The translations under genes and the position numbers were made by a program. Shown here piece by piece: positions 1 through 64,000 of a DNA stretch of 64,000 nt. Source of the DNA: Escallonia rubra. Taxonomy: Eukaryota > Streptophyta > Magnoliopsida > Escalloniales > Escalloniaceae. The notes beneath the pieces were generated by a model. That model was not told the DNA's origin and made no database searches. It was given only the letters and a program-made list of their open reading frames with translations. The stretch is taken from contig JAVXUO010001860.1 of the NCBI GenBank assembly GCA_033065855.1, forward strand, positions 1 to 64,000, given 5' to 3'. Numbering within the stretch: the stretch's first letter is position 1; each line of letters begins with the position of its first letter.

Positions 1-365
1 TAAATTAAATCAATAGAACCCCCTAATTGAACCGTAAATTGAAGTAATTGAACCCTAATTAAACCCTAAATTGAATGCCCTAATCGAATCGAACCCTAAA
101 TTAAACTAATTGAACCCCTAATTGAACCATAAATTGAATGCCCTAATCCAACTAAAACCTAAATTGAACTAATTGAACCCTAAATTGAATGCCCCAAATC
201 AACCGAACCCTAAATTGAATCAATAGAACCCCCTAATTAAACCCTAAATTGATGTAATTGAACCCTACTTAAACCCTAAATTGAATGCCCTAGTCGAACC
301 GAACCCTAAATTAAACTAATTGAACCCTAAATTGAATGCCCTATACAATCGAACCCTAAATTGAA
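1..365. repeat. Degenerate telomere-like repeat block
   Basis: Irregular head-to-tail repeats built from ACCCTAAATTGAA and TGCCCTAATCGAA variants. CCCTAAA is the plant telomere motif, but the spacing is irregular and interleaved with AATTGAA, so this is an internal AT-rich array and not a telomere. A similar block in the same relative orientation lies inside CACTA-B (10900-11790), which suggests it is CACTA internal sequence. Confidence 0.6.
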
Positions 366-830
366 ATAATTCAAGCGTATCGGATATGTGTATTTTGAAC
401 AATTTTTTTTCCATTTGAACATTGATTATTTGTTTGATAATTTTAGGTTGTTAATTGTGCATTTGAGAATTGTGATTATTGATCGATGATTATTTTAGGT
501 TGTTAATAGATGATTTTAGGTTATTAGCTGTGCATTTGAAGTAATTGTGATTATTAATTGATGATTTTAGGTTGTTAATTGATGATTTTAGATTGTTAAT
601 TGTACATTGAGCATTTGAAATATTGAGATTATTGACGGAGGATGGGACCCAATTGGATTGAATGTGTAATTTTTGTTAATTTTTATTGCATTGAGCATAT
701 GAGAATTGCGAATTGAGATTGTTGACGGAGGATGGGACCCAATTGGATTGAGATACCTGTTAGTTAGCGACAGACACGGACACCACGTCTAATCGACGGT
801 GTCCGACATTTAAAAAACAAATTAACGTAT
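366..830. repeat. CACTA-A internal non-coding repeats
   Basis: Short repeats based on TTTTAGGTTGTTAATTG (430-600), then two copies of a GACGGAGGATGGGACCC block near 635 and 724. The second copy leads into GACACGGACACC/TGTCCGAC motifs. The same blocks occur in reverse complement in CACTA-B at 11830-13050. No gene is seen. Confidence 0.5.
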
Positions 831-1007
831 GTTGTGGGAGAAGAAGTCGTAGATGATGACGCGGAAGACGTGGAAAGTGTTGGAGATGATGTGACCGAGT
901 CTACTGATGAAGATGATGAATTAGAAGATGAAGAGGATGACGAGTCCCACGAAGAAGAGAGCGACGAGGAAAGTGATGAAGATGATTCGCAAACTGAAAA
1001 TGATTGA
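831..1007 (+). pseudogene. Acidic C-terminal tail of CACTA DUF4216-type protein (fragment)
   Basis: An open frame of 58 codons, very rich in Asp and Glu (runs such as DDDAEDVE and EDEEDDESHEEE), ending in TGA at 1005-1007. It aligns by eye with the acidic segment at 6811-6951 in CACTA-B, where it follows a recognisable DUF4216 region. Here everything upstream of the tail is missing, so this is a fragment left by an internal deletion. No start codon belongs to this frame. Confidence 0.55.
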
Positions 1008-1087
1008 CTTGTAATGTTATAACATCACGGGAAAAATGTAGTAATATTTTAGAACTTGGTGTTTATTGATGTGTTTTTGCACATCCG

Positions 1088-1090
<3 letters not shown>

Positions 1091-1129
<39 letters not shown>
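1091..1129. repeat. (TA)n microsatellite
   Basis: Uninterrupted AT dinucleotide tract between the acidic tail and the tnpA-like gene of CACTA-A. The matching place in CACTA-B (about 6455-6500) has only short TATATATA runs. Confidence 0.95.
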
Positions 1130-1132
<3 letters not shown>

Positions 1133-1194
1133 CCGATGATGATTTATGCCAAATTATTGTTTTTAACGTGTTAATGTCTTTGTAATTTATCTAT

Positions 1195-2843
1195 ATGAAG
1201 TTAGATATGGATAGGATACGGGCTATTCGTGGCTGGGCTGGACGCCGAGCTGTTTCATCCCTGGGGGGTCCCACCTCGTCGTGGCCTACTGATGATGACC
1301 ATAGAGTGATCGTGGACAGTAGATGGGGCCCCAGCCCTAGCTCCAGCTCCAGCCCGAGCCTCAGCCCGAGCCGTCGCCCCAGCCCGACGCAGATTCATCC
1401 CACACGCGCGTGCATTCTCCATCTTCCGTGGGTTCTACCTCAGGTATAGTTGATAACGGTGTTTAGTACATTTTCGCTAGCCTTATATTTAAAGTATATT
1501 TGAACTGTATTAATGTCTGTGTTTTGTAGGATCTCGACAAGGCCGTGGTCCGACACGCGGGGTACGCATCGACCCCCAGCGTAAACAGAGAGTTACGCTC
1601 ACGCAGGAGGGCCTGTAAGTACTAAAAATATCACCTCATGCCTTATGTTTAAAATTTTGGGGTGTTAATTTATATTTGAATTGTATTAATTTATTTATTT
1701 ACTTCTTTGGCAGGATTCTGGAGAATCTGGCGAGGACGAAGATCGGCGTTCTTGTGAAGGGCTGATTCTTCGAGCCACGCCTGTACTGGAAGGACTGGGA
1801 TGCCGCTGCGAGGGAGGCCCTATGGGAGGAGTGGCTGGTACGGTGAAGTATTTTTTTCAGTGTTAGTAAATGTTTAATTACAGTTTGTTTTCTGGTCATA
1901 ATTTGTGTTATTGAATGCCTTACAGGAGGGGTTTACGTTTGACACGCCTCAGTAGCAGGCACTGGGGCAGCAGGCCTTCTTTGCCTACATCGACAAGAAT
2001 TACCGCCGATGGCTCCACGACGCACGGGACCGGGCAAAGAAGCTGCTGCCCGAGGGTGCCCTGATGACGGAGATGACGAGATATCCCCCACATTGGATAT
2101 CTCATCGTGTATGGGGGGAGATGATAGATCGGTGGGTTTCGGATCCAGGCTGGGACGCCAAGAGTAAGAGCGGGGCTGAGAACAGACAGAACAGAGATCC
2201 GATGCACACGGGGGGGTTGGTGCCACAGGACATCGTCCGACAAATGAACGCTGTCGAGCACCCAGATCTGGAGGAGGATGAGGTCATAGCTCTGACCTAT
2301 AGTCAGACGCACGTGCGGAAGAAGGACAAGGACGAGACGCACCGGGCGGGCGACTATATTTCAGATATTGCCAGGTGGATCGATGTGAGTCAATTTATTT
2401 AAGTTGTTAATGTTTTGTCTTTCTATCCTCAATGTCCGTTTTGTTAATTAATGCCCTAACATATCGTTAAACCACTATTTTTGCAAGCCTCGTATGAACA
2501 ACTAAGGGGATCTGAGCAGCAGTCCGAACAGCCATCAGCGTCCACTAGTACGGCTGCGAGTACTAGGGGGTTGAAGCGATGGCTGGATACGCCGGAGGTC
2601 GTGAATCGGCCGAAAGGCCGCATACGCGGCCTGCATAGCACAACTGCTCGTGCCATGATAGGAGCGTCCTCACCCCTTGCTGCCCCTCCACAGACACCAG
2701 CTCCTCAGCGTCAGTTGGATGACGAGGAGATCCAGCGCATTGCTACAGTGGTGGTGAGGATGATCAGGGAGCAGGGCACTGCTGGACATGCCGAGCCGGC
2801 CCCGGATCAGCAGGATCCAGATCCGGGACTCAGCGACCCCTGA
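1195..2843 (+). pseudogene. CACTA tnpA-like gene (plant transposase, Ptta/En/Spm type), degraded
   Basis: Several exon-like open segments separated by short AT-rich introns encode a protein of the plant Ptta/En/Spm transposase family, a DNA-binding accessory protein of CACTA elements. Seen: an N-terminal segment starting MKLDMDRIRAIRGWAGRR (1195-1443) followed by a donor; a DLDKAVVRHAGYASTPSV segment (1530-1614) with donor GTAAGT; a segment at 1714-1845 with an in-frame TGA just before the FFEPRLYWKDWD region; the core at 2064-2402 with PHWISHRVWGEMIDRW, WDAKSKSGAENR and HTGG; and a C-terminal segment (2481-2843) with LKRWLDTPEVVNRPKGR and DDEEIQRIATVVVRMI, stop TGA at 2841. The in-frame stop makes it a pseudogene unless that segment is skipped. 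The homologous gene in CACTA-B is at 4740-6443 on the minus strand. Confidence 0.7.
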
Positions 2844-3089
2844 TGAGCCCCTTCCCATGCTCGTTCCAAGCTTCCCCCCCCCCCGGCCCCCGCGCTCGAC
2901 TTGTACTCTTCTCCCCTCCCCTAACCGGCTGTAGTCGGTTCCCGGCTTGTACATATGAGTCTTTTTTATGTTGAAATATTTTTTATAATTGATTATATAT
3001 ATTTCTTTCTGTATTAATTATTGTGCGTTGTTGTTGAGAAATGAAAATTGTATTACAGGTCTGGGTAATTGAAAAATAAAAAAAAAAAT
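2844..3089. other. CACTA-A 3' untranslated/spacer
   Basis: AT-rich spacer after the tnpA-like stop, with a poly-C run near 2874-2884. No gene is seen. Confidence 0.4.
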
Positions 3090-3484
3090 TGACTTTTGGC
3101 GACGGATTAATTCCGTTGCTAAAAGTATTCCTACAATCAGTTAATTAGTGACGGACTATTCTGTCGCTAAATTCGCTTTTTAGCGACGGAATATTCCGTT
3201 GCTAAAACATTATTCTGTCGCTAATTTGACAAAATAGAAAATAAATTAAAATACTAAAAATATGATTAGCGACAAAATATCCGTCGCTAATTAAAAATAA
3301 ATCCGTCGCAAAAAATTACATATTTAGCGAAGGATTTAAAAATTCCGTCGCTAAACTATTAGTGACGGACTTTTATACGAGGGACTTTTAGCAACGGTTA
3401 ATCCGTCGCTAATTGTTTTAGTGACGGAATATATGTTTTTAGCGACGGAGTTCCCCGTCGCTAAAAGCCTTTTTTCTTGTAGTG
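3090..3484. repeat. CACTA-A subterminal repeats and right TIR
   Basis: About a dozen copies of TTAGCGACGGA and its complement TCCGTCGCTAA occur in both orientations, as expected for transposase-binding subterminal repeats of CACTA elements. The array ends in TTTCTTGTAGTG at 3473-3484. The same motif set flanks CACTA-B, so the two elements belong to one family. Confidence 0.85.
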
Positions 3485-4058
3485 CAATGGTACTAGCAAG
3501 ATGGGTCTAATATTAGGTATTGCATGCACCTGGAAGTGATAGCCCGAAACTCAAAAAAATTGCTACTGAGAGGACAAAGGAGTGAAGAAAATGACGAGGA
3601 ATGATTGGAGACTAAGTGTGATAAGTTAAAAAAAAGGTAGAAGAATAAGAGAAATAGAAAGGTAAATGAGTGCTCAGACAAATTATACCTTCAGTTGACA
3701 AAGACAAACATTTTAATTAGGTCTAATATGGTGGTGGGAGCATTGGGTGGCTCATGGTAATGGTACAAGAAAGATGGGGTGATATATGTGGTAACGGCAA
3801 TATTGATGGTGGTGATGGTAAATCGTTACAATGGTGCACATGGCAGTGGTTATTATGGTTGTGGAGGTGGCAAGCGATCCGATAATGGAATACGATATTT
3901 AATAGTCATGACAAGTGGCGATCGGAGACAGTTTGCTAGTAGTGGTGATGGTTGTGTTGTTGGTAGTGGTAACAATAATGTGGTGTAGTGGTAGTGACGA
4001 CCAAGGTGGTGACAGTAAGGTTGTAGAGGTAATAGTGCACCAGTGGTGGACAAACAAT
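3485..4058. repeat. 1.8-kb repeat unit U0, left half (MITE-free)
   Basis: Part of the local repeat also seen at 16428, 18221, 20039 and 56226 (shared AGCAAGATGGGTCTAATATGG, then a GTGGTAGTG/GGTGGTGATAG-rich stretch). At 3613-3615 this copy reads GACTAAGTGTG, which is the uninterrupted form of the site where the other copies hold a Tourist-like MITE. The right edge ACAAACAAT joins CACTA-B and continues at 15190. Open frames here (for example 3779-3988) are not conserved and are not called. Confidence 0.7.
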
Positions 4059-4475
4059 CACTACAAGAAATAAGGTCTTTTGGCGACAGGGAAATCCGTC
4101 GCTAAAGGCCTATATTCCGTTGCTAAAACTTTTAGCGACAGACTTACCGTCGCTAAAAGTCCTTCGTATAAAAGTCCGTTACTAAAATTTTTGAGACGGA
4201 ATTTCAAAATTCGTCGTCTAATATTGAACTTTCAACGACGGAACTTCCGTCGCTAATTGTATTTTATGTATTTTAATTTATTTTCTTTTTTTCAAAAATA
4301 ATTTAATCGGTAAATATTTAGCGACGGAATAAACTTTTTAGAGACAAAATATCCGTCGCTAAATGTCCTTTTAAACGACGGAATATTCTGTCGTTAAAAG
4401 TTCAGAATTAGGTATACTCTTTAGCAACGGAATAAATCTATCACTAAAAGTCAATTTTTTTTAAAATATATATAT
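4059..4475. repeat. CACTA-B left TIR and subterminal repeats
   Basis: CACTACAAGAAA terminus followed by repeated AGCGACGGA/TCCGTCGCTAAA motifs in both orientations, ending near 4475. This is the 3' end of the element relative to its genes. Confidence 0.85.
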
Positions 4476-4739
4476 TTATTTTTTTAATGCCCAAACCTGT
4501 AATAAAAAAATCAAGCCTTAACAACAAGGCACAATCCCCAAATGCACATTAGGGTTAAATAATTACTGATCGATCAGCAATTATTTAACCCTACAACAGA
4601 CACAAAACAACTATATATAACTTAAAAAAATGTTTACTATAGCGAAAAATAAAATGTACAAGCCGGGAATTGGATACAATCGGTTAGAGGAGAGGAGAAG
4701 AGTACAAGCCGGGAGGGGAGTACAAGCTGGGAGGGCACG
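4476..4739. other. CACTA-B 3' spacer
   Basis: AT-rich spacer downstream of the tnpA-like gene (minus strand). It contains a short palindrome-like pair around TTAAATAATTACTGATCGATCAGCAATTATTTAA (4555-4590), split here as arms TTAAATAATT and AATTATTTAA. The 60-66 aa frames on both strands are not called. Confidence 0.4.
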
Positions 4740-6443
4740 AGAGGGGGCTCATCAGGGGTTGCCGAGTCCTGGATCTGGATCCTGCTGCTCCGGAGCCGGC
4801 TCGGCATGTCCAGCAGCAATGCCCTGCTGATCCTACTCTCTGATCATCCTCAACACCACCGTAGCAATGCGCTGGATCTCCTCCTCGTCCAACGGACGCT
4901 GTGCAACCGGTGTCTGTGGAGGGGCAGCAGGGGGTGGGGACGCTCCTATCACTGCACGTGCAGTCGTGCTAGGTAGGCTGCGTATGCGGCCTTTCGGCCG
5001 ATTGACGAACTCCGGTTTATCCAGCCATCGCTTCAACGCCCCAGTACTCGCACCCGTACTAGTAGACGCTAATAGCTGTCCGGATTACTGCTCAGACCCC
5101 CTAAGTTGTTCATGGGAGGCCTGCAAAAATAGTGATTTAAAGATAATATGTTAGGGCATTAACGCAACAAACATTGAATAGAAAGATAAAAAACTAACGA
5201 GTTAAACCAATTAACTCGAACTTACATCGATCTGCTGGGCAATATTTGAAACATAGTTGCCCGCCTGGTACGCCTTGTCCTTGTCCTTCTTCCGCACGTG
5301 CATCTGATTATACGTCAGAGCTACGATCTCATCCTCCTCCAGGTCCGGGTGCTCGACCCCATTCATGTGTCAGATGACGTCTTGTTCCACCGACCCCCCC
5401 GTGTGCGGCGGATCTTTGTTCAGTCTGTTCTCGGCCCCGCTCGTACTCTTGGCGTCCCAGCCTGGATCCGCAACCCACTGATCAATCATCTGCCCCCATA
5501 CAGTCAGAGATATCCAATGCGGGGGATATTGCTTCAACTCCGTCATCTGGGCACCCTCGGGTAGCATCTTCTTCGCCCAGTCCTGCGCGTCGTGCTGCCA
5601 TCGGCGGTAATTCTTGCCGATGTATGCAAAAAAGGCATGCCGCCCTAGCGTCTGCTAATCAGGCGAGTCAAACGTGAACCCCTCCTACAAGGCATCCAAT
5701 TATAAGAATTAGTTTAAATAATAAATTCTAATTATGCAAATACTATCGCATAAAATATCGCGTTAACCGTACCAGCCACTCCTCCCATAGGGACTCCCTC
5801 ATCTCGGCATCACAGTTCTTCCAGTACAGCCATGGCTTGAAGAATAGGCCCTTCACAAGAATGCCGATCTTTGTCCTCGCCTCATTCTCCAGGATCCTGC
5901 CAAAGAAGTAAATAAATACATTAATACAGTTCAAATATAAATTAAGACACCCAAAAATTTAAATATAAGGCATGATGTGATTTTTTTACTTACTGGCCCT
6001 CCTGGGTGAGCGTAACTCCCTGTTAACGTTGGGGGTCGATGCATACCCCACGTGTCGGCCCACGACCTCGTCGAGATCCTACAAACAACCGACATTAATA
6101 CAGTTCAAATATAATTTAAATATAAGGCTAGCAAAAATTGACTAAACACCGTTATCAACTATACCTAAGGTAGAACCCATAGAAGAAAGAGAATCAACGT
6201 GCGTGTGGGAGGAATCGACGTCAGGCTAGGGAGACGGCTGAGGCTGGGGCTGGGGCTGGAGCTGAAGCCCCGTTTTCTATACGCGAGCACTTTGTGCCTC
6301 GTCATCAGTAAGCAATGACGAGGTGAGACCCACCGGGGAGGAGGTAGCTCGGCGTCTACCCCGGCCACGTATAGCCCGTATTCTATCCATAATTGACTTC
6401 GTATAGATAAATTGCAAAGAATTAACACATTAAAATTTGGCAA
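4740..6443 (-). pseudogene. CACTA-B tnpA-like gene (Ptta/En/Spm type), degraded
   Basis: Minus-strand counterpart of the gene at 1195-2843. Segments in transcription order: a frameshifted N-terminal exon (6443-6165); a DLDEVVGRHVGYASTP-like exon near 6080-6010; ILENEARTKIGILVKGLFF continuing to LYWKNCDAEMRESLWEEW (about 5895-5770); the core MLPEGAQMTELKQYPPHW with WDAKSTSGAENR and HTGGS (5567-5370), cut by a stop; and KRWLDKPEFVNRPKGR with EEEIQRIATVVLRMIRE (5036-4833), then a stop. The family is a plant CACTA accessory DNA-binding protein. Stops and frameshifts in at least two exons indicate a pseudogene. It lies next to the left subterminal repeats, as its homologue lies next to the CACTA-A right end. 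Confidence 0.68.
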
Positions 6444-6552
6444 AAAAAATCATCAGCTTTATATATATGAACCGAGTATATAAACACAATATATGAACCA
6501 AGTACTAAAATGTTAATACGTATTTTTTGAGGTGTTATAATAGTACAAGTCA
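6444..6552 (-). other. CACTA-B spacer between tnp genes
   Basis: Read on the minus strand, it aligns by eye with 1005-1190 of CACTA-A: the shared TGATTGACTTGTA start is followed by AT-rich sequence and the upstream region of the tnpA-like gene. This alignment fixes the left edge of the inversion at 6553. Confidence 0.5.
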
Positions 6553-6951
6553 ATCATAGATGTCAATGTCAAGTCGAGACTTGCATCAGACGAGCTGTTT
6601 GTGTTTGCTAGTCAAGCTGCATAAGTCTTTTACGTTGAAGACGTCACAAAACTCAAATCTCATTGGTATACATTTATCAAGTCCAAGAAATTACCCGTGA
6701 CATATGACAGTGAGCTAGACACCTTTCAAGCCGACCAACCACCTGTCTTGTTACCTGTTGAGGTGAACAACGAGGAGGACGATCTTCATCTTCCAACAAC
6801 ACTTCATGTAGGAGAAGAAGTCGTAGATGATGATGCATAAGACATGGAAAATGTTGAAGTTGATGTGACTGAGTCTACTGATGAAGTGGATGAATTAGAA
6901 GATGAAGAGGTCAACGAGTCCCACGAAGAAGAGGATGACGAGTCTAGTGAT
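6553..6951 (+). pseudogene. Inverted 399-bp segment with DUF4216 C-part and acidic tail
   Basis: This block codes on the plus strand, while the surrounding transposase genes code on the minus strand. Plus-strand reading from 6557 gives IDVNVKSRLASDELFVFASQ, a stop, then VFYVEDV, SHWYTFIKSKKLPVTYDSE and the acidic tail ending ESSD. This is the part of the DUF4216 protein that should follow the minus-strand segment ending RGIRVSSQG at 6952. The block starts ATCA and ends TGAT, a 4-bp inverted repeat at the breakpoints. Flipping it restores the DUF4216 frame on one side and the GAT-TGA end seen in CACTA-A on the other. Confidence 0.75.
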
Positions 6952-9900
6952 CCCTTGAGAGCTAACACGAATTCCTCTACTGCATGTGACATCGAACCAT
7001 GTACACTTGAACACTACCAGGCAATTTGTGGAACCCAAATATGTTAGCTCAACAATCTCATCTAGCTCTCCATAAAAGTTCATGCAATTCTCGTCATAAC
7101 AGTCGCCGTTGACCAAGACTCCACTGTTTTGGGTTTGTTTTGTTTGGTCATCATCTTTTACGTTAAACCTAAACCCGTTAATGATATAGCCTTCATGACA
7201 GGATGCTTGTTTATTAGGGCCTTGAGCTAGTAATTTTAAGCAGGAGGCTACTGGTCTATCCAGTGACTGAACCTATTGTAGATGACGGTAAAAATTAAGG
7301 ATAAATCAGTATACTAATTGGCCACATAAATGTATATAACACATAATATAATTTCGTTAAAGACTTACACGCCTTTTGAACCACTGTACAAATTGTGATT
7401 TTCGATGAGATTCAAGTCCAGCGGGATCAGTGATTAAAGAATTCGCATCGAACTCACTCCAAAACAATATAGTTGACTCGCTGATCACACTTTTTCAATT
7501 ATGTACAACATTTTTTTTATTAAGACATTAACTTAACGAATGCTGAAACTTCATCGCAATTTAGAAGGGCATATATTGTTGCAGCACTGTACTCTTCATC
7601 CGTTAGCCATTGATTATAGGTTCGGCCAAACGGATTACCTGATTGCTTGAATATTGAGAATTGCCCTGCCAAATTTGTGCTTGATCTGGGCTCATTTAGG
7701 CCTAGTTGATTTAACCTTGTATCAACATCAGGCCCGAAATATTGGCTACAAAAGTTTACAAGCTCTTTCATTACTTAAGCCTCCGTAATTGAGCCCTCAA
7801 CCCGAGCTTTATTTTGGACTTTATTTTGGACTTTTTTCTTCAAATGGAACATGAACCTAGAAGTTTAGTGAAATCGAGTCAGGTGGACATACCTATGATA
7901 ACAGGTTTTGCATTTAGTGTAAACGAACAACTATAACAATTTAAGGATTACCTCTCGAAGGGATACATCCATCGATATTGCACAGGTCCACCCGTCTTAG
8001 CTTCATATGCCAAGGGAACAGGCAGATGCTCCATTGAATCAAAGAACGAAGGTGGGAAGATTTTCTCCAGCTTGCAAATCGTCACCACAATGTTCTTCTC
8101 AAGCACCTCCATGTTACTCAGCCGAATCGTAGAAGAACATATATCTCGAAAGAAATGAGATAATTCAGTCAAAGTCTTGCATACAACCCGTGGCAATAGT
8201 CCCCGGAAGGCAATAGGAAGGAATCATTCCATGAATACGTGGCAGTCGTGACTCTTTATCCCTTGGAACTTGCATTCCGATATATTGCAACAACAAGATA
8301 TGTTGGACGCAAACCCATCCGGAAGCTTCAAATTCTGAACCCACTGACAGACCTTCTCCACTTGTTTCTTGTCTAGATAGTAAGGTGCTTTCGGAAGTAT
8401 CGTCCTCCTGCTGACTGTCCGAGGATGCAATTCACGGCTTACACCCAACTGTTATAGATCCCTTCTCTCTTTAAGGTGATCTTTCAATTTTCCCTTGACA
8501 TTCATCACTGTATTGAACACATTATCAAAAACATTCTTCTCAATGTGCATCACATTCATGTTGTTTCGGATAATGAGTGTCCTTTAGTAGGCTAACTCCC
8601 AGAAAATACAATGTTTCCTCTAGTTGTGCTCTTTCCCGTATCCTGGAATCTTTTGATCTGGCACACCCTTGCCGTATGATATGTCAGTATCAAGTGCCTC
8701 CAGGTGTGAGAGCACTTCTTCACCAGATGGGTTTTTCGGTGTGATAACCTTACGCTCGATTGCCCCTTCGAATTTATCCTTCTGCCTACGAAACTGATGG
8801 TCCGGTGGCAAAAGCTTTCGATGTCATCCGAACCACGAGAGCTTTTCGCCATGCTTTAACGTATGACCGGGGTTCACGCCCATAAAAGCAGGGCACGCTA
8901 ACTTCCCACGTGTGCTCCAGCCACACGTCATTCCCAATGCGAGGAAATCATGTATAGTCCACATCGAAGCAGCCCTCATCTGAAAGTTCTGTTTAAGGAA
9001 TGCATCATATGTTTCGACTTCATGATTCCATAACTGTTTTAACTCATCAATCAACGGCCTTAAATACACATCTATGTCCTTGCTGAGACTCTTCGGCCCC
9101 AAAATAAGCAATGATAAAAACATGTATGGCTTCTTCAGGCACATCCTGGTGGAAGGTTGTACGGGACAATAATAATAGGCCATATGGATTAAGGCGTGCT
9201 AGACTGATCGAAAGGGTTGAACCCATCGGTTGCCAGACCAAGTTTAACATTCTGAACTTCCTGAGCAAAGATTGGATGCCTGCAGTTAAACTCCTTCCAC
9301 ACCTCTCCATCAGCTGGGTGTGTCAGCACATTAGCATCGTTGCTACAAGTCTCACAGGGAGCCCTCATATGTTCATCCATATTGGAGGAGTAGTACATTC
9401 TCTGAAGTCTTGGTGTGACCGAAAAATATCGTAATATCTTCCATGGAATGTTTTTCTTCTTCCCTTTGTCCGGTTTGTACCTCGAATGATCACATGCTGG
9501 ACATCGTGACAAGTCCTTATTCTCTTTCCAGAATAATGTACAATCGTTATTACATGCATCTATCCGCTTATAGCTTAACCCAAGTTTTCTTATCATCTTC
9601 TTCGCGTCATAGTAGGACGGGAGTAACTTTTCACTTTCGGGAAAAAATTCTTTGATTAAAGTAACAAACTCGTTAAATCATTTCTCACTCAGCCCGTGGT
9701 CTGATTTTAACTGTAATAACCTACTTACCCCAGACAACCGTGTGTGTTTCGGAGCTTCATTCCACAACGGTTCTTACGCTTCTCTCAACAACTCATAAAA
9801 CTGATGATCCCCCTCGTTCGGCTGTTGGGAACTGTCGTCACCATGGTCGTCATGCCAGTCAACATTAGCATGCCCAGCACCCATAATCATATCTCGGTAA

Positions 9901-10196
9901 TCATACCGTGCCTCTTCTCTAACTTCAGCTTGACTAGCCGGGTTGGACGATAATACTATTGTTTCTCCGTGCTGCGTCCACCTAGTGTATCCACCCATAA
10001 AACCGTATCGATGAAGATGCCATTTTACTTCAATTCTTTTTCTCCAATGCAACAAATCACATTAACCGCACGGACACCTTATCTTATCAAAGTCAACATG
10101 TGCAGGATGCGCGTAAGAGAAGTCAAAAAATTCGTCAACGAGATCCTCAAAATCATCAGCATTCTTCCTTTTCATCCAACTTCGATCAACCGACAT
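6952..10196 (-). pseudogene. CACTA tnp2-type transposase (TNPD-like), degraded
   Basis: Minus-strand remains of the main CACTA transposase. In order: transposase-associated N-terminal domain starting MSVDRSWMKRK at 10196, with a stop soon after RCPCG; a segment with HLHRYGFMGGYTRWTQHGE (10055-9774); the Cys-rich segment LGLSYKRIDACNNDCTLFWK then CPACDHSRY (9596-9189); KPYMFLSLLILGPKSLSKDI and LACPAFMGVNPGH (9183-8824); PPDHQFRRQKDKFEGAIE (8811-8620); LKLPDGFASNIS and KSHDCHVFME (8448-8224); EKIFPPSFFDSMEHLPV and GPVQYRWMYPFER (8196-7948); a C-terminal piece (7771-7520); and the DUF4216 start NFYGELDEIVELTYL through FKCTWFDV (7116-6952). These are hallmark Tnp2 segments, but they sit in different frames with many stops, so it is not functional. 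Confidence 0.85.
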
Positions 10197-10353
10197 GACT
10201 ACTGAGATAATGTACTGTATACCACCTTTAATTATGACCAATCATTAGGCATGGTCGATGTAAATATGAATGCATGAATGTGACACCATGTCTATATATA
10301 TCTCCTCCGATCTCTAATAGGTAGTGGTCCTATCCCATTCAGAAAAACGCATA

Positions 10354-10764
10354 TTTATAAAACAGTGAAGAACTCATGCTGAATCCTATGTCTGCGGAAA
10401 ATTTGGCAGCACCTCCCCGTATTTCTCCAAGCACACGACATCGGTTAGGTGTTCTAACATTCATCTAATCTTGCCTTGCAAGGTTTGACGGATGTTAGAA
10501 CACCAGATCTGTATGTACCCAGAGAAACACATGAGAACGTGTACCATAGCATGAGTTAAAACACTGTTTTATAAACACGTAGCTTTTCCAAATTATCCAA
10601 ACTGGACATCCAAAGGCTCATTACAAGGCATTACTTTGTAATGAGTACCTTTGAATGGGAACTAAGGGTTTTTATGCATGCACGCGTTCAGAAATTGGTA
10701 ACATATGCAAGAATCTTTCTGAAATATAAAAATTACAGAAAGATCGTTGCATATGTTACCAATT
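10354..10764. repeat. Cluster of perfect hairpins upstream of tnp2
   Basis: Four inverted-repeat pairs: arms 10354-10367 and 10371-10380 pair with 10562-10575 and 10548-10557; inside them 10448-10460 (GGTGTTCTAACAT) pairs with 10492-10504; 10611-10626 pairs with 10636-10653; and 10693-10710 pairs perfectly over 18 bases with 10747-10764. All lie in the 5' leader/promoter side of tnp2. They could be transposase or regulator binding palindromes, or fold-back RNA structures. Confidence 0.75.
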
Positions 10765-10899
10765 CCACTTTAAATAGAATTCGTTGGTAACGAGTTGAAC
10801 CATCTTGTTGCCAATGGACTTCGCAAGACAACAACGAATATTCGTAATGCAGGATTTATAAAAAATGAGTAATTGAACCATCTCTGGGCACTATGGATT

Positions 10900-11790
10900 A
10901 ATTATGGGATGTACAAGGGCTTACTAAGATAAAGTAGGGATGTACTAGGGTTAAGTAGAGTAATTAGGGTTGGTAGGTTAAAATATGATAAGTTGGGTAA
11001 TTAGGGTTCATAATAAGGGTTAACTAGGGTTAATTAGGGTTTAGGATTTAGCGTTTAGGGTTTAATTAATCTAATTAGGGTTTAATAAGATATGTCAGGG
11101 CTAATTAGTGTTAGTTAGGAGTACTTTGGGCTTATTATAGCTAATTAGGGTTGATCAGTACCAATAAGGGCTAATTAGAGCTAATTAGGGTTTAATTGTG
11201 CGGATTAGTGTTGATTAGTCGTGATTAGGGCTAATTAGGTTAACTGGGTTATTGGGGTTAATTACGATTAATAAAGGGTTTAATTAATCTAATTAGGGTT
11301 TATTACGATATGTTAGGGCTAATAACTGTTAATTAGGAGTACTTCGACCAAATTATAGCTAATTAGGGTTGACTAATTAGGGTAATTTAGAACTAATTAG
11401 GGTTTAATTGTGCAAATTAGTGTTGATTAGTCCTAATTAGGGCTGATTAGGGCTTAATTGGATTGTTAGGTTTAATATAGACTAATTAGGCTAACTATAA
11501 TCAATTAGGGTTAATTGGGTTCATTAGAGCTAATCAGGGTTTAGTTAGGTTTTAGGGTTTAGGGTTTAATTAATCTAATTAAGGGTTACTGAGATATGAG
11601 TAATTAGGGCTAGTTAGGGTTTAATTTGAGCTGATTAGTGTTAATTAGGACTAATTTGGGCTAACTGCAGCTAATTAGGGTTCATTACATTCTTAGGGTT
11701 AATTAAAACTAAATAGGCTAACTAGAGCTAATTAGGGTTAATTGGGTTCATTAGGATTAATCGGGACTAATTAGGGCTAATTATAGCCAG
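10900..11790. repeat. Telomere-like TTAGGG-related array in CACTA-B
   Basis: Dense irregular array of TAATTAGGGTTAATTAGGG-like words with decayed spacing. The reverse complement resembles 1-365. No coding potential is seen. Confidence 0.75.
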
Positions 11791-11829
11791 TGGCGGAGCC
11801 ACGATGAGATTCAGGGGGTGTTAAAAATA

Positions 11830-13050
11830 TCGCGTTAACCTAATTAACCTAAATTCAACAACCAACCATTCAACTAAATCACAGATATCTCAATCCAATT
11901 GGGTCCCATCCTCCGTCAATAATCTCAATTCTCAATGCATAGTCAACAATCTCAATTCTCAAATGCTCAATACAAAGTTAACAAAAATATATAAAGAATG
12001 AAAATTGATATAAAGAAGTCTAACAATTATAACTAAATCACAGATATCCTAGAAAGCACCGACACCTCATATAGGAGGTTGTCGGTATGGTGTCTGACAC
12101 CTACCGACATTTCCGGATACATGTCCGACACCTCTCAGCGGTGTCCGAAGATATTGATTTATTTTTTAATTATCGGACACCGTGTCGGTCACCCTTTGAA
12201 GAGGTGTCGGACACCTCTTGAAGAAATGTCGGACACCTCTTGAAGAAGTGTCCACGAGTATAAAGCCAAAATATGATATTTCGGTGTTTGTGTCGATCGG
12301 ACGCGGTGTCTGTGTCCGTGCTACCTAACAGATATCTCAATCCAATTGGGTCCCATCCTCCATCAACAATCTCAACTCTCAAATTGTCAATGCACAGTCA
12401 ACAATCTCAATTCTTAATTCAAATGCTCAATGCACAGTTAACAAAATTATATAAAGAAAGAAAATTGATATAAAGAAGTCTAACAATTACAACTAAATCA
12501 CAGATATCCTAAAAAGCACCGACACCTCATATAGGGTGTCGGTATGGTGTCCGACACCTACCGACACCTCCGGACACGTGTCCGACACCTCTCAGCAGTG
12601 TCCGAAGATATTGATTTATTTTTTAATTGTTGGACACCGTGTCGGTCACCCCTTGAAAAGGTGCCAGACACCTCTTGAAGAAGTGTCCACAAGTAGAAAG
12701 CCAAAATATGACATTTCGGTGTCGGTGTCGATCGCATGCGGTGTCCGTGCTACCTAACAGATATCTCAATCTAATTGGGTCCCATCCTCCGTCAAGAATC
12801 TCAATTCTCAAATTCTCAATGCACAGTCAACAATCTCAATTCTCAAATGTTCATTGCACAATGAACAAAATTATATAAAGAATGAAAATCGATATAAAAA
12901 AGTCTAACAATTACAACTAAATCACATATATCCTAGAAAGCACCGACACCTCATATAAGTCGAGGTATGGTGTCCGAGACCTACCGACACCTCCACACCT
13001 CACCGACACCTCCGGACACAATCCCATAGACACCTCTCATACAAAGAATG
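11830..13050. repeat. Three tandem units of about 425-460 bp, rich in TGTCCGACACC
   Basis: Units begin near ATCACAGATATCCT (about 12038, 12498 and 12922), each with CACCGACACCTCATAT, clusters of GTGTCGGACACCTC-type words, and a copy of CCAATTGGGTCCCATCCTCC. The 12-bp GTGTCCGACACC-like words are partly palindromic. Similar single-copy sequence lies in CACTA-A at 630-815. Short ORFs here (12170-12382, 12536-12757) are products of the repeats. Confidence 0.75.
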
Positions 13051-14590
13051 TTCTCCGTTTAACTAGATATCTATGTAGAAGCAAACCGAAAGAACTTCCT
13101 CTTACTACTATCTTTTAAATTAAAATTAGTTATTTGTTCCAAAAGTTGAACCTCTCTCTTCTTTTTGTGATGTTTTAAAATTGAGTACACTTTCTAAAGG
13201 GTAGACTGACATCATCGTCAGAACTGTTTGAGGGCCTTATAAAGTGTTGGTTCATACCAGACCATTGAGTTTTTTTGGATATGCAATTTATAGGCCACAC
13301 ATGGAGTCTTTTTGGATTAATCAGACTCTCTTATGAGAAACTTCTCACCACCTTCTTATTTTGGCTTGCTTCTTTATGGCCAGAGGGTTGTTTATTTTGT
13401 ACGTGGCTGCTTGTACCAAACAAACTAAATGGCGGTATGGCTTACAATCTGGATTGAGATGTCACTGTTGCGACATTTGCCTTCTGATATGGCTGTACTT
13501 TGTGGTTGAAGGATAGCAAACCCCAACCACCTTGTGCTTTGTATCATCGTGTGCAAAAATTTCTAGGAAGTTTCCAACAAAGGTACAAACAGGCCGTACT
13601 TGTCTCTTAGAACTCGAAAAAGTTAGCCTTCTATGTGTAAAGCTGGATTCATCTTGAGCTAGTAAGAGCACCCAAGAAAGCAAGAGTGACTGGTCTAAAT
13701 TTGGGACCGTTGTAGTCATTTGGCACCCAGAAATGCGAGTGTCTAATCCAGATTTGGAGCCATATATGGCTGTCAGGTTCACTGTTTGGTAAAAAAGACG
13801 ATGAATTTATAACTTAGGTATTTCTCAATCACACGGAACTATCAATTGATTAAAAAATGAGTGGCAAGATATATTCGTATATGTACTAATGAGAATGAGA
13901 TATGTTCTGAAGTTCATAGTTCATCCAAGGTTCTTGAGGAGTGCCACGCAACCCTAACTTGGGGTTGTCGTGTAAGAAAATTAGAGATTTTAAACTCTTT
14001 TGACAATTTTAATTTAGGAATTATAACTTGCTGATATTAAACCATCAACTCTGAACTAGTGAGCGGTGAAGTACATGAGTTGACTAAATGACCAACTGAC
14101 TACGAGGTGTGGTGATTTAATAGCCTCAGAAGCATAGAAGCATAATACCCTTTCCCCCATCCCCCCCACTTCACCCCTCTACGTGCGAGGGCGCGCGTGT
14201 TTTAGTTAATAGTACATTTTCCTATTTTATGCAGGTCTAAGAAATTCCATAGCTTTCCTAACTGCCCAAAAAAGGGACTGTATTGTCGATTACGCATTTG
14301 TCTTTCATTTTCTTTTTTCCTTCTTCTTTGTTTTGTATTTTCTTTCTTTTTCTTTCACCTTAACATAAAGACAGCCATCATCCTAGCTACAACAGCACTA
14401 AGGAACCACCTCGAAACACCATTCACATACCAAGAGATAACGACTATCAACCAACAAACTACCACCTTGATGAACCACCAGCTCATTCAAACACCCCTCC
14501 CACCCCAAGCTCAAAATGCGTAATCGGCAGAATAGAATGCAAATCCATTAAAGCAAAAAAATCAAGCCCAAAATCAAGCATGATTGAGAC
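13051..14590. other. CACTA-B interior with no recognised gene
   Basis: Unique-looking sequence with uneven base composition. An open frame of 106 codons on the minus strand (13782-13462) and a plus-strand stretch with a branch/acceptor-like TTTTATGCAG near 14234 are visible, but I recognise no family. It may include captured host sequence; this is inference only. Confidence 0.3.
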
Positions 14591-14599
14591 AAGTAAAGC

Positions 14600-14815
14600 A
14601 ATAAATCAAGCAAATTCAGTAAAGCTAAAAACCAAGCACGATTGAGACAAGTTTAAAACTGTACCAGAGTTGTAGATCTGGCCGGAGTTGGTGAGGCCGT
14701 GAGTGTCGCCGAAGGTGCGCGGTGTTAGTGGGATGTGCAGGGTGTCGTTGGAGGTGGGTCGCCGTGAGAGGGCCTCATCGGAGGTTATATCGCCGGTGGG
14801 TGGAAACGGGGACAT
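14600..14815 (-). other. GC-rich exon-like segment near CACTA-B 5' end
   Basis: On the minus strand, ATG at 14815 opens MSPFPPTGDITSDEALSRR and continues to SGQIYNSG, where a possible donor (CTCTG then GTACAG) occurs near 14665. The frame runs on to a stop at 14606. It is clearly GC-richer than its surroundings and sits just inside the 5' subterminal repeats. Either it is the GC-rich first exon known from Spm-type elements, or it is a captured host first exon. I do not recognise the protein. Confidence 0.35.
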
Positions 14816-14874
14816 AGAGATAAATGGCGGAAATAGATAGAAACGGGGAGAGAGAAACTGCAGTCTGTGTTAAT

Positions 14875-15189
14875 TAAAGGACTTTTAGCGACGGAACAAC
14901 CCATCGCTCAAAGTCCGTCGGTAAAAGACATTTTATTCGACGGATTTTAGCGATTAAAAAAAATTAAAAAACCCTCAAAAATTACAAATTCCCTAAAAAT
15001 ATTTAACGACGGGAACCCCGTCGTTAAAAGTCCATCGGTAAAATCCGTCGGCAAAGGTTTTTACCGACGTAATATTCCGTCGGTAAAACTTTTTACCAAC
15101 GAATTTTTACCGACGATATATCCCGTCACCGAAAGAGCTTTTAGCGACAGAATACCTTTCGTCGCTAAATCCATCTTTTTCTTTTAGTG
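14875..15189. repeat. CACTA-B right subterminal repeats and TIR
   Basis: Repeated TTAGCGACGGA, CCGTCGGTAAAA and related words in both orientations, ending TTTCTTTTAGTG at 15178-15189, followed by target duplicate AAT. It is the 5' end of the element relative to its genes. Confidence 0.85.
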
Positions 15190-15992
15190 AATGTTCAAGC
15201 ATGAATTGGACAAATGATATGTATGATAAAAGTATGTAGGTTTTTTTGTTTAGTTCCTTGAACCATCGTGCAAGTATATAATTTTTTTATACAATATCTA
15301 GGAGCTAAGAATAATAAGCTTAAGCTTTTTTTGTTTTATCATGAAGTGGCGTGCAAAGTTTAAGAAAATTGTAGCCCTACGGACGGTGCGAACAATTTCT
15401 TAATGGTTGTCTAATTTTAGCAGTAAAATCACATATAATTTAGATTAATGACACTCTTTGAATACTAAGATGAGCTACGCAAAAGAACATGAGCACGCTT
15501 ATAAATTTGCTTTCCCGAAGGTTGCACTATATACGTTTTAACGTTAAAATGAATTCTAATAGGCTGCTCCTGATAAAAACATCGAAACATCCTTTACTCG
15601 ATATTGATGCACAAAAAGAAAAGTGTTGATAAAGATTTTGCTACACTTTTAAAATCAAATTTGTATGGTAGATTGCAAGGATGCTACTAATAGTGCTCCA
15701 AAATTTAATCCTAATTATATTTACAACTGTGAATTTCCCAATTCAATATTAATGTGAGATATTGTCTCTTTTTGTTGTGACAAAATCTCCGAAGTGTTGC
15801 TCATATTAAAGCATCAACAAGTATACGTGGTGATTTTTTATTTTGAACAAAAACAATCACTCATACCTCATTTTCTACTTAAAATATTTCATGTGCCAAA
15901 TAGTGTTTCAGTTACTTAAAAAATACTTAAATAAAGTTATGATTTGACTTAAATAACTTATTTAAGACTTGTACGGAACGATTGAAGACTAA
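15190..15992. repeat. 1.8-kb repeat unit U0, right half
   Basis: Continues the unit interrupted at 4058. It starts AATGTTCAAGCATGAATTGG and matches the second halves of units at 16830, 18620, 20450 and 56636, including a shared AAGCTTAAGCTTTTTTTG and ATTGATGCACAAAAAGA. It ends with the MITE target TAA (15990-15992). No coding capacity is seen. Confidence 0.8.
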
Positions 15993-16427
15993 AGGCCCTG
16001 TTTAACAGGGTTTTTTTTTCAAGTTTTTTTTTTTTTTTTTCTAGTTTTGGAAACTGAAAAAAGAAGTTGCGTTTGGTAACCATTTTTTTTTCTTCAGTTT
16101 AAAAAACAATTTTCAATCAAGGCTGTTTTTAAAAACACAAAAAAAGAGTTTTTTTTTTTAGACTACCACTACCCGCCCACCGCCTGCAGCCACTGTCGGC
16201 AACCACCTCCGGCAGCCACCACCGGCGAATGCAGGCATCGACCTTCGGCGGCCGGCAGCCACCAGCCACCGCCGGCCGTCGCAACGGCCCACCATCCCCA
16301 GCGCAAACCACAAAAAAAAACTGGGCATCAAACATCCACTTGTTGTTGTAAAAAAACAAAAATTAAACTGCTCTTTATTTTTATTTTTTTTGGAAACTGA
16401 AAAAAAAAAGTTTTGTCAAACAGAGCC
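15993..16427. mobile_element. Tourist-like (PIF/Harbinger) MITE, copy 1
   Basis: About 435 bp flanked by TAA on both sides (15990-15992, 16428-16430). Termini GGCCCTGTTTAACAGG and TTTGTCAAACAGAGCC form imperfect inverted repeats of the GGCYCTGTTTG type. The interior is T-rich at the ends with a GC-rich CCACCGCC core (16190-16310), and no transposase. The empty target site is preserved at 3613-3615. Confidence 0.8.
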
Positions 16428-17814
16428 TAAGTGTGATTAGTTAAATAAAAGGTAGAAGAATAGAAGGTGAATGAGTGTTGAGACAATGGTAGTAGCAAGA
16501 TGGGTCTAATATGGTGGTAGGAGCATTTGGTGGCTAATGGTACTAGCAAGATGGGGTGATATATGTGGTAACGACAATATGGGTGGTGGGGATGGTAAAT
16601 CGTTACAATGGTCCACATGACAATGGTTATTACGGTTGTGGAGGTGGCAAGCGATAATGTTATACGATATTTAATAGTCATGATAAGTGGCGATCGGTGA
16701 CAGTTTGCTGGTAGTGGTGAGGGTTGTGCTGTTTGTAGTGGTAACAATAATGTGGTGTAGTGGCAGTGACGACCAAGGTGGTGATAGTAAGGCTGTAGAG
16801 GTAATAGTGCAATAGGGGTGGACAAACAATGTTCGAGCAAGAATTGGACAATTGATATGTTTGATAAAAATATGTTGGTTTTATGTTTAGTTCCTTGAAC
16901 AATCGTTGAAGTATATAAATTTTTTATACAATATCTAGGAGCTAAGAATAATAAGCTTAAGCTTTTTTTGTTTTTATCATGACGTGGCGAGCAAAGTTTA
17001 ACAAAATTGTAGCCCTACGGTGCGAACAATTTCTTAGTGGTTGTCTAATTTTAACAGTAAAATCACATATAATTTAGATTAATGACACTCTTTGAATACT
17101 AAGATGAGCTACGCAAAAGAATATGAGCACACTTATAAATTTGCTTTCCCGACGGTTGCACTTTATACGTTTTAACGTTAAATTGAATTCTAATAGGCTG
17201 ATCATGTTAAGAACATCGAAACATCCTTTACTCGATATTGATGCACAAAAAGACTAGTGTTGATAAAGATTTTGCTACACTTTTAAAATCAAACTTGTAT
17301 GGTAGATTACAACGATGCTACTGATAATGCTCCAAAATTTAATTCTAATTATATTTTCAACTGTGAATTTACCTATTCATTATTATTGTGAGATATTGTC
17401 TCTTTTTGTTGTGACAAAATCTCCAAAGTGTTGCTCATATTAATGCATCAAAAAGTGTACGTGGTGATTTTTTATCTTGAACAAAACAGTCACTCATACC
17501 TCATTTTCTACTTAAAATATTTCATTTGCCAAATAGTGTTTCTGTTACTTAAAAAATACTTATATAAAGTTATGATGTGACTTAAATAACTTATTTAAGA
17601 CTTGTACGCTATATATTCAAGGTTTGAAATTATAATTACTCATTTTAACTGCACGGCAAGTACTAAATATCAGAATTTTGTGACCAATATATTTGAATTG
17701 TGTGTTCCACGGGTCCCATAGCCAGTACCTTCATAGTATGAAAGTCAAGGGTGTACTTGTGATCAGTAAGATAGTCAAGAGTGAAGAAAGTGACGAGGAA
17801 TGATTGAAGACTAA
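16428..17814. repeat. 1.8-kb repeat unit U1
   Basis: First of three consecutive near-identical units. It runs from TAAGTGTGATTAGTTAAA to GATTGAAGACTAA. Unit plus following MITE has a period of 1793 bp. Open frames on the minus strand (16427-16840) are low-complexity readings of the GTGGTAGTG stretch and occur in every unit. Confidence 0.85.
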
Positions 17815-18220
17815 GTCGCTGTTTAACAGGATTTTTTTTTTCAGCTTCGAAAACCGAAAAATAGAAGTTGCGTTTGGTAATCATTTTTTCTTTTTCAGTT
17901 TAAAAAATCAGTTTTTAAATCAAGGCTGTTTTTAAAACTCAAAAAATGAGTTTTGATTTTCAGTTTTGGTTTTGTTTTTTTTTTTTGAGACCACCACTAC
18001 CCTCGCACTGCCTACAGCCACTGCAGGCGACCACCTCCGGCAGCCACCAGCGGCCGCTGGCCACCGCCACGCCCCACAACCGCACCGCAAACCACCATAA
18101 AAAAAAAATTGGATTATCAAACACCCACTTGTTGTTGTAAAAAAAAAGTTACAATTAAACTGCTCTTCATTTTAAATTTTTTTTGGAAACAAAAAAAAAA
18201 TTGTTTTGTCAAACAGAGCC
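17815..18220. mobile_element. Tourist-like MITE, copy 2
   Basis: Same site and orientation as copy 1. TAA flanks at 17812-17814 and 18221-18223; the left end has decayed to GTCGCTGTTTAACAGG and the right end is AAACAGAGCC. Internal deletions relative to copies 1 and 3. Confidence 0.78.
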
Positions 18221-19608
18221 TAAGTGTGATAAGTTAAAAAAAAAGGTAGAAGAATAGAAGGTGAATGAGTGTTGAGACAATGGTAGTAGCAAGATGGGTC
18301 TAATATGGTGTTGGGAGCATTGGGTGGCTAATGGTACTAGCAAGATGGGGTGATATATGTGGTAACGACAATATGGTTGGTGGGGATGGTAAATCGTTAC
18401 AATGGTGCGCATGGCAATGGTTATTACGGTTGTGGAGGTGGCAAGCGATAATGTAATACGATATTTAATAGTCATGATAAGTGAAGATCGGTGACAGTTT
18501 GCTAGTAATGGTGAGTGTTGTGCTGTTGGTAGTGGTAACAATAATGTGGTGTAGTGGCAGCGACGACCAAGGTGGTGATAGTAAGGCTGTAGAGGTAATA
18601 GTGCAATAGGGTGCACAAACAATGTTCGAGAGCATGAATTGGACAAATGATATGTTTGATAAAAATATGTAGGTTTTATGTTCAGTTTCTTGAACCATCG
18701 TTGAAGTATATAAATTTTTTATACAATATCTAGGAGCTAAGAATAATAAGCTTAAGCTTTTTTTGTTTTTATCATGAAGTGGCGAGCAAAGTTTAACAAA
18801 ATTGTAGCCCTACGGTGCGAACAATTTCTTAGTGGTTGTCTAATTTTAACAGTAAAATCACATATAATTTAGATTAATGACACTCTTTGAATACTAAGAT
18901 GAGCTACGCAAAAGAATATGAGCACGCTTATAAATTTGCTTTCCCGACGGTTGCACTTTATACGTTTTAACGTTAAATTGAATTCTAATAGGCTGATCAT
19001 GTTAAGAACATCGAAACATCCTTTACTCGATATTGATGCACAAAAAGACTAGTGTTGATAAAGATTTTGCTACACTTTTAAAATCAAACTTGTATGGTAG
19101 ATTACAACGATGCTACTGATATGCTGCAAAATTTAATCCTAATTATATTTTCAACTGTGAATTTACCTATTCATTATTATTGTGAAATATTGTCTCTTTT
19201 TGTTGTGACAAAATCTCCAAAGTGTTGCTCATATTAATGCATCAAAAAGTGTACGTGGTGATTTTTTATCTTGAACAAAACAGTCACTCATACCTCATTT
19301 TCTACTTAAAATATTTCATTTGCCAAATAGTGTTTCTGTTACTTAAAAAATACTTATATAAAGTTATGATGTGACTTAAATAACTTATTTAAGACTTGTA
19401 CGCTATATATTCAAGGTTTGAAATTATAATTACTCATTTTAACTGCACGGCAAGTACTAAATATCAGAATTTTGTGACCAATATATTTGAATTGTGTGTT
19501 CCACGGGTCCCATAGCCAGTACCTTCATAGTATGAAAGTCAAGGGTGCACTTGTGATCAGTAAGATAGTCAAGAGTGAAGAAAGTGACGAGGAATGATTG
19601 AAGACTAA
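18221..19608. repeat. 1.8-kb repeat unit U2
   Basis: Very close to U1 over its whole length, including the shared ACTAGTGTTGATAAAGATTT and GTCCCATAGCCAGTACCTTC. Period to the next unit is 1818 bp. Confidence 0.85.
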
Positions 19609-20038
19609 AGGCCCTGTTTAACAGGGTTTTTTTTTCCAGCTTTGAAAACCCTAAATAGAAGTTGCGTTCGGTAATCATTTTTTGTTCTTCAGTTTAAAAA
19701 ATCAGTTTTTAAATCAAGGCTGTTTTTAAAAACTCAAAAAATGAGTTTCTATTTTCAGTTTTGGTTTTGTTTTTTTTTTTGAGACCACCACTACCCTCGC
19801 ACCGCCTACAGCCACTGCCGGCGACCACCTCCGGCAGCCACCACGCAGCCACCACCGGCCGCTGGTAGCCACTTGCCACTGCCGCCGCCACGCCCCACAA
19901 CCGCCACCGCAAACCACCACAAAAAAAAACTGGGTTATCAAACACCCACTTGTTGTTGTAAAAAAAAATACAATTAAACTGCTGTTTATTTTTGCTTTTT
20001 TTTTGGAAACTAATTTTTTTTTTTTGTCAAACAGAGCC
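19609..20038. mobile_element. Tourist-like MITE, copy 3
   Basis: TAA flanks at 19606-19608 and 20039-20041; ends GGCCCTGTTTAACAGGG and CAAACAGAGCC. The GC-rich core encodes nothing recognisable; Gly/Ala/Trp-rich frames on the minus strand are composition effects. Confidence 0.8.
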
Positions 20039-21376
20039 TAAGTGTGAGAAGTTTAAAAAAAAGGTAGAAGAATAGAAGGAATAGAAGGTGAATGAGTGTT
20101 GAGACAATGGTAGTAGCAAGATGGGTCTAATATGGTGGTGGGAGCATTGGGTGGCTAATGGTACTAGCAAGATGGGGTGATATATGTGGTAACGACAATA
20201 TGGGTGGTGTGGATGGTAAATCGTTACAATGGTGCACATGGCAATGGTTATTACGGTTGGGGAGGTGGCAAGCGATAATGTAATACGATATTTAATAGTC
20301 ATGATAAGTGGCGATCGGTGACAGTTTGCTGGTAGTGGTGAGGGTTGTGCTGTTGGTAGTGGTAACAATAATGTGGTTTAGTGGCAGTGACGACCAAGGT
20401 GGTGATAGTAAGGCTGTAGAGGTAATAGTGCAATAGGGGTGGATAAACAATGTTCGAGCATGAATTGGACAAATGATATGTATGATAAAAATATGTAGGT
20501 TTTATGTTTAGTTCCTAGAACCATCGTGGAAGTATATAAACTTTTTATACAATATCTAGGAGCTAAGAATAATAAGCTTAAGCTTTTTTTTTGTTTTTAT
20601 CATGAAGTGGCGTGCAAAGTTTAACATAATTGTAGCCCTGCGATGCGAACAATTTCTTAGTGGTTGTCTAATTTTAGCAGTAAAATCACATATAATTTAG
20701 ATTAATGAGACTCTTTGAATATTAAGATGAGCTACGCAAAAGAACATGAGCACGCTTATAAATTTGCTTTCCCGAAGGTTGCACTTTATACGTTTTAACG
20801 TTAAAATGAATTTTGATAGGCTGCTCTTAATAAAAACATTGAAACATCCTTTACTCGATATTGATGCACAAAAAGACTAGTGTTGATAAATATTTTGCTA
20901 CACTTTTAAAATCAAATTTGTATGGTAGATTGCAAGGATGCTACTATTAGGGCTCCAAAATTTAAGCCTAAGTATATATGCAACTGTGAATTTTCCTATT
21001 CAATATTATTGTGAGATATTGTCTCTCTTTGTGGTGACAAAATCTCCGAAATGTTATTCATGTTAAAGCATCAAAAAGTCTACGTGGTGATTTTTTTTTT
21101 ATCTTGAACAAAAACGGAGTCTTTCATACCTCATTTTCTACTTAAAACAACTCATGTGCCAAATAGTGTTTTTGTTACTTAAAAAAACACCTGAATAAAG
21201 TTATGATGTGACTTAAGTAACTTATTCAATAGTTTTACGCTTTCTAATTCAAGTTGTACTATTATAATTATTTTATTCAACTGCATTGCAAGTACTAAAT
21301 ATCAGAATTTTGCAACCTATGTATTTAAATTGTGTGTTCGACGGATCCCATAGCCAATACGTTTATAGTATGAAAG
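20039..21376. repeat. 1.8-kb repeat unit U3, adjoining OSC copy 1
   Basis: Last unit before OSC copy 1. More diverged from U1/U2 in its second half (GCAACCTATG, GACGGATCCC) but matching the unit in front of OSC copy 2 (56226-57560) at these same variants. So this unit travelled with the gene during the duplication. Confidence 0.82.
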
Positions 21377-22058
21377 GGATATGTTAGCTATCTACTTTAA
21401 CTCTATCAAATTTCCCACCGACCTAGCCTATGATCAACTTTGGGTGGCTTTTTTAGTACATGGTGATGCTCAGCTCTGGCTCTGCATTTCATGACATCCA
21501 CTCGTTTAGGAATGCATTACAGTCACTAGGACTAGGTCCCGGTAATGAAGGCAGAAAGTCAAGGGTATATTTAGGGTGTAGTTGTCAAGGCAGCTTATAT
21601 AGATAACTCAACTCCACACTCAAGTTTTTTTTTTCGTTTACGAGTAAAACGTGTCGTATACGAACTGAGCTTGATCCGAAAAGAAGAATGTTCAAACTTG
21701 TTCGTTTAGTTTTAGGCCATAGATTGCATTCGTGCTCGTTTAATGTTCAAAATTTTGTTTGAAGTTATGATTATAATCATTCGCGAAGTCTAGGTAACCA
21801 AAATTGTACATAGAAAATTTTTCACGGCTATTAAAATAAAATTGATCTAATACAACTCCAAATAGGTTTGCACCAGCAACGTTGCATACAATTGGAGCAT
21901 TTTCAGCCTCCAATATGATCAAATGGGAACAAGCAAAGGGCAAAAGGAAAAAAGCTGATCAAATGATCATAGCAGTCATATTCTAACTTTGACTGAAATT
22001 AACATCTACTCAAAGAAACTACTTGCAGGGCTAGGGTACGGCAACGGCAGGTTTTGCC
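21377..22058. other. Upstream region of OSC copy 1
   Basis: AT-rich intergenic DNA that aligns with 57555-58254 upstream of OSC copy 2. Copy 1 has an extra block of about 90 bp near 21455-21540 absent from copy 2, and lacks a block of about 95 bp present at 57750-57850 in copy 2. No gene is seen; a 67-aa frame on the minus strand (21740-21943) is shared by both copies but has no recognised features. Confidence 0.55.
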
Positions 22059-22066
22059 TATATAAG
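22059..22066 (+). promoter_or_regulatory. TATA box of OSC copy 1
   Basis: TATATAAG in the context GCC-TATATAAG-GGAAG, 115 bases before the ATG. This spacing would put transcription start about 85-90 bases upstream of the ATG. The identical box is at 58255-58262 for copy 2. Confidence 0.7.
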
Positions 22067-22180
22067 GGAAGTTGGAGTTGGCAAACATGTACAACCATCT
22101 TAAGTGCGCCTATACAGCAGTACGCAACACTGCAGCAAGAGACTCCACAAATATATCGATCGATCAATCTTTGTGAAAAA

Positions 22181-25100
22181 ATGTGGAAGCTAAAGATAGC
22201 GGAAGGGGGTAATGACCCGTATTTATATAGCACAAACAATTACGTGGGGAGGCAAACGTGGGAGTTTTATCCTGATTCTGGAACCCCTGAAGAGCGTGCT
22301 GAGATTGAACAAGCTCGTCTCGATTTTTGGAACAACCGGTACCAGGTTAAGCCTAGTGGCGATCTTCTCTGGCGTATGCAGGTATGTCCCGCAACATACT
22401 ACCAAAAAATTACTTTCTTGTTAGCATGGATAAGAAACATGTCATGCGAGTCTTTGGCGCAAGAAGCAAAACATTTGTTTCGTAATATGTAATGGCAGAC
22501 GATTCTTGATTCTTGCCAATTATACAGTACATGTTGCTAAGGCTTGATAACTGAAAATTGTGGTCAGAAGTTGCCTATAAGATGGGAATGAGGTGGCCAA
22601 CTAATAAGTAGTCTATGGATGGTTGACATGAATGCAGTTTCTACGAGAGAAGAATTTCAAACAGACGATACCCCAAGTGAAGGTTGGCGATGGCGAAGAA
22701 ATTACCTATGAAGCAGCCACAAGTACATTGAGGAGGGCAGTCCACTTTTTGGCAGCCTTGCAAGCCGATGACGGTCACTGGCCAGCTGAAAATGCTGGTC
22801 CATTGTTTTTCCTTCCCCCCTTGGTGAGCCTTCTTGGTGCTCATTCTTGGTTTATACTTGTCATTATCCATTTTACGCTAAGAAATTATCACTTGATTAA
22901 CTGTAGAACACCAGAAAGTGGTTTAGTAGAGTTGCTCGCCTTTCCACTAAATGTGAAACCAATAACTGAACGTGATTAAACACATTTGCAGGTCATGTGC
23001 TTGTATATTACAGGGCATCTTAATACCGTCTTCCCATCAGAACACCGTAAAGAAATCCTTCGCTACATATATTGCCATCAGGTATTCTTTTTGAGGTCCG
23101 ATTATCTTATACAAGTAGTTCCAATTGTAGCTGTTCATGCACGAAAAAAACACATAAAGAGTAATACACTTAAGGCTGTGTCACTGTCTAATGACTTTTC
23201 ACATTACAGAATGAAGACGGTGGCTGGGGGTTGCATATTGAGGGACACAGCACCATGTTCTGCACAGCTCTCAGCTATATATGTATGCGTATACTTGGAG
23301 AAGGACCTGCTGGTGGTGAAATGGATGCCTGTGCTAGAGCACGAAAGTGGATTCTTGACCATGGTAGTGTAATGGCCATACCCTCATGGGGCAAGACCTG
23401 GCTCTCAGTAAGAACATGTGAATTCCGATTTCTTATACTGTTGCTCAAGTGCATGATTATTTTTCTAGTACTTGGTTTTAAATTCCTTCATGTTCTCCTT
23501 GCTGAAAAAATCTTGTTCATGCTGTGTTGCCTTAGATACTTGGTGTATTCGAGTGGGCAGGAAGCAACCCAATGCCCCCAGAATTTTGGATCCTTCCTTC
23601 TTTTCTTCCTATGTATCCAGGTAGGCAGAGTTCTTTAATGTCACTTCTCGAATATACAACGTGTGCGCTCTAAATATATATCATGTTGTACATCGTCACA
23701 AGACCTGGCCGGATATTATTACTTATAGTACATATGAAGTCTAAAAAAATTGGTTGCAAATTGAAGCCAACTCGTGGATCACACAAAAATATTTATCTCC
23801 TGATTCCAACCTTCCATCCTGTATCTCTAGTTTAGTTTTGAACAAGACGGTCTTCCTTGTGGTTAATCAGCGACGGTTTATTTTTGTCAATATTTTGCCC
23901 ATCTAATCTGTTGCTTCTGCCATATGCAGCAAAAATGTGGTGTTACTGCCGGATGGTTTACATGCCGATGTCATATTTATACGGGAAAAAGTTTGTTGGC
24001 CCTATCACTCCTCTTATCTTACAACTCAGAGAAGAACTATATGCTCGGCCATACGACACAATCAATTGGAGAAAAGCACGCCATTTGTGCGCCAAGGTAC
24101 CCCTCGCTACATTTAATGATGTTATGGCAATATGATTACTACTTTATTATGTTTCTTATTTGTTCCTTCATACATATGAAATGCCTCTTCCATCTTGTAA
24201 TTGCAGGAAGACCTCTACTATCCTCATCCTTTGATTCAAGATTTGCTCTGGGACAGTCTCTACATATTCAGTGAGCCTTTTTTGACTCGTTGGCCATTCA
24301 ACAAATTGAGAGAGAAGGCTCTTCAAACAACCATGAAACACATACACTACGAAGACGAGAATAGTCGATATATCACCATTGGATGTGTAGAAAAGGTAAT
24401 AGGGTCGTGGAAAATATAGATAATCAAATCAAACATGAGCTATTCTATTATTTCGTTTATTTAGGCTAGTGAGAACTTCCATGAAATGTTTACAACTTTA
24501 AATGCCTGAGCAGGTGCTATGTATGCTTGCTTGTTGGGTTGAGGACCCAAATGGCGATTATTTTAAGCACCACCTTGCTAGAATCCCAGACTACCTATGG
24601 GTTGGTGAAGATGGAATGAAGATGCAGGTTAGAACAAATGGCTACAATCATTCATATCATACTAGATAAGAACACAGTATATTCTAATTTATTTGCTCCT
24701 TCCATTCAATAGGTGAACTATAGTTTCATCTTTGCTCAACTTATTTCCATTGCGGTTTTTACCAGAGTTACTTTTTGCGATGTTAAGTATCATAATTATA
24801 ATTCAAATGCAGAGTTTTGGCAGTCAAGAGTGGGATACTGGTTTCGCCATTCAAGCACTGCTTGCCAGTGAACTCACCAGTGAAATTGCTCATACACTTA
24901 GGAGGGGACATGATTTCATTCAGAAGTCTCAGGTATCAAACCAATAGATGTAACACGTTTCTTTATTTTGTTATTACCTGCCACATGGTCAACAAGCTAT
25001 TTGGCATCCGTCTAATCTCATTCATGCACATTTGAAGGTCAAGGATAATCCTTCTGGTGACTTCAAAAGCATGCACCGCCACATTTCTAAGGGATCTTGG

Positions 25101-27044
25101 ACTTTTTCAGATCAAGATCACGGATGGCAAGTTTCTGATTGCACTGCCGAAGCGTTGAAGGTGCTTATACCAGTTCAGAGACCTCCAGCAATTCTAAGTT
25201 ACTGATTCAATAAATAAAATAAGATAGTCTGTTCTTAATCTTTTTTTTTCGCCTTTTAGTGCTGCCTCCTTTTCTCAATGATGCCAGCAGAAATAGTTGG
25301 CGAGAAAATGGAACCGGCCCGCTTGTATGATACTGTCAATGTACTGCTTTCGTTACAGGTAAAATTTAACGCCTTCTCTTATTGAACTTTTTGTACTTTT
25401 AATCATGTACGCTACCAACAAACTTATATAAAGCACTCGGATGATTGAAAGAGTGAAACAACCTTCTCAAATGAAAGACTTCAAAACCCTAGTGTCTAAA
25501 TTTACTGATATTAAAGTTAAAATTTTCATTCAGAGCAAAAATGGAGGCTTAGCTGCATGGGAACCTGCAGGATCCGCTGAATGGTTGGAGGTACCTCCCA
25601 TGAGTATAAACTACAGCTATTATCCTTTCAATTGTATTTTATGTACACAACACTTTTCTTATCCCCAGTACTGACCGCAATTCCCTTTTGGTCCCTCCAC
25701 AGCTACTCAATCCAACTGAATTCTTTGCAGACATTGTCATTGAGCATGAGTAAGATTATCAAATTTAGTTTCTCTTGTTCAATTTCACAGACTTTATTTA
25801 GTGAACTAATTCAGATTAACCCAACTATGATCTAGGTATGTTGAGTGCACCTCATCTGCAATCCAGGCTTTGGTTATGTTCAAAAAGTTACACCCTGGAC
25901 ACAGGAAGAAAGAGATAGAAAACACTATTACAAGTGCTGTCCAGTACCTCGAAGACATACAGATGCCGGATGGTTCATGGTATGTTTGTCTGCTGAATAA
26001 TAAATCTTTTTCCGCACATAGCTCCCCTTTTAACACGTTGAACCACATATACAGGTACGGAAACTGGGGTGTATGCTTCACATATGGTACTTGGTTTGCT
26101 ATCCGAGGGCTTGTGACAGCGGGCAAGATGCATTATAACTGCAGAGCTATACGTAAAGCTGTTCATTTTCTACTAAAGTCACAGCGGGATGATGGTGGCT
26201 GGGGAGAAAGCTACCTTTCCTGCCCGAAGAAGGTAATGCATGTCCATGACCTGTATTGAAGTGCTAAGAATTTTCCTTCCCCAATGTGGCATGATATTTG
26301 CAATAGAAAGGAATAAACATTTGAGTATTGATACATTTAAATCCATTCTTTCATTTCCTTAAACTTGAGTTACGTGTATGATAATTAACAGGTATATACA
26401 CCTCTTGAAGGAAATCGTTCAAATCTGGTACACACCGCATGGGCCATGATGGGCTTGATTCATTCTGGACAGGTTAGATTGTTCTTTCAAGACTAAATTT
26501 AAAATTTTCCTTAAATCAGTTCCCCTTTAGCTAAAAGATGCATTGTAAGATGAAAGTCTACTCTTTACCAAAGAAATCAATTATATTGCTAAACAAAGTT
26601 CGGATGCCTGAACTTTAATCTTTGATAGGCGGAAAGAGATCCGACACCACTTCATTGTGCAGCAAAGTTGTTGATCAATTCTCAGATGGAAACTGGTGAT
26701 TTTCCCCAGCAGGTAACTGACAAGAAAAAAGCTTTATCAAAAAGCTAATAAATACCAAGGAAAATATAAAAGAAGGAATTGAATCACTTGAACTAGAACA
26801 TTGTGATGAAATTCTAAGCCATACAATGCGCACATGATATAGTATCATCTTTCATGGTATGACGATTGAGAATGTAGTTTCATCGTTGTCTAACCATGCA
26901 TGAAACAATGACTTGTGGCAGGAAATCACTGGAGTTTTCATGAAGAACTGTATGTTACACTACGCAGCATACAGGAACATATACCCCTTGTGGGCTCTAG
27001 CTGAATACCGCAAGTATGTGCCTTTGCAGTCCACAACGATCTAA
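22181..27044 (+). CDS. bAS-like: Oxidosqualene cyclase, beta-amyrin-synthase type, copy 1
   Basis: Cyclises 2,3-oxidosqualene to a pentacyclic triterpene, probably beta-amyrin, on the endoplasmic reticulum. Exons: 22181-22381, 22638-22823, 22992-23081, 23210-23407, 23536-23620, 23930-24096, 24207-24395, 24514-24627, 24813-24932, 25038-25160, 25260-25358, 25534-25590, 25703-25749, 25836-25979, 26055-26232, 26392-26472, 26629-26712, 26922-27044. All introns are GT-AG and phases agree, giving 761 codons, usual for plant OSCs. Start [20 protein letters not shown] is the family N-terminus. The catalytic DCTAE is at residues 484-488. MWCYCR is at 256-261; its Trp is the residue linked to beta-amyrin rather than lupeol products. 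QW repeats include QADDGHW, QNEDGGW, QMPDGSW, QRDDGGW and a final QMETGDF. Exact product is not proven: mixed-amyrin and other pentacyclic cyclases share most of these features. Confidence 0.95.
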
Positions 27045-27999
27045 CAATGCCTCAACCACCGGCCTATTGCATATGTCTCTTAGAACACGAATGTCCTGAA
27101 CGCTGCGGTGTCATGCCTAGCTTTATGGTATAGTGGACACTCAGGGATGCCAATAAGAAAGAATTCTAAAGAGATGGTAGTTAATGTCAATGAACTTCTA
27201 GTTTGTTGTCTAAATTATTATCATTGTGATGTATTTACTTCAATTTATGAGTATGTATGCACCCTAATGGGTTGGGGAAATGTACCTGGTGTATATGGCA
27301 TGAGGTTTACAATGGCGAGGTTTGTAGAAAGAAGAGTCCGGTGTCCTACATAACAACCACAAGGACGATCGATGTAGGCTAAACTAAATATCATTTACTA
27401 TTTTGTTTTGTGACCCCTAATTTCAAGTTACATTTTTCGGTCCAGTTTTGTGCTAACTCAAAAGTACTTTCAAAAAGCAGAAGCAGTTCTTTGGTTATGC
27501 ATAACGTTTTACTTTGCTTTAGTATCTCGAGCGCGATTTTTATTGTAGAAACCACATTTTTGTAGGCATTTTAATTAATTAATTTATGGGTTTTTTGTTA
27601 TGTATTAAAACACATGATTTAGTTTGGGCTCAGTAATGTAGTTGAATTAATTACTTTAGTCCAGTATTATTTAATTAATCCATTCCAATCCAGTCGATTG
27701 TATGTCAAGTCCTTAGTTTCACAAAGCGGGGGCGAGAGCGGGAACGGGGGCGGGGGAGCGTAAGTACCAAGAAGAATCTGAGGTTGGGAGCTGCTTGAAT
27801 AAATAAATGCGAAAAGAGTATTATCATTTGTTTAGTATAGTTTACATAACCAGCAACAACAAACAAGGAGGCTTTAAGGACTTGAAGGAAGAGAGAAACA
27901 AGGAATTGAGTTGAAAATGGCTTAATTTTCAGGTATTTTCTCATTTGTTCCATGCATCTTTATCCAGTTAACGGGATCGAGTTCCCATATTAGCTTGGG
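27045..27999 (+). other. 3' flank of OSC copy 1 with a short ORF also present after copy 2
   Basis: Probably 3' UTR then intergenic DNA. An 81-codon frame (27108-27353) starting MSCLALWYSGHSGMPIRK recurs with the same translation at 63283-63528. It has no recognisable domain, and recent duplication alone explains the match. A G-rich stretch, GCGGGGGCGAGAGCGGG, lies near 27726. The duplicated block extends at least to 27827. Confidence 0.4.
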
Positions 28000-29235
28000 A
28001 CGAGATCTCATGGAGCTCCTAACTTGGGATCGCAAAAGCGAGTTTTCGAGAGAGAAACGTCACCATATTAGGAGTTTCCTGCAACTAAGGTCCAGTCTAG
28101 TCCGTCAGTCCAGTCCACTGCATTAGTCCAGTCCATGTAGACTAGGTCCGGCCCATGCATGGTTTAGGTTATCTTAATTGATACAATTTGTCTAGATGAC
28201 TTGAAAAATAATCCATCCTTGATATAAAGATCAAATCAATCTATGTTATGGTTAAGAAATGACTTACCTCGAATCTGGTACATTCCAATTTGTGATTTCA
28301 GAGATAATTACCAAAATTAGGGTCAGATAATACCCTGAAGTTTGGGGGAAAGTATTTTTAATAAATGGGGTGAACCGACCGGTTAGTTGATTTTTGTCAA
28401 TATGCTGTTTTAACACTCATTCTGACTTATCTTGAGCATGCAGATTGGCATTGCACATCTTATCAGATTTTGTGACCCTGAGTACTATAAGAAGGGGTCT
28501 TGGACTCCATTTTCAGGGTCAGACATTAAGTCAAACTTTCTGAACTTATTCTCTTTTGAGTTTGCATGTCATTTCCTCGTGAAGTAACGTCCAACCTATC
28601 TCGAGAATATCTTAGCCATCCAAATCACCCTAAAAAGTCATTTTGTTCTTTGCATCGTAGATCCAACGGCGTATTCCCGAGTCGTCAAGACAAGATACAT
28701 CTCGAGGTAACCTTTACCAACTTTCTTAGGGTAGAAATCATATAGATTGTCGTCCCTTCCCCGTAGTCATATTTTATTTCCAAACAACAAAAATAAGTAT
28801 TTTCATTTTCTTTGTTTAAGTCTAATTTTTGAATTGTAAACTACTTCCCATAGAATCAGAGTCGAATTACAGGTAGTTTTGATTCTTATTAGTTTAATCG
28901 GATACGTAGACCACTTGACCCCCGCTGTCGAGTTCAAGCCAAATAATAATAAAAATTAACTTAGGGTGAGTTTCTTTGTATTCTGCATGTTACATGTTTT
29001 TAGGCCAAAAATCATGAAAAGCGAAGTAGAGACCGAAAAGGCACAACGGATGCCTAACACCTTCCTATTGCGTAACTTAGTGCCTGTACCCTTCTCCCTG
29101 TTTTCGATAGATTATTTGTTCTTTTGAACACTTTAAAGTTTTTTCTAGGTTTTTCTTATATTCCTTTAATTAAATAAGATAGCGACTCCTAAAAATTTTT
29201 TTTCTGAGGATTTTTCTCGAGGCGGTGCGCCACAG

Positions 29236-29253
29236 TGGCGACTCTGCTAGGGA
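29236..29253 (+). other. Primer-binding site of Ogre/Tat-type remnant
   Basis: TGGCGACTCTGCTAGGGA directly after the CA end of an LTR (29233-29234). One base differs from the GCTGGGGA form. The primer-binding sites of elements X and Y (minus strand) are of the same type. Confidence 0.6.
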
Positions 29254-29852
29254 CTAAAAACACTAAGAGGACTAGACTTGAAAAGTTTCTCCCGATTTTT
29301 TGGCCATGTTGTACTTTGTATTTTTCTGTGTTATGTATAGTATGACATAACTGTGATACTTGTGCTCTCATTTTCATACCTCACGCACGCGCACGTCTCA
29401 TTCCGACCCATCCATATAAGAGCGACACACTCGAAGCCCTTGGTCCTCCTGGGCTCAAGGCGATCTCTCGATCAAGTTCTTATCTACATGTGCCTCTCGT
29501 ACTAAATATTCTTCCTTGTTTTTTGGTTTATTAAATGACTTTTATACGTACTGGTAATCGTCCATTGTTAACTTCATAGATACGGGCGTGAGGTATATGG
29601 TAGAGTCAAGCCAATGGAGTTACCTTTACACTGGCGTTATAAGGAGGAAAACTCACACCCGAACCATTCAATGTTTTACCCTTTGTTGGGAGAATACTTG
29701 TAATGGCCTAGGGCATGTTGGCAAGGAAACCACCGGTATTCTGTAAGTTAAACTGGTAATTTTGCAAAAAAGGGGATAATTAGTCAGTATGTGCATTTGC
29801 TTGAAAATTTCGAGACTAGCTAATTCATACCTAGAAACAATAAATCCCCAAG

Positions 29853-30130
29853 CCACTGATCAACCAGCCGGTTATCTACCAAGATGGCCGCACTGTTAGT
29901 CAAAAACCTTATCCCGTAGAAAAATTTCCAGAAATAAACCACAAACCCACTGACCAAGCGGTTGGTTATCTGCCAAGATGACTGGACGATTAGTCAGAAA
30001 CCTTATCCCCTAAAAAAATTTTCAAAAATAAACCTCAGCCACTGAGCAACTAGCTGGTTATCCATCTAGATAACAAGACGGTTAGTAGGCTCTTTTTCCA
30101 AAAATCTGAAAAATACCCTCAAGACCAGAA
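29853..30130. repeat. Three imperfect 93-bp direct repeats
   Basis: Copies begin near CCACTGA at 29853, 29947 and 30039. Each has the pattern CCACTGANCAA..GGTTATC...AAGATG...GGTTAGT, then AAACCTTATCCC and a run of A. They lie in the leader region of the Ogre/Tat remnant. No coding function is seen. Confidence 0.7.
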
Positions 30131-30399
30131 AAATTTTCCTTCACCCCCATCGGGAAATGAGCCAACCAGCTAGCTCGATATATGTGGGATGTATTATTAA
30201 ATTTTTTATAATTTTCCCTATACAATTAAGGTTGAGCGTGGTTGGTATCGAGACTCGTCCAAAAAAATCCCACAAACTCCAATGGTTGAGAATTCTCATA
30301 GATCTCTGATTTGGTCCGTATCATCAGTGAACTTCAGAAGGATCTCTAGAATGGTTTTATTACATTAAACGAGCAAACTGGACCCCTGTCTAGTTGCTC

Positions 30400-30497
30400 A
30401 AAATTTTTTTCGCCCTACAATGAGTTTGTGGGTGTGAATCCAGTTGGTGGTGGGGTTTGCGGTTTGGTTTCCACTCTCCAATTAACATTAGGATAAA
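30400..30497 (+). pseudogene. Possible LINE endonuclease fragment left of the Helitron
   Basis: A plus-strand frame reads FVGVNPVGGGVCGLVSTLQL, resembling the VDPVG..GGLCLLW segment of plant L1 endonucleases. The next expected segment appears at 52060 onward, on the far side of the Helitron-like insertion. The fragment is short, so the identification is tentative. Confidence 0.35.
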
Positions 30498-30528
30498 CTA
30501 GCCCAGAATCCCGTGCCAAGCACGGGAT
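30498..30528 (-). other. Helitron 3' terminus: hairpin plus CTAG
   Basis: Nine-base-pair stem (30508-30516 with 30520-30528, 3-base loop), six bases, then CTAG at 30498-30501, all read on the minus strand. This matches the canonical Helitron 3' structure of a GC-rich hairpin about 10 nt before CTRR. Confidence 0.65.
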
Positions 30529-31208
30529 GGTTTATTAACACTAATTTATTTTAGTAGTTCTGAAATGCATAATAAAATATATTGAATAATTTTATAATTT
30601 TATGCTTATTTCATCAAAGGTAGTTACTTTAATTTTTGGCTTGAAGTTTCATGTAATAAAATAAGTTAACCCTTTTGGTAAAATATCAATAAGTAATGTT
30701 CTTGTGCATATTTGCTAATTCTGATTTGGTAACTATATTGATGAACAAAAATTAAAAGTTTATTTAGTACACAAAAAATAAAAAGTAAATTCTAGTGATA
30801 AAAATATGCGGAGAACATATTGAGATCAATTTGCTATTGCATAAGAAATTTTTATTTTTTTTAAGTATCGTTTAAAAATAAGTTGTACCTTGAATGGGTT
30901 GCCCATAACATTAATTACATATTAGTTTAATTTTGATAGAGAAAATTTTGGTCCATATATTTGTTTATAGCATGTGATTTATAAAAGTTAATAAACACGA
31001 CTAATCAAGTAAGGATGATGTGGTATTTTTAGAAGTAAATGTAATCCACTAATAAAGGATATAGAGAAAATAGTAATCAGTGCATGAGGTAATTGTATAA
31101 AGTTTAAAAATTTTAACAAACATGATTACATAGGATAGCTAAAAACCTCGTAATAAGAAAATTGTTGAACATCATTTCACAAATTAGACAATAAGCATGC
31201 TTACTAAG
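30529..31208. other. AT-rich Helitron body, left part
   Basis: AT-rich sequence with many stops in all frames and no gene. It ends in CTAAG (31204-31208), the target duplicate of element X. Confidence 0.5.
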
Positions 31209-32550
31209 TGTTGCCGAGGAAAGTTGGTTCGTGTGCCACGTGAGGTGCCACAAAGGCTGCAGTCCGAGTTGGCTTCCACGTAGACAAGATGGGAGACAGC
31301 AAGGATGGAGTAAGGGTTGAGAGCAAGGCTCCCTAGACAGGTCGCGAGGGCTGGCAGCGCCGCGTCAGCAGGGGGACGACGAACAGCGGCGACAGTCAGC
31401 AGTCGACAGTCCGGATCAAGGGTGCAGCGTCGATGACCCAACGTCAGGAGGTGGAATGCCTTTCTCTCACTAGAAATCCAGAGAGAATAGGTTTTAGAGA
31501 GAGAAAGTGAAATGTTGAAGTGAGAGAGAAGTCCCGGAATAAGCTCCAGAATCCACTATATATAGGCCCAAATATGCGCGTGTCATCAGTCGACACGTGT
31601 TGTCCTCTGGGAGTGACACGTCGCCGGAGGGGTCCCACAGTATTGATTGTCCGTCGAATATGCCGGTCCCCGAGTTCGTGCCGCCCTGCCCTTGCAGCGT
31701 CCCTCTGCCTGTCTGAGGAGACTGACCACACCGCGGTAGCATGGTCAGAGCAGCCCATTGCCCCAGCCTCCAGTCCAAGCCCTTACTGAATCCCACGAGA
31801 TGCGTCATGAGACGCGCAGAGATCCTGGCAGCGGTGAAGGTTGCCCCTGCAGCCAACTGCCAAGCGTGCCGGACGCGATGCCCTCCGAGGACCTGCTCCC
31901 GTCCCGGAGTGACCCGCGGTTCATTGCCCTGACGATGTCGATGATCAATGGTGATATGTGCGCACATGCTCACAGCTCGATACTCAGAGTCCGTGGCGGG
32001 GCATCCTTGTGCTGGAGCACTACGAGCGGAGCCCCCAGAAGCCTGTCGGTTGATCGCGCGGGTGAGGGCTGGAGCCCCCGGTTGATTGAGCGGACAAAGG
32101 CCGGAGCCCGTCAGCTGATTGAGCCAGCGAGGGCATTATGGTTGTGAGCCCGTCCCGCCGTGAGGGTCGGAGCCATGTCGCTTTGATTGAGTCGCCGAGG
32201 GCATTAAGGTTGCGAGCCCGTCCCGCCGCGAGGGCCAGAGCCCTGTCGCTTTGATTGAGACGGCGATGATGAGCGTCGCGCTACTGGAGATAGCAGGTGA
32301 GTGTTGGAGTGAGAATCTAGTGTCGGCAGCAGGTTCCCCCCTTCGCGGGGCAATGGAGGCCGACCCCCTTGGGGTGGCCGACCCTCTTGGGGTGTAGCAC
32401 ACTTTTTGATCGCCGTCCAGATGCTCGAGGCGCGGAGCACTTTGACCGAGCAATGATGTTGAGCGATGTTGACTGCCAAATGGGTGATGTGTCGCGCCAC
32501 TGGGATCTCTTAGCGGGCCCCGGGATGTGGTCCAGAATAGGTTATGAACA
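31209..32550 (-). repeat. Element X left LTR (3' LTR)
   Basis: 1342 bp, TG...CA. A TATA-like CTATATATAG at 31556-31565 is the likely core promoter, read on the minus strand; the right LTR has the same box at 38286-38295. It is followed at 32551 by TAAGCCCCCTGCG, whose complement is the polypurine tract. It differs from the right LTR by scattered substitutions and small indels near 31386-31410 and 31602-31620, and at 32380. Confidence 0.85.
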
Positions 32551-32808
32551 TAAGCCCCCTGCGTGTGGGGTGCGCGGAGGGGCAACCCGAGCGGGCACCG
32601 CACGCATAGACGGTGTTGGATGCACTTGGCATGGTCGTCGCTCAGTGCTTAGAGCCCGCTGCGAGGGTCGGAGCCCCCGGTTGATTGAGTGTATGAGGGC
32701 CGGAACCCGTCAGCTGATTGAGCTGGTGAGGGCATTATGGTTGCGCGCCCGTCCCACCACGAGGGCCGGAGCCCTGTCGCTTTGATTGAGATGGCGATGG
32801 CCATAACC

Positions 32809-33450
32809 TTGAGAGCCCATCCCAGATGCGAGGGCCGGAGCCCCGTCGCTTTGATTGAGACGGCGATGGCTCTAAGGTTGAGAGCCCATCCCGGATGCGA
32901 GGGCCGGAGCCCCGTCGATTTGATTGAGACGGCGATGGGTATAAGCTTGAGAGCCCATCCCGGATGCGAGGGCCGGAGCCCCGTCGCTTTGATTGAGACG
33001 GCGATGGCTATAAGCTTGAGAGCCCATCCCGGATGCGAGGGCCGGAGCCCCGTCGCTTTGATTGAGACGGCGATGGCTATAAGCTTGAGAGCCCATCCCG
33101 GATGCGAGGGCCGGAGCCCCGTCGCTTTGATTGAGACGGCGATGGCTATAAGCTTGAGAGCCCATCCCGAATACGAGGGCCGGAGCCCCGTCGCTTTGAT
33201 TGAGACGGTGATGGCTATAAGCTTGAGAGCCCATCCCGGATGCGAGGGCCGGAGCCCCGTCGCTTTGATTGAGACGGCGATGGCTATAAGCTTGAGAGCC
33301 CATCCCGGATGCGAGGGCCGGAGCCCCGTCGCTTTGATTGAGACGGCGATGGCTCTAAGGTTGAGAGCCCATCCCGGATGCGAGGGCCGGAGCCCCGTTG
33401 CTTTGATTGAGACGGCGATGGCTATAAACTTGAGAGCCCATCCCGCCGCG
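32809..33450. repeat. 69-bp tandem array (about 9 copies)
   Basis: Copies beginning GAGAGCCCATCC recur every 69 bp from 32811 to about 33432. Because 69 is divisible by 3, both strands stay open and give long repetitive frames (plus-strand ORF 32737-34035, minus-strand 32872-33303). These are artefacts and not genes. The array expands a motif present once or twice in the X LTRs (about 32145-32260). Confidence 0.9.
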
Positions 33451-33960
33451 AGGAGTCCTTGTGCTGGAGCACTTGGAGCGCATCAAGGTAGCATCCCGGC
33501 GGAGCCGTCTACCCGACTGGCCGAGGTAGCATCCCGGAGGAGCCGTCTACCTGGCGGAAGGGGAGTTGAAGAGCTCCCTGACAGAGATAGTGTCCCTGAG
33601 GAGTCGTCTACCCCCAGGGTGAGTCCTTGTGCCGGAGCACTCGGAGCGAGTCAAGGTAGCATCCCGAAGGAGCCGTCTACCCGACGGGCCGAGATAGGAT
33701 CCGGAGGAGCCGGCTACCTGGCGGAAGGGGAGTTGAAGAGCTCCCTGGCAGAGATAGTGTCCCGGAGGAGTCGCCTATCCCCGCGGGTGATGTACACTCC
33801 GGATAGTGGGTTGGAGCATGTTCCACGACCAAGGCAAGGTGCGCATGGTGTCGTGAATGAGTGTGGTGCCTGGTGGGCATGTAACATGATTGTGGCGCAC
33901 GGGTGCGGCGACTACCGTCATGAGACAATACCGAGTGCCAGGGCACTTATCACGAGAATA

Positions 33961-34227
33961 GTGCATGAGAGCGGCGACGAGTGTCGCGGGACGATACTTG
34001 GTACCGGGGGCACGTATCATGAGCACAGTGCATGAGAGCGGCGACGAGTTTCGCGGGACGATACTTGGTGCCGGGGGCACGTATCATGAGAACGGTGCAT
34101 GAGAGCGGCGACGAGTGTCGCGGGACGATACTAGGTGCTGGGGGCACGTATCATGAGAACGGTGCATGAGAGCGGCGACGAGTGTCGCGGGACGATACTT
34201 GGTGCCGGGGGCACGTAAGGCGACAGA
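33961..34227. repeat. 67-bp tandem array (4 copies)
   Basis: GTGCATGAGAGCGGCGACGA recurs at 33961, 34028, 34095 and 34162, each followed by CGGGACGATACT and GGGGGCACGTATCATGAG. Confidence 0.9.
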
Positions 34228-34279
34228 GAGCCACTGGTATGGATGTATCAGTGGCGCGGCGCATGGGCATGATGGCGTG

Positions 34280-34935
34280 TGAAAGTGCGTTGCGCGGGCG
34301 CCAGCGACGAGGGTCGCGGGGATGGCGCAAGGGCGATGAGAGTCGCGGAGGTGTCATGCGGACGCGGGCGACGAAGGTCGCAGAGATGGTGCACCGGCGA
34401 CGAGGGTCACGGAGCTGGTGCACTGACGGGGGTGACGAATGTCGGGGAGATGGCGCGCGGGCGACAAGGGTCGCAGAGCTGGTACGCGAATGCGGGCGAC
34501 GAAGGTCACGGAGATGGTGCGCTGGCGACGAGAGTCGCGGAGCTGGCGCGCTGACGCGGGCGACGAAGGTCGCGAAGATGGTGCGCTGGCGATGAGAGTC
34601 GCGAAGGTGGTGCGTGTGCGATGAGGGTCGCAGAGCTGGAGCGTGGACACGGGCGACGAAGGTCGCGAAGATGGGGCGCAGGCGACGAAGGTCGCAAAGA
34701 TGACGCGCGGGTGACGAGAGTCGCCCGGATAGTGCGCTGGCGACGAGAGTCGCGGAGGTGGCGCGCGGCGACGAAGGTCGCAAAGATGATGCGCGGGCGA
34801 CGAGAGTCGCCTGGATAGTGCGCTGGCGACGAGAGTCGCAGAGGTGGCGCGCGGCGACGAAGGTCGTGGAGACGGCGCGCGGGCGCAGCGACGAAAGTCG
34901 CGACTACGGTGTCCGCGCGATGGTAGTCGGTCGTC
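34280..34935. repeat. GCGACGAAGGTCGC-type tandem array
   Basis: Irregular repeats of GCGGGCGACGAAGGTCGC and GCTGGCGACGAGAGTCGC. The core GCGACGNNNGTCGC is palindromic, so both strands carry open Arg/Ala/Asp-rich frames that are not genes. Confidence 0.85.
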
Positions 34936-35269
34936 AAGGTAGGCAGCCGACCCCCTTAAAGGGGAAGGCACACCAAGACTGCTTCATAAAGGGAAAAAAG
35001 CACGTGACTTGAGCATGTGTCGCTTTGACCGGCCTGTGAGCGCTGAAAAGTTGACCATTGAAGAGGCGACATGTCATGAGAAATGGGACCCCCAGTGGGC
35101 CTATAGGTGTGGCCAAGATAGGGTGGGAACATAAGCCCCCTGCGTGTGGCGTACGCGGAGGGGCAACCCGAGTGGGCGCCGCATGCATAATCACTTAGCA
35201 AGATGTTGATGTGGTTGGGCCGGAGAGTTGTTGAGGGTCGGCATATGAGAGACGTTGCCGAAGGTCGCG

Positions 35270-36090
35270 GAGATGGTGTCTGGGCGACGAGCGATGAAGG
35301 TCGCGAAGACGGCGCACGGGTGGCGGGCGACGAAGATCGCGAAGACGGTGCACGGGCGGCGGGCGACGAAGGTCGCGAGGACGGCGCCCGGGCGGCGAGC
35401 GACGAAGGTCGCACAGACGTTGCCCGGGCGATAGGCGATGAGCGTCGCGGAGAGGGCGCATAGGCGCTGGCAACGAGGGTCGCGAAGACAGCGCCCGGGC
35501 GACAGGCGACGAAGGTCGCGAAGACGGCGCCCAGGCGCTGGGCGACGAAGGTCCCAAAAAGAAAGCGCACGGGCTCCGGTGACAAAGGTCACGGAGGCGG
35601 CGCCCGTAGATGGCGCCCTGGTGATAGGCGACGAGCGTCGCGAAGACGGCGCCTGGGCGCTGGGTGATGAAGGTCTCGCAGACGGCGGCCGGGCGCTGGC
35701 GACGAGGATCGCGAGACGGTGCCCGGGCGAAGGGCAACGAAGGTCGCGAAGATGGCGCCCGGGCGACGGGTGACGAAGGTTGCGCAGACATTGCCCGGGC
35801 GATAGGCGACGAGCGTCGCAGAGAGGGCGCATAGGCGCTGGCGATGAGGGTCGCGAAGACGGCGCCTGGGTGACAGGCGACGAAGGTCGCGAAGACGGCG
35901 CCCAGGCGCTGGGTGACGAAGATCGCGAAGAGAGAGCGCACGGGCTCCGGCGACGAAGGTCGCGGAGGCGGCGCGCGGAGACGGCGCCCGGGCGATTGGC
36001 GAAGAGCGTCGCGAAGACGGCGCCTGGGCGCTGGGCGACGGAGGTCGCGCAGACGTTGCCCGTGCAATAGGCGACGAGCGTCGCGATGCT
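35270..36090. repeat. GGCGCCCGGGCGACGGGCGACGAAGGTCGC array
   Basis: Repeats of GGCGACGAAGGTCGCGAAGA and GGCGCCCGGGCG over about 0.8 kb. The 447-codon minus-strand frame (35191-36534) reads as RPGAVFATFVA repeats and is a composition artefact. Confidence 0.85.
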
Positions 36091-37932
36091 GTTCGGCCGG
36101 CCGAAGGTGGGTGAGAAGGCCGAGGCCAAAGGTGGTGGGCCGAAGGGTGGTCGGCGAGGTGGAGAGGGCCGAAGGTGAAGGTGGGTCGGCCATAGGGTCG
36201 GCGGGGTGGTGGGGTCGGCGGCACAGCGCCTTCGGCCGCGTGACGGCGGGCTTACGGGGTCGGGGAAGAGGGAGAGAGAGGGGCCGAAGGGGGGTCGGCG
36301 AGGAGAGAGGCCGAAGTAAGAAAATTTGTGAAGGGAAGGTGGGGGTCGGCGGCGGCAATGGCCTGCTTCGGCGCCGCGGGGGCTTGCGGGGTCAGGGGGA
36401 AGAAGAGAGGGAGAGAGCCGAGGGGGAGGGGGTCGGGCTAGCATGGGGGGTCGGCGGGGGTAGGTCGGCGTGGTGCCCGGCCGGAGTTGAAGAAAAAAAG
36501 AAAGAAAGAAGAAGAGGCCGACGCCGGCAGCCATGGGCTGCGGCGGGATGGTCGGCGGGGAGGCGGGGTCGCGGGTGGGGAGTGCTCGGCTAGTATCGAG
36601 GTCGCCGGGGGAGGGGCGACGCCGGGAAGGATCGATCGGCGGTGGGCAGGGGCGGCCAGGATGCCGCAGGGGGCGGGTGGCGGGGCAAGGGTGGCTGCGG
36701 CGCCAGGAGAAAAGAGAAAGAGAAGTGAATTAGGGTTAGGGTTGGGGCGCGGGTCGGTTCGGGCAAGCGGGCGGTCGGGTGACCCGCTGGAGGCTGATGG
36801 AAGAGGGGAAATGGATCGGGCGGATGCGGGTCGGGGCCCTCGCGGGTAGGGTTCTGCCCCTTCTGGGCTCCTTTTTGCTGTTTGACTTGGAAAAAGAAAG
36901 AGAAATGCGATTTTTCTCTTTTTTTTTTTTGGGAGCCTATAAAAAGAGCATGGGGGGGGGGGATGAAAATTCTTGATGAAGAATAAGTTTGAAGTGAAAG
37001 GGAGAGAAATGAGGGAGGTTGGAGAGATGAAAATTTTTGTTGAAAAATTTTCCAAGTGTTGGAGAGAGCAACAGAGGGTGAAAAATTTTGTGAGTGTGGA
37101 ATGAGGATGAGAGGGTGATGACTCGACCACGAGCATATAGGGTGCGAGGGGAGTTCGAAAAAAATTGAAGTGTTAAGAAATTTTCAAGTGTTGAGGATTT
37201 TGCTAAGGGTTGAGCTGGAGCAAGGGTGCCGAGGGAAGTCGCAAAGGGTGGTGATCCGATCGCAAAAAATGAAGAAAATTTTCTAAGTGTTGAAAAGTGA
37301 AGAGGGTGCCGAGTGAAGCCGCGGGGGTGATGACCCGACCGCGAAAATTGAAGAAATTTTTTTCTAAGTCTGGAAAAGTGAAGAAGGTGCCGAGCGAAGT
37401 CGCGGGGGTGATGACCCAACCGCGAAAAATGAAGAAAAATTTCTAAGTCTGGAAAAGTGAAGAGGGTGTCGAGTAAAGCAGCGGGGGTGATGACTCGTCC
37501 GCGAAAAACGGAGAAAATTTTCTAAGTCTTGAAAAGAAAAGGAAAAAGGGCATGGGGCGGTGATGTGACTGCGACCGCGACCACGAGGGGTTGAGATGAG
37601 AGGGAGGGGGGACTTAGGATGGCGGGCAGGTATGGACGACCGACTAAGTCACAGAGGCGATAGATAGCGTGGCTCGAGCCACCCCGCGCACCACGTACCA
37701 AGTTGCTGCAATGTGAGGCAGAAGGGGTTAGGAAGTGGTGAAGCCCCCAAGGGAGTGGGTGATGGCATCAAAGGTGGTGCCATTAGAACGATGTTAGCTT
37801 GAAAATTTTCTAAGTCTGGAAATGACAGCCTCTTGGATGGCTGGGTCGAGGTTGTGACTGGTAGACCTTGATAGTCTTACGTTGCTGAGTCAAGGTTGCT
37901 TGAGTGTGGCAGACTGCAACACGATGCTCACC
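36091..37932 (-). other. Element X non-coding leader side
   Basis: G-rich, then purine-rich DNA, with a tandem array at about 37020-37540 of roughly 75-80 bp units (AATTTTCTAAGT, GAAAAGTGAAGAGGGTGCCGAG, GGGGGTGATGACCCGACCGC). At 37670-37780 it matches element Y 45350-45450 (CGAGCCACCCCGCGCACC, GTGAAGCCCCCAAGGGAGTG). In Y the gag gene comes next; in X it is missing. Confidence 0.65.
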
Positions 37933-37950
37933 TCCCCAGCGGAGTCGCCA
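37933..37950 (-). other. Element X primer-binding site
   Basis: Minus strand TGGCGACTCCGCTGGGGA, two bases inside the 5' LTR end. Same type as in element Y and near-identical to the Ogre/Tat-type remnant at 29236. It begins TGG, the complement of tRNA CCA. Confidence 0.75.
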
Positions 37951-37952
37951 AA

Positions 37953-39252
37953 TGTTGCCGAGGAAAGTTGGTTCGTGTGCCACGTGAGGTGCCACAAAGG
38001 CTGCAGTCCGAGTTGGCTTCCACGTAGACAAGATGGGAGACAACAAGGATGGAGTAAGGGCTGAGAGCAAGGCTCCCCAGACAGGTCGCGAGGGCTGGCA
38101 GCGCCGCGTCAGCAGGGGGACGACGAACAGGGGCGACAGTCCGGATCAAGGGTGCAGCGTCGATGACCCAACGTCAGGAGGTGGAATGTCTTTCTCTCAC
38201 TAGAAATGCAGAGAGAATAGGTTTTAGAGAGAGAAAGTAAAATTTTGAAGTGAGAGAGAAGTCCCGGAATAAGCTCCAGAATCCACTATATATAGGCCCA
38301 AATATGCGCGTGTCATCAGCCGACACGTGTCGTCCTCACGTCGCCAGAGGGGTCCCACAGTATTGATTGTCCGTCGAATATGCCGGTCCCCGAGTTTGTG
38401 CCGCCCTGCCCTTGCAGCGTCCCTCTGCCTGTCTGAGGAGACTGACCACACCGCGGTAGCATGGTCAGAGCAGCCCATTGCCCCAGCCTCCAGTCCAAGC
38501 CCTTACTGAATCCCACGAGATGCGTCATGAGACGCGCAGAGATCCTGGCAGCGGTGAAGGTTGCCCCTGCAGCCAACTGCCAGGCGTGCCGGACGCGATG
38601 CCCTCCGAGGACCTGCTCCCGTCCCGGAGTGACCCGCGGTTCATTGCCCTGACGATGTCGATGATCAATGGTGATATGTGCGCACATGCTCACAGCTCGA
38701 TACTCAGAGTCCGTGGCGGTGCGTCCTCGTGTTGGAGCACTACGAGCGGAGCCCCTAGAAGCCTGTCGGTTGATCACACGGGCGAGGGCTGGAGCCCTCG
38801 GTTGATTGAGCGGACAAAGGCCGAAGCCCGTCAGCTGATTGGGCCGGCGAGGGCATTATGGTTGCGAGCCCGTCCCGCCGCGAGGGCCGGAGCCATGTCG
38901 CTTTGATTGAGTCGGCGAGGGCATTAAGGTTGCGAGCCCGTCCCGCCGCGAGGGCCGGAGCCCTGTCGTTTTGATTGAGACGGCGATGATGAGCATCGCG
39001 CTACTGGAGATAGCAGGTGAGTGTTGGAGTGAGAATCCAGTGTCGGCAGCAGGTTCCCCCCTTCGCGGGGCAATGGAGGCCGACCCCCTTGGGGTGGAGC
39101 ACACTCTTTGATCGCCGTCTGAATGCTCGAGGCGCGGAGCACTTTGACCGAGCAATGATGTTGAGCGATGTTGACTGCCAAATGGGTGATGTGTCGCGCC
39201 ACTGGGATCTCTTAGCGGGCCCCGGGGTGCGGTCCAGAATAGGTTGTGAACA
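37953..39252 (-). repeat. Element X right LTR (5' LTR)
   Basis: 1300 bp, TGTTGCCGAGG...GAACA in plus-strand reading, with TATA-like CTATATATAG at 38286-38295. It shares nearly all sequence with 31209-32550. Followed by CTAAG at 39253-39257. Confidence 0.85.
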
Positions 39253-39257
39253 CTAAG

Positions 39258-40204
39258 TAAGATTTATCTTTAAATATAATAAGGTTTTCAATCTAAGTTT
39301 TAGTTTACATTCATCACAACATAACTAATATTTTTTTTTAGATTTTAGATGCAATTCTATTTAGAATTACAAAAGTTAACATGGAATCATAAATGATTTA
39401 TTGCTACTGTAGAATTTAGAATGCTCAAGAGTTTAATTACTGACAATAAAAATATTGTAGAAAAAAAATTGATTCAAAACTTTTCTACCATAAAATTAGT
39501 TGAATTTAAGAAATTGTCACATAATTAAGGTTTTGAATTTACAGTATTTTTTTTTAATATATCTCACATGGGATCTGCATATTATGGTAATTATACATTT
39601 AACCAATATGACAAAATAGGATACCGCAAAATCTTAGAGTAAGGAAATTATTGACCAAAATCTTTAAACAACATATTTATCAAGTTAGATTCATATTTGA
39701 ATTTATAGAAAACTTAAATATGAATTTGAAACGGTACCTCATTTTTCTTATTAAATCCCTTAAGTAATTTTTGTTTAACAGGTTAATATTTCATGTTAAA
39801 GAGCTTTTTGGATATATAGTATTCAAATAAAATCATAATAGGTTACTATGTTGGTTAGAAAATTTTGAATGTTTCAAATTGATTTTTGAATTGCATAAGG
39901 TTTATTATTTAAATGTTTACTGAATTTGCCAATTTAATTAATTGTAAAATTAAGAACCCTGTTCAAAACAATGTTTAGAGATCTTTAGCAACATTAATAT
40001 GCTTAACATTAGTTTTTTATAACTCTTATTATATCAGAAACACAATGCAATGAGGTAGATATCATTGCATTTCTCGCCTCTATTATTAGATATTATAGCT
40101 CAAGATCTCGGGTCAAGCTCGAGTAAGTTAATAAAATATTTTAAAAAGGTAGAAAAAGTGTAGCAATGCGTACCATATTTCAAGAAACAAAAAGATTAAC
40201 ATCT

Positions 40205-40207
<3 letters not shown>
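39258..40207. other. AT-rich Helitron body, middle part
   Basis: AT-rich, no gene. At about 40063-40102 the sequence CATTTCTCGCC then TATTATTAGATATTATAG resembles the Helitron 5' terminus near 52020-52050, so an internal or second Helitron end may be present. Confidence 0.45.

Positions 40208-40286
<79 letters not shown>
40208..40286. repeat. (TA)n microsatellite, left flank of element Y
   Basis: About 79 bp of perfect TA repeat ending directly at the LTR start TGATGCC. The right LTR of Y is followed by another perfect TA tract, so Y inserted inside a single TA microsatellite. Confidence 0.95.
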
Positions 40287-40288
<2 letters not shown>

Positions 40289-41189
40289 ATGCCAAGGAAA
40301 GTGGGTTCGTACTTACGTGGAGGTGCCACAAAGGCTGCAGTCCGAGTCAGCTTCCAAGTATGTTGATGTGAGACACAGCAAGGGTGGAACAAGGGCAGAG
40401 ACCAAGGGCTTCCCAGACAGAACTCGAGGGTGGCAGTGCTGCGAGGGCGATAGCGCGAGATGAATACACGATGACAGTCACAGTCCGATGCTTAGGTCCA
40501 GAGTCAGGGTACTGTATGTTTCTCTCTCTAGAATTCTAGAGTGAGAAAGTGAAAATGTCCAAATGTTCTCCTCTTTATCCTCTTTCAAATGAATTCTCAA
40601 GACCTCTATTTATAGAGATTGAGATGATGATGTCATAAACCGACACGTGGCGCTCCCCGGGAGTGACACGTCACCGGGGGGTCCACTAGTGCCGGTGCTC
40701 CATGGACTGTCAGATCGCATATTCAACCGGCCTGCTCCTCACAGCGTCGCTCTGTCTGTCTGGAAAGACTGGCTCCCACCGCATCGGTGTGGCCAGAGAA
40801 CCCCCTTGATCTAGCCTCCAATCCAAGCCCTTGCGGAGTCCCACAGGCCTGGCAGCGGTGGGGAAGACCCGACGCCCAACTGCCAGGTGAACTAGGCGCG
40901 ATGCCCTCCGAAGACCTGCTCCCGTCTCGGAGTGACCCGGGGGTCATAGTCCCTAGGGGTGCCGACGCAAGCCCCCAGTGCCGGAGCACGTAGGCCAGTC
41001 ACGCAGGCACCCTGACGGAGATAGTGTCCCGGAGGAGTCGTCTATTCCGCAAGCCAAGGTAGCATCCCGGAGGAGCCGTCTACTTGGCGGAAGGGGAGTT
41101 GAAGAGCTCCCTGGCAGAGATAGTGTCCCGGAGGAGTCGCATATCCCCGCGGGTGAGTTCTTATGCCGGAGCACTCGGAGCATGTCAAG

Positions 41190-41660
41190 GTAGCATCCCG
41201 GAGGAGCCGTCTACCCGACTGGCCGAGGTAGCATCCCGGAGGAGCCGTCTACCTGGCGGAAGGGGAGTTGAAGAGCTCCCTGGCAGAGATAGTGTCCCGG
41301 AGGAGTCGCCTATCCCCGCGGGTGAGTCCTTGTGCCGGAGCACTCGGAGCATGTCAAGGTAGCATCCCGGAGGAGCCGTCTACCCGACTGGCCGAGGTAG
41401 CATCCCGGAGGAGCCGTCTACCTGGCGGAAGGGGAGTTGAAGAGCTCCCTGGCAGAGATAGTGTCCCGGAGGAGTCGCCTATCCCCGCGGGTGAGTCCTT
41501 GTGCCGGAGCACTCGGAGCATGTCAAGGTAGCATCCCGGAGGAGCCGTCTACCCGACTGGCCGAGGTAGCATCCCGGAGGAGCCGTCTACCTGGCGGAAG
41601 GGGAGTTGAAGAGCTCCCTGGCAGAGATAGTGTCCCAGAGGAGTCGCCTATCCCCGCGGA
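41190..41660. repeat. 169-bp tandem repeats in Y left LTR
   Basis: Units with GCCGGAGCACTCGGAGC, two copies of GGTAGCATCCCGGAGGAGCC, and GAGTTGAAGAGCTCCCTGG. Repeat starts are spaced 169 bp, as shown by identical frames at 41268 and 41437. The right LTR has the same array at 48210-48850. Confidence 0.9.
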
Positions 41661-42062
41661 TGATGTACACTCCGGAGAGTGGGTTGAAGCATGTTCCATG
41701 ACCAAGGCAAGGTGCGCATGGTGTGATGAATGAGTGTGGTGCCCGGGGGCATGATGACATGATTGTGGCGCATGGGCGCGATGAAGTGAGTAAGGTGCCC
41801 GGGGGCATGATGACATGATTGTGGCGCATGGGCGCGATGAAGTGAGTAAGGTGCCGGGGGCACGTTGGTGTCAATGGTGGCGCATGGGCGCGACAAAGTG
41901 CTTATGGTGCCGGGGGCACGGTAGTGTGACAGAGAGCCTGGGGGCACGACTGTATCAGCGGCGCGGCGCATGGGCGCGGCGAAGTGTTGGAGTGTGACGC
42001 CCGGACGTCGGTGACGGGGGTCACGGAGACGACGTCCGGGTGACGGATGATGAGCGTCGTGG

Positions 42063-42366
42063 AGTTGTGTCTGGGCGACGGGGTCGCGGAGTTGTGTCCG
42101 GGCGACGGGGGTCGCAGAGTTGTGTCCGGGCGACGGGGTCGCGGAGTTGTGTCCGGGCGACCGGGGTCGCGGAGTTGTGTCCGGGCGACGGGGTCGCGAG
42201 TTGTGTCCGGGCGACGGGGGTCGCGGAGTTGTGTCCGGGCGACGGGGTCGCGGAGTTGTGTCCGGGCGACGGGGTCGCGGAGTTGTGTCCGGGCGACGGG
42301 GGTCGCGGAGTTGTGTCCGGGCGACGGGGGTCGCGGAGTTGTGTCCGGGCGACGGGGTCGTGGGGT
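42063..42366. repeat. 27-28-bp tandem array in Y left LTR (about 11 copies)
   Basis: GTTGTGTCCGGGCGACGGGG(G)TCGCGGA repeated about 11 times. The right LTR has about five copies (49253-49392). This difference accounts for most of the LTR length difference. Confidence 0.9.
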
Positions 42367-43135
42367 TGATGTACGAACATACGTCGGGAGGTTGTTGCAG
42401 GACGGACGTCGCGAGGTTGATGTACGAACGTCCGTAAGGTGATGCACGACGGACGTCGCGAGGTTGATGTACGAACGTCCGTAAGGTGATGCACGACGGA
42501 CGTCGCGAGGTTGATGTACGAACGTCCGTAAGGTGATCCACGACGGACGTCGCGAGGTTGATGTACGAACGTCCGTAAGGTGATCCACGACGGACGTCGC
42601 AAGGTTGATGTACGAACGTCCGTATGGTGATGCACGACGGACGTCGCGAGGTTGATGTACGAACGTCCGTAAGGTGATCCACGACGAACGTCGCGAGGTT
42701 GACGTCCGGATGACGGGCGAAGGGCGTCGCGAAGGATGCAAGGCCTCTTGAAGAGAAGTGAAGGTGCTAAGGATAGAGGCCAAAGGCCAACCCTTCGGGG
42801 AAGGCCGAGGCCGACCCCAAGGGGAAGGCCGAGGCCGACCCCAAGGGGAAGGCCGAGGCCGACCCCAAGGGGGAGGCCAAGGCCGAGGCCGACCCCAAGG
42901 GGGAGGCCAAGGCCGAGGCCGACCCCAAGGGGGAGGCCAAGGCCAACTTCCTTGGGCAAGTGTCATGGCGCGTCGTTGGGCGACGGGCGAAGTGCCATGA
43001 GGCTTGGTCACGTTACTTGAGCGTGCATGCTTTGACCGGTTGTGAGCGTTGAAAATGTATGTTGCTTGTGCGGACGTGTCATGCAAAGTGGGACCGTAGT
43101 GGGCCTTTGGGTGCGACCAGAATGGGTTGGGAACA

Positions 43136-45637
43136 TAAGCCCCCTGCGTGTGGTGTGCGCGGAGGGGTAACCCGAGCGGGCACCGCATGCATAAACACTT
43201 AGGAAGATTTTATGTTGTTTGGCTGGAGTGTTGTTGAGGTCGTCGATGCGTGATGATGAAGAGTAGGTGGCTCGAGCCACCTCGTGCACCACATACGAAA
43301 GCCTTGGGATGCTTGGGGGTTGAGACCAAGGCACGATGACAGGGCGCAGGGGCGCGAGCATGTAAACGGCGCCCGGGCGACGGACGACGAGTGTCGCGGA
43401 GACGTCACCCGGGCGATTGGCGACAAGCGTCGTGAAGACGGCGCGCGGGCGCTGGCGACGAGCATTGGACAATGAATAAGAGTAAGTGGTTCGAGCTATC
43501 TCGCGCACCACCTACCAAGGGAGTTGATGTCGAGGGACATCGTCATGAGGGGCGCGACAAGGGCGCGGTCGGACATCGCGATGCGGGGGCAGTCCACGAC
43601 GAGCGCATAGGCTCGGGCAATGCATGTCGATAAAATACGTTGATGTCAGGGACGTCGGGACGAGGGGCGCGACAAAGGCGCGGTCGGGCGTCGCGATGCA
43701 AGGGCAGTCCACGACGGGCGCAAGGGCGCGAGCAATGGGAGGCAATCGATGTTGCATGCAAAAAAAATAAAATTTTTTTTTTTTAGTGCTTGGCCTTGGT
43801 TGTCGATGTTCGGTCATTGGGTGAGTGTGTGTAGGCCGAAGTGGATGACTTTGGTTGATGGAGGCCGAAGTGGGCATGGAAGATGGTCGTGCGTTAGAGT
43901 TGAAGGTTGGCCGCGGATGATGGAAAGAAGGTGAAGGTTGAAGGTGGTGTTACCTTGGTTTTGAGAAGGCTAAAATGGGTACCTTGATGGTGGCCGAAGG
44001 TGAAGGAATGGGGAGGAGGATGAAGGCCGAAGAAGGGGAAGGGTCGGCCTCGGCCTTGGGTGTGGCGTGAGGGTCGGCCTAGGGGAGGGCGGCCTCGGCG
44101 CGGGCAGGGGCGGCCTTGGCGCAAGCGGCCTCGGCCTTGGCAAGGGCGGCCTCGGCGCGGGCAGGGGCGGCCTTGGCGCGGTCGGCCTCGGCCTTGGCAG
44201 GGGCGGCCTCGGCCTTGGCGGGGGCGGCGAAGGGGGAGAAGGAGGGGGAGAAGGCGAGGTGATAGAGAAAGATGGAAGAGAAAAGAAGAAGGGGGGGCGG
44301 CGGCGGGGTGCCGTGGCGCGAGGCCGAGGGGGGGAAGGAGGGGCGGGGGAGAGAAGGGAGGAGAGAGGGAGGGGGGCGGCCTATGGAAGGTCGTGGGGAG
44401 GGCGAGGCCGAGGGAGATGGAGGAAGGGGAAAGGGGGGGCGGCGTGGTGAGAAGAAGAAGGAAGAAGAAGAAAGGGGAAGAAGTGGGGGCGGCGTGAGAA
44501 GAAGAAGGAAGAAGAAGAAAGGGGAAGAAGTGGGGGCGGCGGCGTGAGAAGAAGAAGAAAGAAGAAGAAAGGGGAAGAAGTGGGGGCGGCGGCGGCGGCG
44601 GCGGGGTGCCGCGGGTGGCCGGTGGCGGGGGGAAGGAGGTGCGGCCGGGGGGGTCGTCGCCGGCGAGGGAGATGCTTGGTGGAGGCCGAAGGGGGGCGCC
44701 GTAAGGAGAAGAGGGCGGCGGCCGCACATGAAGAGAAGAGAAGGAGAAAGAGAAAGATATGGGGAAAAAATTAGGGTTTGGTGAATTAGGGTTTTCTCGG
44801 GTAAAACGGGTCTGGATCCGGGTTGGTTCGGGTACACCATAGAGAGGGAATGGGCGCGGGTCGGGGCTCGCGGGTCGGTTCGGGTTCGCGGGTAGGGTTA
44901 GTCAGATTTTTTTGAAATTCAAATTCGAATAAAATAATAATAAATTTTTTTTTTTTTTTTTTTTTGCAGCCCTAAGGAGGGAGCCCCCAAGAATATTTTC
45001 ACAATTGCAAGATGAGAGTGAGAGAAATGGGATGGGAGAAGATGAAGCATTTTTCATAAGAGAGAAGTTGTTTATGAAGTGGGGAAAGGGTGATGGGGTG
45101 TTGGATGGTGAGGGAGAAGAGTGAAAGTGTGAGAGGGAGAGTGATGAGAGCATGAATGTGGGGAGCATGTGAGGAGATGAAAAACTTGAAAATTTTTCTA
45201 AGTGTTGATTTTTTTTTTTTTGAGTTCGGGCAAGGATGCTAAGGGGAGGCCGTTGAGGGTGGTCATTGATGACCGGTTGCGAAAAAAATGAAATTTTTTC
45301 TAAGTGTCAAGAAAAGTGAATGCAGGATGATATTGCGACCGTAGCAGCGCGGCTCGAGCCACCCCGCGCACCACGTACCAAGTCGTTGCAATGTGAGGCC
45401 GAAGGGATTGGGAAGGGGTGAAGCCCCCAAGGGAGTGGATGATGGCATGAAGGGTGATATCAAGAGACTTGTGCAAGAGCAATATAACTTGAAAATTTTC
45501 TAAGTCTGGAAAATGTAACTTCATTGATAACGAAGGATAGGCAACATGCCTTGATACATGGGTATGGAAACTTGCAAAATGAACGAAAAAATTACAAGTG
45601 TGGAAAATGCACTAAGGCATGCCCTTATGTCCCGCAT
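43136..45637 (-). other. Element Y non-coding interior (3' side)
   Basis: Begins with the polypurine-tract complement TAAGCCCCCTGCG, continues through GC-rich repeats including GGCCTCGGC.GGGGCGGCC units (44085-44240), then GA-rich stretches with GAAGAAGAAAGGGGAAGAAG repeats (44450-44590), a T run (44946-44965), and a leader-like portion. Arg/Gly/Pro-rich frames on both strands are compositional. No pol domain is found where it would be expected. Confidence 0.7.
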
Positions 45638-47377
45638 TTAGAGTTTGAGCTCTCCGGACGCAATCTTGTCAGCGAAGACAAACTTGAGGCCCCTGCACCA
45701 CTTGAGGCCATGACCGACCTTCCGATGATAGGGGCAGTAGTTGTGATGGGCTAAGTCTTCCGGGGTAGGTTCATTGTCGACATTGGGCAGGGTTATGGCA
45801 TTGTCGTCGATCCATGTCTCAAGGAGATCTCTAGCAGTCTTCAAGTCACACGGGTATTCCGGGGCAGGCATCGGCTGCCCTCTCTTGTCAGGACGCCCGT
45901 CCCTTCCTTGGGACTGACGCTTGCGGTTGTTGTCGTCGTTACTAGCTGCTTCCATCGTCGTGGCTAAGGCAATATGAGGTTGGGGCTTTGGTGTCTTTGA
46001 CGGACCGACCGAGTCATAGGTGCGTCGTGCAGCTTCCTTGAGATGTCTCCAAGACCGAAGCTGGAGGTTTTCAAGGTAGACCCTGTAGGTGTCCTTCATG
46101 TTCTTGATGCAAATGGGCACAAGGGTTTCATCCTTGCTGAAGTCAGTGCACTCCAAGCACTTGTGATGAAATCGCGTAACATAGGTGTTGAGGTCTTCGC
46201 CGGGGTTCTGGCGGATCCCGGCAATGTCAACGATGGTCACACGTTCCGTCTCATAGTGAAACTTGTCAAGGAAGAGCTGGACCATGTCGGACCAGGAGTG
46301 GATAGTACTGTCAGGAATCTGATGATACCAAGAGTAGGCGAGGCCAGTCAGGGACTTGTGAAATTCCCGAAGCTTCAAAGTGTCGTCTTCCCCGTAGTGC
46401 TCGAGGGAGCCAGCAAAACGAGTGAGATGCTCGCGGGCGTTGCCTTCTTTGCCGTTGAACAATGTGAAGGATGGTTGCTTGTACTTGACGGGGTAAGGCT
46501 TGGTAGCGAGGCTGCCAGAGTAGGGAGCATGGCCTGACAGCTTAGAGGGGGTGTGGGGTAAGGATGACTGTTTGAGACGGTGAAGAAGGGCATCAAGGTC
46601 ATGCTTGGTGACGTACGACGCATGTGAGGGCTTGTGCCCTGTCGTGATGATTCGAGCACCAGAGCCCCCAGACGGTACAACCTGAGGCATTGAGGGGATG
46701 ACGATGGCAGAGAGGGGTTGGTGGTGGTGAGCAACTTGTTGGGGCATGGTTTGCACATGGGTAGTGTCAGCTGTTGGAGGCTGGTCGTCAGGAAATGTCG
46801 ACTGGAGTAAGCCGGGGGAATGACTTGTGTTTAGGTTTCGACTAGTTATGTTCGGGTTAGGCTCCATCTCAATTGATTCGTGAGTCTCCGAAGTGCTTCG
46901 AGCAAGGGCAAGGCGTGGCGCCGGGGGTTGAGGTGCCGCGAGTCCTACTGTCGAGGGCCCGGAGGACCAAGGCAGCGGTGGTCGCGACACTGGGACCTGA
47001 GCAGTGTCCAAAACTAGCCCAGGCCTTGAAGGTTGCATATGAGCAGGAGGGGCCAAACCTGGATCTTGGGATAACATGGGGTGAGTAATGGGCACAGGGT
47101 GCAGAGCTCTAAGGCTTTGGGAAATCGGTGATTGTGAAGTCAAGACTTGGATTGATTTTTGCATTTCCACCATGGCTGTCATAAGAGTGGCTATAGTGGG
47201 CGAAAACTGTTGGATGGCCGCATTGACTGCAACTTGTATGTCAGGTGCGGTAGTTTGTGGCTGGTCTTGGAGACGCATAGCACTAGTCCCTTCTTGTTCG
47301 CCGAGGTGATCCTCCTCTTGTACGGTGTGGATAAGGCCCTGGCTGGTAGCCTTCGTAGCTTTTCGTTGTCTAGGCAT
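45638..47377 (-). CDS. gag: Retrotransposon Gag polyprotein, intact (element Y)
   Basis: 579 codons starting MPRQRKATKATSQG; this ATG was chosen over an upstream GTG-initiated extension (to 47422). The N-terminal half is Gln/Pro/Ser-rich. Residues about 300-455 form a Ty3-gypsy retrotransposon gag domain, with FTLFNGKEGNAREHLTRFAG, LAYSWYHQIPDSTIHSW, and IRQNPGEDLNTYVTRFHHKC. Near the C-terminus CPYHRKVGHGLKWCRGLK is a zinc-knuckle-like Cys/His motif. The frame stops after ASGELKL with no protease or polymerase in the same or another frame. Gag forms virus-like particles that package element RNA in the cytoplasm. It lies about 50 bp after the primer-binding site. Confidence 0.88.
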   Translation of the reverse strand: MPRQRKATKATSQGLIHTVQEEDHLGEQEGTSAMRLQDQPQTTAPDIQVAVNAAIQQFSPTIATLMTAMVEMQKSIQVLTSQSPISQSLRALHPVPITHPMLSQDPGLAPPAHMQPSRPGLVLDTAQVPVSRPPLPWSSGPSTVGLAAPQPPAPRLALARSTSETHESIEMEPNPNITSRNLNTSHSPGLLQSTFPDDQPPTADTTHVQTMPQQVAHHHQPLSAIVIPSMPQVVPSGGSGARIITTGHKPSHASYVTKHDLDALLHRLKQSSLPHTPSKLSGHAPYSGSLATKPYPVKYKQPSFTLFNGKEGNAREHLTRFAGSLEHYGEDDTLKLREFHKSLTGLAYSWYHQIPDSTIHSWSDMVQLFLDKFHYETERVTIVDIAGIRQNPGEDLNTYVTRFHHKCLECTDFSKDETLVPICIKNMKDTYRVYLENLQLRSWRHLKEAARRTYDSVGPSKTPKPQPHIALATTMEAASNDDNNRKRQSQGRDGRPDKRGQPMPAPEYPCDLKTARDLLETWIDDNAITLPNVDNEPTPEDLAHHNYCPYHRKVGHGLKWCRGLKFVFADKIASGELKL

Positions 47378-47423
47378 GGAGACTGAGTGCGGAAGACAGA
47401 CAGATTGCAGTACGATGCTCACC

Positions 47424-47441
47424 TCCCCAGCGGAGTCGCCA
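47424..47441 (-). other. Element Y primer-binding site
   Basis: Minus strand TGGCGACTCCGCTGGGGA, three bases inside the 5' LTR end at 47445. Identical to that of element X. Confidence 0.78.
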
Positions 47442-47444
47442 AAA

Positions 47445-50087
47445 TGATGCCAAGGAAAGTGGGTTCGTACTTACGTGGAGGTGCCACAAAGGCTGCAGTC
47501 CGAGTCAGCTTCCAAGTATGTTGATGTGAGACACAGCAAGGGTGGAACAAGGGCAGAGACCAAGGGCTTCCCAGACAGAGCTCGAGGGTGGCAGTGCTGC
47601 GAGGGCGATAGCGCGAGATGAATACACGATGACAGTCACAGTCCGATGCTTAGGTCCAGAGTCAGGGTACTGTATGTTTCTCTCTCTAGAGTGAGAAAGT
47701 GAAAATGTCCAAATGTTCTCCTCTTTTTATCCTCTTTCAAATGAATTCTCAAGACCTCTATTTATAGAGATTGAGATGATGATGTCATAAACCGACACGT
47801 GGCGCTCCCCGGGAGTGACACGTCACCGGGGGGTCCACGGGTGCCGGTGCTCCATGGACTGTCAGATCGCATATTCAACCGGCCTGCTCCTCACAGCGTC
47901 GCTCTGTCTGTCTGGAAAGACTGGCTCCCACCGCATCGGTGTGGCCAGAGAACCCCCTTGATCTAGCCTCCAATCCAAGCCCTTGCGGAGTCCCACAGGC
48001 CTGGCAGCGGTGGGGAAGACCCGACGCCCAACTGCCAGGTGAACTAGGCGCGATGCCCTCCGAAGACCTGCTCCCGTCTCGGAGTGACCCGGGGGTCATA
48101 GTCCCTAGGGGTGCCGACGCAAGCCCCCAGTGCCGGAGCACGTAGGCCAGTCACGCAGGCACCCTGACGGAGATAGTGTCCCGGAGGAGTCGTCTATTCC
48201 GCAGGCCAAGGTAGCATCCCGGAGGAGCCGTCTACCCGGCCGGCCAAGGTAGCATCCCGGAGGAGCCGTCTACCTGGCGGAAGGGGAGTTGAAGAGCTCC
48301 CTGGCAGAGATAGTGTCCCGGAGGAGTCGCCTATCCCCGCGGGTGAGTCCTTATGCCGGAGCACTCGGAGCATGTCAAGGTAGCATCCCGGAGGAGCCGT
48401 CTACCCGACTGGCCGAGGTAGCATCCCGGAGGAGCCGTCTACCTGGCGGAAGGGGAGTTGAAGAGCTCCCTGGCAGAGATAGTGTCCCGGAGGAGTCGCC
48501 TATCCCCGCGGGTGAGTCCTTGTGCCGGAGCACTCGGAGCATGTCAAGGTAGCATCCCGGAGGAGCCGTCTACCCGACTGGCCGAGGTAGCATCCCGGAG
48601 GAGCCGTCTACCTGGCGGAAGGGGAGTTGAAGAGCTCCCTGGCAGAGATAGTGTCCCGGAGGAGTCGCCTATCCCCGCGGGTGAGTCCTTGTGCCGGAGC
48701 ACTCGGAGCATGTCAAGGTAGCATCCCGGAGGAGCCGTCTACCCGACTGGCCGAGGTAGCATCCCGGAGGAGCCGTCTACCTGGCGGAAGGGGAGTTGAA
48801 GAGCTCCCTGGCAGAGATAGTGTCCCGGAGGAGTCGCCTATCCCCGCGGATGATGTACACTCCGGAGAGTGGGTTGAAGCATGTTCCATGACCAAGGCAA
48901 GGTGCGCATGGTGTGATGAATGAGTGTGGTGCCCGGGGGCATGATGACATGATTGTGGCGCATGGGCGCGATGAAGTGAGTAAGGTGCCCGGGGGCATGA
49001 TGACATGATTGTGGCGCATGGGCGCGATGAAGTGAGTAAGGTGCCGGGGGCACGTTGGTGTCAATGGTGGCGCATGGGCGCGACAAAGTGCTTATGGTGC
49101 CGGGGGCACGGTAGTGTGACAGAGAGCCTGGGGGCACGACTGTATCAGCGGCGCGGCGCATGGGCGCGGCGAAGTGTTGGAGTGTGACGCCCGGACGTCG
49201 GTGACGGGGGTCACGGAGACGACGTCCGGGTGACGGATGATGAGCGTCGTGGAGTTGTGTCTGGGCGACGGGGTCGCGGAGTTGTGTCCGGGCGACGGGG
49301 TCGCGGAGTTGTGTCCGGGCGACGGGGGTCGCGGAGTTGTGTCCGGGCGACGGGGGTCGCGGAGTTGTGTCCGGGCGACGGGGTCGCGGGGTTGATGTAC
49401 GAACATACGTCGGGAGGTTGTTGCAGGACGGACGTCGCGAGGTTGATGTACGAACGTCCATAAGGTGATGCACGACGGACGTCGCGAGGTTGATGTACGA
49501 ACGTCCGTAAGGTGATGCACGACGGACGTCGCGAGGTTGATGTACGAACGTCCGTAAGGTGATCCACGACGAACGTCGCGAGGTTGATGTACGAACGTCC
49601 GTAAGGTGATCCACGACGGACGTCGCGAGGTTGATGTACGAACGTCCGTATGGTGATGCACGACGGACGTCGCGAGGTTGATGTACGAACGTCCGTAAGG
49701 TGATCCACGACGAACGTCGCGAGGTTGACGTCCGGATGACGGGCGAAGGGCGTCGCGAAGGATGCAAGGCCTCTTGAAGAGAAGTGAAGGTGCTAAGGAT
49801 AGAGGCCAAAGGCCAACCCTTCGGGGAAGGCCGAGGCCGACCCCAAGGGGAAGGCCGAGGCCGACCCCAAGGGGGAGGCCAAGGCCAACTTCCTTGGGCA
49901 AGTGTCATGGCGCGTCGTTGGGCGACGGGCGAAGTGCGACGGTCGAAGTGCCATGAGGCTTGGTCACGTTACTTGAGCGTGCATGCTTTGACCGGTTGTG
50001 AGCGTTGAAAATGTATGTTGCTTGTGCGGACGTGTCATGCAAAGTGGGACCGTAGTGGGCCTTTGGGTGCGACCAGAATGGGTTGGG

Positions 50088-50091
<4 letters not shown>
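47445..50091 (-). repeat. Element Y right LTR (5' LTR), 2647 bp
   Basis: TG...CA ends. Minus-strand TATA box CTATAAATAG near 47757-47766, upstream of the primer-binding site and gag. It contains the same tandem arrays as the left LTR with different copy numbers: more 169-bp units (48210-48850), fewer 27-bp and GGCCGAGGCCGACCCC units. It ends GGGAACA at 50091, next to a TA tract. Confidence 0.9.

Positions 50092-50159
<68 letters not shown>
50092..50159. repeat. (TA)n microsatellite, right flank of element Y
   Basis: About 68 bp of perfect TA repeat starting directly after the LTR end. It continues the tract at 40208-40286. Confidence 0.95.
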
Positions 50160-50160
<1 letters not shown>

Positions 50161-51670
50161 TTTAGCTAAAACTGTAGTTGTTAGTAAGAAATTTTTAATA
50201 CTTTATTTGTAACAATTTCAAGTAACTTGTCAAGACTATACTATTATTAAGTTCTTTTAATGGTCCAACCTATAGCGTTTCAAAATCAAGTCTTTTAGCT
50301 TGAAAAGTTAGGTTAAGAGTTCTTTATCTTTAAAATTGTAAATGCCATAGTCCATTCTTATCTTCTTCATGAATAATTGTTTCAAGAAATCACCAACTTA
50401 TTAGGATACGAACATGATATCTAGTAGAATATTTAAAATTGCAATTTTGATTAGATGGTCATGCAATTGTTGCAGAGTATGTGTATTGGTATATATATTT
50501 GCTTTAGTTTCTCTGAACTATAAGTTTAAAGAATAATGAATATATTATATTATGTGCCGTCGCTAGATTTTATGTTCTTTAAACTTTTATTTTGCATCGT
50601 CAAGCAGTAATGTAACATGCACAACCTACTCGTTGTTCTTTCAACTTACAGTTTAAATGAATTGCATGACAGTCTAATCAAGTTTTAGATAGTCAAAACC
50701 AAAGCCTAATACGCAAATATATGTCTGCAGCATAGAGTTTAAACGTTGTACAATTGATTTTCTAGATTTATAAGGTTTACAGATATCGCGTCAATTATAC
50801 CTCGAAATTTTCAGCAATAAATCCTAGTCAAGAGTTTGATTTGCTTTCTAAATCCTTATATATGGGATATAACCAATTTGGTGGTCATGAGGTCTTATTT
50901 CAAAATGTTGACTTATAATTTGTTTATTAAATCTATATATCTTATTATTCCTTTTTAACGATGAGTAATTTATGTATATTATCTATATATCTATATATAT
51001 GAATAATGATAGCACATTTAACTCAATTAGAACGTCAATTTTTTCCTCATAAATCTAATATGTTATTTTCGTTTTTTCGATGTATGAATTTTTATATTCA
51101 CATTAAAGAGTGGTTTTAAGAATACAATAGTCAAAATTAAGTCATAATAAGTTAGTGTATAAATTAGGATGAGTTCTAAAATATTTAGAATTAATTTTTA
51201 GATTATACAACCCTCGTTATTCTTGTAAAATTAATTAAATTTAAAAATAAGGTACCTATCAAAATTCAAATCAATGTTAGATCATTTTTTTTCTAAGTCT
51301 CATATGTTGTTTAATCTTAATTATAACATTGACTTTTTCTTTTAAATCGAAAGTATTATTTTGGTTTTATTATTTAGAAAACACTTTTAAGGACATAGTT
51401 GTCAAAATGAAGTCTTAATAGATTAGTATATTGATTAGGAAGAGTTTTAGAATTATTAGAATTAATTTTTAAATTTTCTTCTAAATCAAAAGTATTATTT
51501 TCGTGTTTTTACATATATGAGTTTTTATATTCATATTAGAAAGTAGTTTTGAAGATACAATAGTCAATATTAAGTCCTAATAAGTTAGTACAACGATAAG
51601 GTTGAATTTTAGAATAATTAGAATTAGTTTTTGAATTTTAAGGACATAATTATAAAAAAGAAGTCTTAAT
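50160..51670. other. AT-rich Helitron body, right part
   Basis: AT-rich DNA with repeated phrases such as GTCTTAATAGATTAGTATATTGATTA and AATTAGTTTTT near 51130-51670 (spaced 120-200 bp). No gene is seen. Confidence 0.45.
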
Positions 51671-52050
51671 AGATTAGTATATTGATTAAGTAGAATTTTA
51701 GAATGATTAGAATTAGTTTTTAAATTAAATAAGACTTACTAATATATAGGTCAATTAATCTTAAAATAAGGATCTAATGACGTGTCAAATAAAGAAGCGA
51801 TGATGTGTCGCGCAAAGAAGCTATCAATGCCTTTCTCGCTTCGCTTATTATATATTATATAGATTAGTATATTGATTAAGTAGAATTTTAGAATGATTAG
51901 AATTAGTTTTTAAATTAAATAAGACTTACTAATATATAGGTCAATTAATCTTAAAATAAGGATCTAATGACGTGTCAAATAAAGAAGCGATGATGTGTCG
52001 CGCAAAGAAGCTGTCAATGCCTTTCTCGCTTCGCTTATTATATATTATAT
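51671..52050. repeat. 190-bp tandem duplication at Helitron 5' end
   Basis: 51671-51860 and 51861-52050 are near-identical; I see one difference (GCTATCAATG against GCTGTCAATG). Each copy ends TTATTATATATTATATAGAT, the Helitron 5' terminal sequence in complement. The element therefore has two 5' ends in tandem. Confidence 0.85.
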
Positions 52051-52053
52051 AGA

Positions 52054-53300
52054 TATAGATTTGGCAGACATAAATATTATCCTTACTGCGATCTTTGGGC
52101 AGTCTGATATGGGTACTTTGACCTACATTTATGGCCACCCTCAAGTTTTCTTTTGGCTTGATACTGGGGCACCTAGCATCGGTGCTTCAAGGCATTCACT
52201 AAACTTTTTGCCGGTGTGTGGTGACTTTAACAAGGTCCTTTCTCCTTTAAAAAAAAGGAGCCCCTACTCATTTATTATTCCTGGACGTCAGCCTTGCTTG
52301 GATTTTCTTGCATTGTTTGGTCTTGCTAATACCAGATGGTTTTGGCCGCCATTTACATGGGTTAAGGTTCCCGGAGTTGGGGTTTGTCTTTGAAAAACTT
52401 GATCGAGTGATGCCCAACGCAGACTGGTTGATATAGCAATCGAACCATGCTTTGATTCTTGTTAACTTGGCTCTGTCATAGTTGCTTTTCCCCTAGCCGC
52501 TTCTTTTCAAGTATGCCTATTAGTGTCGCACTGGCTGGACCTTATGCTTGCTAATTGGCACACTCCGATGATTGGTTCCTCTTTGTATTGTCTAATGCTT
52601 GGGTTCAAACTGCTCAATCAAGTCATGCACATCCGGAACTCTAAATCTGTCGGACATGTCCATGTCCTAATTAAAAGGTTAGAGCACCTCTTAGTTAATT
52701 TTCAGAGCCAAGTGACCACCTCTACTTTGTTAATATTGGTATGACTACCAATGAGCTAGAGATTCATGAAGTCTTGGTGGCCTTTTTTCAAAAACTTTTT
52801 AACCTACCCTAATATCAAGGGACTCTACCTCCTACGAATGTGCTCCTACCAGGTGGTTCTTTTGAGCGTCTCCTTTCTTTGACAAAATCTTCTCGTAGCT
52901 TCCACGGTTGCGAAGTTCAAGAAGTCTGTTTCCTAAATTAGGGCCTTATATACTCCTACGCCTAATGGTTTCTGAGTATTGTGATGTACTGATGCAGGGA
53001 TCTCATAGGACAAGATATCATTTTCTTTCTTCAATTCTGGCACCCTACTCAGTGAGGTTAATCACTCGTTTCTTACATTGATACCTAAAAGTGACACGCT
53101 GAGACCCCAACACACTTCAGACCTTTAGTTTGTGCAATGTGATTAACAAGGTTTCTTTAAAGGTACTGGTCAATAAGATGAGGCCGTTTATGGACCCGCT
53201 GGGTTTCCCTTCGTTGAATGCCTTTGTGGCAGGTAGGTTGATTTTCGAGAATGTTCTTCTAGCATAATGACTTATGGATTGTGTGCGCAGAAGGAAGAAA
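52054..53300 (+). pseudogene. LINE (L1-type) endonuclease and reverse-transcriptase remnant
   Basis: Plus-strand fragments of a plant L1 ORF2. The endonuclease part gives LTYIYGHPQVFFW, LPVCGDFNKVLSPLKKR, PCLDFLALFGLANT and, after a frameshift, EKLDRVMPNADWL (about 52090-52430). A further block near 53110-53275 reads FSLCNVINKVSLKVLVNKMR, then LNAFVAGRLIFENVLLA, the start of the reverse transcriptase (SLCNV.YKI..KVL.NRL, FV.GR.I.DN.LLAQE). Several stops and frameshifts occur, and the catalytic YADD region and 3' end are missing. The 5' portion may be at 30400-30497. Confidence 0.75.
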
Positions 53301-53336
53301 GAAGGTGGCATAGTTGTAGCCTTCTAACTAGAAATT

Positions 53337-53752
53337 GACTATAAGAGAAACGGTTTATGACTATGGTACTAAAGTTTTAGCATAAGTAAAAAGTACCGCA
53401 GACATAGCCTATGCCTACAGTAGTATGCCGTGGGTGCGTCTTCCGATGGCATAGACATATGCCTACAGTAGTAGAGGCATAAGCCTTTGCCCATTCCGTA
53501 GGGGCATATATATGCTGAGTTTGACATAAGTCCCTTGTGCTAACGATTTTTAAAAATTTTACCTATGGATATATAGTAGGCCTTTTCCCCTCTGTGCCTA
53601 TGGTCTTTAAGACTTTACCTATGGTTGTACGTCGGCTTTTTCTCTCTTCGACAATAGTTTTTAAGTTTTTTCTCTTTTCCCACAGTCCATGCCGTTGGCA
53701 TAGCTAGGTACAAGTTCTAATGCCTTTTTTTTTAACTATGGTTTATGCCATT

Positions 53753-53755
<3 letters not shown>
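53337..53755. mobile_element. Probable CACTA-type end fragment of another family
   Basis: ACTATAAGAGAAACGG at 53337 resembles a CACTA terminus. It is followed by several ATAGCCTATGCCTACAG and TATGCCGT/ATGGCATAG words in both orientations, as in subterminal repeats. The leading base is G instead of C, and no matching second end was found before 55284. Confidence 0.4.

Positions 53756-53811
<56 letters not shown>
53756..53811. repeat. (TA)n microsatellite
   Basis: Perfect TA tract of about 56 bp directly after the CACTA-like fragment. Confidence 0.95.
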
Positions 53812-53814
<3 letters not shown>

Positions 53815-55283
53815 ACACATAGGATTTTAACAGCTCTATATTTACGCCAAATCAGCTTTTTGGAGTCTTATGTGTCAAATCAGCTGTAACTTTCATCCTG
53901 AAAGACCCCTAGTTTGCTCGGACTCCTCTTTTAACTAAGAGATCAAATTAATAGCAAAACTAGGACACTTTTTTTTATGTGTAACTTTAATTTAGTGTTC
54001 TACTCAATGACAAAAACCTCATAAATCAATCTTTATCAACTACAAAATCATGGCTCCATCCGTTCCCAATGACACACAAATGCCGGCATCAAGCATCCAA
54101 GCATACGCATCGCAGCAGCCGGGTAATGAGGTACCTTAATCCCGGCCCTTGAAAGAAAACCAATCTGAGAGGAGATAGCAGCCAGATACAAAACACCGCA
54201 TCAGAATACAATGGTTAGCAACCACCCAAGATGAAGTCCAACTTCAGAATACATAAGAGAAAAGAATGAATCTGCGGCAAAATGGTTTTTCCTGTGTTTG
54301 TCCATTAATTTATGTGCGTGTGTGTCTGTACGTCACACTCAACAGACCACCATGCAACGTAATCTCAATCTTTTTCTTTTATGGCTACACTGGTACTTAA
54401 AGCCTTGCACATCTCAAGTCATTAAATGTATACATCCTTCAAAGTGTGACACCGCATATATTTTTCAGAAGTCATTTACTATGCATTACGCTTATTCTAG
54501 CCGTAGTTCGCACAGCCTTCCTCTCATTGCATAGGAACATGTGGTCAATATTAATATGATTTTTGCTACAAGCCAATTACGTATCAAATGGAAGCAGTTG
54601 AGATGGGATTTACAAGACAGGAAGGAGTTTGGTTTAAGACAGCCTTTCCGAGCATTTACCACTAGAAAAAATTAACCAGACTATGAAAGTACATTTTAAT
54701 GAAGTGATTGTAAAGATTCTTATAAAACATTTGTAAGTTATATATGTTTAAAGTGTTTAATAATTTTTACTGCCTGCTTTTATGAATTAATTTTAGTGGA
54801 TTAACAAATATGTTGGATTCACAAAACACACTAATATGGATTGCTTAAAGGAAAGAGAAACATAAACTCCATTGATCAAAAGAAATGGGAACGCAGACTA
54901 AAGGCTTGAGTGATTGTATCAAATGTTTGTAACATTTTAAAAGTAGACCTATTGACACCTTGATTGAACACTCTACCCGCGGTCCATAATGTCAATTACG
55001 TCCTAGCTAATTTTTGGAAGAACATAATGTTAAAGTATATTATGAACATAATCAAGTTTTTCGAATCTCCGGAGACTATTAATCTATTGTACTTGGTGGG
55101 TCATCGTGTCATTAACTATTGATTTATTGCTATATATCTAATTGCAATTTCTGTCATACATTCCATCCTAGAATAGTGAAAAAAGGCTTAGGAACTCCAA
55201 CAGATTTAAAATAGAGTTGCAATTGCTCTATTGAGATTGCTAAAAGTAACTTTGGACAAAAATTGCTCTATTGAGATTGCTAA
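53812..55283. other. Intergenic DNA, no recognised feature
   Basis: No gene, terminal repeat or known element seen. A 24-bp phrase with ATTGCTCTATTGAGATTGC is duplicated at about 55223 and 55262, right at the left breakpoint of the duplicated OSC block. Confidence 0.4.
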
Positions 55284-55814
55284 AAGTGTTGCTCATATTA
55301 AAGCATCAAAAAGAGTACGTGGTGATTTTTTATCTTGAACAAAAACAGTCACTCATACCTCATTTTCTACTTAAAATATTTCATGTGCCAAATAGTGTTT
55401 CTGTTACTTAAAAAATACTTAAATAAAGTTATGATGTGACTTAAATAACTTATTTAAGAGTTGTATGCTATATATTCAAGTAATTTATTTAAGAGTTGTA
55501 CGCTATATATTCAAGTTTTGATATTATAATTACTCTATTTAACTGCACTGCAAGTACTAAATATCATAATTTTGCAACCAATATATTTAAATTGTATGTT
55601 CGACGGGTCCCATAGCCTGAACCTTTATAGTATGAAAGTCAAGGGTGTAGTTGCCAAGTACTAAATATCAGAATTTTGCAACCAATATATATTTAAAATG
55701 TGTGTTCCAAGGGTCCCATAGCCAGTACCTTTATAGTATGAAAGTCAAGAATTTAGTTGTGATCAGTTAGAAAGTCAAGAGTGAAGAAAGTGACGAGGAA
55801 CGATTGAAGACTAA
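55284..55814. repeat. Tail of a 1.8-kb repeat unit, left edge of second OSC block
   Basis: Homology to the units starts abruptly at AAGTGTTGCTCATATTAA and ends with the MITE target TAA (55812-55814). It contains two small internal duplications: a TTATTTAAGAGTTGTA segment near 55448-55515, and the AAGTACTAAATATCA block near 55550-55740. Confidence 0.75.
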
Positions 55815-56225
55815 GGCCCGGACTTTTTTTTTCAGGTTTTTTTTTTTCAGTTTTGGAAACTGAAAAAAAAAATTGCGTTTAGTAACTATTTTTTTTTTCT
55901 TCAGTTTAAAAAATCAGTTTTTAAATCAAGGCTGCTTTTAAAAACTCAAAAAATGAGTTTCGATTTTCAGTTTTGGTTTTTTTTTTTAGACCACCACCCT
56001 CCCACCGCCTGCAGTCACAGCCGGCGACTGCCGGCGGCCACCTCCGGTGACCATCGCTGGCCACCACCACACCCCACCACCGCAAACCACCACAAAAAAA
56101 AACTCAAAATAAAAACTGGGTTATCAAACACCCACTTGTTTTTACAAAAAAAAAAAATTTTAACTGCTATTTATTTATTTATTTATTTTGAAAACTGAAT
56201 AAAAAAAAATTTGTCAAACAGAGCC
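55815..56225. mobile_element. Tourist-like MITE, copy 4
   Basis: TAA flanks at 55812-55814 and 56226-56228; left end decayed to GGCCCGGAC, right end GTCAAACAGAGCC. Same site and orientation as copies 1-3. Confidence 0.75.
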
Positions 56226-57560
56226 TAAGTGTTATAAGTTAAAAAAAAAGGTAGAAGAATAGAAGGAATAGAAGGTGAATGAGTGTTGAGACAAAGGTAG
56301 TAGCAAGATGGGTCTAATATGGTGGTGGGAGCATTGGGTGGCTAATGGTACTAGCAAGATGGGGTGATATATGTGGTAACGGCAATATGGGTGGTGGGGA
56401 CGGTAAATCGTTACAATGATGCACATGGCAGTGGTTATTACGGTTGTGGAGGTGGCAAGCAATAATGGAATACGATATTTAATAGTCATGATAAGTGGCG
56501 ATCGGTGACAGTTTGCTGGTAGTGGTGAGCGTTGTGTTGTTGGTAGTGGTAACAATAATGTTGTGTAGTGGCAGTGACGACCAAGGTGGTGATAGTAAGG
56601 CTATATAGGTAATAGTGCAATAGGGGTGGACAAACAATGTTCGAGCATGAATTGGACAAATGATATGTATGATAAAAATATGTAGGTTTTTATGTTTAGT
56701 TCCTTGAACCATCGTGGAAGTATATAAAATTTTTATACAATATGTAGGAGCTAAGAATAATAAGCTTAAGTTTTTTTTTTGTTTTTATCATGAATTGGAG
56801 TGCAAAGTTTAACAAAATTGTAGCGCTACGGCGCGAACAATTTCTTAGTGGTTGTCTAATTTTAGCAGTAAAATCACATATAATTTAGATTAATGACACT
56901 CTTTGAATACTAAGATGAGCTACGCAAAAGAATATGAGCACGCTTATATATTTGCTTTCCCGAAGGTTGCACTTTATACGTTTTAACGTTAAAATGAATT
57001 CTAATAGGCTGCTCTTGATAAAAACATCGAAACATCCTTTACTCGATATTGATGCACAAAAAGACTAGTGTTGATAAAGATTTTGCTGCACTTTTAAAAT
57101 CAAATTTGTATGGTAGATTGCAAGGATGCTACTAATAGTGCTCCAAAATTTAAGCCTAAGTATATATGCAACTGTGAATTTCCCTATTAAATATTATTGT
57201 GAGATATTGTCTCTCTTTGTTGTGACAAAATCTCCAAAATGTTGCTCATGTTAAAGCATCAAAAAGCCTACGTGGTGATTTTTTTTATCTTGAACAAAAA
57301 CGAAGTCTTTCGTACCTCATTTTCTACTTAAAAATTTCAGGTGTTTTTCTTACTTAAAAAACACCTGAATAAAGTTATGATGTGACTTAAGTAACTTATT
57401 CAATAGTTTCACGCTTTCTATTCAAGTTGTACTATTATAATTATTTTATTCAACTGCATTGCAAGTACTAAATATCAGAATTTTGCAACCTATGTATTTA
57501 AATTGTGTGTTCGACGGATCCCATAGCCAATACGTTTATAGTATGAAAGGGATATGTTAG
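56226..57560. repeat. 1.8-kb repeat unit U5, adjoining OSC copy 2
   Basis: Counterpart of U3 (20039-21376) and shares its variants, such as GACGGATCCCATAGCC. Open frames here repeat the low-complexity readings of the other units. Confidence 0.82.
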
Positions 57561-58254
57561 CTATCTACTTTAACTCTATCAAATTTCCCACCGACCTAGC
57601 CTATGATCAACTTTGGGTGTCTTTTTTAGTCTTGGTGATGAAGGCAGAAAGTCAAGGGTGTAGTTAGGGTGTAGTTGTCAAGGCAGCTTATATAGAAAAC
57701 TCAACTCCAGACTCACGTTTTTTTCGTTTACGAGCAAAACGTGTTGTTTTCTGTTGATTGCAATAAGAGTCGGATCAGATTAGTTGAATTGTCAAAAAAA
57801 TTGATATTTAATGTAGGGCATCGGTTTAATTTACTGCTTAAAGTTAGTGTTGTATACGAACTGAGCTCGATCCGAAAAGAAGAATGTTCAAACTTGTTTA
57901 TTTAGTTTTAGGCCATAGATCGCATTCGTGTTTGTTTAATGTTCAAAATTTTGTTTGAAGTAACGATTACAATCATTCGCCAAGTCTAGGTAACCAATAT
58001 TGTACATAGAAATTTTTTGACGGCTAATAAAATTAAATTGATCTAATACAACGCCAAATGGGTTTGCACCAGCAACGTTGCATGCAATTGGAGCATTTTC
58101 AGCCTCCAGTATGATCAAATGGGAACAAGCAAAGGGCAAAAGGAAAAAGGCCGATCAAATGATCATAGCATTCATATTCTAACTTTGACTGAAATTGACA
58201 TCTACTCAAAGAAACTACTTGCAGGGCTAGGGCACGACAACGGCAGGTTTTGCC
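57561..58254. other. Upstream region of OSC copy 2
   Basis: Aligns with 21377-22058. It has a block of about 95 bp near 57750-57850 (TGTTTTCTGTTGATTGC onward) absent from copy 1, and lacks the copy 1 block at 21455-21540. The proximal 350 bp are nearly identical in both. Confidence 0.55.
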
Positions 58255-58262
58255 TATATAAG
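58255..58262 (+). promoter_or_regulatory. TATA box of OSC copy 2
   Basis: TATATAAG, 115 bases upstream of the ATG, the same spacing as copy 1. Confidence 0.7.
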
Positions 58263-58376
58263 GGAAGTTGGAGTTGGCAAACATGTACAACCATCTTAAG
58301 TGCGCCTATATAGCAGTACGCAACACTGCAGCAAGAGACTCGACGAATATATCGATCGATCAATCTTTGCGAAAAA

Positions 58377-61300
58377 ATGTGGAAGCTAAAGGTAGCGGAA
58401 GGGGGTAATGACCCGTATTTATATAGCACAAACAATTACGTGGGGAGGCAAACGTGGGAGTTTTATCCTGATTCTGGAACCCCTGAAGAGCGTGCTGAGA
58501 TTGAACAAGCTCGTCTCGATTTTTGGAACAACCGGTACCAGGTTAAGCCTAGTGGCGATCTTCTCTGGCGTATGCAGGTATGTCCCGCAACAAGCTACCA
58601 AAAAATTACTTTCTTGTTAGCATGGATAAGAAACATGTCATGCGAGTCTTTGGCACAAGAAGCAAAACATTTGTTTCGTAATATGTAATGGCAGACGATT
58701 CTTGATTCTTGCCAATTATACAGTACATGTTGCTAAGGCTTGATAACTGAAAATTGTGGTCAGAAGTTGCCTATAAGATGGGAATGAGGTGGCCAACTAA
58801 TAAGTAGTCTATGGATGGTTGACATGAATGCAGTTTCTACGAGAGAAGAATTTCAAACAGACGATACCCCAAGTGAAGGTTGGCGATGGCGAAGAAATTA
58901 CCTATGAAGCAGCCACAAGTACATTGAGGAGGGCAGTCCACTTTTTGGCAGCCTTGCAAGCCGATGACGGTCACTGGCCAGCTGAAAATGCTGGTCCATT
59001 GTTTTTCCTTCCCCCCTTGGTGAGCCTTCTTGGTGCTCATTCTTGGTTTATACTTGTCATTATCCATTTTACGCTAAGAAATTATCACTTGATTAACTGT
59101 AGAACACCAGAAAGTGGTTTAGTAGAGTTGCTCGCCTTTCCACTAAATGTGAAACCAATAACTGAACGTGATTAAACACATTTGCAGGTCATGTGCTTGT
59201 ATATTACAGGGCATCTTAATACCGTCTTCCCATCAGAACACCGTAAAGAAATCCTTCGCTACATATATTGCCATCAGGTATTCTTTTTGAGGTCCGATTA
59301 TCTTATACAAGTAGTTCCAATTGTAGCTGTTCATGCACGAAAAAAACACATAAAGAGTAATACACTTAAGGCTGTGTCACTGTCTAATGACTTTTCACAT
59401 TACAGAATGAAGACGGTGGCTGGGGGTTGCATATTGAGGGACACAGCACCATGTTCTGCACAGCTCTCAGCTATATATGTATGCGTATACTTGGAGAAGG
59501 ACCTGCTGGTGGTGAAATGGATGCCTGTGCTAGAGCACGAAAGTGGATTCTTGACCATGGTAGTGTAATGGCCATACCCTCATGGGGCAAGACCTGGCTC
59601 TCAGTAAGAACATGCAAATTCTGATTTCTTATACTGTTGCTCAAGTACATGATTATTTGTCTAGTACTTGGTTTTAAATTCCTTCATGTTCTCCTTGCTG
59701 AAAAAATCTTGTTCATGCTGTGTTGCCTTAGATACTTGGTGTATTCGAGTGGGCAGGAAGCAACCCAATGCCCCCAGAATTTTGGATCCTTCCTTCTTTT
59801 CTTCCTATGTATCCAGGTAGGCAGAGTTCTTTAATGTCACTTCTCGAATATACAACGTGTGCACTCTGAATATATATCATGGTGTACATCATCACAAGAC
59901 CTGGCCGGACATTATTACTTATAGTACATATGAAGTCTAAAAAAATTGGTTGCACACAAAAATATTTATCTCCTGATTCCAACCTTCCATCCTGTATCTC
60001 TAGTTTAGTTTTGAACAAGACGGTCTTCCTTGCGGTTAATCAGCGACGATTTATTTTTGTCAATATTTTGCCCATCTAATCTGTTGCTTCTGCCATATGC
60101 AGCAAAAATGTGGTGTTACTGCCGTATGGTTTACATGCCGATGTCATATTTATACGGGAAAAAGTTTGTTGGCCCTATCACTCCTCTTATCTTACAACTC
60201 AGAGAAGAACTATATGCTCGGCCATACGACACAATCAATTGGAGAAAAGCACGCCATTTGTGCGCCAAGGTACCCCTCGCTGCATTTAATGATGTTATGG
60301 CAATATGATTACTACTTTATTATGTTTCTTATTTGTTCCTTCATACATATGAAATGCCTCTTCCATCTTGTAATTGCAGGAAGACCTCTACTATCCTCAT
60401 CCTTTGATTCAAGATTTGCTCTGGGACAGTCTCTACATATTCAGTGAGCCTTTTTTGACTCGTTGGCCATTCAACAAATTGAGAGAGAAGGCTCTTCAAA
60501 CAACCATGAAACACATACACTACGAAGACGAGAATAGTCGATATATCACCATTGGATGTGTAGAAAAGGTAATAGGGTCGTGGAAAATATAGATAATCAA
60601 ATCAAACATGAGCTATTCTATTATTTCGTTTATTTAGGCTAGTGAGAACTTCCATGAAATGTTTACAACTTTAAATGCCTGAGCAGGTGCTATGTATGCT
60701 TGCTTGTTGGGTTGAGGACCCAAATGGCGATTATTTTAAGCACCACCTTGCTAGAATCCCAGACTACCTATGGGTTGGTGAAGATGGAATGAAGATGCAG
60801 GTTAGAACAAATGGCTACAATCATTCATATCATACTAGATAAGAACACAGTATATTCTAATTTATTTGCTCCTTCCATTCAATAGGTGAACTATAGTTTC
60901 ATCTTTGCTCAACTTATTTCCATTGCGGTTTTTACCAGAGTTACTTTTTGCGATGTTAAGTATCATAATTATAATTCAAATGCAGAGTTTTGGCAGTCAA
61001 GAGTGGGATACTGGTTTCGCCATTCAAGCACTGCTTGCCAGTGAACTCACCAGTGAAATTGCTCATACACTTAGGAGGGGACATGATTTCATTCAGAAGT
61101 CTCAGGTATCAAACCAATAGATGTAACACGTTTCTTTATTTTGTTATTACCTGCCACATGGTCAACAAGCTATTTGGCATCCGTCTAATCTCATTCATGC
61201 ACATTTGAAGGTCAAGGATAATCCTTCTGGTGACTTCAAAAGCATGCACCGCCACATTTCTAAGGGATCTTGGACTTTTTCAGATCAAGATCACGGATGG

Positions 61301-63219
61301 CAAGTTTCTGATTGCACTGCCGAAGCGTTGAAGGTGCTTATACCAGTTCAGAGACCTCCAGCAATTCTAAGTTACTGATTCAATAAATAAAATAAGATAG
61401 TCTGTTCTTAATCTTTTTTTTTTTCGCCTTCTAGTGTTGCCTCCTTTTCTCAATGATGCCAGCAGAAATAGTTGGCGAGAAAATGGAACCGACCCGCTTG
61501 TATGATGCTGTCAATGTACTGCTTTCGTTACAGGTAAAATTTAACGCCTTCTCTTATTGAACTTTTTGTACTTTTAATCATGTACGCTACCAACAAACTT
61601 ATATAAAGCACTCGGATGATTGAAAGAGTGAAACAACCGTCTCAAATGAAAGACTTCAAAACCCTAGTGTCTAAATTTACTGATATTGAAGTTAAAATTT
61701 TCATTCAGAGCAAAAATGGAGGCTTAGCTGCATGGGAACCTGCAGGATCCGCTGAATGGTTGGAGGTACCTCCCATTAGTATAAACTGCAGCTATTATCC
61801 TTTCAATTGTATTTTATGTACACAACACTTTTCTTATCCCCAATACTGACCGTAATTCCCATTTGGTCCCTCCACAGCTGCTCAATCCAACTGAATTCTT
61901 TGCAGACATTGTCATTGAGCATGAGTAAGATTATCAAATTTAGTTTCTCTTGTTCAATTTCACAGACTTTATTTAGTGAACTAATTCAGATTAACCCAAC
62001 TATGATCTAGGTATGTTGAGTGCACCTCATCTGCAATCCAGGCTTTGGTTATGTTCAAAAAGTTACACCCTGGACACAGGAAGAAAGAGACAGAAAACAC
62101 TATTACAAGTGCTGTCCAGTACCTCGAAGACATACAGATGCCGGATGGTTCATGGTATGTTTGTCTGCTGAATAATAAATCTTTTTCCGCACATAGCTCC
62201 CCTTTTAACACGTTGAACCACATATGCAGGTACGGAAACTGGGGTGTATGCTTCACATATGGTACTTGGTTTGCTATCCGAGGGCTTGTGACAGCGGGAA
62301 AGACGCATTATAACTGCAGAGCTATACGTAAAGCTGTTCATTTTCTACTAAAGTCACAGCGGGATGATGGTGGCTGGGGAGAAAGCTACCTTTCCTGCCC
62401 GAAGAAGGTAATGCATGTCCATGACCTGTATTGAAGTGCTAAGAATTTTCCTTCCCCAATGTGGCATGATATTTGCAATAGAAAGGAATAAACATTTGAG
62501 TATTGATACATTTAAATCCATTCTTTCATTTCCTTAAACTTGAGTTACGTGTATGATAATTAACAGGTATATACACCTCTTGAAGGAAATCGTTCAAATC
62601 TGGTACACACTGCATGGGCCATGATGGGCTTGATTCATTCTCGACAGGTTAGATTGTTCTTTCAAGACTAAATTTAAAATTTTCCTTAAATCGGTTCCCC
62701 TTTAGCTAAAAGATGCATTGTAAGATGAAAGTCTACTCTTTAGCAAAGAAATCAATTATATTGCTAAACAAAGTTCTGATGCCTGAACTTTAATATTTGA
62801 TAGGCGGAAAGAGATCCGACACCACTTCATTGTGCAGCAAAGTTGTTGATCAATTCTCAGATGGAAACTGGTGATTTTCCCCAGCAGGTAACTGACAAGA
62901 AAAAAGCTTTATCAAAAAGCTAATAAATACCAAGGAAAATATAAAAGAAGGAATTGAATCACTTGAACTAGAACATTGTGATGAAATTCTAAGCCATACA
63001 ATGCGCACATGATATAGTATCATCTTTCATGGTATGACGATTGAGAATGTAGTTTCATCGTTGTCTAACCATGCATGAAACAATGACTTGTGGCAGGAAA
63101 TCACTGGAGTTTTCATGAAGAACTGTATGTTACACTACGCAGCATACAGGAACATATACCCCTTGTGGGCTCTAGCTGAATACCGCAAGTATGTGCCTTT
63201 GCAGTCCACAACGATCTAA
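58377..63219 (+). CDS. bAS-like: Oxidosqualene cyclase, beta-amyrin-synthase type, copy 2
   Basis: Tandem paralogue of the gene at 22181. Exons: 58377-58577, 58834-59019, 59188-59277, 59406-59603, 59732-59816, 60103-60269, 60380-60568, 60687-60800, 60986-61105, 61211-61333, 61435-61533, 61709-61765, 61878-61924, 62011-62154, 62230-62407, 62567-62647, 62804-62887, 63097-63219; 761 codons, all frames intact. DCTAE (484-488), MWCYCR (256-261) and the QW repeats are unchanged. Compared with copy 1 I see six amino-acid changes: I6V, A511T, T516A, I586T, M632T and G692R. I also see about five silent changes and a 23-bp deletion in intron 5. Five of the six changes lie after the catalytic aspartate. 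It probably encodes the same activity; a product shift is possible but unproven. Confidence 0.95.
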
Positions 63220-64000
63220 CAATGCCTCAACCACCGGCCTATTGCATATGTCTCTTAGAACACGAATGTCCTGAACGCTGCGGTGTCATGCCTAGCTTTA
63301 TGGTATAGTGGACACTCAGGGATGCCAATAAGAAAGAATTCTAAAGAGATGGTAGTTAATGTCAATGAACTTCTAGTTTGTTGTCTAAATTATTATCATT
63401 GTGATGTATTTACTTCAATTTATGAGTATGTATGCACCCTAATGGGTTGGGGAAATGTACCTGGTGTATATGGCATGAGGTTTACAATGGCGAGGTTTGT
63501 AGAAAGAAGAGTCCGGTGTCCTACATAACAACCACAAGGACGATCGATGTAGGCTAAACTAAATATCATTTACTATTTTGTTTTGTGACCCCTAATTTCA
63601 AGTTACATTTTTCGGTCCAGTTTTGTGCTAACTCAAAAGTACTTTCAAAAAGCAGAAGCAGTTCTTTGGTTATGCATAACGTTTTACTTTGCTTTAGTAT
63701 CTCGAGCGCGATTTTTATTGTAGACACCACATTTTTGTAGGCATTTTAATTAATTAATTTATGGGTTTTTGTTATGTATTAAAACACATGATTGAGTTTG
63801 GGCTCAGTAATGTAGTTGAATTAATTACTTTAGTCCAGTATTATTTAATTAATCCATTCCAATCGAGTCGATTGTATGTCAAGTCCTTAGTTTCACAAAG
63901 CGGGGGCGAGAGCGGGAACGGGGGCGGGGGAGCGTAAGTACCAAGAAGAATCTGAGCTTGGGAGCGGCTTGAATAAATAAATGCGTAAAGAGTATTATCA
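63220..64000 (+). other. 3' flank of OSC copy 2
   Basis: Continues the duplication to the window end with few differences; position 64000 corresponds to about 27827. The 81-codon frame at 63283-63528 matches 27108-27353. Whether the Ogre/Tat remnant after copy 1 is also duplicated lies outside the window. Confidence 0.5.

What the first reader, a model, noticed from the sequence alone, without database searches (positions are those of the whole stretch)
22181..63219. Two intact tandem oxidosqualene cyclases 36 kb apart, six residues different
Both 18-exon genes are full length (761 codons) with intact active sites and the same TATA box. A recent duplication that keeps both copies open is a typical starting point for a new triterpene product or expression pattern. 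By eye there are six replacement and about five silent changes, so the protein is only mildly constrained or still young.
Basis: partly seen in the sequence, partly recalled or inferred. Interest (0 to 1): 0.75.

Follow-up and report, generated by a model that had tools for sequence, protein, structure and literature searches.

The report
Twin plant triterpene-synthase genes
Two side-by-side, almost identical plant genes for a beta-amyrin-type triterpene-making enzyme are really there and look intact, but they most likely make the same product; what differs more is the DNA in front of them, so the pair is an ordinary gene duplication with an uneven, perhaps patchwork history.

Summary
Two 18-exon oxidosqualene cyclase (OSC) genes lie at 22181-27044 and 58377-63219, each 761 aa with GT-AG introns, differing by 6 replacement and 5 silent changes. 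The motifs MWCYCR, DCTAE and MQSFGSQ fit beta-amyrin synthases and none of the six replacements touches them, so a new product is not indicated.

"Recent and mildly constrained" needs correcting. Divergence steps sharply at codon 6: 4.87% over 2.1 kb upstream, 1.11% over 8.3 kb of gene body and 3' flank. A second intact pair (contig C2848) and a pseudogene (C2270) also have a more diverged 5' part, although against C2848a the 5' part is not faster. This suggests gene conversion or unequal exchange in the family. For the window pair itself the rate-controlled evidence is weak (p=0.034 or 0.095).

The 36-kb spacing is secondary: 21.6 kb, mostly GC-rich LTR-element-like DNA, lies beside copy 1 and not beside copy 2; without it the genes would be about 14.6 kb apart. 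Long-term dN/dS is about 0.08; within the pair 0.31, from 11 changes.

Verdict: a real, ordinary tandem duplication in a known family, with a moderately interesting conversion-like pattern.

The parts
22181..27044 (+). OSC copy 1, 18 exons, 761 aa
   Evidence: Exons 22181-22381, 22638-22823, 22992-23081, 23210-23407, 23536-23620, 23930-24096, 24207-24395, 24514-24627, 24813-24932, 25038-25160, 25260-25358, 25534-25590, 25703-25749, 25836-25979, 26055-26232, 26392-26472, 26629-26712, 26922-27044; 17 introns GT-AG. Pfam SQHop_cyclase_N 1.3e-39 and _C 1.2e-55; NCBIfam TIGR01787 857.8 bits.
58377..63219 (+). OSC copy 2, 18 exons, 761 aa
   Evidence: Exons mapped by alignment to copy 1, 17 introns GT-AG, one terminal stop.
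22059..22067 (+). TATATAAGG core promoter element, copy 1
   Evidence: 122 bp before the ATG; also in copy 2, C2848a, C2848b and the C2270 pseudogene.
58255..58263 (+). TATATAAGG core promoter element, copy 2
21651..22180 (+). proximal 5' flank of copy 1, diverged from copy 2 (30 of 530 sites, 5.66%)
   Evidence: best single change point at 22196/22197
57847..58376 (+). proximal 5' flank of copy 2
   Evidence: 106 bases that copy 1 lacks lie just upstream of it
15190..21468 (.). array of about 3.4 units of a ~1.8-kb tandem repeat upstream of copy 1
   Evidence: Self-comparison: units 86-93% alike.
55283..57640 (.). single unit of the same ~1.8-kb repeat upstream of copy 2
   Evidence: 94.8% over 1447 bases to the unit next to copy 1; over the longer stretch 19451-21468 90.1%, against 85-87% for the long matches to the other units and 90.9% for one of 783 bases
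27045..30497 (.). shared 3' flank of copy 1 (53 differences of 3450 against copy 2)
30498..52059 (.). 21.56-kb stretch beside copy 1, absent beside copy 2; read as an insertion
   Evidence: Copy 2 is continuous at 66669/66670 of the contig (locus L009); homology resumes 52060-52132 against 66670-66742.
40287..50093 (-). gag-bearing LTR element inside that stretch; LTRs differ at 12 of 2595 sites
   Evidence: Retrotrans_gag in the minus-strand ORF 45638-47470, 2.5e-11; flanked by TA/AT runs
31206..40207 (.). older GC-rich element-like block (direct repeats 31206-32554 and 37950-39257, K2P 0.032)

Best explanation
A plant beta-amyrin-synthase-type OSC gene was duplicated in tandem, as a unit of about 14.6 kb that carried one 1.8-kb upstream repeat. 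SHOWN: both copies are open and correctly spliced on paper, carry the same product motifs and share a core promoter element. Gene body plus 3' flank differ by 1.1%, while the 2.1 kb aligned upstream of codon 6 differ by 4.9%. A 21.6-kb stretch lies beside copy 1 only. INFERRED: that stretch was inserted after the duplication and pushed the copies from about 14.6 to 36 kb apart. INFERRED: the duplication dates from the level of the upstream divergence, and the gene bodies were later homogenised by gene conversion, or replaced by unequal exchange, within the OSC family. INFERRED: both copies have the same activity, most likely 2,3-oxidosqualene to beta-amyrin. If the copies differ in function, it is in dosage or expression, because the DNA upstream is what differs most.
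For: Gene models and differences. Change point at 22196/22197: log-likelihood gain 50.6 against a maximum of 8.05 in 500 shuffles; 101 of 2074 upstream against 92 of 8275 downstream. Non-coding only: 30 of 530 (21651-22180) against 82 of 6005 (introns plus 3' flank), p=2.4e-9. Rate control in a 5' part (22042-22477: 139 bases of flank, exon 1, start of intron 1): copy 1 against C2848a is equally diverged there (48 of 410) and in the body (594 of 4538), p=0.49, while copy1-copy2 (7 of 410 against 31 of 4538, p=0.034), C2848a-b (12 of 315 against 44 of 4538, p=1.9e-4) and copy1-pseudogene (54 of 410 against 107 of 4538, p=1e-20) differ. Proportional branch lengths rejected, 2dlnL=112.5, 6 df. 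Extra stretch and empty site. Motifs: MWCYCR at 256, DCTAE at 484, MQSFGSQ at 409; table of 22 OSCs in PMC4346913 (passages seen). Closest solved structure 8J5Z, matched over residues 1-758 of 761.
Against: For the window pair the rate-controlled evidence is weak. The 5' part used for control straddles the change point (codon 6). In its aligned flank alone, 22042-22180, copy1-copy2 is 4 of 139 (2.9%); scaled by C2848b this gives p=0.095 against introns, and exon 1 shows no excess (1 of 201, p=1.0). The most diverged stretch, 21651-22041, cannot be aligned well to the outgroups, so local hypervariability there is not excluded. The pseudogene's exon 1 lies about 5.5 kb from its exon 2 and could be a remnant of another copy; the rejection of proportional branch lengths was not repeated without it. 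A conversion tract of 8.3 kb reaching to the end of the alignable block is long; unequal crossing-over near the ATG would fit as well. Shuffles assume that sites change independently at one rate. A deletion beside copy 2 is not excluded for the 21.6-kb difference. Product and expression rest on motifs only. I lowered my first confidence from 0.62 after rechecking what the control region covers.
Confidence: 0.55

Rival explanations
1. One simple recent tandem duplication without conversion; the upstream DNA has merely evolved faster, for instance because it is near a repeat array or under relaxed or positive regulatory selection.
For: Introns and 3' flank agree on a low age (1.1-1.5%). Against the pseudogene the 5' flank is also the more diverged part (59 of 346, 17%). 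The aligned flank 22042-22180 shows no significant excess once scaled by C2848b (p=0.095), and 21651-22041 could not be controlled.
Against: Against C2848a the 5' part is not faster than the body (p=0.49). The array unit further upstream, 61 of 1416 (4.3%), shows the same elevated value, not only the promoter. The C2848 pair also has a more diverged 5' part (p=1.9e-4).
Confidence: 0.28
2. One reading: a pair at the start of neofunctionalisation towards a new triterpene product.
For: Within-pair dN/dS 0.31 exceeds the long-term 0.08. Four of six replacements arose in copy 2 (I6V, A511T, I586T, G692R) and two in copy 1 (516 A to T, 632 T to M), polarised on C2848a/b.
Against: The excess is not significant (p=0.07). 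The product motifs are unchanged. By the alignment, residues 511, 516, 586 and 632 correspond to human lanosterol-synthase positions 481, 486, 556 and 602; residue 6 lies outside that alignment and 692 two residues before a gap in it. None is a catalytic position that I recall. The residues of copy 2 at 6 (V) and 516 (A) are those of solved OSC 8J5Z.
Confidence: 0.08
3. Assembly artefact: two haplotypes of one locus joined end to end.
For: The draft seems to leave overlapping contig ends unmerged: the C2269 end and C2270 are 99.7% alike over 1957 bases.
Against: Outer flanks are not homologous as two haplotypes would be: 1-15190 against 30498-55283 and against 66670-78792 give no match at E 1e-5; 30498-55283 against 66670-78792 gives one of 73 bp. 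Repeat copy number and promoter indels differ between the copies. Upstream divergence (4.9%) exceeds that of the presumed overlap (0.3%). No reads were available.
Confidence: 0.06

Closest known systems
Plant beta-amyrin synthases (OSC family; MWCYCR type, e.g. those tabulated in PMC4346913)
   Same: MWCYCR at the same position (256), MQSFGSQ at 409, DCTAE; sites 254, 263, 317, 354, 373 and 375 as in most tabulated beta-amyrin synthases.
   Different: No functional test. Five further sites fit only after a one-residue offset that I assigned from context, not by an alignment to the published sequences.
Tandem-repeated triterpene-pathway genes in plants (PMC6929605 and PMC9038795, passages seen)
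   Same: Paralogues in tandem repeats rather than a mixed cluster; here only OSCs and transposon-type matches were found in the parts scanned.
   Different: Here the gene bodies are more alike than the upstream DNA. Two searches for OSC or amyrin synthase with gene conversion listed 2 and 1 papers, none on this subject by title or by the passages seen.
C2848a/b pair in the same genome
   Same: Two intact 761-aa OSCs 14.2 kb apart that differ by 4 residues, also with a more diverged 5' part.
   Different: 32-33 residues from copy 1; dS 0.24-0.26.

Membership tests
Plant oxidosqualene cyclase | Both SQHop_cyclase domains over full length | tested here: met
   PF13249 residues 99-361, PF13243 residues 416-752; TIGR01787 857.8 bits against cut-off 322.7. 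Copy 1 was scanned; copy 2 differs from it by 6 residues.
Plant oxidosqualene cyclase | DCTAE motif with the catalytic acid | tested here: met
   DCTAE at 484 in copy 1; unchanged in copy 2
Beta-amyrin synthase | MWCYCR motif (W for amyrin, against L in lupeol synthase; Y, against H in cycloartenol synthase) | tested here: met
   MWCYCR at 256; significance from PMC4346913 passages
Beta-amyrin synthase | Other diagnostic sites (beta-amyrin rows of PMC4346913 Table 1) | tested here: inconclusive
   254 A, 263 V, 317 P, 354 H, 373 V, 375 C and MQSFGSQ read directly as tabulated. At equal numbering, 137, 614, 617, 677 and 715 read G, C, Y, N, T; one residue earlier they read T, V, T, S, E as in the table, an offset I assigned from context. 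Some mixed amyrin synthases also carry MWCYCR.
Beta-amyrin synthase | Makes beta-amyrin from 2,3-oxidosqualene | not testable with these tools
   needs expression and GC-MS
Gene-converted tandem paralogues | Segment-wise divergence between paralogues not explained by rate | tested here: inconclusive
   Step itself clear. Rate-controlled: window pair p=0.034 over 22042-22477 and p=0.095 over 22042-22180; C2848 pair p=1.9e-4; pseudogene p=1e-20 but its exon 1 may not be its own.
Plant triterpene biosynthetic gene cluster | P450, glycosyl- or acyltransferase genes next to the OSC | tested here: inconclusive
   None by Pfam at 1-15 kb (6 of 6 frames), 50.2-55.3 kb (5 of 6), contig 66.7-73 kb (4 of 6) and 73-78.8 kb (5 of 6); 15.0-22.2, 27.0-50.2, 55.3-58.4 and 63.2-66.7 kb were not scanned this way, apart from one gag ORF.

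The most novel reading that the evidence does not exclude
Recurrent ectopic gene conversion keeps tandem OSC coding bodies nearly identical across this family while their promoters drift apart, so that the plant holds several differently regulated outlets of one and the same cyclase. Three comparisons (C2023 pair, C2848 pair, C2270 pseudogene) show a more diverged 5' end, with the step at codon 6 or around exon 1 and intron 1.
Probability: 0.3. Interest if true: 0.45.

Novelty: new member of a known kind. Interest (0 to 1): 0.27.

Why it matters
It warns against dating OSC duplicates, or reading selection, from their coding sequence alone: here the gene body and the upstream DNA give different ages. 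It also moves the functional question from 'new product?' to 'different expression of the same product?', which RNA-seq reads split at the 11 coding differences could answer.

Tried and rejected
A whole-window self-BLAST did not show the duplication, probably because the full-length self match culled other hits; comparing separate pieces did.

The first BLAST alignment of the LTRs suggested 7% divergence; a global alignment gave 12 of 2595, because tandem repeats had been misaligned.

I first took the excess of 5' divergence as possibly just a fast promoter, since the pseudogene showed a similar ratio. C2848a argues against that over 22042-22477, but not for 21651-22041, which it does not cover.

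A clustered pathway was considered; the Pfam scans found a CACTA-type transposase with its associated domains and two retrotransposon-type matches.

Naming the plant (through a RuBisCO family search) and counting the 1.8-kb repeat genome-wide failed because the genome search did not complete.

Only some OSC loci were compared: one search took 19 loci and printed only pairs above 1000 bases and 85% identity; one search took 9 loci and printed only matches above 35% identity.
Full report
CHECK OF THE OBSERVATION. The window is positions 1-64000 of contig C2023 (78,792 bases) of a 566-Mb genome in 3222 contigs. I built both gene models by hand from the sequence and tested them in a script. Copy 1 is 22181-27044, copy 2 is 58377-63219. 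Each has 18 exons, 17 GT-AG introns, a 2286-nt CDS, one terminal stop and 761 residues. Both have TATATAAGG 122 bp before the ATG.

WHAT THE PROTEIN IS. Copy 1 matches both squalene/oxidosqualene cyclase domains, TIGR01787 and, over residues 1-758 of 761, the 765-aa chain 8J5Z ('Terpene cyclase/mutase family member'). The next best are human lanosterol synthase and squalene-hopene cyclases. MWCYCR (256), MQSFGSQ (409) and DCTAE (484) are present. According to passages of PMC4346913, W and Y of MWCYCR are associated with beta-amyrin formation, against L in lupeol synthases and H in cycloartenol synthases. The same table shows MWCYCR in some mixed amyrin synthases, so beta-amyrin is likely, not proven.

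THE SIX REPLACEMENTS. With C2848a/b as outgroup, copy 2 is derived at 6, 511, 586 and 692, and copy 1 at 516 and 632. By the alignment, residues 511, 516, 586 and 632 correspond to human 481, 486, 556 and 602; residue 6 lies outside that alignment, and 692 two residues before a gap. None is a catalytic position that I recall for human OSC (D455, C456, W387, F444, Y503, W581, F696; recalled, from no call). Nei-Gojobori values: copy 1 against copy 2 dN 0.0033, dS 0.0106, ratio 0.31. Copies against C2848a/b: ratios 0.078-0.089. C2848a against b: 0.10. The excess within the pair is not significant (Fisher p=0.07; test of ratio 1, p=0.059). Exons are less diverged than introns (11 of 2286 against 29 of 2555, p=0.016).

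UNEVEN DIVERGENCE. Across 10,349 aligned sites, a one-step model puts the change at 22196/22197, inside codon 6: 101 of 2074 (4.87%) before, 92 of 8275 (1.11%) after. The gain is 50.6 log units, against at most 8.05 in 500 shuffles. Models with three to five segments fit the same or slightly better by BIC; two of them add a rise to 1.8% beyond 27550. By region: array unit 61 of 1416, 21651-22180 30 of 530 (of which 22042-22180 4 of 139), exon 1 plus intron 1 4 of 457, introns 2-17 26 of 2299, 27045-27549 0 of 505, 27550-30497 53 of 2945.

RATE CONTROL. The search of the whole genome with the copy-1 gene gave the closest relatives: C2848a and b (main pieces 83-86%), a third copy on C2270 (97% over most of exons 2-18) and a piece at the end of C2269. 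The C2269 piece is 99.7% identical to C2270 over 1957 bases and is probably an unmerged overlap. C2848a and b are intact, 761 aa, 4 residues apart. The C2270 copy has gaps in exons 6, 10 and 15, and its exon 1 lies about 5.5 kb from exon 2; I take it as a pseudogene. In a five-sequence comparison of a 5' part (22042-22477: flank, exon 1, start of intron 1; up to 410 columns) and the body (4538 columns), copy 1 against C2848a is 11.7% and 13.1%, p=0.49, so this 5' part is not faster in general. Yet copy1-copy2 is 1.7% against 0.68% (p=0.034), C2848a-b 3.8% against 0.97% (p=1.9e-4), and copy1-pseudogene 13.2% against 2.4% (p=1e-20). Proportional branch lengths are rejected (2dlnL 112.5, 6 df). 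This is what gene conversion or unequal exchange of gene bodies leaves behind.

LIMITS OF THAT CONTROL. The 5' part straddles the change point of the window pair. Its flank alone (22042-22180), scaled by C2848b, gives p=0.095 against introns, and exon 1 shows no excess for the window pair (p=1.0); for the C2848 pair the same two tests give p=0.011 and p=0.014. The stretch with most differences, 21651-22041, does not align well to the outgroups. The pseudogene's exon 1 may be a remnant of another copy, and the tree test was not repeated without it. So conversion is my leading reading for the family, and less certain for this pair.

THE SPACING. Copy 1's 3' flank matches copy 2's up to 30497/66669. 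The next 73 bases of copy 2 (66670-66742) match 52060-52132 beside copy 1. So 30498-52059, 21,562 bases, lies beside copy 1 only; I read it as an insertion, since it holds GC-rich element-like blocks, one a gag-bearing LTR element with LTRs differing at 12 of 2595 sites. Without it the starts would be 14.6 kb apart, close to the 14.2 kb of the C2848 pair. Beside copy 2, homology ends at 66743 in a tandem array of a roughly 4.96-kb LTR-like unit that runs to the contig end. Upstream, copy 1 has about 3.4 units of a 1.8-kb repeat and copy 2 has one; such an array is a natural substrate for unequal crossing-over (inference).

AGE. With assumed substitution rates of 2.5e-9 to 1.3e-8 per site and year (recalled, from no call), introns give 0.4-2.3 million years and the upstream DNA 2.1-10.7 million years. 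The plant is unnamed, so these are brackets only.

HOW ORDINARY IT IS. A family search scored 35 OSC-domain matches in this genome (a lower bound, and matches are exons). Among 19 fetched loci compared, near-identical stretches (about 98-99%) recur: L002/L003, L027/L028, L028/L029 and L031/L033. Some may be overlapping contigs or haplotypes rather than duplicates. Tandem repeats of OSCs, P450s and UGTs in triterpene pathways are described in print (PMC6929605, passages); PMC9038795 reports them for tailoring genes of Aralia elata (passages). Two searches for gene conversion with OSC or amyrin synthase returned 2 and 1 papers. The melon-genome paper was opened (passages) and uses the phrase in another sense; the other two were seen only as listings, with titles on other subjects.

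Noticed in passing
22087-22176 (copy 1) and 58283-58408 (copy 2): A possible upstream ORF begins 28 bp after the start of the TATA element. In copy 1 (29 codons and a stop) it ends 4 bases before the main ATG. In copy 2 its stop is lost and it runs 32 bases into the main CDS. C2848b has a 12-codon one; C2848a and the pseudogene have none. Whether the upstream ATG is transcribed is unknown.
   Followed up: partly
L009/L010, contig positions 66743-78792: Tandem array of a ~4.96-kb LTR-like unit starting TGTAACGCCC, copies 99.5-99.9% alike, running to the contig end; SH3_Tf2-1 and RVP_2 matches on the minus strand of L010.
   Followed up: partly
L024 against L027/L028/L029: Another OSC comparison looks mosaic: 97.7-98.6% over about 1.7-1.85 kb but 88-94% in the other long matches.
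   Followed up: no
window 1-15000, minus strand: CACTA-type transposon remains: Transposase_21 (3.7e-42), DUF4218, Transpos_assoc.
   Followed up: no
window 3608-4058: A 450-bp piece 82-84% like the 1.8-kb repeat units upstream of both OSCs.
   Followed up: no
C2848:74465-74658 (L021): An exon-18 fragment of the same OSC type between the two intact C2848 genes.
   Followed up: no
window 51669-52054: A 190-bp sequence duplicated in tandem at 99% identity, ending 5 bases before the right edge of the stretch that copy 2 lacks.
   Followed up: no
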